Source: Sulfuritalea sp.
GTDB taxonomy: Bacteria; Pseudomonadota; Gammaproteobacteria; Burkholderiales; Rhodocyclaceae
Direction: 5' to 3'
Assembly (NCBI GenBank): GCA_030680805.1
Contig: JAUXUK010000070.1
Span: 62,001-126,000, forward strand
Length of the DNA: 64,000 bases
Shown here: positions 1 through 64,000 of the stretch, one piece after another
Layout: every line of letters starts with the position of its first letter
Position numbering within the stretch: position 1 is the stretch's first letter
Notes under the pieces: model-generated
What the model was told of the DNA's origin: nothing
The model's input: only the letters and a program-made list of their open reading frames with translations
The model's database searches: none
Made by a program: the position numbers and the translations under genes

Positions 1-1318
1 GTTCCGCCTCCATGATCACTTCGGTGGTTTGCGTATCGGCGACGCGCTTGAGCTTTTCCGGAATCCATGCGTTGCTGCCGGCGAAGAACTCTGCCGCGGG
101 CTTCTGCAGAATCTGCGGCAGGTGCACGCGCAGAATGCGCAGGCCTGCGGCGTTGCAGGTGGCGATGCGCTCCGCTTCATCAAGCGTGATCACTGCGTTC
201 GACATCGACTCCAGCATCGCCTCGTTGTAGTTCTTCATGTTCTGCACATCGGCAAACAGCTTGGCGTTTTCCAGCGCAATCGAAATCTGCGCCGTAAAGG
301 CGCGCAGGCGCGATTCATCTTCGCTGGTAAACGGGCCGCCGCGTTTGTTCAGCACCTGCGTGACGCCGATCACCTTGCCGTGCTTGTTGACGATGGGCAC
401 GCAGAGGATCGAGCGGGTGAAGTAGCCGGTCTTCTTGTCGAATGCCGGATTGAACCGCAGGTCGGCGTAGGCGTAGGGAATGTTGATCGCCTTGCCCGAG
501 GTGAATACGGCACCGGCAATGCCGAGATGGTTGGGCAGGCGGATCTGTACCGACTCCAGTCCCTGGCCGACCTCCGACCACAGCTCGTTGGTCTTCTCCT
601 CGTTGAGGAACAGCGTCGAGCGTTCGGCATTCAGCAGGCGCGTTGCTTCGCCCATGACTTTCTGCAGCAGGGAGCCCAGCTTGATGTCGGCCGTGACTTC
701 GGAGACGACGTCGATGAACTCCATCTCCTGGCGGCGGATGGCCTGCATGCGCTCGATGAACTGGGCGCTTTGCAGTGCCAGCGTGCCCTGGCTGGTCATG
801 GCTTCGAGCAGGTTCAGGTCCTGTTTGGTGAACTTGCCGCTGCGTTTGTTGAGTGTCTGTGCGACACCGATGATCTCGCCCTTGACCGTCCTGATCGGCA
901 CGCAAAGGATGTTGTGCGTGGTAAAGCCGGTCTGTTCGTCGATCGAACGGTTGAAGCGGTCGTCGGCGTAGGCGTCGGCGATGATCAGCGCTTCACCCGC
1001 GGTATAGACGTAGCCTGCGACGCCGCTGGTATTGAGGATCCGAATTTCGCGCTGGATGTTGCCTTGCGCCACGCGCGAGTACAACTCGTTGGTGTCGGGG
1101 TCGTTGAGGAACAGCGACCCACGTTCGGCATTCAGCTCGGTGGTGGTCATTTCAACCAGTGCCTGCAGCACTTCATCGAGCGTGCCATAGCTGGCCATGC
1201 GGCGCGTGACCTCGAGCAGCAGCTCAAGATGGCGCAGCCGGCGACGGCCTTCCTGGTCGCGCTCAGCCGACTTCTTCTCGGCCCCGACGGGAGGGACGGG
1301 CGGGTCGATTGCGTTCAT
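1..1318 (-). CDS. GAF-GAF-PAS sensory protein (C-terminus outside window)
   Basis: Only the first 439 residues are visible; the gene runs off the left edge. Two GAF domains (about residues 30-185 and 205-360) carry near-identical landmark motifs, LNAERGSLFLND and LNAERSTLFLNE, and each has an ILCVPI strand and an NKR motif. A PAS-like segment starts near residue 370. Such proteins bind small ligands or cyclic nucleotides and usually end in a cyclase, diguanylate cyclase or kinase domain; which one cannot be seen here. The ATG overlaps the stop of the upstream coiled-coil gene (ATGA), so the two are translationally coupled and probably act together. The architecture and frame are certain; the output function is unknown. 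Confidence 0.85.
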   Translation of the reverse strand, partial: MNAIDPPVPPVGAEKKSAERDQEGRRRLRHLELLLEVTRRMASYGTLDEVLQALVEMTTTELNAERGSLFLNDPDTNELYSRVAQGNIQREIRILNTSGVAGYVYTAGEALIIADAYADDRFNRSIDEQTGFTTHNILCVPIRTVKGEIIGVAQTLNKRSGKFTKQDLNLLEAMTSQGTLALQSAQFIERMQAIRRQEMEFIDVVSEVTADIKLGSLLQKVMGEATRLLNAERSTLFLNEEKTNELWSEVGQGLESVQIRLPNHLGIAGAVFTSGKAINIPYAYADLRFNPAFDKKTGYFTRSILCVPIVNKHGKVIGVTQVLNKRGGPFTSEDESRLRAFTAQISIALENAKLFADVQNMKNYNEAMLESMSNAVITLDEAERIATCNAAGLRILRVHLPQILQKPAAEFFAGSNAWIPEKLKRVADTQTTEVIMEAE

Positions 1319-1983
1319 GATCGCTTCGATCCCATGGCTTCGATCTGGTCGCGCAAAGCCTGTATGGTGTGCTGCAACTGCGCACCCTCGTCGGCGAACA
1401 GCGTTCGCTCCCGATTGACTGAATTGACCTTGTCGATCTGCGCCAGCTCCAGGCTTTCGCGCAAGCCGCTGACTGTTTGCCGCAGTTGCGCGATTTCGCC
1501 CTGCGCACTGACCAGCGCTGTCCGCACCGCGTTGTCGGTGTCGGCCCGTGCGCGTTCCAGTTCTTCTCGCAGTGCGGCCGAGGTGGCCTTCAACTGCTGC
1601 ATTTCGTTATGGCCGACGACACGCTCAAGTTGCACCGCGTGATCGCGTTCGGCGCGCGATTGCTCCAGTTCATCGCGCAAGGCAGCGGCCGTTGCCTTGA
1701 GCATCTGGGCTTCCTGATTCGCGGCGACACGTTCCTGCTGGACGGCCTTTTCGCGCTCGATGCGGGCTCGCTCCAGTTCTTCGCGCAGGGCGCCGACGGT
1801 GATCTTCAGCTGCGATAGCTCTGCCGCGCTGGCCTGGGTGGCACGCAGGGTTGAGTCGTGGATTTCAGCGTGTGCCGCCTCGAGCTCCGTGCGCAAAGCC
1901 ATCACCGTGCGCTTCATGTCCCGGGAATCGGCCTGGGCCAGAGCGAGTTCTTCTTCGATGGTCGATACTTCAGCGGTCGTCAT
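1315..1983 (-). CDS. Coiled-coil protein of tandem 36-residue repeats
   Basis: A 222-residue, highly charged, wholly alpha-helical protein with no signal peptide or membrane segment. After a 22-residue lead it consists of five units of exactly 36 residues (23-58, 59-94, 95-130, 131-166, 167-202) plus a 20-residue partial unit. Units open with LKAT or a variant, then xxALRxELExxRAERD and often AVQxERV. The spacing is regular with no insertions. It starts the operon whose second gene, overlapping by 4 bp, is the GAF-GAF-PAS sensor, so a scaffold or dimerisation role for that sensor is plausible but inferred. No family is recognised beyond generic coiled coil. Confidence 0.8.
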   Translation of the reverse strand: MTTAEVSTIEEELALAQADSRDMKRTVMALRTELEAAHAEIHDSTLRATQASAAELSQLKITVGALREELERARIEREKAVQQERVAANQEAQMLKATAAALRDELEQSRAERDHAVQLERVVGHNEMQQLKATSAALREELERARADTDNAVRTALVSAQGEIAQLRQTVSGLRESLELAQIDKVNSVNRERTLFADEGAQLQHTIQALRDQIEAMGSKRS

Positions 1984-2176
1984 GGAGCGAACAGGTGATC
2001 CTCAATTTCGGAAATCCGCGTCTGGCTGCGAAGGCGTCCGGCACGGACAGGCAACAACGATGCTTGCATCTATTCCGTCAGATGCGTTTAATAATACCCT
2101 TACCTTGGAATCTTATCAGTCATGTTTTTGCAACGGGGCACTATAAAGCGCTTGGCCCGCATGGATCGGCCAGCAT

Positions 2177-3466
2177 ATGGGAAAGTTTAGCCGACGTCAT
2201 TTTCTTGCTTCAAGCGGCGCGCTGGGGGTCTCTCTGGCCACCGGCGGGGTATCGGCGCAGCTGATGCCTCGCGGTCGGAATCGGCGCGTGGTTATCGTCG
2301 GTGGCGGCTGGGGCGGGCTCACGGCGGCCAGGCATCTGCGTGACCTGGCGCCGGAACTCGAGGTGGTTCTGGTCGAACGAAGCGCCGCGTTCCGCTCCCT
2401 GCCGATGAGCAACAAGTGGCTGGTCGGGCTGGCCCAGGAGGGCGGACGAAGCCACGACTATGCTGCGACGGCCCGCGCCTGGGGCTACACCGTGGTTCAG
2501 GCCGAGGTGACCGCGATTGACCGCGAACAGCGGCGCGTCATTACCCGCAGCGGCGCGCTCGACTATGACTGGCTGGTGCTGGCAGTCGGCATTCGTTACG
2601 ACTATGAGCCATGGTTTGGCGGCGATCGCCGCGCCGCCGAGCAGGCAAAGAAATTCTACCCGGCGGGATTTGTCGCCGATGAGCTCGATCTGCTCAAGCA
2701 GAAACTCACCGATTTCAGGGGCGGTGACTTCGTCATGACCATTCCGCCAACTCCCTACCGTTGTCCGCCGGCGCCTTACGAGCGTGCGGTGATGATCGCC
2801 TGGCTGTTCAAGCAGAAGAAGATCAAGGGACGGTTGGTCATCGTCGATCCCGGCCCGGGCATGCAGGCCTTCAACCGCGTCTTCGCCGATCGCTACAAGG
2901 ACCAGATCATCCATCTGACGCATGCCAGGGTGAAGTCAGTCGATCCGTTCAACCGGACGATTGCCACCGAGTTCGATGAACTGCGTTTCGACGATGGCAT
3001 CCTGATGGCGCCGCAGCAGGCGGGTGATCTGGTCTGGCAGGCGGGGTTGGTGGCGCGTGACAGCGACGGCAAGGCGACGGGGTGGGGCGCGCTCGATCCG
3101 CTCCGTCTGCATGCCATCGGCGACGAACGGGTGTTCCTGATTGGCGATCTGATCGGCCAGGTGTCGCCCTTGTTCGGCCACTATCCGAAGAGCGGTCATC
3201 TGGCCAACCGGCTGGGGCGCATTGCTGCGCGTGAGATAGCGGGTCGTGCCACGGGCCGCGTGGTGGAACTGGCTCTGCCGGACAGCGTCTGCCATGTTTT
3301 TTCGGATGTCGATCCGATGGAAGGCATCCGCATCGACGCACAGTATCGACTGCGCGGCGACGGTGTCATCGCTCAAACAGCACGACAGCACAACGACCCT
3401 CAGCCGCGGGGAGAAGACGTCGACTGGGCGAAGTCGATGTACGCCGACTTTCTTGCCAGGGAGTGA
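2177..3466 (+). CDS. Flavocytochrome c sulfide dehydrogenase-type FAD flavoprotein
   Basis: This 429-residue protein starts with a twin-arginine signal (SRRHFLASSGALGVSLATGG), followed by a Rossmann FAD-binding motif VVIVGGGWGGLTAARHL near residues 37-53. The segment PYRCPPAPYERA is typical of the FccB/SoxF flavoprotein family, which oxidises sulfide in the periplasm and passes electrons to a c-type cytochrome. The redox cysteine in PYRCPP is present, but the second cysteine expected near the C-terminus is replaced around VSPLFGHYPKSGH. No cytochrome partner lies next to it. Family membership is clear; sulfide as substrate is uncertain because of the missing cysteine and partner. Confidence 0.8.
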   Translation: MGKFSRRHFLASSGALGVSLATGGVSAQLMPRGRNRRVVIVGGGWGGLTAARHLRDLAPELEVVLVERSAAFRSLPMSNKWLVGLAQEGGRSHDYAATARAWGYTVVQAEVTAIDREQRRVITRSGALDYDWLVLAVGIRYDYEPWFGGDRRAAEQAKKFYPAGFVADELDLLKQKLTDFRGGDFVMTIPPTPYRCPPAPYERAVMIAWLFKQKKIKGRLVIVDPGPGMQAFNRVFADRYKDQIIHLTHARVKSVDPFNRTIATEFDELRFDDGILMAPQQAGDLVWQAGLVARDSDGKATGWGALDPLRLHAIGDERVFLIGDLIGQVSPLFGHYPKSGHLANRLGRIAAREIAGRATGRVVELALPDSVCHVFSDVDPMEGIRIDAQYRLRGDGVIAQTARQHNDPQPRGEDVDWAKSMYADFLARE

Positions 3467-3477
3467 CGCCAGGAATC

Positions 3478-3987
3478 CTAGTGGCGCGCGAAGATGCTGG
3501 TCTTGCCGTCCGGCCCTACCAACAGGGTGTCGTAGCGCTCGCGGCGGATATCTCTTTCCTGGCCCGCGTTGTCGAGAATGGTGCAGGCGGTTTCACAGAA
3601 GGGGTTGGACAGCTCCCGTCCGGGCGATCCGCGCGGCAGGCCGGGCACGGCCAGGCCGCGCGCCTTGGGCTTTTCCTTGAGCAACTGGTGGATGTCTTCA
3701 GCGGGTACATGGCCCTCGATGAAGTATCCGGCCACCGTGGCGGTGTGCACCGATTCCAGGCCCGAGGGCACATTCAGCCAGCGCTTGAGGCGCGGCATGT
3801 TGGCGGCCAGGGTTTCCGTCATGGTGACCTCGAAGCCGCTCTTGCGCACGTGATCTGCCCAGTCGATGCAGGAGATGCAGGGGCTGGGGGCGTAGACCAC
3901 CATGGGTGGCAGGCTGTTTTCATCAGCGGCTTGAGCGTGCGGCGTCGAGCAAAGAAACAGGCCGGCAAGCGCAAGGAAACGTCGCAT
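3478..3987 (-). CDS. DUF411 family periplasmic protein
   Basis: A 169-residue protein with a cleavable signal peptide (MRRFLALAGLFLCSTPHAQA). The DUF411 core includes the paired cysteines of SPCISCIDWADHVRKSGF and the segment GLESVHTATVAGYFIEGHVP. DUF411 proteins often sit near copper or other metal-resistance genes and may bind metal through these cysteines, but their biochemical role is not settled. A C-terminal extension (ETACTILDNAGQ onward) goes beyond the usual domain. The start lies 2 bp after the stop of the ankyrin gene, so the two form an operon. Confidence 0.75.
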   Translation of the reverse strand: MRRFLALAGLFLCSTPHAQAADENSLPPMVVYAPSPCISCIDWADHVRKSGFEVTMTETLAANMPRLKRWLNVPSGLESVHTATVAGYFIEGHVPAEDIHQLLKEKPKARGLAVPGLPRGSPGRELSNPFCETACTILDNAGQERDIRRERYDTLLVGPDGKTSIFARH

Positions 3988-3989
3988 GG

Positions 3990-4499
3990 TCAGCACGGCT
4001 TGCGGGGTTTGCAACCCTTCAGCAGCCAGAGTGACACCACCCCGGCAAATTCGTCGGCGCGCACCTTGCGCGCCATGCTCAGCACATCGCGCCCGGCATC
4101 GGTCTTCAGCGCGGGGTCGGCTCCCGCTTCCAGGAGCGGCCTGGCATGCAGGGTACGGGTGGAAAACGCCGCCATGTGCAGCGGCGTCATGCCTTCCTTG
4201 TCCCGTGCGTTGACGTTGGCGCCCGCTGCAATCAGCGCCAGCAGCGGGCCGCTGTCTACATTCAGCGCCGCGTAGTGGAGCGGCGTGGCGCCGAGATCGG
4301 TGCGCGCGTCGCGATTCTGCGGCGATGCCTTGAGCAGTTTTTCGACGTCCTGGCGCGTGCCCATGCGAGCGGCATCGTGAATCGGCTGCTCGTTCTTGCC
4401 CAGTGTGGCCTCGGCGGGAGCCGCCAGAGCGGAATGCAGCGCAAACCAAAGTATCGGGAAAAATCGGAGATTGCGTCTGATGGTCAAGTGGGTCGGCAT
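3990..4499 (-). CDS. Secreted ankyrin-repeat protein
   Basis: 169 residues with an N-terminal signal peptide (hydrophobic FFPILWFALHSALA, then cleavage-like AAPAEA). Ankyrin repeats follow: QPIHDAARMGTRQDVEKLL, DLGATPLHYAALNVDSGPLL, KEGMTPLHMAAFSTRTLHAR and a degenerate fourth. It ends in a cysteine-bearing basic tail (CKPRKPC). Periplasmic ankyrin proteins bind partner proteins; in some bacteria they accompany catalase or metal-stress genes. It is first in an operon with the DUF411 gene. The partner is unknown. Confidence 0.75.
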   Translation of the reverse strand: MPTHLTIRRNLRFFPILWFALHSALAAPAEATLGKNEQPIHDAARMGTRQDVEKLLKASPQNRDARTDLGATPLHYAALNVDSGPLLALIAAGANVNARDKEGMTPLHMAAFSTRTLHARPLLEAGADPALKTDAGRDVLSMARKVRADEFAGVVSLWLLKGCKPRKPC

Positions 4500-4523
4500 G
4501 ATGTCTCTCTCAATCAGGCATTC

Positions 4524-4599
4524 TGGCGCCCAAGTCAGGAATCGAACCTGAGACCTACCGCTTAGGAGGCGGTCGCTCTATCCACTGAGCTACAAGGGC
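4524..4599 (-). tRNA. tRNA-Arg (anticodon CCT)
   Basis: On the minus strand the 76-base gene has a normal D arm (GCTC/GAGC), an anticodon stem ACCGC/GCGGT around the loop CTCCTAA, a T arm TCAGG/CCTGA with loop TTCGATT, and an encoded CCA. The anticodon CCT reads AGG. The acceptor stem is imperfect: the 5' strand GCCCTTG faces the 3' strand CTTGGGC, leaving two adjacent T-T mismatches (positions 5-68 and 6-67) inside otherwise good pairing. It may still be functional. Confidence 0.9.
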
Positions 4600-4661
4600 A
4601 CGGGGCAAGAATTCTACCCTGCGCGCCTATAATCCGGCACCCATTTCCCGGCCCTGTTTCC

Positions 4662-6590
4662 ATGCCCGTTATTTCCCTTGATCGCGCCTGTCTCGCCTAC
4701 GGCCATGTTGCCCTTCTTGATCACGCCGCCATGCAGATCGACGCTGGCGAACGTGTCGGCCTTATCGGGCGCAATGGCAGCGGCAAATCCAGCCTGCTGA
4801 AAGCTCTTGCCGGGCTCGGGTCGCTCGACGACGGCGAGGTCTGGCGCGAGCCGGGCCTCTCCATTGCCTACGTGCCACAGGAGCCTGAATTCGCTACCCA
4901 TGACACGGTCTTCGACGCCGTGGCCGCCGGGCTGGGCGAGGTGGCCCGCGTGCTCGCCGAGTACCACGAGGTCACCCATAAAGTCGGCGCTGGCGACACG
5001 GCGACCATGGACCGGATGCAGGAATTGCAGACGCAACTGGAAGCCAACGACGGCTGGCGGCTGAACTCGCGGGTCGAACAAGCCATCTCGCGGCTGGCGC
5101 TGGACGGCGACGCCCGCGTCGACGCGCTTTCCGGCGGCGGCAAGAAGCGCGTGGCCCTGGCCCGCGCCCTGGTGGCCGAGCCGGACCTGCTGCTGCTCGA
5201 CGAGCCGACCAACCATCTCGACGTCGATGGCATCCTCTGGCTGGAGGATCTGCTGCGCGGCTATCAGGGCGCGGTCATGCTGATTACCCACGACCGGGTA
5301 TTCCTGGACAATGTGGCGACGCGCATCATTGAACTGGATCGAGGCAATCTGGTGAGCTTCCCCGGGCGCTTCGCGGCCTACCAGGAGCGCAAGGAGTTCA
5401 TGCTCAACGAAGAGGCACTGGCCAATGCGCGCGCCGACAAGATGCTGGCGCAGGAAGAAGTCTGGATCAGGAAGGGCGTCGAGGCGCGGCGCACGCGCAG
5501 CGTCGGGCGCGTGCAGCGTCTTGAGCACTTGCGCGAGGCCCGCGCGGCACGACGCGAACAACTGGGCAAAGTCGATTTCCGCGTGGTACGCGGCGACGCG
5601 TCCGGCAAGCTGGTGGCCGAACTGGACGGCGTCAGCAAGCGATTTGCGACAACTGCGGGCGACAAGACCGTGGTGAAGAATTTTTCCTGCCGCATCCTGC
5701 GCGGCGACAAGGTGGGCCTGATCGGCGCCAATGGCACCGGCAAGACCACGTTGTTGCGCCTGATCCTCGGTGAGCTGGCCGCCGACGCAGGCAAGGTGCA
5801 GCTGGGCACCAAGATCGAAGTGGCCTATTTCGACCAGTTCCGCGCCCAACTCGATCCGGAAGCGCCGCTATGCGAAGTGATCAGCCCAGGCTCGGACTAT
5901 GTCGAGATCGGCGGCACGAAGAAGCATGTGATCGGCTACCTGGAGGATTTCCTGTTTGCTCCGCAGCGGGCGCGTTCGCCGGTGAAATCGCTGTCCGGCG
6001 GCGAGCGCAATCGCCTGTTGCTGGCGCGCCTGTTCGCGCGGCCGGCCAACGTGCTGGTGCTCGACGAGCCGACCAACGACCTCGACATCGAAACCCTGGA
6101 ACTGCTCGAAGCCCTGCTGCAGGACTACTCCGGCACGGTGTTCCTGGTCAGCCACGACCGGGCCTTTCTCGACAACGTGGTGACGCAGACCATTGCCAGT
6201 GAAGGCGATGGGCAGTGGAAGGAATATGTCGGCGGCTACAGCGACTGGCTGCGGCAGCGGCCGGCCGGGGGCGCCGCGCGGTTCGATGCGACGGGTGGAG
6301 TTGAGGCAAAGTCTGCGCTGAGAGTCGGCGCTGGCGATGCGGCGAAAGCCAAGCCTGCCGGGGGCAAGAAGCTCAGCTTCAAGGAACAGCGCGAGCTTGA
6401 ACAACTACCCGAACGTATTGCCGCGCTGGAAGCCGAGCAGGCAGTATTGCAAGGCCGGCTGGGCGATCCGGCCTTCTATCAAGGGCCGGCAGACGCCGTG
6501 CGTCAGTTGCAGGCCCGGTTGGCCGCGGTCGATGCCGAAATCGAAGCGGCCCTGATCCGCTGGGAGGCCCTGGAGGCGAAGGGCCAATAG
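4662..6590 (+). CDS. uup: ABC-F family ATPase Uup
   Basis: 642 residues with two ABC ATPase domains and no membrane segments, as in ABC-F proteins that act on ribosomes or branched DNA. Domain 1 has Walker A GRNGSGKSS and Walker B with LLLLDEPTNHLD; its signature reads LSGGGKKR. Domain 2 has GANGTGKTT, LSGGERNR and VLVLDEPTNDLD. The interdomain linker (about 240-320) is charged and helical. A C-terminal coiled coil (about 570-640) marks the Uup subgroup, linked to tolerance of DNA-structure stress and precise transposon excision. Two copies of the dispersed 24-bp motif lie inside the gene, coding VGAGDTAT and VGAGDAAK. Confidence 0.92.
   Translation: MPVISLDRACLAYGHVALLDHAAMQIDAGERVGLIGRNGSGKSSLLKALAGLGSLDDGEVWREPGLSIAYVPQEPEFATHDTVFDAVAAGLGEVARVLAEYHEVTHKVGAGDTATMDRMQELQTQLEANDGWRLNSRVEQAISRLALDGDARVDALSGGGKKRVALARALVAEPDLLLLDEPTNHLDVDGILWLEDLLRGYQGAVMLITHDRVFLDNVATRIIELDRGNLVSFPGRFAAYQERKEFMLNEEALANARADKMLAQEEVWIRKGVEARRTRSVGRVQRLEHLREARAARREQLGKVDFRVVRGDASGKLVAELDGVSKRFATTAGDKTVVKNFSCRILRGDKVGLIGANGTGKTTLLRLILGELAADAGKVQLGTKIEVAYFDQFRAQLDPEAPLCEVISPGSDYVEIGGTKKHVIGYLEDFLFAPQRARSPVKSLSGGERNRLLLARLFARPANVLVLDEPTNDLDIETLELLEALLQDYSGTVFLVSHDRAFLDNVVTQTIASEGDGQWKEYVGGYSDWLRQRPAGGAARFDATGGVEAKSALRVGAGDAAKAKPAGGKKLSFKEQRELEQLPERIAALEAEQAVLQGRLGDPAFYQGPADAVRQLQARLAAVDAEIEAALIRWEALEAKGQ
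4981..5004 (+). repeat. Dispersed 24-bp motif, copy 1 (inside uup)
   Basis: Reads AAGTCGGCGCTGGCG, then ACACGGCGA. Plus orientation, inside the first ABC domain of uup, encoding KVGAGDTAT. Confidence 0.8.
6323..6345 (+). repeat. Dispersed 24-bp motif, copy 2 (inside uup)
   Basis: Reads AGTCGGCGCTGGCG, then ATGCGGCGA: one base off in the tail relative to copy 1. It lies in the linker before the C-terminal coiled coil of uup and is preceded by a degenerate half copy (AAAGTCTGCGCTGA, 6308-6321). Confidence 0.7.
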
Positions 6591-6708
6591 TTTTCGCAGG
6601 CACTTGAAACGGCCTGTATTCAAGGTGTTGCTTCGGATGCGCGGGATATACGCTGTGCCCACTGGGTGCCGGGTTTCCCTTGCAGGCTGCATACGGGAGT
6701 GATGCGTT

Positions 6709-7578
6709 TTGGACGCATGGAAAAAGCGTTGGGGCGTCGGGTCATGGGCTGCGTTCTTCGAGACGCAGGAACTTCCCGTAATGTCTCGCTCCAAGATGAT
6801 GCTCAACGCCTTTCAGCAATCCAAGGGCGAAATGCTGGCGCCCATCGAGCTTTCCTCCATCGTGCTGCTTGATCCCTTGCTGTGCCTGCGCTTGCTGCGT
6901 GAGGCGGAGCGTAGCCGCACCGATCGGCTGGGGCACGAAACCACCACCGCGTTGGCGGCCATCATGCAACTGGGCATCGACGAATTCAGGGACTTGCTGC
7001 TGTCAAGCCAGGAAATCGAGGAGGCCAATACCGGCCTGCTGGAGGTCGAAGCCCGTGCGACCGTAGCCGCGCAAGTGGCGCAACGCTGGGCTCCCGGCCG
7101 CAACGATCTCAATCCCGAAGAAGTCGCCGTCGCGGCCCTGCTTATCGATGCGGGCGAGTTGCTGCTCTGGGTGTATGAGCCTGAACTGCCGCAGGCGGCC
7201 AGGGAGATGCTGCTCTCCGGCAAGGTGAAACGCAGTTCGCAAGCGCAGATGGAAGCCTGCGGATTCGATTTCAAACAGCTGACCATGCGTTGCGCCGAAC
7301 TCTGGAAGCTGCCGCCGCTGATACTTCAGCTCCTGCGTGGTCTGGATACGCCGCGCGCCAACTTGACGCGTATCTGTTCGAATGCCGCGCGCCATATCGT
7401 CGAATCGTCGCCGACCTCGAATCTTGCGCTGGCCAGCGATCTCGTCGAAGCCCGCAGGCTGATGCCGCACGTCAGCATCGAGTGGCTGGTGGCGGGAATG
7501 GTCATGCTGCCGGACGATCAACGGGCTGACTTGATAGCCTCCGCCACTGAACTCGATGTGCGTCAGCCGAATGCCTGA
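6709..7578 (+). CDS. HDOD domain protein
   Basis: 289 residues forming a single HDOD domain, the HD-related fold without catalytic residues found in bacterial signalling proteins. The N-terminal FFETQELPVMSRSKMMLNAF and the central LLIDAGELLLWVYEPEL match the family pattern. The TTG start at 6709 is chosen because the homologous N-terminal segment needs it and a GGGAG ribosome site lies 9 bases upstream; an internal ATG at 6781 would truncate the domain. It heads a run with an orphan 91-residue gene and an RNase HI-like gene. Its partner and signal are unknown. Confidence 0.82.
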   Translation: MDAWKKRWGVGSWAAFFETQELPVMSRSKMMLNAFQQSKGEMLAPIELSSIVLLDPLLCLRLLREAERSRTDRLGHETTTALAAIMQLGIDEFRDLLLSSQEIEEANTGLLEVEARATVAAQVAQRWAPGRNDLNPEEVAVAALLIDAGELLLWVYEPELPQAAREMLLSGKVKRSSQAQMEACGFDFKQLTMRCAELWKLPPLILQLLRGLDTPRANLTRICSNAARHIVESSPTSNLALASDLVEARRLMPHVSIEWLVAGMVMLPDDQRADLIASATELDVRQPNA

Positions 7579-7677
7579 GCAGCGGCCGGGTTTTTCGGCG
7601 CCGCCAACGCTCAAGCCTGCGGACATTCTGCCGATATTTTCTTCGAATGCAGCCGATATCCATCCAGGGAGACTCAC

Positions 7678-7953
7678 GTGGTCGTCATAAATGGAAAGCG
7701 TACTACCGCGATAGTGATCCGGCATCGGGGCGACAGCGTCACCCTGGTGCCGATGAAAAGCGGCCGGCTCTCGGCCAAGACGGTTGCCTTTGAAGAATTT
7801 CGCAGCGAATGGCAGGAAACCGGCTACGCGCTGTCGCAAGGGCTGACCACTTTTCTTGCGCACATCATGAAATGGGGCGCCTCGCTGGAGGTCGTCAAGG
7901 GCCTCGACAGGCTTGCGGCCCGCGACCGCTTCGTCGTAGCCAGCCTGTTCTAA
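7678..7953 (+). CDS. Small protein of unknown function (91 aa)
   Basis: Starts with GTG, preceded by GGGAG six bases upstream, and ends at TAA (7951-7953). The sequence looks like a small beta-rich N-terminus (VVINGKRTTAIVIRHRGDSV) followed by helices. It has no signal peptide, membrane segment or known motif. It lies between the HDOD gene and the RNase HI-like gene. The latter continues in the same reading frame directly after this stop codon, which raises the possibility of a read-through or formerly fused product. Confidence 0.6.
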   Translation: MVVINGKRTTAIVIRHRGDSVTLVPMKSGRLSAKTVAFEEFRSEWQETGYALSQGLTTFLAHIMKWGASLEVVKGLDRLAARDRFVVASLF

Positions 7954-7977
7954 CGCCGGCCCGCAAGGCGCAAGGCA

Positions 7978-8430
7978 ATAGGCGATCAAGCGCACTGGCA
8001 GGGCTGGTTCGACGGCGCCGCGCTGCCCAACCCAGGCAAGATCGGTGTTGGCGTCGTCCTCATGTCACCGGCCGGCATCCGCTACGAAAAATCCGCCCTG
8101 ACCGGCGGTTCCGGCTGCAACAACGAGGCGGAGTTGCATGCGCTGTGCCTGGCGCTGGACATCGCTTTCGCGGCGGGTGCCCGGCGGCTGGCATTGCGCG
8201 GTGACAGCGATGTCGCCGTGCGCTACGTGCGTGGTCCGGAGAGCACGCGGATCGCCCGGCTGGTCGTCCTGGTGGCGCAGGCCCGCGAAAGAATCCGGGA
8301 TTTTGAGGATGTGCAGCTGCTATGGGTGCCCCGTCATCGCAACGTCGACGCAGACCGCCTTTCGCGGCAGGCGCTGGGTCTGCCCACGCCGCCGCTCAAG
8401 CCTGCAAAGGGCAGGCGACGATCGCGCTAA
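7978..8430 (+). CDS. RNase HI-like protein without a canonical start
   Basis: The conserved RNase HI fold begins before any standard start codon. WFDGAALPNPGKIGVGVVL, which holds the first catalytic Asp, is coded from about 8005, whereas the first ATG in frame is at 8062. The other catalytic positions are present: Glu in CNNEAELHAL, Asp in LRGDSDVAVRY, and His/Asp in VPRHRNVDADRLSRQ. Back to the TAA at 7951 there is no ATG, GTG or TTG; an ATA at 7978 preceded by an AAGG-rich stretch is the likeliest start, so the given start is a guess. It would cleave RNA in RNA-DNA hybrids, or act like the cyanobacterial-type short RNase HI proteins. Confidence 0.6.
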   Translation: MGDQAHWQGWFDGAALPNPGKIGVGVVLMSPAGIRYEKSALTGGSGCNNEAELHALCLALDIAFAAGARRLALRGDSDVAVRYVRGPESTRIARLVVLVAQARERIRDFEDVQLLWVPRHRNVDADRLSRQALGLPTPPLKPAKGRRRSR

Positions 8431-8502
8431 CGTTCATGCAGTGATCCGGCACTCCTGATGATGAAACACACGAAAGGCGAATTAAAGGCCCCCCACCCCC
8501 AT

Positions 8503-8520
8503 CCCCGCCCCAGGGCGGGG
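8503..8520. terminator. GC-rich hairpin downstream of the RNase HI-like gene
   Basis: CCCCGCCC and GGGCGGGG form a perfect 8-bp stem around a 2-base spacer, in the 220-bp gap after the RNase HI-like gene. There is no T-run, so it is a weak terminator candidate or a stray palindrome. Confidence 0.3.
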
Positions 8521-8650
8521 CTACTGGTTAGCTCGCTTCGCTCGATTGTCACCAGTCGCTCCGGATGAGGTGTTTCATAACGTTAAGGCGGTGCTGCGGC
8601 GAGGCCGGTTTCCGCTATGATCCGCCGGCACCCTACACAGGAGCCAGCCC

Positions 8651-9085
8651 TTGGGAATACTGACCAACATCGTCGCCGCGGAAGACGATGAAATTGCCGC
8701 CATCGGCGAATCGCTGCGGCCGGTGGACGAATGGAGCGGCCTCGAACGCCGCGGCATCGACACGGCCAAGATCGCGACACTGCATTGCCTGCTGACCGGC
8801 GAGGAATTTGAAGAGGCCATCGGCGCCTACGAGCCCGTCTATGTTGCGGACGAGGGCGCGGTGGTGCTGCGCATCGCCGACGAGGTCATGGAACGCCTGG
8901 CCAGCCTTGACGAAGAGGCGCTGGAACTCGTCGCCGAAGAACTGGCGGCCACCGAAGAGTATGAGCTGGAACAGTGGGAGGCAGAGGACGTGCAGGCACT
9001 GGTAATGGAACTGGCCGATCTTGCGCGGCTGGCCGACTCGCAGGGCCAGGCGATGTTCGTCTGGATGCATCCTCTGCTTACCTGA
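8651..9085 (+). CDS. Hypothetical acidic protein, weakly DUF1877-like
   Basis: 144 residues, very acidic, cytoplasmic. The TTG start is supported by a clean AGGAG seven bases upstream. The order of elements (MGILTNIVAAEDDEI, then a SLRPVDEWSGLERRGIDTAK segment, then LHCLLTG) resembles YfbM/DUF1877 proteins, whose function is unknown. The resemblance is by eye only. Nearby genes (GIY-YIG, hydrolase) give no functional clue. Confidence 0.6.
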   Translation: MGILTNIVAAEDDEIAAIGESLRPVDEWSGLERRGIDTAKIATLHCLLTGEEFEEAIGAYEPVYVADEGAVVLRIADEVMERLASLDEEALELVAEELAATEEYELEQWEAEDVQALVMELADLARLADSQGQAMFVWMHPLLT

Positions 9086-9105
9086 GCGGTACCGCTGTCG
9101 AACAA

Positions 9106-9393
9106 ATGCCATCGAACAAGACCTGGTTTGTCTACCTGATTGAATGCACCGACGGCTGCCTCTACACGGGGATTACCGTTGATCTCGAGTCGCGCTTCAA
9201 GGCTCACCTGCAGGGCCGAGGTGCGCGCTACATGCGCCTGCACCCGCCCTTGCGCATGCTGGCGGCCGAAGCGCATCCGGACCGCTCTGCCGCCTCAAAG
9301 GCAGAACATCGCATCAAGCAGCTCCCGCCGGCTGAAAAGCGTGCCTGCGCGGCGCAAATGACTGCCGGCCCCCTTCCTTCCGCCTCGGTTTAG
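9106..9393 (+). CDS. GIY-YIG domain protein (YhbQ/UPF0213-like)
   Basis: 95 residues covering a single GIY-YIG nuclease fold: FVYLIECTDGCLYTGIT holds the two signature strands, followed by the catalytic-type Arg in LESRFKAHL and a Glu in ASKAEHRIKQL. Stand-alone short GIY-YIG proteins like YhbQ have been linked to DNA repair, but their physiological substrate is unclear. The ATG at 9106 is the start that gives the family length; an upstream in-frame extension lies inside the previous gene. Confidence 0.8.
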   Translation: MPSNKTWFVYLIECTDGCLYTGITVDLESRFKAHLQGRGARYMRLHPPLRMLAAEAHPDRSAASKAEHRIKQLPPAEKRACAAQMTAGPLPSASV

Positions 9394-9406
9394 TCGGGCC
9401 ACCACG

Positions 9407-10234
9407 ATGATCGTTTTTTCCCACGCCAACAGTTATAGCGCCGCCACCTATCGCCAGCTTTTCGACGGCTGGCGTGCCGCTGGTGAAGAGGTCGCGGCCG
9501 TCGAGCATTTCGGCCATGACGAACGATTTCCTGTGGACCGCAGCTGGCGCGGCATGACCCACCAGCTCACGACGCTGATCGACAGCCAGCCCGAACCGCG
9601 CCTCTGGCTGGTCGGGCACTCCATGGGCGGCTACCTGAGCCTGCTGGCGGCCGGCCAGCGGCCGCAACGCGTGCGGGGGGTGATATTGCTCGATTCTCCC
9701 ATCCTGTATGGCTGGAAAGCCGGCGTCGTCAGCCTGCTCAAGGCCGCCGGGCAGATGCGCCGGGTGTCGCCCGCGGGGGCGGCGATGAAGCGCCGCGATC
9801 GCTGGCAAAACCTCGGCGAGGCGCACCGGCATTTTGCGGCGAAGCCGATGTTCGCCCGCTGGCATCCGGCCATCCTCGACGACTATATCCACTTCGGCAC
9901 CGAACAGGATCCCGCTGACCATGCAGGCGCCGGTCGTCGCCTGAAGTTTCGTCCCGAGATCGAGGCTGAAATCTACTCGACCGTGCCGAACCGGTTGGTG
10001 TCCTATCTGCGTTTGCATCCTCCCGGTGGGCCGGTCGCCTTCGTTGCCGGAACTCGCTCGCGCGAGGTGCGCCAGGTCGGGCTGGCCGCCACGCGGCGCG
10101 TCACCCAGGGGCGCATCAGCTGGATGGAAGGCTCCCATCTCTTTCCCTTCGAGCGGCCGAAGGAAACCGTGCGCGAGGTGCTCGACTGGATGCAGCGGCT
10201 GGACGGGGCGCTTCTTGGCCGGGACGCCGCATGA
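9407..10234 (+). CDS. Alpha/beta hydrolase
   Basis: 275 residues without a signal peptide. The nucleophile elbow GHSMGG (around residue 70) places the catalytic Ser; the C-terminal GSHLFPFERP supplies the likely catalytic His. The N-terminal MIVFSHANSYSAATYRQLF contains the oxyanion-hole-type SHAN segment of this esterase/lipase-like family. Substrate is unknown. It overlaps the following small membrane gene by 4 bp (ATGA). Confidence 0.8.
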   Translation: MIVFSHANSYSAATYRQLFDGWRAAGEEVAAVEHFGHDERFPVDRSWRGMTHQLTTLIDSQPEPRLWLVGHSMGGYLSLLAAGQRPQRVRGVILLDSPILYGWKAGVVSLLKAAGQMRRVSPAGAAMKRRDRWQNLGEAHRHFAAKPMFARWHPAILDDYIHFGTEQDPADHAGAGRRLKFRPEIEAEIYSTVPNRLVSYLRLHPPGGPVAFVAGTRSREVRQVGLAATRRVTQGRISWMEGSHLFPFERPKETVREVLDWMQRLDGALLGRDAA

Positions 10235-10449
10235 AGCTCGGCCGGCTCTACCAGCCGCGCAATCCGGCGTTCTGGCTGATGGTGGTGTTCAACGCGCTGT
10301 CGACGCTGCTGGCCTGGGTGGCGCGAACCTACGAACTGGCGCCGGCCGCATCGCTGGTGCTGGCAGGCGTCGCGATTGCCAACGCCTTGATCGGGCTGCG
10401 CCTGATGCTGCTGCTGATGCGCGACCGACCGGCCGGGGAGCCCGAGTAG
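10231..10449 (+). CDS. Small two-helix membrane protein
   Basis: 72 residues with two predicted membrane helices (about 12-31 and 37-62) and a short charged tail. It is translationally coupled to the hydrolase upstream through an ATGA overlap and is followed by a strong terminator, so it closes that operon. No family is recognised. Confidence 0.65.
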   Translation: MKLGRLYQPRNPAFWLMVVFNALSTLLAWVARTYELAPAASLVLAGVAIANALIGLRLMLLLMRDRPAGEPE

Positions 10450-10488
10450 CCGGGGATTGCGCTTGCGGCCGAAGTCCATACGAAAAAA

Positions 10489-10515
10489 CCCCGGGAGCAG
10501 GCTCCCGGGGTTTTT
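10489..10515. terminator. Bidirectional intrinsic terminator
   Basis: A perfect 10-bp stem (CCCCGGGAGC / GCTCCCGGGG) with a 2-base centre, an A-run before it and TTTTT after it. It ends transcripts from the hydrolase operon (plus) and from nrdJ (minus). Confidence 0.9.
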
Positions 10516-10542
10516 GATGTGAAAGCAGCGATTCCGGGCGTC

Positions 10543-13458
10543 TTAGCCGCAGGTCCCCACTGCGCCGCAGGCCGAACAGAAATCGCAGCCGTCCTTGCGG
10601 ATCACCGTGTAGTTGCCGCATTCGCCGCACAGCGAGCCCTGCATCACCTTGACGCCACCGTTCTTCTGTTCGGGGACTTCGAGGATGCCCATTTCGCGTG
10701 TCGGGTAGCCATGCTCGTCGAGAATGTGCAGCATGGCATAGCGATGCATGATCAGGCGGGCGATGTAGGCGACCGTCGAGGGCCAGTTCTGCTGCTTGTT
10801 GGATCCCGGTACGCGCGCCATGAAATCGCCCAGCGGCTCGGCGTAGTTGGTCAGCTTCCTCAGCTTCATGCCGATCCAGGCCGGGTCGAGCACGCGCATG
10901 TCGAGCGAGAGCAGGCGCGTCAGGCCGTCCAGCGCACGCGGGTAGTGGCCGGAGAGCCACACCGAGTAGGGCCGCGTGACGCCGTCGGGCAGGGTGATTT
11001 CCTTGAGGCCGAGCACGAACTCCTCGCCGGCGGCCGGGTTCACCACATCGACCGTCCATGACAGCGTGCCGTCGGTGCCGGTCTTGGGTTCGTCGCGGCT
11101 GAACATGCAGTCGATCACCGGAGTGGCTTCGGAGCCATCCAGCGCGCCGAGTTTCTCGCACCGATAGCGCACCACCTGGGCCAGCGCCGAGACCACCCCG
11201 GGCACCAGCTTGCGCTCGCCGTTGGGCGGCAGCGGAAGCTCGAAGGCGTCGTCGTCCTGCGTCCTGGCCAGTGCGTCGAGCTTGAGCTTGAGCCAGGCCT
11301 TGTCGTTGGCGCGCATGTCCATTGACAGGGTCTTGGCTACGGCACCGATGCCGCGCGGCTGCTCGGCGCCATTGACCCAGACTTCGAAGGGCACGTCGCG
11401 GCCCATTTCGTTCTCGATCTGGCCGACGAAAAGGGCGAACTCGCCGTGCGGCGCTTCGATCATGTAGGTCCAGGCGGCATTGCCGTCGGTCATGCGCGGC
11501 CGGCCTGGCCAGCGCAGTGAGGCCAGCACCGGGGCGGGCAGGGCGCCGATCGACAGGCGGCGGTTGGCGTGGTCGATGGTCACGTCCTGCGGCTGCTTCT
11601 GGGCGTTTTCCGCGGGGGTGCTGCTGCCGACCGAAAGCACGCTGCCGAGCACCGAGTTGGGCCGGTAGGTGGCGAGCCCCTTGAGGCCGGATTTCCAGGC
11701 CTCCATGTAGAGGTCCTCGAACTCCGAGTAGGGATAGTCGGCGGGAACATTGACCGTCTTCGAAATCGAGGTGTCGATGTAGGGCGCAACTGCGGCGACC
11801 ATCTTCTCGTGAGCCTGGGCCGAGATTTCCAGCGCCGTGACGAAGTAGTCCGGCAACTTGGAAACATCGCCGCCCTGGTGCTTGTAGAGGCGCCAGGCGT
11901 AGTCCTCGACCGCGTATTCCTTGTGCGTGCCGTCAGCCATGCGCTTTTTGCGCGTGTAGACCCAGGAGAACGGCGGTTCGATACCGTTCGAGGCGTTGTC
12001 GGCGAAGGCCAGGCTTATGGTGCCGGTGGGGGCGATCGACAGCAGGTGCGAGTTGCGCAGGCCGTGCTTGCGGATGGAGTCCTTGATTTCCTGCGGCAGG
12101 CGCGAGGCGAAATTGCCGCCCGACAGGTACATGTCGGCATTGAACAGCGGGAAGGCACCGCGCTCTTTCGCCAGCTCGACCGAATAGAGGTAGGAACGGT
12201 CGCGCATGTACTCCGAAATCTTCGTCGCCATGTCGCGCGCGGCGTCGGTGTCGTAACGCAGCTTGAGCATGATCAGCGCATCGCCGAGGCCGGTGAAGCC
12301 GAGGCCCACGCGGCGCTTGTTCTGCGCCTCCTTCAACTGCTGCTCCAGCGGCCAGTGGGTGGCGTCGAGCACGTTGTCGAGCATGCGTACCGAGGTGTCG
12401 ATGACCCGGCCGAAGGCGGCGAAATCGAAGCTGGCCTTTTTGCTGAAGGCGTCCTGGACGAACAGCGTCAGGTTGATCGAGCCGAGGCAGCAGCAGCCAT
12501 AGGGCGGCAGCGGCTGTTCGGCGCAGGGGTTGGTGGCCTCGATGTTCTCGCAGTAATAAAGGTTGTTGTCCTTGTTCATGCGGTCGAGGAACAGGATGCC
12601 CGGCTCGGCGTGATCGTAGGTGGAGCGCATGATCTGCTCCCACAAATCACGTGCGGGAATCTTGCGATAGACCCACTGGCCGTCTTCGCGCTGATAGGCG
12701 CCGGCGGCCTTGATGTCGGCCGAGGGTGTCGCACGATGCGTCAGTTCGATCTCGCCATCGGCCTCGACGGCCTGCATGAAGGGGTCGGTGACGCCGATCG
12801 AGATGTTGAAGTTGCTCAGGTCGCCCTTGTCCTTGGCATGGATGAAGACTTCGATGTCCGGGTGGTCACAACGCAGCACGCCCATTTGCGCGCCACGGCG
12901 GCTGCCGGCGGATTCGACCGTCTCGCAGGAGCGGTCAAACACGCGCATGTACGAGACCGGGCCGGAAGCCCGCGACTGGGTGCCCTTGACGCGCGCGCCG
13001 ATCGGACGGATGGAAGAGAAGTCATAGCCGACACCGCCGCCGCGGCGCATGGTTTCGGCAGCCTGCAGCAGTGCGGTGTATATGCCGGGGCGACCGTCGA
13101 CGATTTCGGAAATCGAATCGCCCACCGGTTGCACGAAGCAGTTGATCAGCGTGGCGCAGAGATCGGTGCCGGCGGCGGAGTTGATGCGACCGGCGGGAAC
13201 AAAGCCGTTTTCCTGGGCTTCGAGGAAGCGCGCTTCCCAGAAACTTCGTTTGTCCTCGACTTCAATCGAGGCCAGCGCGCGGGCCACGCGGCTGCGCACG
13301 TCGCGGACGTCGCGTTCCGTGCCCTTGGCATACTTTTCAAGCAGGACCTCGCCTGAAATCTCCTGCGGCAGCGGCAGGTCCATCTGCCCTGTGTGATCGT
13401 AACCTGCTGTTTCCTCAGTATTATTTATTGTGTTAGTCATGGTCTCTTCCGAAGGCAT
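10543..13458 (-). CDS. nrdJ: B12-dependent (class II) ribonucleotide reductase NrdJ
   Basis: 971 residues; reduces ribonucleotides to deoxyribonucleotides with adenosylcobalamin, independent of oxygen. The catalytic barrel (about 30-610) shows [31 protein letters not shown], the active-site segment [14 protein letters not shown] and [12 protein letters not shown]. The C-terminal third carries duplicated TSCPD-type segments ([28 protein letters not shown]). The end is a zinc-ribbon-like cysteine tail, CGECGNY and [14 protein letters not shown], which supplies the shuttling cysteines. The upstream region holds likely NrdR boxes. An internal ATG seven codons in (MTNTINN) is an alternative start. 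Confidence 0.95.
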
Positions 13459-13552
13459 GTCCGTTTTAGTTATTCAGCGAGCGGGGAAGCATACCCCCGG
13501 GTTTCTATCGTGAAAAGGAGAAAATTTTTACATCAAGAAAAACAATGAGTTA

Positions 13553-13568
13553 ATAAAAGCGCTAGTGC
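13553..13568 (-). promoter_or_regulatory. Second, weaker NrdR box candidate
   Basis: Contains CTAGTG and matches the NrdR consensus at about 9 of 16 positions. Its centre lies 32 bp from that of the better box, three helical turns, as in known paired NrdR sites. Confidence 0.35.
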
Positions 13569-13584
13569 AGGTCTCAGTACGCCC

Positions 13585-13600
13585 TACTAGATATAGTATG
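13585..13600 (-). promoter_or_regulatory. NrdR box upstream of nrdJ
   Basis: TACTAGATATAGTATG on the plus strand, a near-palindrome close to the NrdR consensus ACACTATATCTAGTGT read on the minus strand. It lies about 130 bp upstream of nrdJ. NrdR represses ribonucleotide reductase genes, so this fits its position. The rest of the 303-bp gap between nrdJ and ackA holds only a hairpin near 13703-13732 and no gene. Confidence 0.6.
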
Positions 13601-13761
13601 TTTTTCAACAAGGAAAGGGGAGGAAAAACAGGGGGATGGCGCTGCTTTTCGAGACTTGGCTTGAGTGCGCTCTGGGCCGCTTTTTGCTTGGGTAGTTTCG
13701 GGTCAAGTTGTCAAGGGGGTTGACAGGCTTGATGGGACTGGAAAACGCCGAAAGTGGCCGC

Positions 13762-14964
13762 TTAGGCGATGAGCTCCGCCGTGTGCCGGGCAATAATCCA
13801 CTCTTCATTCGTGGGTATGACGCAGACGTCTATTTTGCTGTCCGTCGTCGAAATTTTTGACGCGTTGGCATCATTGGCGACCGAATTCAGCTTCAATCCG
13901 AGCCATCCCAGCCGGTCGCAAATCATGGCCCGTACCGGGGCGCCATGTTCGCCGATGCCGCCGGTGAATACCAGCGCATCGAGACCGCCCAGCGCGGCCG
14001 TCAGCGAGCCGATTTCGCGCACTATGCGGTAGCAGAACAGGTCGACCGCCTCGCGCGCTTCCGGCGCCGGCGAATCGAGCAGTATGCGCATGTCCTGACT
14101 GATGCCCGATACGCCGAGCAGGCCCGATTCCTTGTAGAGCAGCCGGGTCAGCGCCTTGGCGTCCATCTTCTGGTAATCCATCAGGTAGAGCAGCACGCCG
14201 GGATCGAGGTTGCCGGTGCGGCTGCCCATCATCAGTCCATCGACGGCGGTGAAACCCATGGTCGAGGCCTGGCTCTTCAGATCCTTCATGGCGCACATCG
14301 ATGCGCCATTGCCCAGATGCGCGACGATCACACGACCCTTCGCGCGGTCATCTGCAAGGTGCTGCGGCAGCACCTCGGCAATGTATTCGTAGGACAGGCC
14401 GTGAAAGCCGTAGCGGCGCACGCCCTGTGCGGTGATGGCGCGCGGCAGCGCGAACAGCTGCGCGACCTCGGGCTGGCTGCGATGAAACGCCGTGTCGAAG
14501 CAGGCGACCTGCGGGATGCCCGGCAGGGCCGCCGTCATTGCGTCGATGCCGGCCAGGTTGTGCGGCTGGTGCAACGGGGCCAGCGGAATGAAGTCGCGCA
14601 GCGCACCGACCATGGCGGCATCGAGCACCACCGGCTGCGAAAATTTCTGCGCTCCATGCACCACGCGGTGGCCGACGCCGCAGATGCGCCAGCCGGCTTC
14701 GTGACCGTGCAGCCAGTCGACCAGGAAGTTCAGTGCGCTCTTGTGCTGGGACTCGGCCGGACCTTCGAGCATGAGATCGGTGTCGTCCAGCACGCGTCCG
14801 CCGGCATCGCGGGCCTTGAGGTGTGCGCACTGACCACCGGCGGCGCCGATGCCGTCGATCTGGCCGACCAGTTCGGGCTGTTGCGGGATCGTTGCCGTGC
14901 GCGCGAACAGCGCGAACTTTATCGACGATGATCCGGCATTGAGGGTGAGGATGGCATCAGCCAT
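13762..14964 (-). CDS. ackA: Acetate kinase
   Basis: 400 residues, the usual AckA length. Interconverts acetyl phosphate + ADP with acetate + ATP. Family signatures are all present: NAGSSSIKFALF at the N-terminus, GHRVVHG, CFDTAFH, GASMCAM, GLMMGSRTGNLDPG and FTGGIGEHG. It follows the MaoC-Pta gene on the same strand, separated by a REP-like pair. Acetyl phosphate can come from Pta or from Xsc encoded 4 kb away. Confidence 0.95.
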   Translation of the reverse strand: MADAILTLNAGSSSIKFALFARTATIPQQPELVGQIDGIGAAGGQCAHLKARDAGGRVLDDTDLMLEGPAESQHKSALNFLVDWLHGHEAGWRICGVGHRVVHGAQKFSQPVVLDAAMVGALRDFIPLAPLHQPHNLAGIDAMTAALPGIPQVACFDTAFHRSQPEVAQLFALPRAITAQGVRRYGFHGLSYEYIAEVLPQHLADDRAKGRVIVAHLGNGASMCAMKDLKSQASTMGFTAVDGLMMGSRTGNLDPGVLLYLMDYQKMDAKALTRLLYKESGLLGVSGISQDMRILLDSPAPEAREAVDLFCYRIVREIGSLTAALGGLDALVFTGGIGEHGAPVRAMICDRLGWLGLKLNSVANDANASKISTTDSKIDVCVIPTNEEWIIARHTAELIA

Positions 14965-14996
14965 GGTTTTTTCCTTCTGGGAATGCTGAATAAGCC

Positions 14997-15063
14997 GTCA
15001 CACCGGCGAAAGCCGGTGTCCAGTGCAATGACTGTTCTGGATTCCGGCTTTCGCCGGAATGAC
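14997..15063. repeat. REP-like inverted pair A
   Basis: Two small hairpins in mirror orientation, ACCGGCGAAAGCCGGT and ATTCCGGCTTTCGCCGGAAT, bounded by GTCA at one end and TGAC at the other. Lies between ackA and the MaoC-Pta gene. Confidence 0.75.
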
Positions 15064-15087
15064 GAATCGTAAATGAGCAGTGGTTCC

Positions 15088-16506
15088 TCAGATTTTCTTG
15101 CGCTTGGCATGCGCCATCACCATCGCCACGGCGGTGGAGGCGGTGCGCGTTTCGGCCGAGTCGGCGCGGCTGGTCAGCACGATCGGCACCCGCGCCCCGA
15201 GCACGATGCCCGAAGTCAGCGCATCGGCCAGGTATTCGAGCTGCTTGGCCAGCATGTTGCCGGATTCGATGTCGGGCACCAGCAGGATGTCGGCCTGGCC
15301 GGCCACCGCCGACTTGATGCCCTTGGTGCGCGCGGCCACCAGCGAGATGGCGTTGTCGAAGGCCAGCGGGCCGTCGAGCAGGCCGCCGGTGATCTGGCCG
15401 CGGTCGGCCATCTTGCACAGGGCGGCGGCGTCGAGCGTGGCCTGCATCTTCAGATTGACGGTTTCCACCGCGGCGAGGATCGCCACCTTCGGGTCGGCGA
15501 TCTTCAGCATGTGCGCCAGGTCGATCGCGTTCTGCACGATGTCGACCTTGGCTTCGAGATCGGGCGCGACGTTGACCGCCGCATCGGTGATGAACAGCAG
15601 GCGCGGATAGGTCGGCACGTCCATCAGGAAGACATGGCTGATGCGCCGCGCAGTGCGCAGCCCGGTCGTCTTGTCGATGACTTCGCTCATCAACTCGTCG
15701 GTATGCAGCGAGCCTTTCATCAGCGCCTCGACCTGGCCTTCGCGCGCCAGCGAGACGGCGATCTCCGCCGCGGCATGGCTGTGGGCAACGTTGATGATGG
15801 TGCAGCCGTAGAGGTCGAGCTGGTTGCCTTCGGCAATCTGGCGGATCTTTTCTTCCGGGCCGACCAGGGTCGGGATGATCAGGCCGCGATCGCGCGCCAG
15901 CAAAGCGCCCTTGAGCGATTCGGTATCGCAGGGATGCGCCACGGCCATGGAGATCGGCGTCAGTCCCTTGGTGATTTCAAGCAGATGTTCGAAGCGCGCC
16001 TTGCGGGTTTCGGACAGCTTGAAGTCCGGAAGGTTGGCTTTCAGGCGTCGTATTTTTTCAGTGGGGGCCAACACTTCGGCGGTGCCGCTGATCACCTTTT
16101 GTCCGTCCTGGTTGGTGCACTGGCAATCGAACACCATGTGATGGTTGTGCTTGAACTTTTTTTCGCAGGTGATGGTGACCGTCAGCGTGTCGCCGACGCG
16201 TACCGGCAGCGCGAAGTGCAGCGACTGATCCTTGTACACCGTCCCCGGCCCGGGAAACTGCGTCCCCAGTACATTGGAAATCAGCGCACCGCCCCACATG
16301 CCGTGGGCGATGACCTCGCGCAGCATCGAAGAATGCGCGTATTCGGGATCGACATGCGACGGGTTGATGTCGCCCGACATGATGGCGTACATCTGGATGT
16401 CTTCGTGCCGCAAGGTCCGCACCAGCGACGCGCTGTCACCGATCTCGATCTCGTCGAAGGTGCGGTTCTCGATGTATTCGGAATTGGTGGCTTGAATCTG
16501 GGTCAT
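15088..16506 (-). CDS. Bifunctional MaoC-type hydratase / phosphate acetyltransferase
   Basis: 472 residues. Residues about 10-150 form a MaoC hot-dog domain with the dehydratase motif (YAIMSGDINPSHVDPEYA then IAHGMWGGAL). Residues about 160-470 form a phosphate acetyl/butyryl-transferase domain (SLKGALLARDRGLIIPTLVG; LLVPDIESGNMLAKQL). Such fusions transfer an acyl group between CoA and phosphate. With ackA downstream it gives a complete acetyl-CoA / acetyl-P / acetate route. It could also drain acetyl phosphate made by Xsc. Whether the MaoC part acts on enoyl-CoA here is unknown. Confidence 0.9.
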   Translation of the reverse strand: MTQIQATNSEYIENRTFDEIEIGDSASLVRTLRHEDIQMYAIMSGDINPSHVDPEYAHSSMLREVIAHGMWGGALISNVLGTQFPGPGTVYKDQSLHFALPVRVGDTLTVTITCEKKFKHNHHMVFDCQCTNQDGQKVISGTAEVLAPTEKIRRLKANLPDFKLSETRKARFEHLLEITKGLTPISMAVAHPCDTESLKGALLARDRGLIIPTLVGPEEKIRQIAEGNQLDLYGCTIINVAHSHAAAEIAVSLAREGQVEALMKGSLHTDELMSEVIDKTTGLRTARRISHVFLMDVPTYPRLLFITDAAVNVAPDLEAKVDIVQNAIDLAHMLKIADPKVAILAAVETVNLKMQATLDAAALCKMADRGQITGGLLDGPLAFDNAISLVAARTKGIKSAVAGQADILLVPDIESGNMLAKQLEYLADALTSGIVLGARVPIVLTSRADSAETRTASTAVAMVMAHAKRKKI

Positions 16507-16677
16507 GATCTTGCTCCGTGAGCTTTCGATACTATCTTAGCGCGGAATTGTTGCAATGCAATAAGTGGCCTCGACTATTCACTTGTCCTTTGATCCAAAT
16601 CAGCGCCGCCCGGCAAACATGTTGTCAGCGCAGTTGGAGCCTGCCGGATGCGTCAGGCGGTCAATAGCCCCATGGAT

Positions 16678-17781
16678 TCACTTGCGCCAGGTGATTCTAT
16701 AAATGGCGCCGGCGTGATCATCGGCGATCAGCAGCGAGCCATCGGGCAGCATTTGCACATCCGCCGGACGGCCCCAGGCCGATTCACCCTGCAGCCAGCC
16801 GCTGGCAAAACTTTCGTAGCTTATTGCGCGGCCATCCTTCACGCGCACCAGGGCGATGCGATAGCCGATCTTCCTCGAGCGGTTCCACGAGCCGTGTTCC
16901 GCAATGAAGACCTGATTCCGGTATTCCGGCGGGAACATGGTCCCGCTGTAGAAGCGCATGCCAAGGCTGGCGACATGGGGCCCGAGCTTCTGCGCGGGCG
17001 GCTCGAATTCGCCGCACGACCGCCGGGAGCCGAATTCGGGATCGATCACCTCGCCGCCATGGCAATAGGGATAGCCAAAGTGCATGGCGGGGCGCGGCGC
17101 GCGATTGAGTTCGTCCGGCGGGCTGTCGTCGCCCAGCATGTCGCGGCCATTGTCGGTGAACCACAGCACGCGGTCGATCGGGTTCCAGTCGAAGCCGACG
17201 CTGTTGCGCACGCCACGGGCGAAGATTTCGCGGCCCGAGCCGTCGGCATTCATGCGCAGGATGCTGGCGTAGGGATCCTCCGGTGCGCAGATGTTGCACG
17301 GCGCGCCGACCGGCACGTAGAGCTTGCCATCCGGGCCGAAGGCGATGAACTTCCAGCCGTGGTGGGTGTCCTTCGGCAGGCTGTCGATGACGACCGTCGG
17401 CGTCGGCGGTTTCTCGATCTGGCGGTCGATATCGTCGTAGCGCAGGATGCGATTTACCGCGGCGACATACAGCGCGCCGCCTTTCCAGGCCAGCCCGCTG
17501 GGCATGTTCAGGCCGTCGGCGATGCGCACTACGGCGCCGGCCCGATAGGCCGCATCGAAGCGCACCGCATGTACCTTGCCGGCGCCGCGCGACCCCACGT
17601 AGAGCACGCCGCCTTTTCCGTCCGCGCCGCCGAGTGCCATCTGGCGCGCGTTGTCCACCCGCGCCCAGAGCTCGATGGCGAATCCAGGCGGCAGCTTGAT
17701 GGTTTCCAGCGGCAGCGGGACGGCGCTGCTGCGGGCGAGTGCGCTCCATGTCAGCAGAGTGAGGATCAACAGGCGTCGCAT
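16678..17781 (-). CDS. PQQ-type sugar (sorbosone/glucose) dehydrogenase, secreted
   Basis: 367 residues with a signal peptide (MRRLLILTLLTWSALARSSA) and a six-bladed beta-propeller of the soluble GDH/L-sorbosone dehydrogenase family. Typical pieces are MPSGLAWKGGALYVAA, HHGWKFIAFGPDGKLYVPVG, RNSVGFDWNPIDRVLWFTDN and FIAEHGSWNRSRKIGYR. Members oxidise sugars or related alcohols in the periplasm with PQQ and pass electrons to cytochromes. The substrate is unknown and no PQQ synthesis genes are in the window. It is followed closely by the IclR gene on the same strand. Confidence 0.82.
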   Translation of the reverse strand: MRRLLILTLLTWSALARSSAVPLPLETIKLPPGFAIELWARVDNARQMALGGADGKGGVLYVGSRGAGKVHAVRFDAAYRAGAVVRIADGLNMPSGLAWKGGALYVAAVNRILRYDDIDRQIEKPPTPTVVIDSLPKDTHHGWKFIAFGPDGKLYVPVGAPCNICAPEDPYASILRMNADGSGREIFARGVRNSVGFDWNPIDRVLWFTDNGRDMLGDDSPPDELNRAPRPAMHFGYPYCHGGEVIDPEFGSRRSCGEFEPPAQKLGPHVASLGMRFYSGTMFPPEYRNQVFIAEHGSWNRSRKIGYRIALVRVKDGRAISYESFASGWLQGESAWGRPADVQMLPDGSLLIADDHAGAIYRITWRK

Positions 17782-17799
17782 GACAACTCCTTGAACTGC

Positions 17800-18582
17800 C
17801 TATCCGGGCGGGCTTGCCTCGGGAAAGGTGTCGGCCAATTGCGCGGCGGCACGGCGCAGCGCCGGAACATGCGCCAGCGCCTGGGCCAGGCTCATGCGCG
17901 TGGCGGGCGCGTGCACGGCCAGCGCGGCCGGCACGCGACGCTGGCCACTTTCCACCGGAACGGCGACACACACGGTCCCGGCAAGATACTCCTCATTGTC
18001 GGTGCTGACCCGGTCCTTGCGGATGCGCTTCATGGCGTGTTCCAGTGCTGCGCGGTCGGTGATGGTGTTGGCCGTGAAAGCGGGAAGGGGCAGGGTGTCG
18101 ACGATGCGTTTGCGGGTGCGCAGCGGCATCATTGCCAGCAGCAGCTTGCCGCTGGCGCTGCAATGGGCGGGGATGCGCGAGCCGCTCTGGAAGTGCAGCC
18201 GCAAGGGCCAGGCGGCTTCGACACGGTCGAGATAGACCACCTCGGTGCCGTCCAGCATGGTCAGGTTGCAAGTCTCCCCGATCGTGTCCACTACCGACTG
18301 CAGGATGGCATGGCGCGGTGCGCGCCATGCCGCGCCGGAAACCACGTCGAGGGCGAGGGTCGATAGCCGCGGGCCGGGCCCGTAGCGCTTCCCTTCCGGC
18401 TCGCGCACCAGCATGCCGGCGCCTTCCAGCAAGGCGAGGATGCGATGCACGGTCGGCTTGGGCAGCCCGGTCGCAGCCATGATTTCGGTCAGCGCAAGCG
18501 GGCCTTCGGCGCGGGCCACGGTCTCCATGACGGCCAGCGCGCGCAGTGTTGCCGAGGGTGTCTCAATTTTTTCGTAAGGCAT
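17800..18582 (-). CDS. IclR family transcriptional regulator
   Basis: 260 residues from the ATG at 18582 (a TTG at 18603 would add seven residues but overlaps the operator). A winged helix-turn-helix (about 25-65: LALTEIMAATGLPKPTVHRI) is followed by the IclR effector domain (GSRIPAHCSASGKLLLA; EYLAGTVCVAVPV). It lies divergent to xsc with a perfect inverted repeat in the shared promoter, so it most likely controls xsc and the genes after it, and itself. The effector is unknown; a sulfonate or its breakdown product would fit. Confidence 0.88.
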   Translation of the reverse strand: MPYEKIETPSATLRALAVMETVARAEGPLALTEIMAATGLPKPTVHRILALLEGAGMLVREPEGKRYGPGPRLSTLALDVVSGAAWRAPRHAILQSVVDTIGETCNLTMLDGTEVVYLDRVEAAWPLRLHFQSGSRIPAHCSASGKLLLAMMPLRTRKRIVDTLPLPAFTANTITDRAALEHAMKRIRKDRVSTDNEEYLAGTVCVAVPVESGQRRVPAALAVHAPATRMSLAQALAHVPALRRAAAQLADTFPEASPPG

Positions 18583-18601
18583 AAATATCAAATAATGGAA
18601 C

Positions 18602-18628
18602 AATTTATTTCATTATTGCCAATAAATT
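18602..18628. promoter_or_regulatory. Likely IclR-family operator between iclR and xsc
   Basis: Perfect 8-bp inverted repeat AATTTATT / AATAAATT with an 11-bp spacer, in an AT-rich island between the divergent iclR and xsc genes. The spacing and place suit an IclR dimer site. Confidence 0.5.
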
Positions 18629-18673
18629 CGCGTTATGCAATCATGTCGCGAAATCATCCATGGAGAACGCAGC

Positions 18674-20452
18674 ATGGCCGCAAGCCTGACCGGACGCCAG
18701 CGCATGACGCCGAGCGAAGCCCTCGTGGAAACCCTGGCCGCCAATGGCGTCACCGATATCTTCGGCATTGTCGGTTCGGCCTACATGGATGCGCTGGACA
18801 TCTTTCCGGCAGCCGGCATCCGTTTCATTCCCACCGTTCATGAGCAGGGTGCGGCGCACATGGCCGACGGCTATGCGCGCGTCAGCGGCCGCCACGGTGT
18901 CTGCATCGCGCAGAACGGACCCGGCGTTACCAACTTCGTCACGGCCGTCGCCGCCGCCTACTGGGCGCACAGCCCGGTGGTGGTGATCACGCCCGAAACC
19001 GGCAGCCTGGGCATGGGCCTGGGCGGCTTCCAGGAAACCAACCAGTTGCCGATCTTTTCGGAAATCACCCGCTACCAGGGCCACGTCAACAACCCCAAGC
19101 GCATGGCCGAAATCGCCGCACGCTGCTTCGACCGCGCAATGCTGGAGATGGGGCCGACGCAACTCAACATTCCGCGCGATCATTTCTACGGCGATGCCGA
19201 GTACGAGATCGCCCGGCCGATCCGCATCGAACGCGGCGCCGGCGGCGAGCAGAGCCTCGACGCGGCGGCCGAACTGCTGGCCGCGGCGCACTTCCCGGTG
19301 ATTGTCTCCGGTGGCGGCGTGGTGTTTGCGGAGGGCGTCCAGTCCTGCGTGACACTGGCCGAGATGCTCGGCGCACCGGTGGTGAATAGCTACCTGCACA
19401 ATGATTCCTTTCCGTCCGACCATCCGCTGTGCTGCGGCCCGCTCGGCTATCAGGGGTCGAAGGCAGCGATGAAGCTGATCGCCAAAGCCGACGTGGTGCT
19501 GGCGCTCGGCACGCGCCTCGGGCCCTTCGGCACGCTGCCGCAGCATGGCCTTGACTACTGGCCGAAGGACGCGAAAATCATCCAGGTCGACGCCGACGCG
19601 AAAATGCTCGGCCTGGTGAAGCGGATCTCCGTTGGCATCTGCGGCGATGCGCGGGCCGCGGCGGACGCACTGGCGGACCGGCTGGCGAGCAAGGTGCTTG
19701 TCTGCCAGTTGAACATCGAGAGCCGCGCCGCGGAAATCGCGCAGACGAAAGCCGAGTGGGAAGCCGAGCTCGATGCGTGGCCGCAGGAGCGCGATCCGTG
19801 GAGCATCGAGGTAGCGCAGGACACCGGCAACGGAAATGCCGCCATGCATCCGCGCCAGATGCTGCGCGAACTGGAGCGCGCGATGCCCGCCGACGCGATG
19901 GTGTCCACCGACATCGGCAACATCTGCTCGGTGGCCAACAGTTACTTGCGCTTCATGCGTCCGCGCAGCTTCTTTGCCGCGATGAGCTTCGGCAACTGCG
20001 GCTATGCCTTTCCCGCCATCATCGGGGCCAAGCATGCCGCTCCCGATCGCCCTGCCGTGGCCTACGTCGGCGACGGCGCCTGGGGCATGAGCTTTGGCGA
20101 AATACTCACCTGCGTGCGCGAGAAAATTCCGGTGACGGCCGTGGTCTTCCACAACAAGCAGTGGGGCGCGGAAAAGAAAAACCAGGTTGATTTCTACGGC
20201 AATCGCTTCCTCGGCTCCAACCTGGAAAACCCCAGCTTCGCTGCCATCGCCCGCGCCATGGGCGCCGAGGGCGTGGTGGTGGACAAGCTCGCCGATGTCG
20301 GCCCGGCGCTCGCCGCTGCCTGCGCGGCGCAGAAAGACGGAAAAACCACCGTGCTCGAAATGATGGTCACGCGCGAACTGGGCGACCCGTTCCGTCGCGA
20401 CGCCTTATCCAAGCCTGTACGTTTTTTGGACAAATACAAGAACTACATTTGA
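18674..20452 (+). CDS. xsc: Sulfoacetaldehyde acetyltransferase
   Basis: 592 residues from the ATG at 18674, which has GGAGAA six bases upstream; an earlier in-frame ATG lacks a site. Xsc uses ThDP to split sulfoacetaldehyde with phosphate into sulfite and acetyl phosphate, the last step of taurine and related C2-sulfonate breakdown. The sequence follows known Xsc closely: IVGSAYMDALDIFPAAGIRF, VHEQGAAHMADGYARVSGRH with the ThDP-activating Glu, NSYLHNDSFPSDHP, GPLGYQGSKAAMKL and GDGAWGMSFGEI in the ThDP-binding motif. Upstream sulfonate-oxidising genes are not in the window. It pairs naturally with the Pta and AckA genes nearby. Confidence 0.9.
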   Translation: MAASLTGRQRMTPSEALVETLAANGVTDIFGIVGSAYMDALDIFPAAGIRFIPTVHEQGAAHMADGYARVSGRHGVCIAQNGPGVTNFVTAVAAAYWAHSPVVVITPETGSLGMGLGGFQETNQLPIFSEITRYQGHVNNPKRMAEIAARCFDRAMLEMGPTQLNIPRDHFYGDAEYEIARPIRIERGAGGEQSLDAAAELLAAAHFPVIVSGGGVVFAEGVQSCVTLAEMLGAPVVNSYLHNDSFPSDHPLCCGPLGYQGSKAAMKLIAKADVVLALGTRLGPFGTLPQHGLDYWPKDAKIIQVDADAKMLGLVKRISVGICGDARAAADALADRLASKVLVCQLNIESRAAEIAQTKAEWEAELDAWPQERDPWSIEVAQDTGNGNAAMHPRQMLRELERAMPADAMVSTDIGNICSVANSYLRFMRPRSFFAAMSFGNCGYAFPAIIGAKHAAPDRPAVAYVGDGAWGMSFGEILTCVREKIPVTAVVFHNKQWGAEKKNQVDFYGNRFLGSNLENPSFAAIARAMGAEGVVVDKLADVGPALAAACAAQKDGKTTVLEMMVTRELGDPFRRDALSKPVRFLDKYKNYI

Positions 20453-20473
20453 CGGAAATCCGGAGGAGAAGAA

Positions 20474-22225
20474 ATGGCAGAGATCACCGGCGGCGAAATC
20501 ATCGCCCGCATGTTGCAAAAAGAGGGCGTCGAGAAGGTCTTCGGCATCATCGACGGCACCTATTTCGGCTTCTACGCGGCGCTGCATCGGCTCGGCATCG
20601 AGATCGTCACGCCGCGCCACGAAACCTGCGCGGCACACATGGCCGGCACCTATGCGCGGCTGACCGGCAAGCTCGGTGTCTGCATGGCCAGCAATGGCCC
20701 CGGCGTTGCCAACCAGCGGCCCGGCCTGGTGGACGAGCAGGCCGACGGCAACCGCGTGCTGGCGATCACCAGCGCGCGCCGGCCGACCATCATGTACCCC
20801 GACCGTGGCGGCAGCTACCAGTGCTTCGACCAGAGCGGCGTCATCGGCAAGATCGGCAAATGGAGCACGGCGGTATCAAGCTTCGACCGCGTGCCCGAGC
20901 TGGTGAGGAAGGCTTTGCGCAAGAGTTGGGAAGGGCGGCCCGGCGTGGTGCATGTCGATGTGCCCGAGACCATCATGAACGGCAAATTCAAGGCCGACGT
21001 CAGTTACTGGGCGCCGCACCAGTACCGCAACGCCGTACCGCCAGCGCCGACTTTTGATCAGGTCAAGCAGGCTGCCGATCTGTTGATCGCCGCCGACGCG
21101 CCGATGATCCATGCCGGCAGCGGCATCATCCACTGCAACGCCTATGCAGCACTGCAGCGTGTCGCCGAACTGCTGCATGCGCCGGTGACCACCAGTTGGG
21201 CCGCGCGCGGCATGCTGACCGAGAACTCGCCGCTGGCCATCACCATGCCGCACGTCAAGCTCAACCACAAGGTGCGCAACGACGCCGACGTGGTGCTGAT
21301 CCTCGGCTCGCGCATCGGAGAAACCGACTGGTGGGGCAAGCCGCCCTACTGGCGTCATCCCTCCGAGCAGAAGACCATCCAGGTCGACCTCGATGCCGAC
21401 ATGATCGGCCTCAACAAGCCGGCCGACCTGGGCGTTGTCGCCGATGCCAAACGCTTCCTCGAACTGCTGGGCGACGAACTGGAAAAGCGCAAAGGCGAAC
21501 TCAAGCTCGACGCCCGCCGCACCCGCGTCGCCGGCTACGCCAGGACCATGCAGGAAGACCGCGCCGGCTGGGACAAGGCGCTCTCCGACATGGCGATCCC
21601 GATGCATCCGGCGCACATCGGCGCGGTTTGCCGCGAGTTGTTCCCGGAAGACTCGGTGCTGGTCGCCGACGGCGGCAATGCCACGATCTGGGCCATGTTC
21701 TATCACAAGGTCACGGTGCCCAACACCGTGATATCCACCTTCAAGTTCGGCATGCTCGGCGCCGGCATGTCGCAGGCGGTGGCGGCGGCCATTGCGCGGC
21801 CGGGCAAGCCGGTTTGCTGCATCATCGGCGACGGCGCCATGGGCTTCCATTCGCAGGAAGTCGAAACGGCGGTGCGCAACAAGGCGCAGGTGATCTACAT
21901 CGTGCTCGCCGACAAGCAGTGGGGCATGGTCAAGATGAACCAGCAGTTCATGTTGCGGCCGATCAAGACCATGATCTTCAAACACCTCGATCCCGATGAG
22001 ACGATCAAGGCCGACCTGGGCGAAATCAAGTTCGACAAGCTGGGCGAGAGCATGGGCGCCTATGGCGAGCGCGTCTCTGATCCGAAGGAGTTGAAGCCTG
22101 CGCTGCAACGCGCGCTGGCGACGGGCGGCTGCGCGGTGATCCACGTCGATGTCGATCCGGTCAAGCACATGTGGGCGCCGGGCCTGATCCATTTCAAGAA
22201 GATGCACGAAGAGCCCAAGGCGTGA
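20474..22225 (+). CDS. ThDP-dependent enzyme, acetolactate-synthase-like, function unknown
   Basis: 583 residues, 21 bp after xsc with a strong GGAGGAGAAG ribosome site. It has the full three-domain ThDP architecture: an N-terminal domain with the activating Glu in RHETCAAHMAGTYARLTGK, a central domain, and a C-terminal ThDP site GDGAMGFHSQEVETAVRNKA. It is related to but clearly different from Xsc. Members decarboxylate 2-keto acids or act on acyl-CoAs. Co-location with xsc suggests action on a sulfonated or C2-C3 keto intermediate, which is inference. One dispersed 24-bp motif copy lies inside, coding AVPPAPTF. Confidence 0.8.
   Translation: MAEITGGEIIARMLQKEGVEKVFGIIDGTYFGFYAALHRLGIEIVTPRHETCAAHMAGTYARLTGKLGVCMASNGPGVANQRPGLVDEQADGNRVLAITSARRPTIMYPDRGGSYQCFDQSGVIGKIGKWSTAVSSFDRVPELVRKALRKSWEGRPGVVHVDVPETIMNGKFKADVSYWAPHQYRNAVPPAPTFDQVKQAADLLIAADAPMIHAGSGIIHCNAYAALQRVAELLHAPVTTSWAARGMLTENSPLAITMPHVKLNHKVRNDADVVLILGSRIGETDWWGKPPYWRHPSEQKTIQVDLDADMIGLNKPADLGVVADAKRFLELLGDELEKRKGELKLDARRTRVAGYARTMQEDRAGWDKALSDMAIPMHPAHIGAVCRELFPEDSVLVADGGNATIWAMFYHKVTVPNTVISTFKFGMLGAGMSQAVAAAIARPGKPVCCIIGDGAMGFHSQEVETAVRNKAQVIYIVLADKQWGMVKMNQQFMLRPIKTMIFKHLDPDETIKADLGEIKFDKLGESMGAYGERVSDPKELKPALQRALATGGCAVIHVDVDPVKHMWAPGLIHFKKMHEEPKA
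21031..21054 (-). repeat. Dispersed 24-bp motif, copy 3 (inside ThDP gene)
   Basis: Plus strand reads CGCCGTACCGCCAGCGCCGA, then CTTT; antisense relative to the host gene. Confidence 0.8.
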
Positions 22226-22232
22226 CAATGTC

Positions 22233-22335
22233 GTCATTCCCGCGCAGGCGGGAATCCAGAACGGCCTGGGTTCCCGCGTTGCCACCCCGCGAAGCGGAAT
22301 CCAAGGCATGCAGAGCCGCGGGAACGACGGAATGA
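22233..22335. repeat. REP-like inverted pair B
   Basis: Opens with GTCATTCCCGCGCAGGCGGG and closes with a diverged mirror copy (CGCGGGAACGACGGAATGA). Lies between the ThDP gene and the transporter gene. Confidence 0.65.
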
Positions 22336-22360
22336 TGCATCTGCTTGAACTGGAGCACCC

Positions 22361-23269
22361 ATGACCGAAATCGACCTCATCCGGCTCAACTTCAATCCGG
22401 GCTCGCTGTGGGCGCTCAACGCCATCATCGGCCTGGTCATGTTCGGCGTTGCGCTCGACCTCAAGGTGGCGGATTTCAAGGCCGTGCTGACCATGCCCAA
22501 GCCGGTATTGATCGGCCTCGCCGGGCAGTTCATCCTGCTGCCGGCCTTTACTTTCCTGCTGGTGCTGCTGATCAAGCCGGCGCCCAGCATCGCGCTGGGC
22601 ATGATGCTGGTCGCGGCCTGTCCGGGCGGCAATATTTCCAACTTCCTCACCCACTACGCCAGGGGCAACACCGCGCTGTCGATCACCATGACGGCGCTGT
22701 CCACCGCCGTGGCCATCGTCATGACGCCGCTCAACCTCTCGCTGTGGGGCGGGTTGAATCCGGAGACGGCGAAGATTCTCAAGGTGGTGGCACTCGATCC
22801 GCTCGACATGCTGCTCGCCGTATTCCTGTTGCTGGGGCTGCCGATGATTGCCGGCATGTGGGCCGGTTCGCGCTTCCCGAAATTCGTCGAGCGCGCACAC
22901 AAGCCGGTGAAGATTTTTTCCATCGCGGTCTTCGGCATCTTCGTGCTCGGCGCGCTGGCGGCCAACTGGCGCTACTTCCTCGACTACGTCGGATTCGTCG
23001 TCTTCGCCGTCTTCCTGCACAACGCGCTGGCCCTGAGCACGGGCTACTTCGCCGCAAGGTTCAGCGGCCTGCCAGAGCGCGACCGGCGCGCGGTGTCCAT
23101 CGAGGTCGGCATCCAGAACTCGGCGCTGGGCCTGATCCTGATTTTCAATTTCTTCGACGGCCTCGGCGGCATGGCCATCGTTACGGCTTGGTGGGGTATC
23201 TGGCACATCATCTCGGGTCTGACGGTATCCACCTATTGGAGCAAGCGCGACCCACAGGGCACGACATGA
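22361..23269 (+). CDS. Bile acid:sodium symporter (BASS) family transporter
   Basis: 302 residues, almost entirely hydrophobic, with about nine or ten membrane helices. It carries family landmarks such as MLVAACPGGNISNFLTHYAR (the sodium-site region) and VGIQNSALGLILIFNF. BASS proteins import organic anions such as bile acids, keto acids or sulfonated compounds with sodium. Placement after xsc and the ThDP gene makes it a candidate importer for their substrate, by inference. It overlaps the next gene by 4 bp (ATGA). Confidence 0.82.
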   Translation: MTEIDLIRLNFNPGSLWALNAIIGLVMFGVALDLKVADFKAVLTMPKPVLIGLAGQFILLPAFTFLLVLLIKPAPSIALGMMLVAACPGGNISNFLTHYARGNTALSITMTALSTAVAIVMTPLNLSLWGGLNPETAKILKVVALDPLDMLLAVFLLLGLPMIAGMWAGSRFPKFVERAHKPVKIFSIAVFGIFVLGALAANWRYFLDYVGFVVFAVFLHNALALSTGYFAARFSGLPERDRRAVSIEVGIQNSALGLILIFNFFDGLGGMAIVTAWWGIWHIISGLTVSTYWSKRDPQGTT

Positions 23270-24222
23270 CGGCGCTCGACATTCTCGTCACCGGAAGTTC
23301 CGGCTACCTCGGCAGCCAGGTGGTGGAGGTGCTGGCGGATCGCGGCAACTTCAGCGTGGTCGCCCTCGATCTGCGCGAAGCGGCGCAACGCCTGCCGAAC
23401 GTGATCTACGAGACCGCCGACATCCGCGCGCCGGAAGTGGATGCCATCGTCGGCCGCCACCGGCCGCAAGTGGTGGTGCATCTGGCCTCCATCGTCACTC
23501 CGGGGAAGAAGAGCAATCGCGACTTTGAATACAGCGTCGATGTCGAGGGCACGCGCAATCTGCTCGACGCCTGCGTGCGCCATGCGGTCAGGCGCGTCAT
23601 CGTGTCCTCCAGCGGCGCCGCCTACGGCTACCACGCCGACAATCCCGACTGGCTGACGGAAACCGACCCCGCGCGCGGCAACCAGAGCTTCGCCTATTCC
23701 TGGCACAAGCGCCTGGTCGAGGAAATGCTCGCCGACTACCGCAAGCAGCAGCCCCAACTCGAACAGATCATTTTTCGCATCGGCACCATACTCGGCGCCT
23801 CGGTGCATAACCAGATCACCGATCTCTTTGAAAAGCCGCGCCTGATCGCGATTCGCGGGTCGGACAGTCCCTTCGTCTTCATCCACGACCAGGATGTGGT
23901 GGGCGCCATCGTGCAAGGCGTCGGATCAAAGGTGACCGGCACCTTCAACGTCGCCGGCGACGGCAAACTGGACATCTTCGAGATCGCGCAACGGCTGGGC
24001 AAGCGCTGCGTGGTTTTCCCCGCCGGCGTGCTGCAAGCCGCACTGTGGCTGCTGAAGAAGCTGGGCCTGACGCAATACGGGCCCGAGCAGATCGATTTTC
24101 TTCGCTACCGGCCGGTGCTCGACAACCGGCGGCTGAAGGAAGAGTTCGGCTACGTGCCAAAGCTGACGTCCGCCGAGGTTTTCGAATTGTGGCGCAACTC
24201 GCGCCAACGGAAGACTACGTGA
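23266..24222 (+). CDS. NAD-dependent epimerase/dehydratase (extended SDR)
   Basis: 318 residues. Nucleotide-binding motif TGSSGYLGSQVVEVLADRG at the N-terminus, VVVHLASIV strand, SSSGAAYG with the catalytic Ser, and SYSWHKR with Lys in the catalytic region, though the Tyr is displaced from the canonical YxxxK (here YSWHK). It resembles UDP-sugar epimerases in overall length. Coupled to the transporter by an ATGA overlap, so it probably serves the same pathway. Substrate unknown. Confidence 0.78.
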   Translation: MTALDILVTGSSGYLGSQVVEVLADRGNFSVVALDLREAAQRLPNVIYETADIRAPEVDAIVGRHRPQVVVHLASIVTPGKKSNRDFEYSVDVEGTRNLLDACVRHAVRRVIVSSSGAAYGYHADNPDWLTETDPARGNQSFAYSWHKRLVEEMLADYRKQQPQLEQIIFRIGTILGASVHNQITDLFEKPRLIAIRGSDSPFVFIHDQDVVGAIVQGVGSKVTGTFNVAGDGKLDIFEIAQRLGKRCVVFPAGVLQAALWLLKKLGLTQYGPEQIDFLRYRPVLDNRRLKEEFGYVPKLTSAEVFELWRNSRQRKTT

Positions 24223-24231
24223 AGAGGCATC

Positions 24232-24310
24232 GTCATTCCGGCGAAGGCCGGAATCCAGAGACTTATGGAAGGCGAAAGAATCCCTGGATTCCGGCTTTCG
24301 CCGGAATGAC
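24232..24310. repeat. REP-like inverted pair C
   Basis: GTCATTCCGGCGAAGGCCGG at the left and its mirror CCGGCTTTCGCCGGAATGAC at the right, 79 bp in total. Between the two SDR genes. Confidence 0.8.
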
Positions 24311-24346
24311 GGAGCGACGGGAACGCGTAGCTGGCCTAACCCTCAA

Positions 24347-25165
24347 ATGACCCGCCGCAACCTCACCGGCAAAGTAGTCCTGATCACCGGCGCCGCCGGC
24401 GGCCTCGGCGCCGCGCTGTGCCAACGCTTTGCCGCCGCCGGCGCGCGGATCGCCGCCATGGATCTCGACGCGGCCAAGCTCGACACCCTGACAACATCAC
24501 TGCGCGCCAAAGGCGCCGAAGCGCTGGCCCTGACCGGCGACATCACCGACCCGACCGCGTGCGAGTCAGCGATAGCCGCAACGCTGGCACATTTCGGCGC
24601 CCTCGACGGCCTCATCAACAACGCCGGCATCAGCCATCGCAGCCTGCTCGCCGACACCGACTCCGACGTCATCGCCCGCGTCATGGCAGTCAACTTCTTC
24701 GGCGCCGCCAACCTCACCCAGGCCGCGCTGGCGCAAATCGTGGCGCGGCAGGGCTTCATCGTCACCATCTCCAGCGTCGCCGGCTTTTCGCCGCTGATCG
24801 GCCGCACCGGCTATGCCGCCAGCAAGCACGCGCTGCATGGCTTCTTCGACAGCCTGCGCAGCGAAGTCGAAGGCGCCGGTGTCGGCGTCACCCTGGTTTG
24901 TCCCTCGTTCATCCGCACCGGCATCGGCACGGCGGCGACCGACGGCAGCGGCGCGCCGGTCAGCAGTCCGCGCATCACCAGCGGCGTCGAATCCTCGCCC
25001 GAGGAAATCGCGGCGCAGATTTTCGATGCCGTGGCGGCAGGGCGCAGGCTGCTACTGCCCGACACCACCGCGCGCAAGGCATGGTGGCTGAGCCGGCTGG
25101 CGCCGGGGCTCTACGCCCGGATCATGAAGCAACGGATGGGCAGGGAGTTTTCGGGCCTGCTTTAG
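24347..25165 (+). CDS. SDR family oxidoreductase (classical)
   Basis: 272 residues. TGAAGGLGAALCQRF is the cofactor-binding glycine motif, NNAG is present, and the catalytic triad is Ser in TISSVAGFSPL with YAASKHAL (YxxxK). The C-terminus has a hydrophobic SRLAPGLYARIMKQR stretch common in SDRs close to lipid or steroid-type substrates. It follows REP pair C and may be a separate transcript. A role in reducing or oxidising an aldehyde or alcohol of the sulfonate route is possible but not shown. Confidence 0.82.
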   Translation: MTRRNLTGKVVLITGAAGGLGAALCQRFAAAGARIAAMDLDAAKLDTLTTSLRAKGAEALALTGDITDPTACESAIAATLAHFGALDGLINNAGISHRSLLADTDSDVIARVMAVNFFGAANLTQAALAQIVARQGFIVTISSVAGFSPLIGRTGYAASKHALHGFFDSLRSEVEGAGVGVTLVCPSFIRTGIGTAATDGSGAPVSSPRITSGVESSPEEIAAQIFDAVAAGRRLLLPDTTARKAWWLSRLAPGLYARIMKQRMGREFSGLL

Positions 25166-25184
25166 CGGCGCGTCGCGCGGAAGG

Positions 25185-25210
25185 AAAAGTCGGCGCTGGC
25201 GGGACGGCGA
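25185..25210 (+). repeat. Dispersed 24-bp motif, copy 4 (intergenic)
   Basis: AAAAGTCGGCGCTGGCG, then GGACGGCGA; 20 bp after the SDR stop codon and before the toxin operator. Confidence 0.8.
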
Positions 25211-25261
25211 TTTGCAATCCCCTCTACTGTGTTTCTCGGAAGTGCGCGGTGCTTGCATGAA

Positions 25262-25279
25262 TGTAGCTTGTAAGCTACA
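25262..25279. promoter_or_regulatory. Toxin-antitoxin operator (perfect inverted repeat)
   Basis: TGTAGCTT-GT-AAGCTACA: an 8-bp perfect inverted repeat ending 9 bases before the toxin start, the usual place for antitoxin autoregulation. Confidence 0.65.
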
Positions 25280-25287
25280 CTTTTCCC

Positions 25288-25611
25288 ATGATTGAAGTAT
25301 TCCGATACCAAACCGCCAGTGGTCATGAACCGGTCACCGAGTGGCTGCTATCGCTGCGCGACAAGCAAGCGTAGGCCAAGGTTCGGCTTCGCTTGAAGCG
25401 GATCGAGGCTGGCAATTTTGGCGATTGCGAGTCGGTGGGCGATGGTGTTCTGGAACTGCGGGAGCATTTCGGCGCCGGGTATCGGGTCTATTTGGGGCGT
25501 CACGGTCGGTCGATCGTCATTCTGTTGTCGGGCGGATCGAAGAAGACACAGGCGACGGACATCAGGACGGCCAAGGAATACTGGGCCGATTGGAAACGGA
25601 GGCAAGCATGA
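25288..25611 (+). pseudogene. HigB/RelE-like toxin interrupted by an amber stop
   Basis: The frame from the ATG at 25288 encodes a RelE/HigB-family addiction killer protein of about 107 residues: MIEVFRYQTASGHEPVTEWL at the start, then RLKRIEAGNFGDCESVGDGV, LREHFGAGYRVYLGR and IVILLSGGSKKTQ. A TAG codon at 25372-25374 interrupts it after 28 residues (between DKQA and AKVRLR). A single C-to-T change from CAG would explain it. Everything downstream of the stop stays well conserved, so inactivation looks recent. It overlaps the intact antitoxin by 4 bp. Confidence 0.8.
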
Positions 25612-25940
25612 ACAAGAAAGTAGCCGCGGCGGTTTCGCATCACGAGCGCGAGGTAGCCGAACTTCGGGCAGACCGTGAACTGGCGGTGGAATATCTCAAG
25701 GCGGCAATGGAATCGCTCGATGATCCGGATGACCGGGCCGCGGGTCTTCTTGCGCTGCGAACCGTGGCGGAAGCTTACGGCGGACTGGGCGCGGTGGCGG
25801 CCGAAGCCGGCATCAGCAGGGAATCGCTGTATCGCACCTTGTCGGCCAAGGGCAATCCCACGCTGAAAACCCTTCTGGCGGTGTTAAAGGCCGTAGGCAT
25901 GAAGCTTTCGGTTGAGCCAGGGCAACACGCCGCTGCCTGA
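25608..25940 (+). CDS. Antitoxin of HigA-like addiction module
   Basis: 110 residues with a helix-turn-helix (GLGAVAAEAGISRESLYRTL) typical of the antidote proteins paired with this killer family. The N-terminal helix (VAAAVSHHEREVAELRADRE) is the toxin-binding part. The ATG overlaps the end of the toxin frame (ATGA). It is intact although its toxin is broken, as expected for a module decaying without harm. It probably binds the inverted repeat at 25262-25279. Confidence 0.82.
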   Translation: MNKKVAAAVSHHEREVAELRADRELAVEYLKAAMESLDDPDDRAAGLLALRTVAEAYGGLGAVAAEAGISRESLYRTLSAKGNPTLKTLLAVLKAVGMKLSVEPGQHAAA

Positions 25941-26109
25941 ATTTCGCGATCCGGGCCGCTCCGGTTCCGGCGACTGCCGACGTTGGCGGGCCGGCTATTC
26001 AGGCACGGCCGGCCGAGATAGTCAGTAACGTATAATGAATTTCGTGTCCATTCCGCTTCCGTCAAGTCGAAGACGGCCTCTCCAATCTCAACCGGCAGGA
26101 GCAAGAGCG

Positions 26110-26310
26110 ATGAGTGCTACCGAACAGGTATTGATCGAGAAGATCAAACAACTGCCGCCGCAGCGCTTGGCGGAGGTCGAGGACTTTGTGGATTTCCTGC
26201 GCACCCGCGAGGATGACCAGCGCCTCAACCAAGCCGCCGCCAAAGTTGCCGAGGCGAGTTTTGCGGCGGTGTGGAACAACGACGAAGACGCCGCTTACGA
26301 TCGGATGTAA
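26110..26310 (+). CDS. Antitoxin of a MazF-type module
   Basis: 66 residues, starting MSATEQVLIEKIKQLPPQRL and continuing with AEVEDFVDFLRTREDD. This helical motif (DUF2281-like) is common in antitoxins paired with MazF/PemK toxins. The chosen ATG has an AGGAGCAAGAG region just upstream. The stop is 2 bp before the start of the toxin frame. Confidence 0.7.
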   Translation: MSATEQVLIEKIKQLPPQRLAEVEDFVDFLRTREDDQRLNQAAAKVAEASFAAVWNNDEDAAYDRM

Positions 26311-26312
26311 CG

Positions 26313-26647
26313 ATGGCGCATTCTTTCGGCGATGTGGTGTTGGTGCCGTTCCCCTTTACGGACCAATCGGGCGCGAAGAAGCGGCCCGCCGTCATAATTT
26401 CCAGCAACGGCTACAACACTGGCCGACGCGATCTGCTCATCATGGCGATTACCAGCCAGGTGCGTACGCCGCTTGGGTTCGGGGAGGCGCTCGTCGCCGA
26501 CTGGCAGGCCGCCGGCCTCATCAAGCCGTCCGTGCTGAAGCCCGTGGTACGACCATCGAGCAGGGGCTTGTTGTCCGCACCATGGGCGCGCTTTCGGCCG
26601 CCGATTTGCGCAGCTTGCGCGAAGTGATCGTTCAGGTCATCGGCTGA
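26313..26647 (+). pseudogene. MazF/PemK-like toxin, frameshifted near its C-terminus
   Basis: The first 79 codons encode a clear MazF/PemK-type endoribonuclease: MAHSFGDVVLVPFPFTDQSG, AKKRPAVIISSNGYN, RDLLIMAITSQ, LIKPSVLKPVV. Around 26546-26550 the frame slips. The family C-terminus (TTIEQGLVVRTMGALSAADL and on to VIVQVIG, stop at 26647) continues in the next frame, while the original frame runs on as unrelated arginine- and proline-rich sequence to 26627. The product is probably inactive, unless the shift is an assembly error. Confidence 0.75.
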
Positions 26648-27035
26648 ACGGGGGCAGGTCAATCCGCAACACGCGCCGCATTCGCCTGATGTTCGCTTCA
26701 CATCACCCCTATCGCGACACCTTCCTCAGCGCCGCCCAGGCCCTCGCCCCATAGACCCCAAAAAGTGCTGACCCCGGCACGCTATAAACAACGGGGGTAG
26801 GGGGAGTTGCGCCTACTTTCCGCAAATTCACCTATGGAAAGACTCCCTGCGCCCGACAAAACAACAATTGTCTCCACCAACAGTCATTCAGCATTTAATC
26901 CGACGCGTGGTGAAATTTGCGGGCTAGAAGTATTGTCGAGTCGCCGTGCCGCCAGCGCCGACTTTTCATTGCCGCTCAACTCATCGCTCGCAGGTGTTAC
27001 CATAGTGCCACCCGCAAACCATAAGGCGCCCGATC
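26648..27035. other. 388-bp gap without a gene
   Basis: No convincing coding region on either strand. It contains dispersed motif copy 5 and, at its right end, the presumed promoter of the third toxin-antitoxin pair. Base composition is less GC-rich in 26850-26940. Confidence 0.6.
26942..26966 (-). repeat. Dispersed 24-bp motif, copy 5 (intergenic)
   Basis: Plus strand CGCCGTGCCGCCAGCGCCGA, then CTTTT, about 70 bp upstream of the ribbon-helix-helix antitoxin gene. Confidence 0.8.
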
Positions 27036-27320
27036 ATGTCCACCACATCGCTGAAGCTTCCAGACGAACTCAAGCAACGGGCCGTTGCCGCGGCAGAGAA
27101 GATTGGGGTGTCGCCGCATGCGTTCATGGTCCATGCGATCGAGCAGGCGGCCACGGCGGCTGAACAACGGGCCGGTTTCGTGACCGAGGCGCTGGCGGCG
27201 CGGGAGCAGATGCTGAAGACAGGCAAGGGCTACGATGCCGCCGAGGTTCATGCCTGGCTGAAGGCGCGCATAGCCGGCGGCAAGGCCGCCAAGCCGAAGG
27301 CCGGATCTTGGCGAAGCTGA
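27036..27320 (+). CDS. CopG/ParD-like ribbon-helix-helix antitoxin
   Basis: 94 residues. The N-terminus MSTTSLKLPDELKQRAVAAA is a ribbon-helix-helix DNA-binding domain; the C-terminal AREQMLKTGKGYDAAEVHAW segment is the toxin-wrapping region seen in ParD-like proteins. It overlaps the following toxin gene by 13 bp. It would repress its own operon and neutralise the ParE-like toxin. Confidence 0.85.
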   Translation: MSTTSLKLPDELKQRAVAAAEKIGVSPHAFMVHAIEQAATAAEQRAGFVTEALAAREQMLKTGKGYDAAEVHAWLKARIAGGKAAKPKAGSWRS

Positions 27321-27613
27321 GCTATTCCGGACGGGCGCTGGCTGATCTCGAAAGGCTGACCGACTTTTTGATCGGAACCGATCCGAAGGCGGCGCTTGAG
27401 ACGGTTGAACTGATCGAGGAAGCCGTGGGCTTGCTGGTTCGTCACCCGCTGATCGGTCGTCCGGTCGAGCACCCTTTGCGCGAACTGGTGATATCTCGCG
27501 GGCGCACCGGCTATGTGGCCCTCTACAGCTTCGAGGAAGATCGGGACGCAGTTCTGATTCTCGCTATCCGTCACCAGCGCGAAGCGGGGTATTGGGGCGA
27601 GGGCGAGGACTGA
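27308..27613 (+). CDS. ParE/RelE-family toxin
   Basis: 101 residues, TTG start inside the antitoxin gene. MAKLSYSGRALADLERLTDF and the conserved end VLILAIRHQREAGY identify the ParE/RelE superfamily. The middle RPVEHPLRELVISRGRTGYV carries the usual strand with basic residues. ParE members poison gyrase and RelE members cleave mRNA on ribosomes; sequence alone favours ParE. Unlike the two preceding toxins it is intact. Confidence 0.85.
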   Translation: MAKLSYSGRALADLERLTDFLIGTDPKAALETVELIEEAVGLLVRHPLIGRPVEHPLRELVISRGRTGYVALYSFEEDRDAVLILAIRHQREAGYWGEGED

Positions 27614-27672
27614 ATCGCACCCGTGCGAGAATTCGCCGCGACATCCCCCAACGACTCCAGAGGAGAAGAATT

Positions 27673-28329
27673 ATGATGAAGCTCTATTACAGCCCCGGCG
27701 CCTGCTCTTTCGTACCGCATGTCGGGATCGAAGCGATCAAGGCCGCGTCGGGCGAGGAAATCGAAACCCAGTCGGTCAAGCTGCACAAGGGCGAGCAGCA
27801 GACGCCGGACTACCTGGCGCTGAACCCGCTGGGCCAGGTACCGCTGCTGGTGGTCGACAGCAAGCCGCTGAACCAGATCGTGGCGATTTGCGACTACCTC
27901 GACCGGCGCTTTCCCCTGGCCGGGCTGCTGCCGAACGATGGCTGGCAGCGGGCGCAGGCACTGTCGCTGTTCGCCTGGATGAACAACACCGTGCATCCGA
28001 CCTTTACGCACATCTTCCGCCCGGCCAAGTTTGCCGCGGGCGAAGCCGCCCAGGCGGATGTCAAGAACACCGCCGTGGCGGCGTTCCGTGAGTGCCTGGA
28101 ACGCATCCAGAAATTGACGCAGGAGGCCGGCCCCTTCCTGCTCGGCGACAGGCTTTCCTTCGTCGATGCCTATGCACTGACCTTCCTGCGCTGGGGCGGG
28201 CTGGGCGGCATCGATCCGGCCACGCTGCCGGCCTACCAGGCCTACGTCGCCCGCGTTGCCGCGCAGCCGCCGGTAGCGGCGGCAATGGCGCGCGAAGGCA
28301 TCAACCTCGATACCTACAAGGCGAAATAG
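27673..28329 (+). CDS. Glutathione S-transferase, beta class-like
   Basis: 218 residues starting MMKLYYSPGACSFVPHVGIE, with an AGGAG ribosome site seven bases upstream. The Cys in the N-terminal SPGACS is the catalytic position of beta-class bacterial GSTs. The thioredoxin fold (LNPLGQVPLLV cis-Pro motif) is followed by the all-helical domain (GPFLLGDRLSFVDAYALTFL with the N-capping motif). It conjugates or reduces electrophiles with glutathione. It stands between two toxin-antitoxin pairs. Confidence 0.88.
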   Translation: MMKLYYSPGACSFVPHVGIEAIKAASGEEIETQSVKLHKGEQQTPDYLALNPLGQVPLLVVDSKPLNQIVAICDYLDRRFPLAGLLPNDGWQRAQALSLFAWMNNTVHPTFTHIFRPAKFAAGEAAQADVKNTAVAAFRECLERIQKLTQEAGPFLLGDRLSFVDAYALTFLRWGGLGGIDPATLPAYQAYVARVAAQPPVAAAMAREGINLDTYKAK

Positions 28330-28358
28330 GCCGAACAATTCGGCATCGTCAGCGCTTG

Positions 28359-28389
28359 CGCGAAAATAACATATTTGTTATTCTTCGCG
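28359..28389. promoter_or_regulatory. HigBA operator, nested inverted repeat
   Basis: Inner perfect repeat AATAACA-TATT-TGTTATT (28365-28382) within outer arms CGCGAA and TTCGCG. It ends two bases before the toxin's GTG and so overlaps the likely promoter. Confidence 0.65.
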
Positions 28390-28390
28390 T

Positions 28391-28723
28391 GTGGACTACA
28401 CGATCGATTACTACAGTGACGCGGTGCAGGAGCAGATACTGGAACTGCCGGACACACTCGCGGCGCGGTACATCGTGCTGACACGCCGGATGATTGCGCT
28501 TGGTCCGAATATCGGGGAGCCTCATACCAAAGCTTTTGGCAACGGGCTCTTTGAGCTCCGGCTCAAAGGCGCCGAAGGCATAGCCCGCGTGTTTTTTTGC
28601 ACGTTCGTCGGCAAACGCATCGTCATGCTTCACAGCTTTATCAAGAAATCCGAACGCACGCCCATGCGTGAACTCGAAGTTGCCGTAACCCGAATGAAGG
28701 AGATCAAACGTGAAAACACATGA
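28391..28723 (+). CDS. HigB-type toxin (RelE superfamily)
   Basis: 110 residues from a GTG. MDYTIDYYSDAVQEQILELP, the central LGPNIGEPHTKAFGNGLFEL and the terminal IVMLHSFIKKSERTP are hallmarks of the phage-derived Gp49/HigB family that cleaves mRNA on the ribosome. Toxin-before-antitoxin order and the 14-bp overlap with the antitoxin gene are typical of higBA. The reading frame is intact. Confidence 0.88.
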   Translation: MDYTIDYYSDAVQEQILELPDTLAARYIVLTRRMIALGPNIGEPHTKAFGNGLFELRLKGAEGIARVFFCTFVGKRIVMLHSFIKKSERTPMRELEVAVTRMKEIKRENT

Positions 28724-28997
28724 TCAACTGGTAAAGAAGCTCATGCGCCGTCCCGGTGTGCGCGCTGAGGTCGAACGTATCGAGCGCGACGAAAGCCTTC
28801 TGCTTGATGCATTGCTCAAGGCACGCCAGGAGGCCTGTCTGACGCAGGCACAGGTTGCGGAGCTTATGGGAACGCAAGCGCCCGCGGTGGCTCGGCTCGA
28901 ACGCTCATTGGCGACTGGCAAGCATTCTCCCTCGATCGCCACGCTTCGCAAATACGTCAAGGCATGCGGCAAGAGCCTCGTCTTGCGCGTTGCATAA
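28710..28997 (+). CDS. HigA-type antitoxin (XRE family)
   Basis: 95 residues with an XRE helix-turn-helix (CLTQAQVAELMGTQAPAVAR) and the conserved LRKYVKACGKSL segment. It pairs with the HigB toxin immediately upstream and is expected to bind the operator at 28359-28389. It resembles antitoxins whose DNA-binding domain lies in the C-terminal half. Confidence 0.88.
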   Translation: MKTHDQLVKKLMRRPGVRAEVERIERDESLLLDALLKARQEACLTQAQVAELMGTQAPAVARLERSLATGKHSPSIATLRKYVKACGKSLVLRVA

Positions 28998-29101
28998 GCG
29001 CCTATCCGAGCCCGGGGCAATATGGGGTTAGCCTGTTTCGCTTCACCTGAACTTCACGACGAGGCGGGCCAGCCCGCGCTCTGCGTCCCTGCGGGAACTT
29101 T

Positions 29102-30463
29102 TCAGGCCCGGCCGAACCGCTCCTTCAGCTTCTCCATCGTCTCAGGCTCGCCGCGCACGCGCAGAAAGGCGCCATCCTCGTCGGCGCGCTCGTCCAGCAC
29201 TTCGCAGTTGGCGAAGATCTGGCTGCGTTGCTGCTGGGCCGACCACGGCAGGAACAGCTCGGCTTCGACCTGATCCTGGCGGAAGAACTCGATGATGGCT
29301 TCGCGCAGCAAGGCCACATCGTCGGCGCGGCGCGCGCTCATGACGATGCAATCGGGCCAGGCGGCGCGCAGCGCGGCTTCGCGTTCGGCTTGCGCGGCGG
29401 CATCGCCGCGGTTGTCAACATTGTCAATCTTGTTGAAGACGCGGATGCGCGGCACGTCCTGCGCGCCGATCTCCTTGAGCACCTTGTCGGTGACGGCCAG
29501 TTGCCGCTCGAAGCCGGGGTCGCTGGCGTCGATGACATGGAGCAGCAGTGAGGCATCGAGCGCTTCTTCGAGCGTCGATTTGAACGAGGCGACCAGCCCG
29601 TGCGGCAGGTTCTTGATGAAACCGACGGTGTCGCTGACCAGCACGCGCGGCCGGCTCTCGGGCTGCAGCGCACGCACGGTGGTGTCGAGCGTGGCGAAGA
29701 GCTTGTTTTCGACCAGCACGTCGCTGCCGGTCAGCGCCCGCATCAGCGTGGACTTGCCGGCGTTGGTGTAGCCGACCAGCGCCACGGTGGCGAGGCTCTG
29801 GCGCCCCTGCCGGCGCGAGCGCTGGGTTTTGCGCTCAACGTCCATCGCGTCGATTTCCTTCTGCAGTTCGGCGATGTGGTCGCGGATCTTGCGTTTGTCC
29901 AGCTCGGTGTGCGATTCGCCGGCGCCACGGCCGCCGGTGCCGCTGCGCTGGCGGCCTTGCGGCCCGGCAAGCTTGGCCGCCTCGCGCAGGCGCGGCGCCA
30001 TGTAGCCCAGTCGCGCGATCTCGACCTGTGCGCGCGCGGCGCGGGAAGTGGCGTGGCGGTGGAAGATTTCGAGGATGACCATGGTGCGGTCCATCACCTC
30101 GCAGCCGACTTCCTTTTCGAGGTCGCGCGCCTGCGAGGGAGAGATTTCATGGTCGACGAAAATGGCGTCGATCTTTCCGGCGTCGGGGTCGGCGGCGGCG
30201 TGCAGGGGTTGCTCGAAGGCGCCGGGCGCGGGTTCGCTATCGACGAAGGCGCGCATCTCCTCGCGCTTGCCCTTGCCCAGGTAGGCCGTGGTGTCGAAGC
30301 TGGAGCGCTTCTGGGTGAAGGTGGCAGTGATCTCGTAGCCCAGCGTCTTGGCCAGGTCGCGCAGTTCGGCCAGCGAGGCCTCGAACTCGATGTCGCTCAC
30401 CTTCGGCAGTTGCACGGCCGCGACGATGGCGTACTTGGGCTTTTCTTTGACTTCTTTTTGCAT
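29102..30463 (-). CDS. hflX: GTPase HflX
   Basis: 453 residues. An N-terminal HflX domain (ELRDLAKTLGYEITATFTQK; AYLGKGK) and helical linker (residues about 150-225) precede the G domain with P-loop GYTNAGKSTLM, switch DTVGFIKNLPHGLV and NKID. HflX splits stalled or heat-damaged ribosomes. In many proteobacteria it follows hfq; here hfq is absent from both sides. A C-terminal subdomain (LPWSAQQQRSQIFANCEVLD) is complete. Confidence 0.95.
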   Translation of the reverse strand: MQKEVKEKPKYAIVAAVQLPKVSDIEFEASLAELRDLAKTLGYEITATFTQKRSSFDTTAYLGKGKREEMRAFVDSEPAPGAFEQPLHAAADPDAGKIDAIFVDHEISPSQARDLEKEVGCEVMDRTMVILEIFHRHATSRAARAQVEIARLGYMAPRLREAAKLAGPQGRQRSGTGGRGAGESHTELDKRKIRDHIAELQKEIDAMDVERKTQRSRRQGRQSLATVALVGYTNAGKSTLMRALTGSDVLVENKLFATLDTTVRALQPESRPRVLVSDTVGFIKNLPHGLVASFKSTLEEALDASLLLHVIDASDPGFERQLAVTDKVLKEIGAQDVPRIRVFNKIDNVDNRGDAAAQAEREAALRAAWPDCIVMSARRADDVALLREAIIEFFRQDQVEAELFLPWSAQQQRSQIFANCEVLDERADEDGAFLRVRGEPETMEKLKERFGRA

Positions 30464-30557
30464 GGGTGGAGGGCGTCGATCGGGTGGGCGAGGGCGGAGT
30501 GTACTCTGTACCCTGCACCCGCCAACACGCTGGCGCCGGCATCAACGTCGCGGCGCG

Positions 30558-30899
30558 CTACTTTGCGGGCGGCGCTTGGGGATCTTCGGCTCTTTGCGCC
30601 GGATTCAGGCACTGCCCCTGCTTTTCGAGCCAGTTAACCACGTTGCCGACCACCACCACGCTGCCAGTCACCACGGCCGACGCGGCCGACACCACGCCGG
30701 CCGCCACCAGGCCCGCGACGCAGCCTTCGTCACGACAGCCCATCAGGGTCCCGACCTGGTAGGGCTGCATGGTCATTTTCCGTTCATGGACGCCGCACTT
30801 CGGGTCATAGCGGACGCTGGTCTCGGGCAGATAGACGCAGCCGCCCAGCAGCAGCGTTGCGAGAGCAAAGCCGAATCGCCGACAGGCGCTCCGATTCAT
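30558..30899 (-). CDS. Small lipoprotein with glycine-rich hydrophobic segment
   Basis: 113 residues. The lipobox LLGGC at the end of the signal peptide (FGFALATLLLGGC) predicts lipid anchoring. A hydrophobic AGLVAAGVVSAASAVVTGSV segment lies in the middle, and further cysteines (DPKCGVHE, GCRDEGCVAG, GQCLNPAQ) could form disulfides. No family recognised. It sits just downstream of the TauE/SafE gene on the same strand (4 bp gap), so they likely form one transcript. Confidence 0.65.
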   Translation of the reverse strand: MNRSACRRFGFALATLLLGGCVYLPETSVRYDPKCGVHERKMTMQPYQVGTLMGCRDEGCVAGLVAAGVVSAASAVVTGSVVVVGNVVNWLEKQGQCLNPAQRAEDPQAPPAK

Positions 30900-30903
30900 C
30901 GCG

Positions 30904-31674
30904 CTATCCCGCCAGTCCGTCATACACCAGCTTCGCCCCCGCCGCCAGCAGAGTCCACGCCGTGACGAGGTTGAAGCCGCGCATGTCGACGGCGTGCAGC
31001 AGGCGGTAGCCGACGAAGTAGCCAAGCGGGATCGCCGGCGCCAGCAGCAGCGAGACACCGAGGTTGGAGAGGTCGAGCAGGCCGAGCTGGGCATAGGGAC
31101 CGAGCTTGGCGAAATTCACCACCGAAAAGAAGATCACCGTGGTGCCGACCAGGCGCAGCTTGTCCATGTTCTGCGGCATCAGGTATTGCATGATCGGCGG
31201 GCCGCCGGCATGCGAGACGAAGCTGGTGAAGCCGGACAGCGTGCTCCAGAAAATGCCCGGCAAAAAAGTCGGCGCTGACGGTACGGCGGCCAGCGTGCTG
31301 CGCGCAGCGCGGAAGCGGTCGAAGGCAAACAATACGGCTTCGATGCCGATCAGCAGCTTGATCCAGCGTGCATCGACGTGGCCGAAGGTGAGCCAGCCGA
31401 GCGCGATGCCGATCATGGCGCCGGGCAGGATGATGCGCAGGTTGGCAGCGTCGCCGCGGCCGCGAAACACCACCAGGCCGATGGCGTCGATGGTCAGCAG
31501 GATCGGCAGCATCACCGCGGCGGCGAAGGGCGGTGCCACCACCAGCGCCATCAGCGGCACGCCGAGGCTGCCCGCCGCGCCGCCGAAGCCGGCCTTGGAC
31601 ATGCCGACCAGCACCGTGGCGGCGACGGCCAGCAGCCAGAAGGCGAGGGGCAGGGTGGTGGCGTGGTCGAACAC
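30904..31674 (-). CDS. TauE/SafE family sulfite/organosulfonate exporter-like permease
   Basis: 256 residues with about eight membrane helices. The N-terminal GMSKAGFGGAAGSLGVPLMA and central GFTSFVSHAGGPPIMQYLMP repeats are the TauE/SafE signature. Family members export sulfite, sulfoacetate or related anions, or other small molecules. A link to sulfite released by Xsc, encoded 11 kb away, is attractive but inferred. GTG start. One dispersed motif copy is embedded, coding AAVPSAPTF. Confidence 0.85.
   Translation of the reverse strand: MFDHATTLPLAFWLLAVAATVLVGMSKAGFGGAAGSLGVPLMALVVAPPFAAAVMLPILLTIDAIGLVVFRGRGDAANLRIILPGAMIGIALGWLTFGHVDARWIKLLIGIEAVLFAFDRFRAARSTLAAVPSAPTFLPGIFWSTLSGFTSFVSHAGGPPIMQYLMPQNMDKLRLVGTTVIFFSVVNFAKLGPYAQLGLLDLSNLGVSLLLAPAIPLGYFVGYRLLHAVDMRGFNLVTAWTLLAAGAKLVYDGLAG
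31264..31288 (+). repeat. Dispersed 24-bp motif, copy 6 (inside TauE/SafE gene)
   Basis: AAAAGTCGGCGCTGACG, then GTACGGCG; antisense to the host gene. It shares the GCTGACG variant with copy 7. Confidence 0.75.
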
Positions 31675-31681
31675 CTGAACC

Positions 31682-32161
31682 CTAGAGCAACTCGACCACC
31701 CATTTCGTCACCGTGCCGGTGGCGTGGGCGCATTGCTGGCCGCGGGCATCGTCGAAGGCTTTGTATTGCCCGGCGTCCCACATGTCGTAGGTGCGGCCGG
31801 TGAACTGCTGCTGCAGTTCGCGGCAGGTGACGCCGCCAAATTCCGTGCGGAAGCGTTCGGTGAGTTCCCTGGCCTTCTTGAAATTGTTGATGTAGCGGCC
31901 GCGATCGAGCTTGTCGCGGTCGCGCCCGTACTTCGCGCTCAGGGCCAGCAGGCCGCCGCTGAGGGCGCCGCAGACGCCTTCGCCGAGCAGGCCGCCGCCG
32001 CCGGAGAGGCCGTGGCTGGCCTTGATGGTCTGGTCGTCGATGATGCCGATGGTTTCCTGTACGGTGGCCAGCACGCATTGCGGGCAGCACCCGTAGTCGA
32101 GTTCGTACTTGAGGGCTTTGTCGTAGGCTTGCTCGCCGAGCGATGGCGTGTCCTTGTCCAT
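31682..32161 (-). CDS. C_GCAxxG_C_C family redox-type protein
   Basis: 159 residues, cytoplasmic. Cysteine pattern: YGCCPQCVLATVQE near residue 25, GVCGALSGGLLAL near 62, CREL near 107, and a late Cys in QQCAHATG. This matches the C_GCAxxG_C_C family, proposed to be redox-active or metal-binding and often near reductases. It lies upstream of the TauE/SafE exporter with a 7-bp gap, so these and the lipoprotein gene are probably one operon. Its activity is not known. Confidence 0.8.
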   Translation of the reverse strand: MDKDTPSLGEQAYDKALKYELDYGCCPQCVLATVQETIGIIDDQTIKASHGLSGGGGLLGEGVCGALSGGLLALSAKYGRDRDKLDRGRYINNFKKARELTERFRTEFGGVTCRELQQQFTGRTYDMWDAGQYKAFDDARGQQCAHATGTVTKWVVELL

Positions 32162-32176
32162 GGCGATCTCCAGTGC

Positions 32177-32210
32177 ATTAGTTTTATCTAATATACTCCT
32201 GCTGCAGCAG
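32177..32210. promoter_or_regulatory. Palindromes in a divergent promoter
   Basis: ATTAG-TTTTAT-CTAAT followed by the perfect palindrome CTGCTGCAGCAG, between the minus-strand C_GCAxxG_C_C operon and the plus-strand methyltransferase. AT-rich, suitable for promoter and operator. Confidence 0.35.
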
Positions 32211-32262
32211 TCAATCCAGCATGTTCGTCAATGTTTCGCCAACAGGAAAAGGGAGTTCGCCG

Positions 32263-32889
32263 ATGGATCAGGAAACCCGCTGGAACACGCGCTACCGGGA
32301 TGCCGGCGAGGACTATCTGTTCGGTACCGAGCCCAACCGCTTCCTCGAGCATCGGATCGAACTGCTGCGCAATGGACGCACGGCGGTGTCGGTCGCCGAT
32401 GGCGAAGGACGCAACTCGGTCTGGCTGGCCGAGCAGGGTCTGGAGGTGACGGCCGTTGAAATCTCGCCGGTCGCGGTCGAAAAGGCGCGTCGGCTCGCCG
32501 CCGGTCGCACGCTGGATATCCGCTTCCTGCTGGCGGACATGCTGGCGCCGGATTGGCCCCCGGCCGACATGCGCAATGCCTTCGACTGGGTGATCGGGGT
32601 GTTCATCCAGTTCGTCGGCGCCGCCGATCGCACCCGGCAATTCGCTGCCATGAAGCAGCTGGCGAAGCCGGGTGGGCGCATCCTGCTGCACGGCTACACG
32701 CCGAAGCAGCTCGACTACAAGACCGGCGGGCCGGGCGACCTCGAAAACCTCTATACAAGCGAAATCCTGCGCGAAGCCTTTGCCGACTGGGCGATCGAGG
32801 AACTGGTCGCCTATGAGGAAGAGATTGCCGAGGGGAAGGGACACAAGGGGCGCTCGGCGCTGATCGGCATGGTTGCACGCAAGCCCTGA
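32263..32889 (+). CDS. SAM-dependent methyltransferase (class I, TehB-like)
   Basis: 208 residues from the ATG at 32263, seven bases after GGGAG. The SAM-binding motif I is SVADGEGRNSVWLAEQGLEV, and motif II-type residues lie in DWVIGVFIQFV. The N-terminus MDQETRWNTRYRDAGEDYLF is typical of the TehB/thiopurine-methyltransferase-like group that methylates tellurite, thiols or metalloids. Substrate unknown. Confidence 0.8.
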   Translation: MDQETRWNTRYRDAGEDYLFGTEPNRFLEHRIELLRNGRTAVSVADGEGRNSVWLAEQGLEVTAVEISPVAVEKARRLAAGRTLDIRFLLADMLAPDWPPADMRNAFDWVIGVFIQFVGAADRTRQFAAMKQLAKPGGRILLHGYTPKQLDYKTGGPGDLENLYTSEILREAFADWAIEELVAYEEEIAEGKGHKGRSALIGMVARKP

Positions 32890-32978
32890 TCGATAATTGC
32901 GGGCTTCGGTCATGCCCGCTAGGATCACGCCTTGCCGCGTTCTGCCCGGCGGACGACACTTGGCCCAGGAGTCATGCA

Positions 32979-34529
32979 ATGAGGATTGTCGATTTTCTCG
33001 ATCGCGGCGCGCTGCTGCATCCGACCGAGGCCTGTCTCAGCGACGGTGGCGGACGGCACTGGAGCTACACGCAAACCGTCGAGCTGTCGCACCGCATTGC
33101 CGCGGCCCTGCACGCGGCAGGTATCGGGCCGGGCAGCCATGTCGCGGTGCTGAGCCCCAACGACGCCATGGGCTATGCCTGCATGCTTGGCCTGTTGCGC
33201 GCCGGCTGCATCTGGCTGCCGGTGAATGGGCGCAACCCCGCCGCCGAAAATGTCGCCGTGCTGGCGGCGCGGCGCGCGCAGTTCCTCTTCTACCACTCGG
33301 CCTACGCCGCCGAGGCCGCGCAAATCCGCGCCGCGGTGCCCTCGCTGCGCGGCGCCGCGTGCATCGACAGCGCGGGCGACGACGCGCCCGCGCTGGCCGG
33401 CTGGATGGCCGCCGAGGGCTGCCCGCGCGTCGATCTGCCCGAGCGTGCCGAGGATCTGGCGGCCATCGTGTCGACGGGCGGCACCACCGGCGAGCCGAAA
33501 GGCGCGATGCTGCCGCACCGGGTGATCGAGACCCTGGCCGCAACGTACTTCGCCTGCATGCCGGTCAGCGAGCGGCCGGTGCATCTGGTGGTGGCGCCGA
33601 TGACCCATGCCGCGGGGATCGCCAGCTTTCCCCTGCTGGCGCTGGGCGCCACACAGGTGTTCATGGCCAAGGCGGATCCGGGGGCGATTCTCGACGCCAT
33701 CGAACGCCATCGCGTGACGCACGTGTTCATGCCGCCGACGCTGATCTACATGCTGCTGGCTCATCCGGATGTGCGCCGGCACGACTATTCGAGCCTGCGC
33801 TATTTCATGTACGCCGCCGCACCGATGGCGGCCGGCAAGCTGCGCGAGGCGCTGGAGGTGTTCGGCCCGGTGATGGCGCAGACCTTCGGCCAGGTGGAGG
33901 CGCCGATGATCTGCACTTATCTCTCGCCGCAGGATCATCTCGACGCGCTGGCCGGGCATCCCGAACGCCTGCTGTCCTGCGGCCGGCCGACGCCGCTGAC
34001 GCGCGTGGCGATCATGGACGATGACGGCCGGCTGCTGGCGCCGGGAGAGCATGGCGAAATCGTGGTTCAGGGATCGCTGGTAATGGCCGGCTATCACGAC
34101 AGGCCCGAGGCGACGGCGGAGGCTTTTTCCCACGGCTGGCACCACACCGGCGACATCGGGCTGATGGATGCCGACGGCTATGTGTATATCGTCGACCGCA
34201 AGCGCGACATGATCATCTCCGGCGGCTTCAACATCTATCCGTCGGAGATCGAGCAGGTGCTGCTGGCTCACCCTGACGTGCAGGACGGCGCGGTGATCGG
34301 CGTGCCCGACGAAAAGTGGGGCGAAGCGGTGAAAGCGGTGGTGCAGTTGAAGCCGGGTGCGGCGGTCGCTCCCGAAGCGCTGCTGGCCTGGTGCCGCGAA
34401 CGGCTGGGCGGCACCAAGACGCCGAAATCGGTGGAGATCTGGCCCGACCTGCCGCGCAGCGCGGTCGGCAAGGTACTGAAGAAAACCATTCGTGAGCGCT
34501 TCTGGGCCGGTCGCGAGCGCCGGATCTGA
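32979..34529 (+). CDS. AMP-dependent acyl-CoA synthetase
   Basis: 516 residues. Activates a carboxylic acid through an acyl-adenylate to its CoA thioester. Motifs: IVSTGGTTGEPKGAMLPH (phosphate-binding loop), QTFGQVEAPMI, HHTGDIGLMDADGYVYIVDR, KRDMIISGGFNIYPSEIEQV, and the C-terminal catalytic Lys in GKVLKKTIRERFW. The fatty acid / aromatic acid ligase family is clear, the specific acid is not. It stands alone, convergent with the hox operon. Confidence 0.9.
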   Translation: MRIVDFLDRGALLHPTEACLSDGGGRHWSYTQTVELSHRIAAALHAAGIGPGSHVAVLSPNDAMGYACMLGLLRAGCIWLPVNGRNPAAENVAVLAARRAQFLFYHSAYAAEAAQIRAAVPSLRGAACIDSAGDDAPALAGWMAAEGCPRVDLPERAEDLAAIVSTGGTTGEPKGAMLPHRVIETLAATYFACMPVSERPVHLVVAPMTHAAGIASFPLLALGATQVFMAKADPGAILDAIERHRVTHVFMPPTLIYMLLAHPDVRRHDYSSLRYFMYAAAPMAAGKLREALEVFGPVMAQTFGQVEAPMICTYLSPQDHLDALAGHPERLLSCGRPTPLTRVAIMDDDGRLLAPGEHGEIVVQGSLVMAGYHDRPEATAEAFSHGWHHTGDIGLMDADGYVYIVDRKRDMIISGGFNIYPSEIEQVLLAHPDVQDGAVIGVPDEKWGEAVKAVVQLKPGAAVAPEALLAWCRERLGGTKTPKSVEIWPDLPRSAVGKVLKKTIRERFWAGRERRI

Positions 34530-34533
34530 TTAT

Positions 34534-34992
34534 CTACGTCGTCGCGATCCACTGCGCCGCTTGTTCCAGCGCAGCGGCGAGATGGCCCTGCGCGGCCCCG
34601 CTGAGCGGCTCGCCCAGTTCGAAACCTTCGCCGCGTATCGCCAGCAGCCAGCAGGGGGGCGGTTCGCCGTCCTCGATGGCGGCATAGACCTTGAGCACCG
34701 CCTGCGGGCTCATGGCGTGGGTGGTGAAGCTGGCGTCGCGTGCGGCCTTGATGCGGACCAGCGAGCAGGGCGCCGGGGCGTCGAGGCTGGCATCGACGAA
34801 CAGCACGCGGCGGCGGCCCTGCAGGTCGAGCGCGTGTTCCACCTGCAACTGGAAATCGGTGAGGCATTCGACGGCGCCCCATTCGGGATGACGAGCGGCG
34901 AGTGCCGTGAAGTGTTCGACGAACAGCGGGCCGAGTGCATCGTCGCCGCGGCTGGGATTGCCCCAGCCGAAGATGAGGATTGGTGCCGTCAA
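34534..34992 (-). CDS. hoxW: Hydrogenase maturation protease HoxW
   Basis: 152 residues. It removes the C-terminal peptide of HoxH after nickel insertion. The N-terminal FGWGNPSRGDDALGP is the protease signature with nickel-sensing acidic residues; LTDFQLQVEHALDL and VLFVDASLDAP follow the HoxW pattern. Starts at a TTG that overlaps the HoxH stop (TTGA), so it is translationally coupled to its own substrate. Confidence 0.9.
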   Translation of the reverse strand: MTAPILIFGWGNPSRGDDALGPLFVEHFTALAARHPEWGAVECLTDFQLQVEHALDLQGRRRVLFVDASLDAPAPCSLVRIKAARDASFTTHAMSPQAVLKVYAAIEDGEPPPCWLLAIRGEGFELGEPLSGAAQGHLAAALEQAAQWIATT

Positions 34993-36479
34993 GAAACTTC
35001 GCGAGTCAAACCGCGATGGTCGCGCGTGGCCGCATCGATCGCCGTACCGTCAGCGCCGACTATTTCGACTTCGAGCGGCATCTGGCCCAGCGCATGGGTG
35101 GCGCAGGAAAGGCAGGGGTCGAAAGCGCGGATGGCGATCTCGATGTGGTTGAGCAGGCCCTCGGTGATCTCGACGCCGTCGAGGTATTGCTTCGCCACTT
35201 CGCGCACCGCGGTGTTCATTGCCTGGTTGTTGTGCGTGGTGGAAACGATCAGGTTGGCGCGTATCACGAGGTCGTTTTCATCGACGCGGTAGTGGTGGAT
35301 CAGCGTGCCGCGCGGCGCTTCGATGACGCCGACGCCGCGCTCCTGGCGCTGGCCGGTGGCCATCAGGTCGCGGCCGACGATGTCGTCGTCGTGCAGCAGG
35401 TCCTTGATGGTCTCGGCTGCGTGCAGCATTTCGATCATGCGCGCCCAGTGGTAGCCGAGCGTGGCGCCGGTGGCGCTGCCGCCGTCGAAGGCCATGAATT
35501 CCTCGCGCGCCTTGTCCGCCAGCGCGGTGGGAATGCTGTCGCAGTGCGTGACGCGGGTCAGCGGGCCGACGCGATAGGAGCCGTCGTCCGGGCCCAGCGA
35601 CTTGAAGAAGGGGAACTTCATGTAGGACCAGGGCTTGACGCCCTCGGCGATGACTTCCCAGTAGCGGCCGTAGTTGTAATGGTCGAACAGGGTGTTGCCG
35701 TCGGCGTCGCGCGCGCGCAGGCCGCCGTGATACAGGTCCATCGCGCCGTCGGGGCTGACCAGGCACATGCCGGCGGAGCGGAAGCGGCCGAAGGCGTTGT
35801 ATTCGGCGAGGTTCTGCTCAAACAGCTGGCGGATCATGCCGACCGCGTCGCGGCTCCAGGCCACCATCTGGTAGATGTCTTTCAGCAATTCGGCGCGTTC
35901 TTCGGCCGAGAGCGATTTGTTAACCCCGCCGGGGACCGAGCCGGTGCCATGCACCCGCTTGCCGGCCGTCATGCGGATGACTTCCTGGCCGTATTTGCGC
36001 AGGAAGACGCCCTTCCTGGCGATTTCCGGATGTGCGGCGATGACGCCGACCACGTTGCGCGCCGCGACGTCGGAGCCGAAGCCGAACAGCAGGTCGGGCG
36101 ACGCCAGGTGGAAAAAGTGCAGGGCGTGCGATTGCAGGATCTGGCCGGCGTGCATCAGGCGGCGAATCTTCTCGGCAGTGGGCGTCAGTTGCTTGACGCC
36201 GAGCATCATGTCCAGCGCCTTGGAGGCCGCGAGGTGGTGCGAGACCGGGCAGATGCCGCACAGGCGCTGCACCATGACCGGCACTTCCCAATAGGGCCGG
36301 CCCTGGATGAACTTCTCGAAGCCGCGGAATTCGACGATGTGCAGGCGCACCTGATGCACCTTGTTATTGTCGTCGAGCAGGATGGTGACTTTGCCGTGGC
36401 CCTCGACCCGGGACACCGGATCGATGGCGACGCGGCGCAGTTTTTCGGGAGCGGTGGCAGTTTCGAGTTCGAATTTCAT
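34989..36479 (-). CDS. hoxH: NAD-reducing [NiFe] hydrogenase large subunit HoxH
   Basis: 496 residues. It carries the Ni-Fe active site: RLCGICPVSHH (Cys74, Cys77) and, near the end, DPCLSCATH (Cys456, Cys459) supply the four cysteine ligands. The 34 residues after His462 form the peptide cleaved by HoxW. With HoxY it forms the hydrogenase module of the cytoplasmic group 3d bidirectional enzyme. One dispersed motif copy falls inside the coding part for the removed tail (EIVGADGTAIDA). Confidence 0.95.
   Translation of the reverse strand: MKFELETATAPEKLRRVAIDPVSRVEGHGKVTILLDDNNKVHQVRLHIVEFRGFEKFIQGRPYWEVPVMVQRLCGICPVSHHLAASKALDMMLGVKQLTPTAEKIRRLMHAGQILQSHALHFFHLASPDLLFGFGSDVAARNVVGVIAAHPEIARKGVFLRKYGQEVIRMTAGKRVHGTGSVPGGVNKSLSAEERAELLKDIYQMVAWSRDAVGMIRQLFEQNLAEYNAFGRFRSAGMCLVSPDGAMDLYHGGLRARDADGNTLFDHYNYGRYWEVIAEGVKPWSYMKFPFFKSLGPDDGSYRVGPLTRVTHCDSIPTALADKAREEFMAFDGGSATGATLGYHWARMIEMLHAAETIKDLLHDDDIVGRDLMATGQRQERGVGVIEAPRGTLIHHYRVDENDLVIRANLIVSTTHNNQAMNTAVREVAKQYLDGVEITEGLLNHIEIAIRAFDPCLSCATHALGQMPLEVEIVGADGTAIDAATRDHRGLTREVS
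35040..35063 (-). repeat. Dispersed 24-bp motif, copy 7 (inside hoxH tail)
   Basis: Plus strand CGCCGTACCGTCAGCGCCGA, then CTAT. Same sense as hoxH, in the segment encoding the peptide removed at maturation. Confidence 0.75.
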
Positions 36480-36497
36480 GTCGGTCTCGGTGGTAAC

Positions 36498-37067
36498 TTA
36501 GTCGTAATGCATCAGGCCGTGGCCCAGGCTGGGCGTGCGCCCGGCCAGCAGGTCGGTCAGCAGTTTCCAGATCGCATCGGCGGGCGGCGGGCAGCCGGGC
36601 AGGAAGTAATCCACCTTCACCACTTCATGGATCGGGTGCACCTTGTTCAGCGGCAGCGGCAGTTCCGGATCGTTGGGTATGCCGCCGTGGCTAACGAGGT
36701 ATTCGGTCGCGTACACCTCTTCGAGGATGTCGCGCAGGTCGAGGTGGTTGCGCTGCGCCGGCAGGCCGCCGTTGATCGCGCAGGCACCCACCGCCACCAG
36801 CACCTTGCAGTTCCGGCGGAACTCGCGCAACACGTGCACGTTTTCGGCGTTGCACAGGCCGCCTTCGATCAGCCCCAGATCGCAGGGGCCGCAGGTCTTG
36901 ATGTCGGTCAGGGGCGAGCGGTCGAACTCGACCAGTTCGAGCAGCTTCAGGATGCGCTCGTCGATGTCGAGGATGGACATGTGGCAGCCGAAGCAGCCGG
37001 CGAGGCTGGTGGTGGCGACGCGCAGCTTCTTTACCGGGGCCGGAGTTACATTCGTCGGGGCGTTCAT
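36498..37067 (-). CDS. hoxY: NAD-reducing hydrogenase small subunit HoxY
   Basis: 189 residues. Carries the proximal [4Fe-4S] cluster: LAGCFGCHMSILD, CGPCDLGLIEGG, VGACAINGGLP and FLPGCPPPADAIW hold the conserved cysteines. Lacks a Tat signal and distal clusters, as expected for the soluble group 3d enzyme. The start overlaps the HoxU stop (ATGA); hoxH follows after 18 bp. Confidence 0.95.
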   Translation of the reverse strand: MNAPTNVTPAPVKKLRVATTSLAGCFGCHMSILDIDERILKLLELVEFDRSPLTDIKTCGPCDLGLIEGGLCNAENVHVLREFRRNCKVLVAVGACAINGGLPAQRNHLDLRDILEEVYATEYLVSHGGIPNDPELPLPLNKVHPIHEVVKVDYFLPGCPPPADAIWKLLTDLLAGRTPSLGHGLMHYD

Positions 37068-37777
37068 GGCGTGGTTTCCTTGTCCGGTGCGCTGATCGGC
37101 GCCAGATCGTAGGTGCGTTCGCCGATCGGCACGGCGAAGCCGCGACGCTTCCTGAGGATGACGCCGACCGGGCAGATGCTGGCGGCGCGGTCGGTGGCGG
37201 CAAAGTCGGTATCCCCGAGCAAGCCGGATTCGCTGCTGATATGCACGCGGCGGCCGAGAATGCCACGCCCGCCCATGTAGAAGACGTTCTTGCCGTCGAC
37301 GTCGCGCGAGGCGGAAACGCACAGCGAGCACATGATGCAGCGGTTGAAGTCGAGCAGGATGTCGGGGTGCGAGGCATCGACCGCGCGGTCGGGGTAGAAC
37401 ATGTCGAAGTGAGGCGACATCATCTTCAGTTCGTAGGCCGTGGCCTGCAGGGTGCAGTCACCGCTCTTCTCGCAGGAGGGACAAAAATGGTTGCCTTCGA
37501 CGAAAAGCATCTGCAGCAGCGTGCGGCGCTTGTCGTCGAGTTCGGCGGTGCGGTTTTCGACTTCCATCCCCGCTTGTGCCTCGATGGTGCAGCTTGAGCC
37601 GAAGCGGCCATTGACCTTCACCGTGCACAGTTTGCAGGAGCCGTTGGCCTGGAAGTCGGGATGCCAGCACAGGTGCGGAATGTAGGCGCCACTGGCTTTC
37701 GCCGCCTGGATGATGGTCTGCCCCGGCGTGAAGGGAATCTCTTCGCCGTCGAGGCGGAAGGTATTGGTTGCGTTCAT
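37064..37777 (-). CDS. hoxU: Hydrogenase diaphorase subunit HoxU
   Basis: 237 residues. An N-terminal [2Fe-2S] ferredoxin domain (HLCWHPDFQANGSCKLCTVKV) is followed by a His/Cys [4Fe-4S] site (HFCPSCEKSGDCTLQ) and a further cluster site (CIMCSLCVSASRDVDGK). Homologous to the N-terminal part of complex I NuoG; it wires electrons between HoxY and HoxF. It overlaps hoxF and hoxY by 4 bp on each side. Confidence 0.94.
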   Translation of the reverse strand: MNATNTFRLDGEEIPFTPGQTIIQAAKASGAYIPHLCWHPDFQANGSCKLCTVKVNGRFGSSCTIEAQAGMEVENRTAELDDKRRTLLQMLFVEGNHFCPSCEKSGDCTLQATAYELKMMSPHFDMFYPDRAVDASHPDILLDFNRCIMCSLCVSASRDVDGKNVFYMGGRGILGRRVHISSESGLLGDTDFAATDRAASICPVGVILRKRRGFAVPIGERTYDLAPISAPDKETTP

Positions 37778-39585
37778 GCTTCGGCCTCGTTTTCCGGGTG
37801 CTCGTCGAAGTGTGCGGCGGCGTCGTCGCGGCCGGTCATTTGTCGCGCCTGCGACAGGGCTGCGTCGAGATCGAAGGCCGGTTCGTAGTTGAGCGACATG
37901 AGCCGGCGTTCGTAGGCGGGACGGAACTTGTTGAGCGTGTCGAACATCGGGTTGCAGGCGCTGTTGCCCAGCCCGCAATGGCTGGCGCCCTGCATCAGGC
38001 GGTGCAGCTTGAACAGTTCGTTGATGTCGTAGGGCGAGCCGTGATTGCGCGCGATCTTGTCCATGAGGTTGCGCACCAGCGTCGTGCCGACCCGGCAGGG
38101 GGTGCAGAAGCCGCAGGACTCGTGGGCGAAAAAGTGGGCGAAGTTGCGCGCCACCTCGAACATGTCGCGGGTTTCGTCGAAGACCATGAAGGCACCGGCG
38201 GTGGGCAGGTCCTCGAAGGCGATTTTGCGGTCGAACTCGGCCTCCGCCAGACAGATGCCGGAAGGGCCGGAAATCTGCACGGCAAGGGTATCCGTTGCGC
38301 CGCAGTCCTCCAGAACCTGCCGTACCGTCACGCCGTAGGGATATTCGTAAATGCCCGGCCGCTCGCAGTCACCACTGACGGACAGGATCTTGCTGCCGCT
38401 GGATTTCTCGGTGCCGTGCTTCAAGTACCAGACAGCGCCGTGGGTGGCGATCAGGCAGGCGGCGGCCAGTGTTTCGACGTTGTTTACCGTGGTCGGCTGG
38501 TCGAGGTAGCCGCGGGTGACGGGGAAGGGCGGACGGATGCGTGGCCGGCCCGGCTTGCCTTCCAGCGATTCGATCAGGGCCGATTCCTCGCCGCAGATAT
38601 AGGCGCCGGCGCCAAGATGAATCTCGATGTCGAAGTCGAACTCGGTGCCGAGAATCTTTTTGCCCAGCAGCCCGGCTTGTCGCCGTGCCGCCAGCGCCGA
38701 CTCCAGCGGTTCCAGCAGGTAGCGGTACTCGCCGCGCAGGTAGATCAGGCCTTTTGCAGCGCCGACCACCAGGCCGGCGATGCTCATGCCTTCGAACACC
38801 AGGTCCGTGTAGGAGGTCAGCAGCACGCGGTCCTTGAAAGTTCCCGGCTCGCCTTCGTCGGCATTGCAGACGACATAGTGGGCGGGGTTGTCGCCGCTGC
38901 CGGCGGCATTGCGGCAGGCTTCCCATTTCTGCCCGGTGGAAAAGCCCGCGCCGCCGCGACCGCGCAGCTTTGCGTCCTTGACCTCGGCCAGCGTGTTTTC
39001 CGCGCCGCGCTTCAGCGCCGCGCTCAGCGCCTGTCCGGACGCCAGGCCGTGATCGAGCAGGATGTCACGGCGCCGGATGTTGTCATCCACCGCAAACCAT
39101 TCGGCCGGCCAGTCGGCCACCGGAGTTTCGCTGCGGATCAGGCCGACCATTTCGCCGACGCGGGACTGCGTCATGCGGGTGATCGCCCGATAATTGACCA
39201 GCACGGCAGGGCCCTGATCGCACATGCCGGTGCAGGACGTGGTGTTCACGCTGACCAAGCCGTCCTCGGAAACGCGGCCGGGTTCAAGCCAGAGCTTCTT
39301 GCACATGGCATCCATCAGGTCGGCATTGCCCAGCATGCGGTCGGTGATGTTGTCCGACCAGAGCACGCAATACTTGCCGCGCGGCCGTTTGTGGAAAAAG
39401 CTGTAGAAGGAGGCGGTGCCGCCGACCTTGGCGCGCGGCCAGCCGATGCCTTTGGCGATGGCGGTCAGGGTCGCCGGGGAGAGCCAGCCAAGCTGCTCCT
39501 GTGTCTCGCGCAGTATCTGCATCAGGCGCGTGCCATCGCGGTGGTGACGGTCGAGAACAGCGTCGATCAAACGGGTATCTGACAT
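37774..39585 (-). CDS. hoxF: Hydrogenase diaphorase subunit HoxF (NAD- and FMN-binding)
   Basis: 603 residues from the ATG at 39585, which has a GAGG ribosome site; an in-frame ATG 33 bp upstream is less likely. The N-terminal NuoE-like domain (LMQILRETQEQLGWLSPATL; SCTGMCDQGPAVLV) is fused to a NuoF-like domain: GRGGAGFSTGQKWE (NAD/FMN), NADEGEPGTFKDR, GAYICGEESALIES and ESCGFCTPCRVGT for the [4Fe-4S] cluster. This subunit reduces NAD with electrons from hydrogen, or the reverse. First gene of hoxFUYHW; no hoxI is present. One dispersed motif copy is inside, coding ESALAARRQ. Confidence 0.95.
   Translation of the reverse strand: MSDTRLIDAVLDRHHRDGTRLMQILRETQEQLGWLSPATLTAIAKGIGWPRAKVGGTASFYSFFHKRPRGKYCVLWSDNITDRMLGNADLMDAMCKKLWLEPGRVSEDGLVSVNTTSCTGMCDQGPAVLVNYRAITRMTQSRVGEMVGLIRSETPVADWPAEWFAVDDNIRRRDILLDHGLASGQALSAALKRGAENTLAEVKDAKLRGRGGAGFSTGQKWEACRNAAGSGDNPAHYVVCNADEGEPGTFKDRVLLTSYTDLVFEGMSIAGLVVGAAKGLIYLRGEYRYLLEPLESALAARRQAGLLGKKILGTEFDFDIEIHLGAGAYICGEESALIESLEGKPGRPRIRPPFPVTRGYLDQPTTVNNVETLAAACLIATHGAVWYLKHGTEKSSGSKILSVSGDCERPGIYEYPYGVTVRQVLEDCGATDTLAVQISGPSGICLAEAEFDRKIAFEDLPTAGAFMVFDETRDMFEVARNFAHFFAHESCGFCTPCRVGTTLVRNLMDKIARNHGSPYDINELFKLHRLMQGASHCGLGNSACNPMFDTLNKFRPAYERRLMSLNYEPAFDLDAALSQARQMTGRDDAAAHFDEHPENEAEA
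38681..38702 (-). repeat. Dispersed 24-bp motif, copy 8 (inside hoxF)
   Basis: Plus strand CGCCGTGCCGCCAGCGCCGA, then CT; same sense as hoxF. Confidence 0.75.
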
Positions 39586-39639
39586 GGCAAGAACCTCAAA
39601 AAGAGATGCTTCGCGCATCGCTACTGCACTGCAGCATAT

Positions 39640-39657
39640 CGCGTTGGTATTAACGCG
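39640..39657. promoter_or_regulatory. Inverted repeat in the hox / HD-GYP divergent promoter
   Basis: CGCGTT-GGTATT-AACGCG, 55 bp upstream of the hoxF start. The 295-bp region between hoxF and the HD-GYP gene is AT-richer than its surroundings, holds no gene and must contain both promoters; no clear sigma-54 site was seen in it. Confidence 0.4.
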
Positions 39658-39880
39658 CTTTAATCTGGGTCAACTCTTTGCGTCACGAGCTACCGACAAA
39701 CGGTCGATTCCCACTGACGAACCGGGCGGTTTTTATGGCGCAAGCAGCTATTATTATGCGGCTCTGCTACGATTTGATCGGCGAAGCGCTGGCCTTGCGA
39801 AACGCAAGCTGCGACTACCGGCGGAGGCCGTCTGAAAGATGCCAGACTAACGCATCAGTGAAGGAATAGGGCTCCGATTC

Positions 39881-41437
39881 ATGATTGACGCCAGCGCGTC
39901 CGACGACCAGCGATTTCGTCACTGCCTCGAAATCCAGCGGCGGGTAAGTGCCGAGCACAACCTCGATCGCCTTGCGCAGGTTGTCATGGACGAGGTGACG
40001 GCCTTGCTCGGCGCCGATCGCAGCACCCTGTTCCTGTTCGACCGCGATACCATGGAATTGCGCGCCAATTTTGCCGCGGGCGTCGAAGGACGCGCGCTGG
40101 TCGTGCCCCTGCGCATGGGCATCGTCGGCACGGCGATCCTGCGGCGCGAGATTGCCAACGTTTCGAATGCCTACGCTTCCCCCTACTTCAACCTCGAGCT
40201 TGATTCGATCCTCGGCTATCGCACGGAGAGCCTGCTGGTGGCGCCGCTGCTTGCGTCCGATGGACACGTTCTCGGCGGCCTCGAACTGCTCAACAAGAAC
40301 GCCGGCCGCTTTACGGCCGAAGATGAGGTGTTGGCGAAACAGGCGGCAGGGCGTCTTGCCAAGTGGGTGGAGAACGGCGACGCGTATCCCGCCGGCGTTG
40401 AAGCCGAAGTGATTGCCTTGCGCAACACCGTGGGTTGTGATCGCGGTACGGTGTTCGTGCTCGAGGAAGGCAGCGGCCGGCTGGCGGCGATTCATGCCGA
40501 TGGCGGTGACGGGCGTTCGATTTCGCTCAACATGAAGCTCGGCATCGCCGGTTTGACCGCGGTGGCGGGCCGCAGCATCCGCATCGAAGAAGCTTGGGAA
40601 GATTCGCGCTTTGATCGCAGCGTCGATCAGCGCACCGGCTACCGTACCCGTTCCATGCTCTGCGTGCCGCTGAAAAGCGCCTCGGGCGAGTCGATCGGCG
40701 TGGTGCAGGCCATCAACAAACATGCTGGACCGTTCTCGGCGGACGATCTGGCCACGCTGGAGGCGGTAGCCGGCATCGTGGCCATCGCGATCGACAACGC
40801 CATGCTGTTTTCCGATCAGGAGCGCCAGTTCCACAGCATGCTCGATGTCCTGGCGGCCTCCATCGACGCCAAGGACGGCATGACGGCGGGGCATTCGACC
40901 AATGTGGCGCAGCATGCGGTAGCCATCGGCGGGGAGCTTGGCTTCAGCATCGAGGAGCTCGATCTGCTGCGGGTGGCTGCGGTACTCCACGATTACGGCA
41001 AGATCGGCGTCAGCGACAGCGTGCTCAAGAAGGAAGGTCTCCTCAGCGACGAGGAATTCGCCGAGATGAAGGGGCATGCCAGCCTCACCGAAGACATCCT
41101 GACGCGCATCCATTTCACCCGCAAGTACCGCAACGTGCCGCTGATCGCCGCTTCGCATCACGAGCGGCTTGATGGCAGCGGCTATCCACGGGGTTTGACC
41201 GGCCGCGAAATTCCCTTCATGGCAAAGATCCTGACCGTGGCCGACGTCTTCGAGGCGTTGACGGCCGACCGTCACTACCGCAAGAAGATGAACACCGAAG
41301 ACGCCCTGGCGATACTCGATGCAGGGGCCGGTACGCGCTTCGACAGCCATGTGATTGCCGCCTTGCGCCGCTATCTGGCGGTGCCGGAGCCGCTGGTGGT
41401 GAAGCCTCCTCCCGCGGAGAATTACCGGTCCGGCTGA
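39881..41437 (+). CDS. GAF-GAF-HD-GYP phosphodiesterase
   Basis: 518 residues: GAF domain 1 (about 20-165), GAF domain 2 (about 170-310), HD-GYP domain (about 320-500). The HD-GYP catalytic landmarks are intact: GHSTNVAQHA, LHDYGKIGVSD and HHERLDGSGYPRGLTGREIP. It should hydrolyse cyclic di-GMP (or a related cyclic dinucleotide) in response to a ligand bound by the GAF domains. The stop overlaps the start of the next HD gene (TGATG), and nikR follows, so a nickel or redox cue is possible. Confidence 0.9.
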   Translation: MIDASASDDQRFRHCLEIQRRVSAEHNLDRLAQVVMDEVTALLGADRSTLFLFDRDTMELRANFAAGVEGRALVVPLRMGIVGTAILRREIANVSNAYASPYFNLELDSILGYRTESLLVAPLLASDGHVLGGLELLNKNAGRFTAEDEVLAKQAAGRLAKWVENGDAYPAGVEAEVIALRNTVGCDRGTVFVLEEGSGRLAAIHADGGDGRSISLNMKLGIAGLTAVAGRSIRIEEAWEDSRFDRSVDQRTGYRTRSMLCVPLKSASGESIGVVQAINKHAGPFSADDLATLEAVAGIVAIAIDNAMLFSDQERQFHSMLDVLAASIDAKDGMTAGHSTNVAQHAVAIGGELGFSIEELDLLRVAAVLHDYGKIGVSDSVLKKEGLLSDEEFAEMKGHASLTEDILTRIHFTRKYRNVPLIAASHHERLDGSGYPRGLTGREIPFMAKILTVADVFEALTADRHYRKKMNTEDALAILDAGAGTRFDSHVIAALRRYLAVPEPLVVKPPPAENYRSG

Positions 41438-42351
41438 TGGCGCCTTACGACAGCCCCTTTGCTGCGCTGGGCAATACCCGCGACACCGTGGAGGTGGAGG
41501 CGCAGGTGGGCAAGATCATCCATGCGTTTTCGCCGGGCCATGATCTGGCAAGGGTGACCGGCGCCTTCAATCTGCTGGATCGTGCGCTTGAGGGTGAACT
41601 GCCCGGCTACCAGAAGCTCAAGACGCTTTATCACAATCGCAACCATATCAACGAGGTGGTGTTGTGTACGGCACGCATGCTGCACGGCCTGCATCTCGCC
41701 GGTCAGGGACTGGATGCCGACCACATCGACGCCGCGCTGATTGGCGCCCTGATGCACGATATCGGCTATCTGATGCAAGACGGGGAGGCCAGCGGGACCG
41801 GCGCACAGTTTACCGATACCCATGTGCTGCGCGGTGTGGAATTCGTGCGAAGGCACTTCGCCGATCTGCCCCCGCGCGTGCTTGAAGCCACCGCCAAGGT
41901 CATCCTGCTGACCGATCATCGCAAGCATCCTGACTGGGTGAAGTTCGACAATCCGCAACAGCAGCGCGCCGCTTTTGCTACCGCCACCGCCGACCTGACA
42001 GGCCAAATGGCCAATCGCGAATACCTGGAGCGCTTGTTGTTGCTGTATTTCGAGTTCGAGGAAGCGCGGATGGGAAATTTTCTGGACATCCACGACCTGC
42101 TGGAAAGGACGACGGAGTTTTATGCCGAGAGCAAAGTCCGCCTCGATACGGATCTCGACGGCATGAGCCGGCATCTCGCCTTGCATTTCAAGGCGTATCA
42201 GGGTGCCGACCGGAACTTCTATACTGAATCGATAGACCGAAATCTCGAGTACCTGAACCGTGTCGTACAGGTGGAACCGGAGGGGCGGCTGGATTTCCTG
42301 AAGCGCGGCGGAATTGTCGAAAAAGTCCTGGAAATGAAAGGCGACAGCTGA
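41437..42351 (+). CDS. HD-domain phosphohydrolase-like protein
   Basis: 304 residues, cytoplasmic. The HD-type metal-binding residues appear as YHNRNHINEVVL, ALMHDIGYLMQDG and a later TDHRK, matching predicted metal-dependent HD phosphohydrolases. The C-terminal third is helical without a known domain. Coupled to the HD-GYP gene by a TGATG overlap, and its stop lies 1 bp before the nikR start, so all are one operon. Substrate unknown; a nucleotide is likely for the fold. Confidence 0.78.
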   Translation: MAPYDSPFAALGNTRDTVEVEAQVGKIIHAFSPGHDLARVTGAFNLLDRALEGELPGYQKLKTLYHNRNHINEVVLCTARMLHGLHLAGQGLDADHIDAALIGALMHDIGYLMQDGEASGTGAQFTDTHVLRGVEFVRRHFADLPPRVLEATAKVILLTDHRKHPDWVKFDNPQQQRAAFATATADLTGQMANREYLERLLLLYFEFEEARMGNFLDIHDLLERTTEFYAESKVRLDTDLDGMSRHLALHFKAYQGADRNFYTESIDRNLEYLNRVVQVEPEGRLDFLKRGGIVEKVLEMKGDS

Positions 42352-42352
42352 A

Positions 42353-42835
42353 ATGGAGCGCATAACGATTTCGCTTGATGCCGATCTGGCCGCCGAATTC
42401 GACCGGCTGATCGCCGAGCGCGGCTACCAGAACCGCTCCGAGGCAGTGCGCGATCTGCTGCGTGCTCACCTCGAACAGGCGCGCCAGAAGCGCGGCGAGG
42501 CGACTCATTGCGTCGCCAGCCTGTCCTACGTTTATAACCACCACGAGCGCGATCTGGCCGAGCGGCTCACCGCCTTGCAGCACGGCCAGCACGATCTCAC
42601 GGTGGCGACCCTGCATGCCCATCTCGACCACGAGAACTGCCTTGAAAGCGTCATCCTGCGCGGGCCGACCGCGGCGGTGCGCAGTTTTTCGGATGCGCTG
42701 ATCGCCGAGCGCGGCGTGCGTCACGGCCAGCTCAACCTGATCGATGTCGAAATCGATTCCGGCCGCGAGCATCAGCACGGCTACAAGCCGGCCGGTCGCA
42801 GCCATGGTCATGTGCATCTGAAGCCCAAGACCTAG
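42353..42835 (+). CDS. nikR: Nickel-responsive regulator NikR
   Basis: 160 residues. The N-terminal ribbon-helix-helix (MERITISLDADLAAEFDRLI) binds DNA; the C-terminal ACT-like domain has the nickel site: His in YNHHERDL, HAHLDHENCLES with the HxH and Cys ligands. A 20-odd-residue C-terminal tail with several His (REHQHGYKPAGRSHGHVHL) is longer than in the E. coli protein. With nickel it should repress nickel uptake genes; a matching operator lies 4 kb away before the NiCoT permease. It is cotranscribed with the HD-GYP and HD genes. Confidence 0.93.
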   Translation: MERITISLDADLAAEFDRLIAERGYQNRSEAVRDLLRAHLEQARQKRGEATHCVASLSYVYNHHERDLAERLTALQHGQHDLTVATLHAHLDHENCLESVILRGPTAAVRSFSDALIAERGVRHGQLNLIDVEIDSGREHQHGYKPAGRSHGHVHLKPKT

Positions 42836-42837
42836 GC

Positions 42838-43476
42838 ATGGCCGTACCGGATCACCTTGTTCTTGCCACGCGCGACCTCGATGTCGGCACTGCGTGGCTC
42901 GAACAGCGGCTGGGCATCGCGCTTGCCGAAGGCGGCCGGCACCACCGCATGGGCACCCGCAATCGCCTGCTGCATCTGGGCGAGAACTTCTACCTCGAAC
43001 TGATCGCCATCGACCCGCAGGCACCGCCACCGGGAAGGCCGCGCTGGTTCGGGCTGGATTCGCCCGACGCGTTGCCGGCGGATCGTCCGCGCCTGATCCA
43101 TTGGGTCGCTCGCAGCGATGACATCGGGCACGAAGCCGCCGCGAGTGCGGAAGCGCTGGGCGACATCCTGCCCATGGAGCGCGGCGACTATCGCTGGTGC
43201 ATCACGGTGCCGCCCGACGGTCACCTGCCGGGAAACGGTTTGGTGCCGACCCTGATTCAATGGGATGTCCCGTTTCATCCGGCGGCACGCCTGCCGGATG
43301 CCGGCTGCCGGCTGATGAAACTGGAAGGTTTCCATCCGCAGCCGGCGCGCATCAAGCTCGCGCTGGCGAGCCTCGGTCTGGGAACGCGGCTCGACGTCCA
43401 CGCGTGCGCGGTCGATGAGGCGGTACAACTGGTTGCCTACGTTCGTGCGCCAGGCGGCCTGATCGAGCTCGACTGA
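42838..43476 (+). CDS. Glyoxalase-like (VOC) domain protein
   Basis: 212 residues starting MAVPDHLVLATRDLDVGTAW, the opening strand of the glyoxalase-like VOC fold (PF13468 type). The metal-site His near the start (PDHLVLA) and EGGRHHRMGTRN are present. Function within this broad family cannot be set. Starts 3 bp after nikR, so it belongs to the same operon. Confidence 0.8.
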   Translation: MAVPDHLVLATRDLDVGTAWLEQRLGIALAEGGRHHRMGTRNRLLHLGENFYLELIAIDPQAPPPGRPRWFGLDSPDALPADRPRLIHWVARSDDIGHEAAASAEALGDILPMERGDYRWCITVPPDGHLPGNGLVPTLIQWDVPFHPAARLPDAGCRLMKLEGFHPQPARIKLALASLGLGTRLDVHACAVDEAVQLVAYVRAPGGLIELD

Positions 43477-43485
43477 CCTGCCAGG

Positions 43486-43509
43486 AAGTCGGCGCTGGCG
43501 ACACGGCGA
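43486..43509 (+). repeat. Dispersed 24-bp motif, copy 9 (intergenic)
   Basis: AAGTCGGCGCTGGCG, then ACACGGCGA, identical to copy 1. It fills the 42-bp gap between the convergent glyoxalase-like and TonB receptor genes. Confidence 0.85.
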
Positions 43510-43518
43510 TCAAGGCCT

Positions 43519-45606
43519 TCAGAAGCTCGTGCGCAGCGTCAAGCGCAGGGTGCGCGGCTCCGACGGGTGGGTGTGTACATCATTCACGGCCGCAGCTTCG
43601 GTCGCCAACTGCGATTCGTAGCGGTAGTCGATATCGCTGACCTTGCTATCGAAGGCATTGAGCATGTCGAGGCTGAGTTTCATATTCCGGTCGAAGCGGT
43701 AGCCGGCTTGCAGATTCACGATGGTCGACGCCCTGGAGCGCACCGAGTTGTCCTCGACCAATGCGCGTGGGCCGAAGTAGCGCAAACGCGCGCCACCGCT
43801 CCAACGACCGCCGTTATCCCACGCCGCACCGATCGAAAGCGTGCGCTCGATGGCGCCGGGGATATGCGGGCCGGACACCGTGGCGTCGACGTGGCTGAAG
43901 CGGGCACGGGACAGTGCCAGATCGGCATCGACCGTGATGCTGCGCGTGGGCGTCCAGTAGTTGGCCCACTCGATGCCGGCACGGTGGCTGGGAAAACTCG
44001 GTTCGGTGGTTCCGGCATCGCCGACGAAGCGCAGTTCGGACGCCAGATCGAGTCGCCATAGGGCCAATGACGTCTGCAGTGTCGGCACCAGGGCGCTGCG
44101 CATCCCCAGTTCATAGCCTTTGGCGCGCACAAGAGGGGTCGAGGCCTCGACTGCCGCACCGAAGTTGGCGGTATCGCGGAAATCCGGATTGACCCTGGCT
44201 GTTACGCCGCGCGCATCGTTGCTGTGAAAGCCGTAGCCGGCGTTGGCGTAGTACTCGGTCTTCGCCCAGGGGCCGAAGATGAGCGCCATCTTTGGGCTGA
44301 CGATGCGGTCACGGGCTCTGCCCGAATTGGCCGCCGTGTCACTGTCCACCTTGAAGCGGTAGGCGTCGCCGCGCAGACCAACGATACTGCGGAATCTTTC
44401 CAGCCATTGCACTTGCGCCTCTCCATAGAGCGAAACGCTGGATTCCCTCACGCTATCCTCGCGCACCGTGCCCGAGCGCTTGCGCTGGCTGGTGGCGTAA
44501 AGGCCGACCTTGCCGATGTCGTCGGTGCGGGATTGCAGGCCCAACGTGAAATTGGCCGGGAGCCCCGCCGGTTTTTCATACCAGGTGGCGGCCAGATTGA
44601 AGCCGTAGATCTTGCGCGCATCAGCCTGCTCAAACTGGTCGCCGCGATTACAGTTGCCATTGTTGGCCAGGTCATTCAGGCAGAACGTGAAGTTCGACCA
44701 GAGATTGAGTTTTGAGTCGATCAGGTAGGCACTGGCGCGCAACCAGCGGTCGGGAGTACGCGCCGACGATTCACCGGACAGGCTGTGGCGTGACGAGCGG
44801 CCGCCGTCGCTGGCGTCGAGGTTGCCGAAACGCGAAATCAGGCCGGCATCGAGCGCGCGTTGCGGCACCTGATCGGTGGAAGTCCATTGGGCACGGTAGG
44901 TCATGGCGGCCAGCGACCAGCCGTTGTCTTCCGTCCCATGGCTGTAGCGCAACAGGACGTTCCACTTGCCAATGTTTTCTGGCGTCTGCCATGGGCCGTT
45001 GTTCTCCGTCCATTCCACGGCATACAGCAGGTGCCCGTTGCCGGCTGACGGCGAGCCGGCGAGAAGACCTCGCCGGTAGCCGTTCTGGCCGACGCTGAGC
45101 TGGGCGAAAGGCTCATCGAGCTTGCGGAAATACTCAATGCTGGCCGATCCCGCCGTGGCAAAGTCGCCCACCTCGGCGGCATAAGGCCCCTTGCGGTAAT
45201 GCATGTGCTCGACCAGTTCCGGGATCAGGAATTGCAGATCGAGATAGCCCTGGCCATGGCCGTGGGTAGGTTGGTTGACCGGCATGCCCATGACGCTGGT
45301 GGCGAAGTCGGTGCCGTGGTCGAGATTGAAGCCGCGCAGGTAATACTGGTTGGCCTTGCCATCGCCGCTGTGCTGGGAAATGATCAGGCCGGGGATAACT
45401 TCAAGGATCTCGGCTGGGCGGAGCAGGGGGCGGCTTTCCAGTTGCTTTGCGGTAACCGTTCCTTCCGAAGCGCTGGCAGCTTCCCCGATCAGTCCCTCGT
45501 TGTCTTGGGCAGTGACGAACACGGTTTCCAGTGTTTGCAGGCCTCCGGCGTGGGTGGTGGCAGTTGCCAGCGGGGAAAAAAGTAATACGAAAAGATATTT
45601 CGTCAT
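43519..45606 (-). CDS. TonB-dependent outer-membrane receptor (probably nickel)
   Basis: 695 residues. Signal peptide MTKYLFVLLFSPLATATTHA, plug domain (LLRPAEILEVIPGLIISQHS; QYYLRGFNLDHGTDF) and a 22-strand-type barrel ending in aromatic SF as outer-membrane proteins do (LRLTLRTSF). The plug is His-rich (NQPTHGHGQGYLD). It follows the NiCoT permease on the same strand with a 29-bp gap and shares the NikR-controlled promoter, so nickel or a nickel chelate is the likely substrate, by inference. It takes energy from TonB/ExbBD, which are not in the window. Confidence 0.87.
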   Translation of the reverse strand: MTKYLFVLLFSPLATATTHAGGLQTLETVFVTAQDNEGLIGEAASASEGTVTAKQLESRPLLRPAEILEVIPGLIISQHSGDGKANQYYLRGFNLDHGTDFATSVMGMPVNQPTHGHGQGYLDLQFLIPELVEHMHYRKGPYAAEVGDFATAGSASIEYFRKLDEPFAQLSVGQNGYRRGLLAGSPSAGNGHLLYAVEWTENNGPWQTPENIGKWNVLLRYSHGTEDNGWSLAAMTYRAQWTSTDQVPQRALDAGLISRFGNLDASDGGRSSRHSLSGESSARTPDRWLRASAYLIDSKLNLWSNFTFCLNDLANNGNCNRGDQFEQADARKIYGFNLAATWYEKPAGLPANFTLGLQSRTDDIGKVGLYATSQRKRSGTVREDSVRESSVSLYGEAQVQWLERFRSIVGLRGDAYRFKVDSDTAANSGRARDRIVSPKMALIFGPWAKTEYYANAGYGFHSNDARGVTARVNPDFRDTANFGAAVEASTPLVRAKGYELGMRSALVPTLQTSLALWRLDLASELRFVGDAGTTEPSFPSHRAGIEWANYWTPTRSITVDADLALSRARFSHVDATVSGPHIPGAIERTLSIGAAWDNGGRWSGGARLRYFGPRALVEDNSVRSRASTIVNLQAGYRFDRNMKLSLDMLNAFDSKVSDIDYRYESQLATEAAAVNDVHTHPSEPRTLRLTLRTSF

Positions 45607-45635
45607 AACGATAGGCAAAAAAAACAGGAAAAATA

Positions 45636-46457
45636 TCAGTGGGTAGCAGCGCCGGCCAGCCGCGACCCGCGCGCCAGCCAGTTGCCGAGCACAAAACTGG
45701 CGGCCAGCAAGACGATGACGCCTGCGCCGACCAGCAGTTCCTTTCCTTCGTACCACTGCGATATGTCTGCGCGCAACCAGCGCGCCAGCCCGAAGGCGGC
45801 GACTGAAAAACTTATGGCGGCGACCATCAGGCCCATGACGCGCGAGGCGATGCGGGCGCGATGGTCGGCGCGTCGCAGCAGGCGGGCGATCCACAAACCA
45901 TTGGCGCCGTCGGCCAGCAGCATGCCTATGGTGAAGGCAAGACCGAGTGCCAGAGTGTGTGCGACGCCGCCGTGTTGCGTCGCGGTCACGGCAAACAGAG
46001 CGGCCTGGCTCATGGTGTCGAAGGACAGGGCGAACAGCGAACCCACGGCGGCAATCGCCAGCGGGTGCGAGGTCGCCTGCAGGCGGCGCAGCAGGCCGGC
46101 CTTGAAGCCGACAGTGGCCACCATGTCGCCCGCTGGCGCCAGCAATACGGCGCGCAAATTGAGGATGCCGAGCAGGGTCAGGAAGCTGATGGAAATCCAG
46201 GTGCCGAGGTCTTCCATCCACTCGGGCACGTGCCATTTCGTAGACACCAGACCGACCCCCAATGCAATCAGCATGACGACGGCGCCGTGGCCGAGCGAGA
46301 ACAGGGAACCGCACCAGCGGGCGCGGGCGGGAGCAAAACGCAGGTTGTAACGGGTGAGGCCGTCGATGGTGGCCAGATGGTCGGCGTCGAGCCCATGCTT
46401 GGCGCCGAGGATGAACACCAGGGCGAGGAGGGCAATCCAGTCGTTGGGCAGATCCAT
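45636..46457 (-). CDS. NiCoT-family nickel/cobalt permease (HoxN-like)
   Basis: 273 residues, about eight membrane helices. The helix-II signature LGAKHGLDADHLATIDGLTR (HX4DH) binds the metal; SLGHGAVVMLIALGVGL and FALSFDTMSQAALF are further family motifs. Imports nickel or cobalt with high affinity. Directly behind a NikR operator and ahead of the TonB receptor; the two nickel-dependent hydrogenases in this window are the likely beneficiaries. HoxN-like naming reflects family only. Confidence 0.92.
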   Translation of the reverse strand: MDLPNDWIALLALVFILGAKHGLDADHLATIDGLTRYNLRFAPARARWCGSLFSLGHGAVVMLIALGVGLVSTKWHVPEWMEDLGTWISISFLTLLGILNLRAVLLAPAGDMVATVGFKAGLLRRLQATSHPLAIAAVGSLFALSFDTMSQAALFAVTATQHGGVAHTLALGLAFTIGMLLADGANGLWIARLLRRADHRARIASRVMGLMVAAISFSVAAFGLARWLRADISQWYEGKELLVGAGVIVLLAASFVLGNWLARGSRLAGAATH

Positions 46458-46485
46458 GGGCGGAGGCCTATATCAGCGATACACG

Positions 46486-46512
46486 GTATGAAGTCTAGTC
46501 AAAAGCTCATAC
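46486..46512. promoter_or_regulatory. NikR operator upstream of the nickel permease
   Basis: GTATGA and TCATAC separated by 15 bases, 29 bp upstream of the permease start. The E. coli nik operator is GTATGA-N16-TCATAC, so both half-sites match exactly and the spacer is one base shorter. The remaining part of the 325-bp gap to the helicase gene holds no coding region. Confidence 0.85.
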
Positions 46513-46782
46513 AAAATCCATGCCTGGTCCTGACTATTGTACAAGGTCATTTGAATCAGTTACTTATGAAGTAAATTTGGGTTTGAGCTGATTAGCGTCT
46601 ATGCAGGCACGGCTTCAATCTATCCGGATCGGGTCCGATACAAATTTCGGCGTGGAGGACCGGCGAATTTCCCGGAATAGCCGACAAGTACCGCATGCGA
46701 CAAAACAGCCGCCACGGAAAAGACCGGCGGGTGGCGGTATGTGCTAAGGTCGTCGACCCCCTGCTACCTCTCACACTTTCGA

Positions 46783-49700
46783 ATGGCCGCCAATCCTTTG
46801 TTCAATAGCGACACCCTCGGTGATTTCTCCGGGCGCTTTGGCAGCGCGACGCTGCAACGCGGCAGGGCCTACGCGGGAGAACGCCGGGTGCGGATGAAGC
46901 GCCTGGAACGGGCGCCAGGCGAAATCCATGTCGAAGCAGAGGTGCAGGGCACGCGCAAGCTTCCCTACGAGGTCGATCTCTGGCTGGAAGTGGATCAGGG
47001 CGGCGCGGTTCTCGATGTCGATAACTCCTGCATGTGTCCGCAGCGGGAAAACTGCAAGCATGTGGTGGCGGTATTGCTGAGTCTCGGGCAGGCGCTGGAC
47101 ATCTCGGGTTTTGCCTGGCAAGACAGTGCTGGACATGGGAAGGACGCCGGCTATCCCGAACCCAGTGCGGCGACGCTCGACTGGCTGGGTTCCCTCGATC
47201 AGCCCGAGGAAAAGGCGCCCGAGAAGAATTCCCGGGCTCGTGTCGTCTATCTGCTGCGGCCCGGCAGTCCGCCCAGCCTCAGCCTGGGCAAGAGCCGGCC
47301 CCTGAAAAAGGGCGGTTTTGGCAAACCGGCCATCTACCGGCCGCAGCCCTATGACCTCGGCAGCGCACGCAGCCACCGCGACTTCATCCTCGACGAGGAT
47401 ATTCCGCCGCTGCGCTTGTTCCTGGCCCTGCAGGCAGGCGGTGGCTATTTCTATAACGAAGCGGTCGATCTCGCGGGGGAGATGGGGGCGCTGTTGTTGC
47501 GCCTGGCGCTGCGCACCGGACGGCTGCAACTCGATGAACTGGAAGAAGTGGCCCTGTCGTCCGGCCCGGCGATGCCGCTCAAGCTGCACTGGATGCACAC
47601 TCCGGCGGGCCTTCAGCAGCTGTCCTTCGACCTGCCGGCGCCCCTGCAGATGATCCCGACCTGGCCACCGTTCTATCTCGATGCGGCAGCCGGGAAGGTG
47701 GGCGAACTGCAATCGGACTTGTCCGCGAATTTGTTGCAGCAACTCATGAACGCGCCGCCGCTGAACGAGGCCGATGCGCCTTTGGTGCGCCAGCGCCTGA
47801 CGCAACTGGGGCGCGTTCGACAGCTCGCGCTGCCGCTGCCTGACGCGCCGGAGGCCGTTGCCGCGGGCAAGCCCTCGGCACGCCTGCTGCTGACCCAAGG
47901 CAGCTTCCGTCATGCGTCGATGAATCGCCTGCACGACGATCGGGCGATCGCGGTGCTGTATTTCGACTATCCGCAAGGACCGACGGTGGTCGGCGTCGAG
48001 CAGCCTTCGCCGTTCATGCGGCAACGTGTGGGCGGGCAGTGGCAGACGCTGCAGCGGGATCTGGATGCGGAAAGCGAAGTCCGGCAACTGCTGCACGACC
48101 ACGGCTTGGAGAGCTGGCAGCGCAGCTTGGGCAATTACCAGCGTCTCGAGGGCACCGAGGATGGTCTGATGCCGCTGAAGAACGATGCGGCAGGATGGCT
48201 GGCTTTCCTCAACGAGGTGGTGCCCGAACTGGAAAAGCGGGAAATATCGGTCGTCCTTGCCGAGGATTTTCCCTATTGCATCGCCCAGGCGGAAGACTGG
48301 TTCGTGGCCGTCGAAGAGGCTGTCGGCAGCGACTGGTTCGATCTGGATCTAGGCGTCACGGTGGCCGGCGAGAGGCTCAGCCTGGTGCCGCCATTGTTGC
48401 GCCTGTTGCGCGAGCAGCCCGATTTGCTTGGCCTGGTGCGCAGCCTTGAAGACAGCCAGACATTTCCTGTGGCGCTCGATGCGCGGCGCATCCTGCCGGT
48501 GCCGGTGGGTCGTCTCAAGGCATGGCTGCTGCCTTTGCTGGAGTTTCTCGACGAGGATCGGCCGCGGCTGTCGCGCCACAATGCCGCCGCCCTGGCCGGG
48601 TTGGAAGATCTGCCCACGCAGTGGAGCGGCGGCGAGGAGTTGCGCGCCCTGGGCCAGCGTCTGCGCGACTTCTCGGGCATGGCCCGCCATGAGCCGGCGC
48701 CGGGATTCACGGCCACCTTGCGGCCCTACCAGCAGGTCGGCCTCGACTGGCTGCAGTTCCTGCGCGAATACGGCCTGGCCGGGATTCTTGCCGACGACAT
48801 GGGGCTGGGCAAGACGGTACAGACCCTGGCCCATCTCCACCTGGAAAAGGCTTCGGGCCGCGCCGACCGGCCCAGTCTGGTGGTGGCCACCACCAGCCTG
48901 ATGGCCAACTGGCGCGACGAGGCGGCCCAGTTCGCGCCCGATCTCAAGGTGCTGATCCTGCACGGCAAGGACCGCGCCCAGCATTTCGACGAGATCGCGC
49001 AGGCCGACCTGGTGCTGACCACCTATCCGTTGCTGGTGCGCGATCGCGAAACCCTGCTGGCGCAGGACTGGCATCTGCTGGTGATGGACGAAGCCCAGTT
49101 CATCAAGAATCCCAAGGCACAGTCGCACCAGGTGGCGCGCGGCCTCAAGGCGCGTCACCGCCTGTCGCTGACGGGCACGCCGCTGGAGAACCATCTGGGC
49201 GAACTCTGGGCTCAGTTCGATTTCCTGATGCCGGGCCTGCTCGGCAGCGGCAAGCGCTTTACCCAGGTATTCCGCACCCCGATCGAAAAGCTCGGCGACG
49301 ACGAGATGCGCGTCCGCCTCGCCGAGCGGGTGCGCCCCTTCCTGCTGCGACGGACCAAGGAACAGGTGCTGAAGGACCTGCCGCCGCGGACCGAGATGGT
49401 GCGCTGGGTCGAGATCGAGGGCGGCCAGCGCGACCTGTATGAGTCACTGCGCGTCGCCTTCGACCGCAAGTTGCGCATCGCGCTTACCGAGCAGGGCGTG
49501 GGCCGCAGCCAGATCATGATCTTCGATGCGCTGCTCAAGCTGCGGCAGATCTGCTGCGATCCGCGGCTGGTGAAGCTGCCGGCTGCGGAGGCGCTGGTGA
49601 AAAAGGGGCATGCCCATTCGGCCAAGCTGGCGACCCTGATGGAAATGCTCGATGAATTGCTCGACGAAGGCCGCAAGGTGTTGCTGTTCTCGCAATTCAC

Positions 49701-50142
49701 CTCGATGCTGAGCCTGATCGAGTTCGAACTCGAAAAGCGCGGCATCCGGTATTCGCGGCTTACGGGGCAGACCCGCGACCGCGAAACGCCAATCAAGGAT
49801 TTTCAGGAAGGGCGCGTGCCGCTGTTCCTGATCAGCCTCAAGGCCGGCGGCACGGGCCTCAACCTGACCGCGGCCGATACCGTGATCCATTACGACCCGT
49901 GGTGGAACCCGGCCGTGGAAGAGCAGGCCACGGCGCGCGCCCACCGCATCGGCCAGGACAAGCCGGTGTTCGTCTACAAACTGATGACGCAGGGTACGGT
50001 GGAAGAAAAAATCCTCGCCCTGCAGAACCGCAAGCGCGGATTGGCCGACCAACTGATGAAGCAGGGCGGTTCGGGAGGCGAGGGCGGCGGCCATCTGCTG
50101 ACCGCCAGCGATCTCGATGTGCTGTTCCAACCACTGGCCTGA
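46783..50142 (+). CDS. SNF2-family helicase with SWIM zinc finger
   Basis: 1119 residues from the ATG at 46783. An N-terminal SWIM zinc finger (CMCPQRENCKHVVAVLL, about residues 85-100) probably binds DNA or protein. A long middle region precedes the SNF2 ATPase (about 650-1110): LADDMGLGKTVQTLAHLHLE, VMDEAQFIKN, LTGTPLENHLGELWAQFDFL, LISLKAGGTGLNLT and the RAHRIGQDKPVFVYKL motif VI. It is an ATP-driven DNA translocase, likely remodelling protein-DNA complexes. Physiological role unknown. Confidence 0.9.
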   Translation: MAANPLFNSDTLGDFSGRFGSATLQRGRAYAGERRVRMKRLERAPGEIHVEAEVQGTRKLPYEVDLWLEVDQGGAVLDVDNSCMCPQRENCKHVVAVLLSLGQALDISGFAWQDSAGHGKDAGYPEPSAATLDWLGSLDQPEEKAPEKNSRARVVYLLRPGSPPSLSLGKSRPLKKGGFGKPAIYRPQPYDLGSARSHRDFILDEDIPPLRLFLALQAGGGYFYNEAVDLAGEMGALLLRLALRTGRLQLDELEEVALSSGPAMPLKLHWMHTPAGLQQLSFDLPAPLQMIPTWPPFYLDAAAGKVGELQSDLSANLLQQLMNAPPLNEADAPLVRQRLTQLGRVRQLALPLPDAPEAVAAGKPSARLLLTQGSFRHASMNRLHDDRAIAVLYFDYPQGPTVVGVEQPSPFMRQRVGGQWQTLQRDLDAESEVRQLLHDHGLESWQRSLGNYQRLEGTEDGLMPLKNDAAGWLAFLNEVVPELEKREISVVLAEDFPYCIAQAEDWFVAVEEAVGSDWFDLDLGVTVAGERLSLVPPLLRLLREQPDLLGLVRSLEDSQTFPVALDARRILPVPVGRLKAWLLPLLEFLDEDRPRLSRHNAAALAGLEDLPTQWSGGEELRALGQRLRDFSGMARHEPAPGFTATLRPYQQVGLDWLQFLREYGLAGILADDMGLGKTVQTLAHLHLEKASGRADRPSLVVATTSLMANWRDEAAQFAPDLKVLILHGKDRAQHFDEIAQADLVLTTYPLLVRDRETLLAQDWHLLVMDEAQFIKNPKAQSHQVARGLKARHRLSLTGTPLENHLGELWAQFDFLMPGLLGSGKRFTQVFRTPIEKLGDDEMRVRLAERVRPFLLRRTKEQVLKDLPPRTEMVRWVEIEGGQRDLYESLRVAFDRKLRIALTEQGVGRSQIMIFDALLKLRQICCDPRLVKLPAAEALVKKGHAHSAKLATLMEMLDELLDEGRKVLLFSQFTSMLSLIEFELEKRGIRYSRLTGQTRDRETPIKDFQEGRVPLFLISLKAGGTGLNLTAADTVIHYDPWWNPAVEEQATARAHRIGQDKPVFVYKLMTQGTVEEKILALQNRKRGLADQLMKQGGSGGEGGGHLLTASDLDVLFQPLA

Positions 50143-50188
50143 ACTGTTACGCTTCTTCTGACATGCGCAGCGACAGGGAGATGCGATC

Positions 50189-50464
50189 ATGACCAACAGG
50201 ATTCACGTAGCGGCATCCGAAGTGCGGATCAACGACCACATCTACAACGGCACCGGGACCAACGCCCATCCCACCTTCGCCTGGGAAACCGTCACCGAAG
50301 TGCGCCAGGAGGACGGCCTGATTCTGCTGATCACCGGCAACGCCAAGGGACCGCACGGCGAGTTCTGGCTCGAACCGGAGGAGCAGATCGAGGTGATGCG
50401 CTATCCCGAAGCGGTGGTCCCGGCCAGCGCGCCGGCGAAGGCCAAGCCGAAACACGGGCATTGA
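50189..50464 (+). CDS. Small hypothetical protein (91 aa)
   Basis: An acidic-to-neutral protein starting MTNRIHVAASEVRINDHIYN with a basic Lys/Pro/Ala tail (PAKAKPKHGH). It has a GGGAG ribosome site. No family recognised. First of four small same-strand genes after the SNF2 helicase, spaced by 5-50 bp. Confidence 0.6.
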   Translation: MTNRIHVAASEVRINDHIYNGTGTNAHPTFAWETVTEVRQEDGLILLITGNAKGPHGEFWLEPEEQIEVMRYPEAVVPASAPAKAKPKHGH

Positions 50465-50470
50465 TCCAGC

Positions 50471-50704
50471 ATGAAAGCCCAGCCGAACAATCCACTGCAC
50501 GGCATTACCCTGGAAGCGATCCTGGGTGAGCTGGTGACTCGCCATGGCTGGGAGGGCCTCGGGCGGGAGATCGACATACGCTGCTTCACGCACGAGCCGA
50601 GCATCGCCTCCAGCCTCAAGTTCCTGCGCCGCACGCCCTGGGCACGGGAGCGGGTGGAGGCGCTGTATGTGTCCACCTTGCGGCGACAACAGGAAACGGC
50701 TTGA
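50471..50704 (+). CDS. VF530 family DNA-binding-type protein (DUF2132)
   Basis: 77 residues. [34 protein letters not shown] and [17 protein letters not shown] are the VF530/DUF2132 signature, a small helical fold thought to bind DNA. It nearly touches its neighbours (6 bp gaps), so the small-gene run is a real operon. Role unknown. Confidence 0.88.
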
Positions 50705-50710
50705 TTCGAC

Positions 50711-50908
50711 ATGACCTACGAAGAGCATCTCGACGAAGTGACCACCCTCATCACCGAAAAATACGGTACCAGCGACGAGGTCGCGATCGGGATGGTGATG
50801 CGCGCCCAGGCCGACGATTTCTTCAGCGGACATGATGACGATCCGACGATCTGCACCCTGGAACGCGCCGGTCGGGACGCGAAAGCGGTGTTCAAGAAGT
50901 ACAAATAG
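50711..50908 (+). CDS. Small hypothetical protein (65 aa)
   Basis: 65 residues, acidic, mostly helical (MTYEEHLDEVTTLITEKYGT; DDFFSGHDDDPTICTLERAG). No motif recognised. Lies 6 bp after the VF530 gene and 50 bp before the basic-tailed gene. Confidence 0.6.
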   Translation: MTYEEHLDEVTTLITEKYGTSDEVAIGMVMRAQADDFFSGHDDDPTICTLERAGRDAKAVFKKYK

Positions 50909-50958
50909 GCATTGTGCGAGGCGCCGCTTGCGCAGGATCTCAACGTGATCGGAAAACC

Positions 50959-51381
50959 ATGACCGCCCGACCCAAGGCCGCACCCAAGGCCGCGACAAAA
51001 TCTTCGCCAAAAGCCGTGCCGAAAGCCGAACCCAAGGCCAAAGCCAGGCCCGTGGAACCTTTTCTGCGCTTCTACCATTCAGACGAGTTGCGGGCAAAGA
51101 CGCTTGCCGTGCTCGGGGCGCTCGAGGAGGATTCCGATCCTGAAAACCATCGCGACACCCTGGCGGATCTGGTGGCAGAGCTTACCGAGAGTGGCATGAG
51201 CTACTACTACTTGAGGGCGCTGAAGCTTGCCAAGGCAGGTTTCGTGGTCGAACAGTCGGCGCGTCTTGGCATGTCCGGCGCGGTAAAGCTGATTACTTCC
51301 GTCACCCGCAAATTCATTGTGCGCATGGATTCAGCGCAGTTGCTGGTCGTCTCCCGCCACATTCGCGCGCTCGCCATTTAG
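50959..51381 (+). CDS. Protein with histone-H1-like basic N-terminal tail
   Basis: 140 residues from the ATG at 50959. The first 35 residues are a Lys/Ala/Pro-rich tract with repeated PKA/PKAA steps, resembling bacterial histone-H1-like or AlgP-type tails that bind DNA. The rest (PFLRFYHSDELRAKTLAVLG onward) is a compact helical domain with no recognised family. Together with VF530 and the SNF2 protein it suggests a chromosome-associated cluster, by inference. Confidence 0.7.
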   Translation: MTARPKAAPKAATKSSPKAVPKAEPKAKARPVEPFLRFYHSDELRAKTLAVLGALEEDSDPENHRDTLADLVAELTESGMSYYYLRALKLAKAGFVVEQSARLGMSGAVKLITSVTRKFIVRMDSAQLLVVSRHIRALAI

Positions 51382-51439
51382 CGTCGCCGGCCCTTCCAGG
51401 CGCCATTCGGGCCAACAGGCCGCCCGGTCGCCGCGCATT

Positions 51440-51478
51440 GATGTTATAAAGTAACTAATTAGGTTACACTTGAACATC
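51440..51478. promoter_or_regulatory. Nested inverted repeat upstream of chrBA
   Basis: Inner arms GTAAC/GTTAC (51451-51467, 7-bp spacer) inside outer arms GATGTT/AACATC, ending 22 bp before the chrB ATG in an AT-rich stretch. Likely operator of the chromate operon. Confidence 0.5.
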
Positions 51479-51500
51479 AATAGTGCGAATTGAGTCGCCC

Positions 51501-52415
51501 ATGGAATTCCTTGCCCTGTTTGTCAGCCTGCCGACGCGGCAATCCGCCGGTCGCATGCGTGTCTGGCGCGCGCTGCGCGCGCTGGGCTGCGCCACCTTGC
51601 GCGACGGGGTGTATCTGCTGCCGGATTCGGCCGAACATGCGGCAGTACTCGCGCCGATCGCGGAGGAGGTGCGTGCCGTGCAGGGCACCGCCGATCTGTA
51701 CCGTCTCGGTGGCTGTGATGAAGTGCAGCAGGCCGAACTCGTTGCGCTCTTCGATCGCGGCCCGGATTACGCCCGGTTGCTGGAATCGATCCGTGCCGCG
51801 CTGGCGGCCGCCAATCCGAGGACAGCCCATGCCCTGCGCCGCGAGTTCAAGGCCATCGTCGCCATCGACTATTTCCCCGGTGAAGCTCAAAAACAAGCCG
51901 CTGCCGCGCTGGCCGAACTGGCTGCCGTGGCCGGCGGCGAGCCCCGCGCAGTGGATGAAAGAATTCGCCGTGTCGCCAGCGCCGACTTTTTGGGGCGAAC
52001 CTGGGCGACGCGCAAGAACCTCTGGGTCGATCGCATGGCATCGGCCTGGCTGATTCGCCGCTTCATCGACAGAAAGGCGAAGTTTCTCTGGCTCGACAAT
52101 CCGAAGAAATGCCCGAAAACGGCGCTCGGCTTCGACTTCGACGGCGCCGCTTTCACCCATGTCGGCAGCCGCGTCACCTTCGAAGTGCTGGCGGCCAGCT
52201 TCGGCCTGGACAGCGACCCGGCGCTGACCCGCATTGCCGCCATCGTGCATTTCCTCGATGTCGGCGGCGTGCCGGTAGCCGAAGCGGCAGGCATTGAGGC
52301 GGTGCTGGCCGGCGCCCGCGCCGCCGCGCCGGACGACGACAAATTGCTGACCGAGGCGAGTCGCGTCCTCGACAACCTTTACAAGAACTACCAGCAGGAG
52401 ATTCCGCATGAGTAA
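51501..52415 (+). CDS. chrB: Chromate resistance regulator ChrB
   Basis: 304 residues from the ATG at 51501 (a GTG 18 bp upstream is possible). N-terminal MEFLALFVSLPTRQSAGRMR to LRDGVYLLPDSAEH and C-terminal KNLWVDRMASAWLIRRFIDR to FDGAAFTHVGSRVTFEVL match ChrB. ChrB senses chromate and controls the chrA efflux gene. It overlaps chrA by 8 bp. One dispersed motif copy lies inside, coding RRVASADFLG. Confidence 0.9.
   Translation: MEFLALFVSLPTRQSAGRMRVWRALRALGCATLRDGVYLLPDSAEHAAVLAPIAEEVRAVQGTADLYRLGGCDEVQQAELVALFDRGPDYARLLESIRAALAAANPRTAHALRREFKAIVAIDYFPGEAQKQAAAALAELAAVAGGEPRAVDERIRRVASADFLGRTWATRKNLWVDRMASAWLIRRFIDRKAKFLWLDNPKKCPKTALGFDFDGAAFTHVGSRVTFEVLAASFGLDSDPALTRIAAIVHFLDVGGVPVAEAAGIEAVLAGARAAAPDDDKLLTEASRVLDNLYKNYQQEIPHE
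51966..51990 (-). repeat. Dispersed 24-bp motif, copy 10 (inside chrB)
   Basis: Plus strand CGCCGTGTCGCCAGCGCCGA, then CTTTT; antisense to chrB. Confidence 0.8.
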
Positions 52416-53757
52416 CGCCGCCATCCCCGCCACCGCGCCCCCCGCCCCCACGCTCGGCGAAGCCTTCAAGTACTGGCTCAAGCTCGGCTTCATCGCCTTC
52501 GGCGGCCCGGTCGGGCAGATTTCGATGATGCACAACGAACTGGTCGAGCGGCGGCGCTGGCTTTCCGAACATCGCTTCCTGCACGCCCTCAACTACTGCA
52601 TGCTGCTGCCCGGGCCGGAAGCCATCCAGCTGGCCATCTACATCAGCTGGCTGATGCACGGCGTGAAGGGCGCGGTGATGACCGGCATCCTGTTCTTCAT
52701 GCCGGCCTTTGTGCTGGTCACCGTGCTGGCGGGCGTCTATCTGAGCTACGGCGACGTGCCGGCCATGCAGGGGATCTTCTACGGCATCAAGCCCGCCGTG
52801 GTCGCCGTGGTGCTGTTCGCCGCGTGGCGCATCGGCAGCAAAACGCTGAAAAACGAAACCCTACAGGCGATTGCCGCGCTGGCCTTCATCGGTATCTTTT
52901 TCTTCAAGATCGGCTTCCCGTGGATCGTGCTCGCCGCCGGCATCCTCGGCGCCATTGGCGGCAAATGGCTGCCCGCCAAGTTCAAGGCAGGCGGTGGCGG
53001 ACATGGCGCCGCCGGCAAGGCGGCGCAGGGCCCGGCCATCCTCGACGACGACACGCCGCCGCCGGCGCACGCGAAGTTCTCGTGGGGCAAGTCCATCCTG
53101 CTGACCGTGATCTTCTTGGCGATCTGGGGTGCGGCCATGCTGACGCTCAGCGGCATGCCGGTGCTCTTCGCCATGGGCGAGTTCTTCACCAAGGCCGCCT
53201 TCCTCACCATCGGCGGCGCCTATGCCGTGCTGCCCTACGTCTATCAGGGCGCGGTCGAACATTTCGGCTGGCTCACCGGCCCGCAGATGATGGACGGCCT
53301 GGCGCTGGGTGAAACCACGCCGGGGCCGCTGATCAAGGTCGTCACCTGGATCGGCTATCTCGGCGCCGTCAGCCAGGACGTCCTGTCCAACCCGATCGCG
53401 GCCGGCATGGCGGGCGCGGCGGTGGCGACCTTCTTCACCTTCCTGCCGAGCTTCTGGTTCATCCTGGCCGGCGGCCCGATCGTCGAGTCGACGCGCGGCG
53501 AACTCAAATTCACCGCGCCGCTCACCGCCATCACGGCGGCGGTGGTCGGCGTGATCCTCAACCTGGCCACCTTCTTCGCCTGGCACACCTTCTGGCCGCA
53601 GGCCAGCGAGGCCGTTCCCTTCGCCGCGCCCTTCGACGCGCTGGCGGTCATCATCGCCCTCGCTGCCTTCCTCGCCCTGTGGAAATACAAGATCGACATC
53701 ATGAAAGTTATTGGCGTCTGTGCCGCGTTCGGCTTGCTGCATTCCTTTGTCGCCTGA
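52408..53757 (+). CDS. chrA: Chromate efflux transporter ChrA
   Basis: 449 residues, two homologous halves of about six membrane helices each, as in long-chain ChrA. Half 1 has GFIAFGGPVGQISMMHNELV and LLPGPEAIQL; half 2 has AFLTIGGAYAVLPYVYQGAV and GETTPGPLIKVVTWIGYLGA. Exports chromate using the proton gradient. A Gly/Ala-rich loop (about 195-215) separates the halves. Overlaps chrB, whose product regulates it. Confidence 0.93.
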   Translation: MSNAAIPATAPPAPTLGEAFKYWLKLGFIAFGGPVGQISMMHNELVERRRWLSEHRFLHALNYCMLLPGPEAIQLAIYISWLMHGVKGAVMTGILFFMPAFVLVTVLAGVYLSYGDVPAMQGIFYGIKPAVVAVVLFAAWRIGSKTLKNETLQAIAALAFIGIFFFKIGFPWIVLAAGILGAIGGKWLPAKFKAGGGGHGAAGKAAQGPAILDDDTPPPAHAKFSWGKSILLTVIFLAIWGAAMLTLSGMPVLFAMGEFFTKAAFLTIGGAYAVLPYVYQGAVEHFGWLTGPQMMDGLALGETTPGPLIKVVTWIGYLGAVSQDVLSNPIAAGMAGAAVATFFTFLPSFWFILAGGPIVESTRGELKFTAPLTAITAAVVGVILNLATFFAWHTFWPQASEAVPFAAPFDALAVIIALAAFLALWKYKIDIMKVIGVCAAFGLLHSFVA

Positions 53758-53843
53758 TGCGGCCCCGTGTTTGCCGAACTGACGCGATGGCGCGCAATCT
53801 CGCGCAAGTGCGCTACGCTTGCAGGCCCTGACAGGACGTTGCC

Positions 53844-55037
53844 ATGAACGCTTCCGTCGGACAAGAGGTGCGCCTGCTGCTGCTCGGGCGCGGCCTGCGT
53901 GCCTTTGTGGACGGCTATGTCGCGGTGCTGCTGCCGGCCTATCTGCTGGCGCTGGGCTATGGCACCTGGCAGGTGGGCGTGTTGAGCACTGCCACCCTGC
54001 TCGGTTCGGCGCTGGCCACGCTGGCGCTCGGCGCCTGGGGGCATCGGGCCTCCCAGCGTCTGTTGCTGCCGGGCGCGGCGCTGCTGATGACGGCGACCGG
54101 ACTGGGCTTCGCCGGCTTGTCGGCGTTCTGGCCGCTACTGCTGGTGGCTTTCGTCGGCACGCTGAATCCGAGTTCAGGCGATGTCAGTGTGTTTCTGCCG
54201 CTGGAACATTCCCGCCTGTCGTTGGCGGCCGAGGGCGATGCCCGTACCCGGCTGTTCGCGCGCTACAGCCTGACGGGCGCCCTCTGTGCGGCATTGGGTG
54301 CATTGGCCGCCGGCGTGCCGGACATCCTGACCCATATGGGGATCGACCGATTGACGGCTTTGCGCGGCATGTTCGTCGCCTATGCGGGCGTCGGCGCACT
54401 GCTCCACCTTTTGTATGCGCGGCTGCCCGAACGGCAGGCAAAGGATCAAGCTACGGCGCCCGAACCCCTGGGGCCTTCGCGCGGCATCGTGGTCAAGCTC
54501 GCGGTCCTGTTTTCCGTCGATGCATTTGCCGGCGGGCTGATCGTGAACTCGCTTCTGGCCTTGTGGCTGTTCGAGCGCTTCGGGCTCTCGCTGACCGCCG
54601 CCGGCGCCTTCTTTTTCTGGATCGGCGTGCTCAACGCGCTCTCGCTGCTGGCGGCACCCTGGGTAGCCAGGCGTTTTGGCCTGCTCAGGACCATGGTGTT
54701 CACCCACATTCCTTCAAGCCTGTTCCTGATCCTCGCCGCGCTTTCTCCAAGTTTGCCAGTGGCGCTGTGTTTTCTGCTGTTGCGTGCGGCGCTGTCGCAG
54801 ATGGATGTGCCGACCCGTTCCGCCTATGTCATGGCAGTGGTGACGCCGCCCGAGCGGGCTGCCGCGGCAAGTTTCACGGCGGTGCCGCGCAGTTTGGCGG
54901 CGGCGCTCAGTCCCTCGCTCGGCGGCGTGCTGTTCGCCACGGGTTGGTTGGCCGCGCCACTGGTCGCCTGCGGCTGCCTCAAGATCGCCTACGATCTGGC
55001 ATTGTGGCGCGCCTTCAGGAAGCATCCTGACGCTTAG
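53844..55037 (+). CDS. MFS transporter
   Basis: 397 residues with about twelve membrane helices and the typical internal pseudo-symmetry (LLLLGRGLRAFVDGYVAVLL; SFTAVPRSLAAALSPSLGGV). Substrate unknown. It is preceded by an 86-bp gap after chrA, so it may be an independent gene or extend the chromate operon. Confidence 0.8.
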   Translation: MNASVGQEVRLLLLGRGLRAFVDGYVAVLLPAYLLALGYGTWQVGVLSTATLLGSALATLALGAWGHRASQRLLLPGAALLMTATGLGFAGLSAFWPLLLVAFVGTLNPSSGDVSVFLPLEHSRLSLAAEGDARTRLFARYSLTGALCAALGALAAGVPDILTHMGIDRLTALRGMFVAYAGVGALLHLLYARLPERQAKDQATAPEPLGPSRGIVVKLAVLFSVDAFAGGLIVNSLLALWLFERFGLSLTAAGAFFFWIGVLNALSLLAAPWVARRFGLLRTMVFTHIPSSLFLILAALSPSLPVALCFLLLRAALSQMDVPTRSAYVMAVVTPPERAAAASFTAVPRSLAAALSPSLGGVLFATGWLAAPLVACGCLKIAYDLALWRAFRKHPDA

Positions 55038-55054
55038 GTGATTAGTGCTATGGA

Positions 55055-55085
55055 AACAAAGTAATCGCATGCCCTTTACTTTGTT
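55055..55085. promoter_or_regulatory. Perfect 10-bp inverted repeat upstream of hybO
   Basis: AACAAAGTAA and TTACTTTGTT with an 11-bp spacer, about 40-70 bp upstream of the candidate sigma-54 promoter. Position fits an activator site; it could instead be a weak end-of-transcript hairpin for the MFS gene (no T-run follows). Confidence 0.45.
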
Positions 55086-55122
55086 GCGCTGCACACCTTT
55101 CAAGTCCTTGTATTAGCGGCGC

Positions 55123-55138
55123 TGGCGTGTTCTCTGCC
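55123..55138 (+). promoter_or_regulatory. Candidate sigma-54 promoter of the hyb operon
   Basis: TGGCGTGTTCTCTGCC has the invariant GG and GC exactly ten bases apart and matches the -24/-12 consensus at most other positions. It lies 80 bp before the hybO start. Hydrogenase operons are often sigma-54 dependent. Confidence 0.45.
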
Positions 55139-55217
55139 GGGCTGGCCCGAGACTTGCGTTGACTCCAGCCAGTATCAGGTCCGGACGCGGCCTGGCTCTC
55201 GGAGGGGGAAAGCTGAC

Positions 55218-56414
55218 ATGGGCAATATGAACGACTTTTTTGATACCAGCCGCAAGACGCTGCAAGACGTTGAGCAACGACTTGAGATGCCGCGACGCGA
55301 GTTTCTGCAGTTCTGCGCAACATTGGCGGCGACCATGGGGCTGCCTGCCGGAGCCGAGGCAGCGGTGGCCAAGGCGATCGAAGCGGCCAAGCGGCCATCG
55401 GTGATCTGGCTGCACTTCCAGGAATGCACGGGCTGTACCGAATCGCTGCTGCGTGCCGAGCATCCGACGCTCGAAAAGCTGATCCTCGACGTGATCTCGC
55501 TCGATTACCACGAGACCCTGATGGCCGCCGCCGGCCACCAGGCCGAAGCCGCGCGCAAGGATGCCATGAAGGCGAACAAAGGCAAGTACGTGCTGGTGGT
55601 CGAAGGCGCGATCCCGACCAAGAACAACGGCATCTACTGCAAGATCGGCGGCCAGACCGCGATCGACATGGTCAAGGAGTGTGCGGCCGATGCGGCGGCA
55701 GTGATCGCCATCGGCTCCTGCGCTTCCTGGGGCGGCATGCCTTCCACCGGGCCGAACCCGACCGGCGCTTCCAGCGTTTCCGAAATTCTGGGCAAGGTTG
55801 TGCCGACCATCCCGGGCTGCCCACCGAACCCCTACAACTTCCTGGCCACCGTGGTGCATTTCCTGACCTTCGGCAAGCTGCCGGAAGTCGACAAGCTGGG
55901 CCGTCCGAAGTTTGCCTACGGCCGTCTGATTCACGAAAACTGCGAACGCCGCGCCCACTTCGACGCCGGCCGCTTTGCCATCGAGTTCGGCGATGCCGGC
56001 CATCGTCAGGGCTATTGCCTGTACAAGCTGGGCTGCAAAGGGCCGGAAACCTACGCCAATTGCTCGACGCTGGGTTTTGGTGACGCCGGTGAGAACAACT
56101 GGCCGGTCGGTTGCGGTCATCCCTGCATCGGTTGTACCGAGAAGGGTGTCGGCTTCGAGAAGCCGATTCATCAGGTTGCAAAGATGCTCAACGTGACGCC
56201 GCCGCTGCAGTACCCGCGGATCGTCGAGGAGCAGGGCAAGGCTGCTTCCTTCGCCTCGGCCGCGGCTGTAGCTGCGGTAGCGGGCGCAGCAGCGGGTGCG
56301 GCGATCATGCTCACGCGCAACCTCGGTCTGTCACATGCGGCCGAAGAAGCGGAACGCGCAAAGGATGCTGGCGCAGGTGGCAAACCCGCTGCCGGCGACA
56401 AGGCGGAGGTGTAA
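55218..56414 (+). CDS. hybO: [NiFe] uptake hydrogenase small subunit
   Basis: 398 residues with a Tat signal (RREFLQFCATLAATMG, Arg26-Arg27). Cysteine clusters hold three Fe-S centres: the proximal set begins ECTGCTES, and the medial/distal region has CLYKLGCKGPETYANC and CGHPCIGCTEKG. A C-terminal hydrophobic, Ala-rich stretch (about 340-365) can anchor it to the membrane. Gene order small-FeS-membrane-large is that of hydrogenase-2 (hybOABC) and group 1 respiratory enzymes. Confidence 0.93.
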   Translation: MGNMNDFFDTSRKTLQDVEQRLEMPRREFLQFCATLAATMGLPAGAEAAVAKAIEAAKRPSVIWLHFQECTGCTESLLRAEHPTLEKLILDVISLDYHETLMAAAGHQAEAARKDAMKANKGKYVLVVEGAIPTKNNGIYCKIGGQTAIDMVKECAADAAAVIAIGSCASWGGMPSTGPNPTGASSVSEILGKVVPTIPGCPPNPYNFLATVVHFLTFGKLPEVDKLGRPKFAYGRLIHENCERRAHFDAGRFAIEFGDAGHRQGYCLYKLGCKGPETYANCSTLGFGDAGENNWPVGCGHPCIGCTEKGVGFEKPIHQVAKMLNVTPPLQYPRIVEEQGKAASFASAAAVAAVAGAAAGAAIMLTRNLGLSHAAEEAERAKDAGAGGKPAAGDKAEV

Positions 56415-56416
56415 TC

Positions 56417-57472
56417 ATGAACACCCGGCGAGATTTTCTCAAGGGTGTCCTCGCGAGCGGGGTGGCGGCCACGGCATGCGCCGCGGCTGTACCGGCCCTC
56501 GCCAGGGAAACCCGGCCACGGCCGCCCGAAGCACTGGGGCTGCTCTACGACGCGACGCTGTGCGTCGGCTGCAAGGCCTGTGTCGCGGCCTGCAAGGAAG
56601 CCAACAACAATCCTCCCGAGTTTTCCACGGTGGATCATTTGTGGGATACGCCGCTGGATACCTCCGGCTATACCTTCAACCTGATCAAGATGTACCGCAA
56701 TGGCACCATGGAGGCAAAGGATCAGGAAGTGAACGGCTACGCGTTCATGAAGACCTCCTGCATGCATTGCGGCGACCCGTCATGCGTTTCGGCCTGTCCG
56801 GTATCGGCCATGATCAAGGATCCGGTCAATGGCGTGGTCAGTTACAACCCGGACAAGTGCATCGGCTGCCGCTACTGCGTCGCTGCCTGCCCCTTCGGCA
56901 TTCCGAAGTACCAGTATGACTCGCCGACGGGACGCATTGGCAAGTGCGAGCTGTGCCGCCACCGCCACAAGGACGGCCACTACTCGGCCTGCGCCGAAGT
57001 CTGCCCGACCGGCGCCACGCTGTTCGGCAAGACCTCGGTCCTGCTCGAAGAGGCCAAGCGGCGGCTGGCGATGAAGCCGGGCGAGATGAACCGCTTCCCG
57101 CGCGGCCATCTGCGCCATGCACAGGAGAAGGCCTTGCAGGGCAAGCCCGACGGCAAGGGCGTGATGATGCGCGCCGGCTGGCGCGACGAGCCGGATCAGA
57201 GCTACGAAACGCAGGCCGGCAAGTACCTGCAGCACGTCTATGGCGAGAAGGAGTACGGCGGCACGCAGGTGCTCAAGCTCTCCGGCGTCAATTTCGCGAA
57301 GGTCGGCATGCCCGATCTGCCGCCGGATGCGGCGGCGGCCATGTCTGAAACCATCCAGCACACGCTGTACGGCAACCTGATCATGCCGTTCGCCGTACTG
57401 GGCGCGATGACCTGGGTCGCCAAGCGCAACGTCAAGCCAGACGACGAGTCGTCGGACAAGGAGGGGAACTGA
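56417..57472 (+). CDS. hybA: Hydrogenase-linked ferredoxin subunit HybA
   Basis: 351 residues with a Tat signal (TRRDFLKGVLASGVAATA). Four [4Fe-4S] motifs: CVGCKACVAACKEA, CMHCGDPSCVSACPVSA, CIGCRYCVAACPFG and CELCRHRHKDGHYSACAEVC. A C-terminal membrane helix (LIMPFAVLGAMTWVAKRN) tethers it. It carries electrons from the small subunit to HybB. Starts 2 bp after the hybO stop. Confidence 0.93.
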   Translation: MNTRRDFLKGVLASGVAATACAAAVPALARETRPRPPEALGLLYDATLCVGCKACVAACKEANNNPPEFSTVDHLWDTPLDTSGYTFNLIKMYRNGTMEAKDQEVNGYAFMKTSCMHCGDPSCVSACPVSAMIKDPVNGVVSYNPDKCIGCRYCVAACPFGIPKYQYDSPTGRIGKCELCRHRHKDGHYSACAEVCPTGATLFGKTSVLLEEAKRRLAMKPGEMNRFPRGHLRHAQEKALQGKPDGKGVMMRAGWRDEPDQSYETQAGKYLQHVYGEKEYGGTQVLKLSGVNFAKVGMPDLPPDAAAAMSETIQHTLYGNLIMPFAVLGAMTWVAKRNVKPDDESSDKEGN

Positions 57473-57474
57473 TC

Positions 57475-58635
57475 ATGGCCAATAACCAACATGCGGCGCC
57501 CGCGCCGGTCGGCGGCAGCCTGGTCAATATCGTAACCCTGAGTTGCGCCGTGCTTATCGCGCTGATGGTGGCGATACTGGCGGTGCGCTTCCTGTTCGGC
57601 CTCGGTGCCGTGACCGCGCTGAATGACGGCTACCCATGGGGCATCTGGATCGCGGTCGACGTCGTGATTGGGTCGGCCTTCGCCTGCGGCGGCTTTTCGG
57701 TGGCGATGCTGGTCTACATCTTCAACAAGGGCGAATACCACCCGCTGGTGCGGCCGGCGCTGCTGGCCAGCCTGTTCGGCTATACGCTGGCCGGCGCCGG
57801 GGTCATCTTCGACCTCGGGCGCTGGTGGAACGTGTGGAACATGTACTGGCCGTGGTCGATCAACCCGAACTCGGTGATGTTCGAGGTCGCGGTGTGCATC
57901 ACACTCTACATCGTGGTGATGTGGATCGAGTTTTCGCCGGTGGTTCTCGAAAAACTCGGCAAGGAGGAAGCACGACGCAAGGTCGGCCGGGCGATGTTCT
58001 TCGTCATCGCGCTCGGTACCGTGCTGCCGATGATGCACCAGTCCTCGCTGGGGACCCTGCTGGTGGTATTGGGCGGGCAGGTCCATCCGCTGTGGCAAAC
58101 GCCGGTGCTGCCGCTGCTCTACCTGTTGTCCGCGATCTTCATGGGCTATGCGGTGGTGCTGTTCGAGTCCTGCGTGGCGTCTTCTGCCTACCGGCGCAAG
58201 ATCGAGATGCACATGCTGACGCCGATGGCGAAGATCATGCTGGGCATTCTCGCGGTGTTCATCGTGGTCAGGATTGGCGACGTGGTGGTGCGCGGTGCAT
58301 TACCCAAGGCCTTCGTGCCATCGATCGAGGCGCTGATGTTCTGGCTGGAGATGGCCTGTTTCATCGCCCCCCTGATCCTCATCGGCGCCGAGTCCAACCG
58401 GCGCAACCCGGCCAAGTTGTTCCTCGCGGGCATCCTGCTCATGCTGGGCGGCGCGCTGATGCGGCTGTCCGGCTTCCTGATCGGCTATGAAACCGGCGGC
58501 GACTTCACCTACTTCCCGACCCTGGCCGAGGTTCTCGTCACCGCAGGCATGTTCGCCATCGAAGTTCTCGGTTACATCATCATCACCCGTCGCTTCCCGG
58601 TGCTTCCCCGGGAAGATGTGCAGGCCGCTCACTAA
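57475..58635 (+). CDS. hybB: Hydrogenase membrane subunit HybB (NrfD-like)
   Basis: 386 residues, about ten membrane helices, NrfD/HybB family without heme motifs. LVNIVTLSCAVLIALMVAIL opens helix 1; WGIWIAVDVVIGSAFACGGF and LFESCVASSAYRRKIEMHML are family segments. It passes electrons to quinone, possibly coupled to proton movement. Starts 2 bp after hybA. Confidence 0.92.
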   Translation: MANNQHAAPAPVGGSLVNIVTLSCAVLIALMVAILAVRFLFGLGAVTALNDGYPWGIWIAVDVVIGSAFACGGFSVAMLVYIFNKGEYHPLVRPALLASLFGYTLAGAGVIFDLGRWWNVWNMYWPWSINPNSVMFEVAVCITLYIVVMWIEFSPVVLEKLGKEEARRKVGRAMFFVIALGTVLPMMHQSSLGTLLVVLGGQVHPLWQTPVLPLLYLLSAIFMGYAVVLFESCVASSAYRRKIEMHMLTPMAKIMLGILAVFIVVRIGDVVVRGALPKAFVPSIEALMFWLEMACFIAPLILIGAESNRRNPAKLFLAGILLMLGGALMRLSGFLIGYETGGDFTYFPTLAEVLVTAGMFAIEVLGYIIITRRFPVLPREDVQAAH

Positions 58636-58655
58636 GATAAGGATGGAGACAGAAA

Positions 58656-60362
58656 ATGTCCAAGCGCATAACAATTGATCCGATCACCCGTATCGAAGGC
58701 CACCTGCGTATCGACGTCGATGTGGATGGCGGCCGCGTCAAGAAGGCCTGGTCCTCGGGCCAGATGTGGCGTGGCGTTGAACTGATCCTGCTCGGTCGCG
58801 ATCCGCGCGACGCCTGGGCCATCACCCAGCGCATCTGCGGCGTGTGCACCACGGTGCATGCCATCACCTCGGTGCGGGCCGTGGAAAACGCGCTGAAGAT
58901 GGAAATCCCGCTCAATGCCCAGTACATCCGCAACCTGATCATCCTGGCGCACTCGGTGCATGACTTCATCGTGCATTTCTACCATTTGTCCGCACTCGAC
59001 TGGGTCGATGTCACGTCTGCGTTGAAGGCGGATCCGAACAAGACCGCGGCGCTGGGCGAGAGCCTGTCGTCCTGGCATCTGAACAGCAAACACGAGATGA
59101 AGCGCGTGCATGATCGCCTGAAGCATTTCGTCAATGGCGGCCAGCTCGGCATTTTCACCAACGGCTACTGGGGTCATCCGGCGATGAAGCTGTCGCCCGA
59201 AGTGAATCTGCTCGCCGTGGCGCATTACCTGCAGGCGCTGGAAGTGCAGCGCAAGGCGAACAAGATCGTTTCGATCCTCGGCGCCAAGACGCCGCACATC
59301 CAGAACGTTGCTGTCGGCGGCGTTGCCAATCCGCTGGCCACAGACTCTCAGGCCGTGCTGACGGTCGAGCGCCTGATGGCGATCAAAGGCTTCATCGACG
59401 AATTGTCCGACTTCGTCAAGAACGTCTATCTGATCGACGTCGCCGCGGTTGGGGCCTTCTATGCCGACTGGACCAAGGTCGGCAAGGGCGTCACCAACTA
59501 CCTGTCGGTACCGGACATTCCGCTGGATACCAAGGGTACGCAGTTTGCCTTCCCCGGCGGCTTTGTCGAGGGCGGCAACCTCGCCGGCCAGAAGCAGATC
59601 AAGACCTTTAACGACGAGTACTGGATGAAGGGTGTCGAGGAGTCGGTCAAGCATTCCTGGTACAACTACGACAAGGCTGGTCCTCTGCACCCCTACAAAG
59701 GCCAGACAGCGCCGAACTACACCGACTTCAAGGAAGACGCCAAATATTCCTGGATGAAGTCGCCGACCTTCTACGGCAAAGTGGCGCAAGTCGGACCTCT
59801 GGCTCGTGTCATCAACGGCCTGGCCGCCGGCCATGCACCGACCACCAAGTACGCCACGGCGGCGCTCGATACGGTGTCGGCACTGGCCAAGACCAAGGTC
59901 GGGCTGGATGCCATGCATTCGACCATCGGCCGCCATGCCGCCCGGGCGATTTCCTGCTGCGTCAACGTCGATATGCTGGCGGACCAGTGGTCCCTGCTGC
60001 TCGGCAACATGGCGAAGGGCGATCTGACGACCTTCAACAAGCCGGTGTTCCCCAAGGACGAAGTCATGGGCGTCGGCTTCCACGAGGCTCCACGCGGTGC
60101 GCTGTCGCACTGGGTGGTGATCGACAACGGCAAGATCAAGAACTACCAGTGCGTGGTGCCCTCGACCTGGAATGCCTGTCCGCGCAACGACAAGGACGAG
60201 CCGGGACCTTACGAGGCTTCGCTGGTCGATACGCCGATCGCCGATGCCGAGAAGCCGCTGGAGGTGTTGCGCACCATCCACTCCTTCGACCCGTGCATCG
60301 CCTGCGCCATCCACCTGACCGACAAGGACAGCGACACCGCGATTACTGTCAAGGCGGTTTAA
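58656..60362 (+). CDS. hybC: [NiFe] uptake hydrogenase large subunit
   Basis: 568 residues. Ni-Fe ligands in QRICGVCTTVHA (Cys61, Cys64) and DPCIACAIH (Cys547, Cys550). The 15 residues after His553 form the peptide removed by the protease encoded next. Oxidises hydrogen in the periplasm as a pair with the small subunit and rides its Tat signal across the membrane. Distant from HoxH, so it is a separate enzyme rather than a duplicate. Confidence 0.95.
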   Translation: MSKRITIDPITRIEGHLRIDVDVDGGRVKKAWSSGQMWRGVELILLGRDPRDAWAITQRICGVCTTVHAITSVRAVENALKMEIPLNAQYIRNLIILAHSVHDFIVHFYHLSALDWVDVTSALKADPNKTAALGESLSSWHLNSKHEMKRVHDRLKHFVNGGQLGIFTNGYWGHPAMKLSPEVNLLAVAHYLQALEVQRKANKIVSILGAKTPHIQNVAVGGVANPLATDSQAVLTVERLMAIKGFIDELSDFVKNVYLIDVAAVGAFYADWTKVGKGVTNYLSVPDIPLDTKGTQFAFPGGFVEGGNLAGQKQIKTFNDEYWMKGVEESVKHSWYNYDKAGPLHPYKGQTAPNYTDFKEDAKYSWMKSPTFYGKVAQVGPLARVINGLAAGHAPTTKYATAALDTVSALAKTKVGLDAMHSTIGRHAARAISCCVNVDMLADQWSLLLGNMAKGDLTTFNKPVFPKDEVMGVGFHEAPRGALSHWVVIDNGKIKNYQCVVPSTWNACPRNDKDEPGPYEASLVDTPIADAEKPLEVLRTIHSFDPCIACAIHLTDKDSDTAITVKAV

Positions 60363-60378
60363 CAGCGCGTAACATATG

Positions 60379-60400
60379 AGGGCCGGCGGGTGCCGGCCCT
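60379..60400 (+). terminator. Hairpin after hybC
   Basis: AGGGCCGGC / GCCGGCCCT with loop GGGT, a perfect 9-bp stem followed by only a short T-poor tail. It may partly end transcription or protect the structural-gene mRNA from the less abundant maturation part. Confidence 0.5.
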
Positions 60401-60421
60401 CTTCATTACTGGTCTCCATTC

Positions 60422-60913
60422 ATGCGTGCAGTCGTTCTCGGCATCGGCAACACCATCCTCACTGACGAGGCTGCCGGAGTGCGCGCGGTCGAGGCGCTGG
60501 AGCGGGGCTGGAAACTGCCGGAGAATGTGCTGGCCATCGACGGCGGCACCTCGGGCATGGAGATGATCGAGGATCTTTCCAACCTGGATTTCCTGATCGT
60601 CCTCGATGTGGTCAAGACCGGCGCCGCGCCAGGTACCGTGGTGAAGATCGCCGGTGACGAGATACCTGTTTTTTTTCGCAAGAAATTGTCGCCGCATCAG
60701 ATAGCACTGCCGGACGTACTTGCCAGCCTCGAATTGCTCGATGCCATGCCCAAGGAAATCGTGGTGCTGGGCGTCGAACTGATTTCGCTTGAACTGGGCA
60801 TGGAAATGACGCCGACGGTCGCGGAAAAGGTGCCGGTGCTGGCCGCCATGGCCGCGGCCGAACTTGCGTCCCGCGGCTATGAACTCGAAGCGCTGACGGC
60901 ACCGGTTGCTTGA
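60422..60913 (+). CDS. hybD: Hydrogenase maturation protease (HyaD/HybD)
   Basis: 163 residues. GIGNTILTDEAAGVRAVEAL carries the metal-sensing Glu of this endopeptidase family; LDVVKTGAAPGTVVKI and SPHQIALPDVLASLELL follow the family pattern. It cuts the C-terminal peptide of HybC after nickel insertion. Distinct from HoxW, which serves HoxH. Confidence 0.92.
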   Translation: MRAVVLGIGNTILTDEAAGVRAVEALERGWKLPENVLAIDGGTSGMEMIEDLSNLDFLIVLDVVKTGAAPGTVVKIAGDEIPVFFRKKLSPHQIALPDVLASLELLDAMPKEIVVLGVELISLELGMEMTPTVAEKVPVLAAMAAAELASRGYELEALTAPVA

Positions 60914-60914
60914 C

Positions 60915-61178
60915 ATGTGCCTCGCTGCGCCCTCCCGTGTCATTGAAGTCCGCGACGGCACGGCGATTACCGAGTGCTTTGGACAAACGCGTGAAGTCAG
61001 CCTGCTGCTGCTGACCGAAGAGGTCATGGTCGGTGACTACCTGCTGATCCAGGCCGGCGGCTTTGCTTTCGAACTGATCGAGTCGGAACGTGCCGAAGAA
61101 GCCTTGGCGCTGATGGAAGAACTCATGCAGCAGGGTGGCGATGCCCGTAGTTGGGGCGACAGTCCCGAGGCGACATGA
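60915..61178 (+). CDS. hypC: Hydrogenase maturation chaperone HypC/HybG
   Basis: 87 residues beginning MCLAAPSRVIEV; the Cys after the initiator Met binds the large subunit and HypD during Fe(CN)2CO assembly. The usual Ile at position 5 is Ala here. The C-terminal half has the family acidic helix (ALALMEELMQ). The stop overlaps hybE (ATGA). Confidence 0.9.
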   Translation: MCLAAPSRVIEVRDGTAITECFGQTREVSLLLLTEEVMVGDYLLIQAGGFAFELIESERAEEALALMEELMQQGGDARSWGDSPEAT

Positions 61179-61666
61179 ATTTCCGTATCCACGACGTCAG
61201 CCCGGCCGACGCGGTCGAGGAGGCGTTCTTCCGGATACAGCGGGACCAGATGTGCGACGTGCCGATTCTCAACCCCGCGCTTTCCGTGGAAGCCATCGAT
61301 TTCCAGCGCTGGCAGGGGCATTGGCTGGGCATCGTGGTCACGCCGTGGTGCATGAGCATGCTTCTGGTGCCCGGCAGCAGCGAAAACTGGGTCTCCACGG
61401 GAGAAAACAAGCGCCGCTTCGTCAGATTTCCAGCGGGGGACTTTGCCTTTCTAGGCAGCGAGGAAGCCGAGCTCGGCGAGTACCAGAGCTGCCCCCTGTT
61501 TTCGCCGATGGGCAAGTTCTCGACGCAGTCAGAGGCAACGATGACGGCGCGCGCCTCGATGATCGCCTTGCTCACGGTGCCGCAAGCCCAAGCCGACAAA
61601 GCCAAGGCGGAGAAGTCGGCGGACGCACCCTCACTTTCGCGCCGCCGCTTTCTTGCTTTGCGCTAA
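61175..61666 (+). CDS. hybE: [NiFe] hydrogenase assembly chaperone HybE (HupJ)
   Basis: 163 residues from the ATG at 61175 that overlaps the hypC stop. The core VEEAFFRIQRDQMCDVPILN, WLGIVVTPWCMSMLLVPG and FLGSEEAELGEYQSCPLFSP match the HybE/HupJ family, which checks assembly of Tat-exported hydrogenases. It ends in an unusual arginine-rich SRRRFLALR, which looks like but is not a Tat signal at this end. Confidence 0.88.
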   Translation: MNFRIHDVSPADAVEEAFFRIQRDQMCDVPILNPALSVEAIDFQRWQGHWLGIVVTPWCMSMLLVPGSSENWVSTGENKRRFVRFPAGDFAFLGSEEAELGEYQSCPLFSPMGKFSTQSEATMTARASMIALLTVPQAQADKAKAEKSADAPSLSRRRFLALR

Positions 61667-61707
61667 GCTGTGGCTTTTCGTGGTTCCGCTGGTCACAAGG
61701 GGTGAAT

Positions 61708-62103
61708 ATGTCCACTATCTCTGAGTTCAACAGTGCGTCAAACGCCGAGACCGATCGCGAGCACGAGGTTCAGATCGGCTTGCTGCAGGCTTTGTGTGGT
61801 GCTGCCGCAGAAAATCGCGATGCGGCCTCGGTCGCTGAAATCCTTGACCAGTTGATCGCCTACAGCGAGGCGCATTTCATGTCCGAAGAATTGCTGATGC
61901 GGCTCAAGAGCTATGACGACTACGAGGATCACGTCGATGACCACATCCACATGCTGGATGTGCTGCGCGAGATCGCCACTGACCATTCGGGCGGCAACTC
62001 GGCACTGGTCTCCGACAAGGCCGCCGGGGTACTCAAGTTCATCACCAATCACATCGACACGCGCGACAGGCGTTTTGCCGACTATGTGCGCAATGGGTTG
62101 TAA
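61708..62103 (+). CDS. Bacteriohemerythrin
   Basis: 131 residues with the diiron ligands of hemerythrin: TDREHEVQIGLL (His), AHFMSEELLM (HxxxE), DHVDDHIHML (two His) and NHIDTRDRRFADYV (HxxxxD). Stand-alone bacteriohemerythrins bind oxygen for storage, delivery or sensing. It has its own ribosome site (AAGGGG) and sits between hybE and hypA, so it is probably expressed with the hydrogenase accessory genes. Protecting the hydrogenase or its assembly from oxygen is an attractive inferred role. Confidence 0.9.
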   Translation: MSTISEFNSASNAETDREHEVQIGLLQALCGAAAENRDAASVAEILDQLIAYSEAHFMSEELLMRLKSYDDYEDHVDDHIHMLDVLREIATDHSGGNSALVSDKAAGVLKFITNHIDTRDRRFADYVRNGL

Positions 62104-62109
62104 GCTTCG

Positions 62110-62451
62110 ATGCACGAAATGTCGCTCGCCGAAGGTGTGCTGCAGTTGATCGAGGATGCGGCGCGCGACCAGGAGTTCGTGAAAGTTACCACGGTCTGGC
62201 TGGAAATCGGCCAGCTTTCCGGGGTTGAGGTCGAGGCGATGAAGTTCTGCTTCGACGCCGTGACGCGCGACAGTGTTGCCGACGGCGCGCGGCTTGAGAT
62301 CATTGCCCTGCCGGGAACTGGCTGGTGCATGGCGTGCTCGAAGACGGTACCCATGGCCGAAGTCTTCGGCGAATGCCCGCAATGTGGCGGCTACCAGATG
62401 CAGGTGACCGGCGGCACCGAGATGCGGGTCAAGGAACTGGAAGTAGCCTAG
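62110..62451 (+). CDS. hypA: Nickel insertion protein HypA
   Basis: 113 residues beginning MHEMSLAEGVLQLIED; His2 and the N-terminal amine form the nickel site. The zinc site is CMACSKTVPMAEVFGECPQC. It passes nickel to the large subunits together with HypB. Likely serves both hydrogenases, since no second hypA is in the window. Confidence 0.94.
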   Translation: MHEMSLAEGVLQLIEDAARDQEFVKVTTVWLEIGQLSGVEVEAMKFCFDAVTRDSVADGARLEIIALPGTGWCMACSKTVPMAEVFGECPQCGGYQMQVTGGTEMRVKELEVA

Positions 62452-62460
62452 GAGAAGAGC

Positions 62461-63414
62461 ATGTGTACGACTTGCGGTTGCGGTGCCGGTGAGGTGAAAA
62501 TCGATGGCGAACACGCTCATCACGAACATGACCATGTGCATGCCGACGGCACCACCCACAGCCATGATCACGATCATGCAGCGGGCGAAGCCCACGATCA
62601 CGTTCACGAAAACCCGCATACCCACCAGCACAGTCATCGCTATGCCCCCGCGCATTCGCATGCCCCCGGCGTCAGCCAGAAACGCATGGTGCAGATCGAG
62701 CAGGACATCCTGTCGAAGAACAATGCCTATGCCGCCGAAAACCGGCAGCGCCTGGCGGAGCGCGGCATTTTTGCGCTGAACCTGGTATCGAGCCCCGGCT
62801 CGGGCAAGACCACGCTGCTGTGCAAGACCATCGAGATGCTCAAGGGCAAGGAACTCGTGACGGTCATCGAAGGCGACCAGCAAACCAGCCAGGATGCCGA
62901 ACGCATTCGCGCCACCGGCGCCCCGGCCATCCAGATCAACACCGGCAAGGGCTGCCATCTCGACGCGCACATGGTCGGGCATGCCATGGGCAAGCTGGAA
63001 TTGCCCGAGGATTCGTTGCTGATGATCGAGAACGTCGGCAATCTGGTCTGCCCGGCGGCGTTTGACCTCGGCGAAGCGCACAAGGTGGTGATCCTTTCCG
63101 TCACCGAAGGCGAGGACAAGCCAATCAAGTATCCCGACATGTTTCGCGCCGCAACCCTGATGCTGATGAACAAATGCGATCTGCTGCCCTACCTGAGTTT
63201 CAAGGTCGACGCCGCTATCGAATTCGCCCGCCGCGTCAATCCCGGCATCGAGGTGATCGAAGTGTCGGCCACCACGGGGCAGGGCATGGCTGCCTGGCTG
63301 GCTTGGCTGGAAAAGGGTGCGGCTGCAGCCGCGGCCAACAAACTCGCCACCGTGAATGCGCTGAAGCGGCGCATTGCGGAGCTGGAAGCGCGCCTGCTGC
63401 AAGAAGATTTGTGA
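62461..63414 (+). CDS. hypB: Nickel-binding GTPase HypB
   Basis: 317 residues. The N-terminus [13 protein letters not shown] is a high-affinity nickel site, followed by a His-rich stretch (about residues 17-70) that stores nickel. The SIMIBI GTPase core has the P-loop [36 protein letters not shown] and NKCD. GTP hydrolysis drives nickel delivery to the hydrogenase. The stop overlaps a possible GTG start of hypF. Confidence 0.95.
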
Positions 63415-63425
63415 CGCCGGCAGCA

Positions 63426-64000
63426 ATGACGGTCGCCTCCCGCATTCGTGTCACCGGCATCGTCCAGGGGGTCGGTTTCCGGCCTTTTGTCTGGCGCCTG
63501 GCGCGCGAACTCGAGATCGCCGGCTGGGTGCGCAATGACCCCGACGGCGTCGAGATCTCGGCGGAGGGCGAAGCGGCCCGGGTGGGGTCGCTGATCGAGC
63601 GTCTCCGTCTCGAAGCACCGCCGCTGGCACGTATTGATACGGTGTCCGCCGCGGATGCCCGGTCCGAGGGCGCCAGTGGTTTCGCCATCGTCGATAGTGC
63701 GCGCAGCCACGCCCATCGCACCGCGATCGGCCCTGATGTCGGCGTCTGCGACGATTGCCTCGATGAATTGTTCGATCCCGCCGGACGTCGCTGGCGTCAT
63801 GCCTTCATCACCTGCACCCACTGCGGGCCGCGCTATACCGTGACGCGCGGCCTGCCCTATGACCGGCCGCAAACCAGCCTTGCGCCGTTTCCTCTGTGCG
63901 GTCCTTGCGCCATCGAGTACAGGGAGCCCGCGAACCGGCGCTTCCATGCCGAAACCACCTGCTGCCCCGCTTGCGGCCCGCGCTTGAGTTTGTGCGATGT
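63426..64000 (+). CDS. hypF: Carbamoyltransferase HypF (truncated by window edge)
   Basis: First 191 residues only. The acylphosphatase domain (VTGIVQGVGFRPFVWRLARE) is followed by the paired zinc-finger motifs CDDCLDEL, CTHCGPRYT, CGPCAIEY and CCPACGP. HypF makes thiocarbamate for the cyanide ligands of the active site. Start at the ATG 63426; a GTG at 63411 overlapping the hypB stop is possible. Confidence 0.93.
   Translation, partial: MTVASRIRVTGIVQGVGFRPFVWRLARELEIAGWVRNDPDGVEISAEGEAARVGSLIERLRLEAPPLARIDTVSAADARSEGASGFAIVDSARSHAHRTAIGPDVGVCDDCLDELFDPAGRRWRHAFITCTHCGPRYTVTRGLPYDRPQTSLAPFPLCGPCAIEYREPANRRFHAETTCCPACGPRLSLCD

Follow-up and report, generated by a model that had tools for sequence, protein, structure and literature searches.

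The question raised by this locus is why a single near-invariant word recurs, in genes as well as in gaps, through a 64,000-nt stretch of the Sulfuritalea sp. genome (hereafter the window). A search of the window with the pattern GTCGGCGCTGRCGNNRCGGCG returned 10 exact matches, 5 per strand, in agreement with the ten positions and the equal strand distribution given by the first-pass annotation. When up to 3 mismatches were allowed, the only further match was located at 36060 (3 mismatches), in line with the 0.68 matches expected by chance (at most 3 in any of 100 shuffles). Our home-made gene caller placed seven copies in genes and three in gaps (25189, 26942, and 43488), as that annotation had proposed, and an Rfam search identified one tRNA only. 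The copies were arranged as follows:

Copy 1, 4979..5005, plus strand: exact core within an ABC-F ATPase gene of the Uup-like kind (4662-6590, plus strand), in the frame that reads VGAGDTA.
Copy 2, 6320..6346, plus strand: exact core in the same Uup-like gene (4662-6590, plus strand), toward its C-terminal end.
Copy 3, 21029..21055, minus strand: exact core, antisense in a gene called on the plus strand (20474-22225).
Copy 4, 25185..25211, plus strand: exact core, intergenic, after the gene at 24347-25165.
Copy 5, 26940..26966, minus strand: exact core, intergenic.
Copy 6, 31264..31290, plus strand: exact core, antisense in a gene called on the minus strand (30904-31674).
Copy 7, 35038..35064, minus strand: exact core near the 3' end of a [NiFe]-hydrogenase-like large-subunit gene (34989-36479, minus strand).
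Copy 8, 38679..38705, minus strand: exact core in a NuoE/NuoF-like gene (37774-39618, minus strand), in the frame that reads ESALAARR.
Copy 9, 43484..43510, plus strand: exact core, intergenic, about 10 bases past the stop of the gene at 42838-43476.
Copy 10, 51964..51990, minus strand: exact core, antisense in a gene called on the plus strand (51501-52415).

The consensus, (A/G)AAAGTCGGCGCTGGCGNNACGGCGAT, spans about 27 bp and has sharp edges. The 3.14-Mb genome that contains the window held 207 exact cores (102 and 105 by strand) versus 0 in the reversed control, with a composition-based expectation of 0.002 copies per genome; the earlier forecast of hundreds of copies per genome, in excess of expectation, was thus correct. 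The accompanying density of about one copy per 6 kb holds for the window (one per 6.4 kb) but not as a typical value, the genome average being one exact copy per 15.2 kb. Within the genus, 30 of 31 genomes carried 27-348 copies and the remaining one, G017, a single copy, so that one exact word is over-represented, as in the DUS of Neisseriaceae and the USS of Pasteurellaceae. Other genera in the first sample had 0-1 copies in each of 30 genomes. Among further genera, searched at up to 3 mismatches in one genome per species, many of them incomplete, the word was abundant in g43 (81-510 copies in 7 of 8 genomes), g70 (189-451 in 4 of 4), and g88 (208-358 in 7 of 7), and richer still in G061 of g32 (602) and G091 of g62 (656), with at most 2 matches per genome in the reversed control. 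Judging from sequence evidence, we consider it probable (roughly 0.6) that the motif serves Rhodocyclaceae lineages as a self-recognition word akin to uptake sequences, spread by biased recombination.

Lineage dialects, a trait of DUS and USS, were found for this word. The GTT dialect, AGTTGGCGCTGGCG..RCGGCG, was present in 205, 221, and 246 copies in G001, G016, and G027, respectively, and in 0-3 copies in the other 28 genomes of the genus. These three genomes formed one clade (support 97/90) in the Uup tree, a single-gene tree from which G293 was left out, its only match being a paralogue. Of some 230-280 exact copies in this clade, 86-89% had switched from GTC to GTT, leaving an old-dialect remainder of 11.5-14.3%. 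The letter was switched in place, at the same orthologous sites. For instance, the three genomes showed GTT plus one further change at the site of copy 1 (where the exact core also occurred in G091 of g62 and G165 of g88) and the GTT dialect at that of copy 2, while orthologues of the copy 8 site were found with GTC, with GTT, or without the motif. Other genera had their own spellings, differing elsewhere in the word. A de novo word search recovered the GTT word in G001 and G027 and placed no related word on top in G124, G064, G120, G106, G076, G025, G016, G017, G099, and G199; this negative is weak because 20-140 kb per genome was read and because G016 (221 copies, GTT), G025 (53), G099 (189), and G199 (228) hold copies genome-wide.

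The dialects bear directly on the possibility that the motif is bound by a chromosome-organising or nucleoid protein, each site being kept by selection. Such a protein would fit the even spread, the long near-invariant site, and the orthologous conservation in genes and gaps, but one and the same changed base in most exact copies of a clade amounts to a concerted switch, which is hard to explain by site-by-site selection. The existence of a congener without the motif (G017) and of copies in phages and in stretches from other families also argues against this explanation, which we regard as unlikely.

Over 1.36 Mb of the complete chromosome of G002, the two orientations were balanced (65:61), the spread was uniform, and no quarter was skewed, the test being the balance of each quarter without reference to the origin position. 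A signal of replication polarity was rejected on these grounds, the strand skew of polar signals of the KOPS or Chi type being absent, and the segregation signal suggested by the first-pass annotation found no support, phages also carrying the motif. Among genus sites, 96 of 210 were intergenic versus 12% of the sequence being non-coding, and in other genera 11 of 45 versus 10%, with genes called by a simple script, duplicates and sites less than 300 bp from a locus end removed, and some loci selected for having AA in front of the motif and AT behind it. Four of the six reading frames were used, on both strands. Occurrence in both orientations and in genes and gaps, with no replication-strand skew over 1.36 Mb of one chromosome, is likewise a DUS and USS trait.

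The motif was also present in phages and at some loci for defence or efflux, with restriction-type, SIR2-like, and GmrSD-type genes nearby. The frame that reads VGAGDTA recurred in phage and host genes. A search of named phages gave no match, and one of named plasmids gave 17 records at E 0.2-0.6, taken as chance. Stretches from other families also carried the motif, and in four fetched stretches all copies were co-directional; integron arrays were considered for this reason and set aside, since the flanks of the island copies, read by eye, revealed no shared palindromic recombination site of the attC or cassette-array kind. The same observations could be accommodated by a Chi-like recombination or nuclease-control signal, or by a mark of self that a defence system reads and that phages and islands copy to pass as self. 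The phage copies, the neighbouring defence genes, and the co-directional stretches would suit such a signal, and the heart of the motif, GCTGG, resembles Chi of E. coli. Chi and KOPS are strand-skewed, whereas the chromosome stretch is not; furthermore, the 27-bp word far exceeds known Chi sites in length, and its dialects are switched in place. Apart from being a dispersed word with the letters GCTGG in common, it therefore differs from the Chi sites of RecBCD, and we find this alternative quite improbable.

Copies were gained by substitution, as in DUS and USS, and not by insertion. Where the orthologue lacked the motif, and counting the pairs that matched on both flanks, the length difference was 0 in 103 of 128 pairs and -27 in none, many pairs coming from one locus; across 30 independent sites, the modal difference was 0 in 13 and non-zero, with scattered sizes, in 17, and a -27 class appeared at one. 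At the site of copy 8, 82 such pairs showed no length change, four a difference of +3, and one of -30. Mismatch counts at orthologous sites were graded. Conservation extended to the two non-coding copies examined, as the first-pass annotation required, the motif being kept while the spacers diverged. G002, the sole fetched genome to cover the site of copy 4, had a counterpart there with one substitution; copy 9 was exact in G007, a single substitution away in both G002 and G011, and was partial in G028 and absent in 11 of the 15 genomes compared. The proposal of a miniature mobile element that inserts in frame was rejected because motif-less orthologues are in most cases unchanged in length and lack a constant 27-bp gap; a length of nine codons, the sharp edges, the -27 class at one site, and the -30 pair at another would suit it, but it is refuted at sites with gapless orthologues, the in-place switch and the lack of shared flanks around island copies contradict it, and we give it very little credence. 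A protein-level repeat, for which the recurring VGAGDTA frame might speak, or a composition effect is refuted by the use of four frames on both strands, the many intergenic sites, and the negligible number of copies that composition predicts.

The uptake-word reading thus emerges as probable and as the best supported of the functions first suggested, through its dialects, both strands, genes and gaps, and gain by substitution; the motif would work like DUS and USS, as a putative member of that class, which is defined functionally by better DNA uptake or transformation of competent cells. We infer that free DNA with the 27-bp word would be bound there by a protein, probably one of the DNA-uptake (type IV pilus) machinery, and would be taken up preferentially. 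Once recombined into the chromosome, this DNA would spread and restore copies by transformation, so that the word would accumulate in either orientation, in gaps, and in those reading frames of genes that tolerate it. A loss of the system would let the word decay, as may have happened in G017, and a change of the reader would let copies drift to a new dialect. When considering genes associated with competence, ComEC was present in 70 of 70 genomes and minor pilins of the GspH type in all 18 examined, which is compatible with uptake and not telling. DprA was over the cut-off in 31 of 34 genomes and was detected neither in the motif-rich G005 (99% complete) nor in G001 (83% complete). In a search with one model, 3 of 37 genomes, one of these being motif-rich (G117), had a ComEA match over the cut-off, and the motif-rich complete genomes G002 and G132 did not. 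The motif-less G017 and G293 retained ComEC and DprA, and G017 also GspH pilins; thus, no competence gene examined tracks the motif, and loss of ComEC, DprA, or GspH pilins found no support as the cause of the motif loss in G017. Pilin operons were found, and among the 88 pilin-like frames clustered no group was seen to track the motif. The scarcity of ComEA over the cut-off, the two genomes without a DprA match, the lack of a competence gene that tracks the motif, and the scattered non-zero length differences at 17 of 30 sites count against the uptake reading.

Among the known systems that come closest are the Neisseriaceae DUS, for which the published survey gives dialects, 943-5918 copies, and lengths of 10-12 bp (PMC3630211). 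Genome-wide over-representation, presence in genes and gaps with gaps as permissive places, dialects congruent with phylogeny, and a minority of foreign-dialect copies are shared with the DUS described there, and our old-dialect remainder resembles its 7-12% of foreign-dialect DUS (Frye et al. 2013, PMC3630211). In contrast, the motif is a candidate signal in a different bacterial family, has about 27 bp and some 30-660 copies, and occurs in phages, and no ComP was identified among the pilin-like frames clustered. Inverted terminator pairs, a feature that is reported as frequent in Neisseriaceae and accompanies DUS without defining them, were nearly absent (255 sites, with 2 partners in opposite orientation at a distance of up to 150 bp). 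In Neisseria, foreign genes are described as not DUS-associated (PMC4212676), whereas the motif occurs in phages and beside defence genes. With the USS of Pasteurellaceae (PMC7811141), the motif shares a core with an AT-rich flank, evolution by point mutation, and lineage variants; the H. influenzae USS has a 9-bp core with 1,465-2,206 occurrences. Relative to published DUS and USS, copies are several-fold fewer and the word has about twice the length. These differences in copy number and length, the near absence of terminator pairs, and the presence in phages and beside defence genes also count against the uptake reading. REP/ERIC-type dispersed repeats also reach hundreds of copies; unlike them, the motif is not an inverted repeat, lies in genes in over half of its genus copies, and arises by substitution. 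We take it that there is no evident sequence relation to the USS core. No earlier description of the motif was found in open-licence PubMed Central papers when all search terms were required together.

A 27-base word in hundreds of copies through many environmental Rhodocyclaceae genomes is thus most likely a mark of 'own DNA' for uptake. More tentatively, it may represent a third independent self-DNA word family, with a length of about 27 bp and several dialects, which would occur in at least seven Rhodocyclaceae genera and label phages and defence loci as well. Its reader would then be a non-ComP, possibly ComEA-independent receptor, or else a defence or recombination system in place of the uptake machinery. 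The motif could also label DNA that moved out of Rhodocyclaceae, because stray copies elsewhere often adjoin defence, efflux, or phage-like genes. Strong uptake words have been described for two families (PMC7811141). If true, the present one would add a third, from environmental bacteria; with its length, its sharply bounded dialects, and a congener that lacks it, it would allow tests of the origin, spread, and switching of such words and of their role as species barriers.

Searching the window with the pattern GTCGGCGCTGRCGNNRCGGCG returned ten exact matches, five per strand, at the places reported by the first-pass annotation; one extra place matched with three mismatches, a number that agrees with chance. 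The host genome (3.14 Mb, 107 contigs) contained 207 exact copies, against 0.002 expected from base composition and zero matches to a backward-read control pattern, and the over-representation anticipated from the window was thus borne out. Equal strand use likewise extended beyond the window, with 102 and 105 copies per strand in this genome and 65 forward and 61 reverse (p 0.79) over the initial 1.36 Mb of G002, a complete chromosome, where no skew was seen overall or in any quarter. The G002 copies were spread uniformly over that segment (KS p 0.39), and the distances between them were a little more regular than random (CV 0.89; KS against exponential, p 0.046). Conservation around the core extended over about 27 bp; this span opens with a four-base A/G run, closes with AT, and has two free positions within. 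Flank letters from collection loci are biased, since those loci were picked with AA and AT at their ends; in an unbiased set of 31 copies, position −1 was A in 31, +21 was A in 21, and +22 was T in 16.

Gene calling with a simple script placed 96 of the 210 sites in the genus between genes, while 88% of the sequence was called coding; in other genera the figures were 11 of 45 and 90%. Genic sites of the genus occupied four of the six frames with 37, 16, 28, and 30 sites, the remaining frames holding two, and intergenic copies showed no preference for divergent (promoter) gaps (13/92). Partner halves no more than 150 bp apart were found for 10 among 255 sites, in opposite orientation in two.

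Among 31 genomes of the genus, 30 carried 27–348 copies, the outlier being G017 (99% complete) with a single copy. In a sample of G017 (loci L301–L306 and L146), CTCTGTGTCTC-type repeats rank among the most over-represented words. A first sample of 30 other-genus genomes yielded one copy in six and zero in 24. When the search was broadened to 249 genomes of the family and up to three mismatches, it found 602 copies in G061 (genus g32), 656 in G091 (g62), 81–510 in seven of eight g43 genomes (none in G293), 189–451 in all four of g70, and 208–358 in all seven of g88, with at most two per genome for the reversed control. At order level, with up to one mismatch, 26 of 399 genomes matched; outside the family, 21 of 384 did, with at most 14 copies each. 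Most carriers among at least 110 collection stretches were named as Sulfuritalea sp. or as another member of Rhodocyclaceae; other names, such as Rubrivivax and Burkholderiaceae, were few. On a tree of one gene, Uup, the motif-rich genera fell into two separate clades, which points either to an ancient word with frequent losses or to spread or origin on more than one occasion. In the sisters G022 and G025 (support 100/94) exact copies are few, at 30 and 53, and a blind word count of a G025 sample revealed no new dialect; their signal is possibly decaying.

In the window, 34989–39618 holds a [NiFe]-hydrogenase-like large subunit gene and a NuoE/NuoF-like fusion gene, each with one motif copy.
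In 128 orthologue pairs with a motif-free partner, a large share of them from the NuoE/F-like locus, the length difference was zero in 103 and −27 in none. At 30 independent sites, the modal difference was zero at 13 and scattered over many sizes at the other 17, a −27 class appearing at one site alongside a +48 class; mismatches in the motif-free orthologues were graded from 3 to 10, and the NuoE/F-like and Uup gene copies had the same base switched in place within one clade. These results lead us to reject an insertion origin, and with it the tiny in-frame mobile element offered as an explanation by the first-pass annotation. Conservation of non-coding copies held for the two followed. About 10 bases past the stop of the gene at 42838–43476, the core was exact in G007 and carried one substitution in G002 and G011, within a spacer that differed in each; G028 retained the first part only, and the copy was absent in 11 of 15 compared genomes. 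The copy at 25189 had a one-substitution version in G002, the sole fetched genome covering the place.

Word counts made without a prior pattern ranked AGTCGGCGCTGGCG first in G000, AGTCGGCGCTG as top 11-mer in G002, and AGTTGGCGCTGGCG first in G027 and G001. The exact GTT spelling occurred 205, 221, and 246 times in G001, G016, and G027, which the Uup tree groups as a single clade (support 97/90), and 0–3 times in each of the other 28 genus genomes; residual copies of the main GTC spelling in this clade numbered 27, 37, and 32 (11.5–14.3%). In other genera, G098 used AAAAGTCGACGCTGG, g43 a final A (ACGGCA), G199 GGTG instead of GGCG, and G166 and G125 GAAAGTCAGCC and AAAGTCAGTCC, each part of the word only; all shared an A-rich run followed by AGT. 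The word was not top-ranked by blind count in G199 and G099.

At least 120 stretches of a viral collection contained the exact core, with AA directly before it in 116 of 131 copies and the chromosomal-type final AT rare; on two of the contigs carrying it, eight proteins matched phage families, including tail fibre J, minor tail, primase, methyltransferase, and single-strand-binding proteins. In viral loci the motif often codes a KVGAG(D/E)TAVQ tail near phage gene ends, as at L202:9297, where the tail overlaps a methyltransferase-like frame. Seventeen hand-picked proteins near copies in motif-poor genera were family-searched: seven were defence-, helicase-, or phage-like (Eco57I-type, two ResIII-type, SIR2-like, GmrSD, helicase, DUF3987 primase-like), three efflux-like (two AcrB, one HlyD), four other (CobN, glycerol-phosphate-oxidase-like, sulfate transporter, CheR/PAS kinase), and three without a family match. 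In four stretches from other families (L441 and L443 of G627, L442 of G607, L445 of G304), copies recurred every ~0.4–4 kb and were co-directional within each stretch, in contrast to the chromosomes of motif-rich genera; directions were mixed in L447 and L448. No common site was seen by eye in the flanks of copies in other-family stretches. Motif copies in L441 are adjoined by a further dispersed repeat, tgtaggagccagcttgctggcga-like. L407 (G199) carries, from 15036, a CRISPR-like array in which a repeat of ~36 nt occurs 38 times with a spacing of 66 nt.

Near-exact copies dispersed over both orientations, gain by substitution, persistence at old sites, loss in one congener, and re-spelling throughout a clade together suggest a putative reader of the word and a drive that carries copies from genome to genome. 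Such behaviour is that of uptake sequences: PMC3630211 describes Neisseriaceae dialects that track phylogeny, with 7–12% foreign-dialect copies, and PMC7811141 describes evolution of the Pasteurellaceae uptake signal sequence (USS) by point mutations. We therefore think, with a probability of roughly 0.6, that the motif biases DNA uptake and that recombination then spreads it.

Competence-gene content is the main weak point of the uptake reading. ComEC was present in 70/70 genomes, yet E. coli has it too. DprA exceeded the cut-off in 31 of 34 genomes, with no match in G001 or motif-rich G005 and a fragment in G125; motif-less G017 retains both genes. ComEA exceeded the cut-off in 3 of 37 (G071, G064, G117) but not in G002 or G132, both of which are complete and motif-rich; other matches were weaker, mostly in frames of ~800 residues that we take to be Tex. 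GspH-type pilins occurred in 18/18 genomes, with no group seen to follow motif presence.

According to PMC7811141 (2020), strong word preference among the competent bacteria tested is shown by members of two families, the Pasteurellaceae and the Neisseriaceae, and no report of an uptake sequence in Rhodocyclaceae, of an over-represented one in Betaproteobacteria, or of the 13 core letters was found in open-licence PubMed Central literature. The Neisseriaceae DNA uptake sequence (DUS) is defined by its effect on uptake, and our motif, known from sequence alone, is for that reason not classed as one. Like DUS, it has lineage dialects and a minority share of the old dialect, and like USS, its copies arise through substitution; as far as such data can tell, it would work in Rhodocyclaceae as DUS does.
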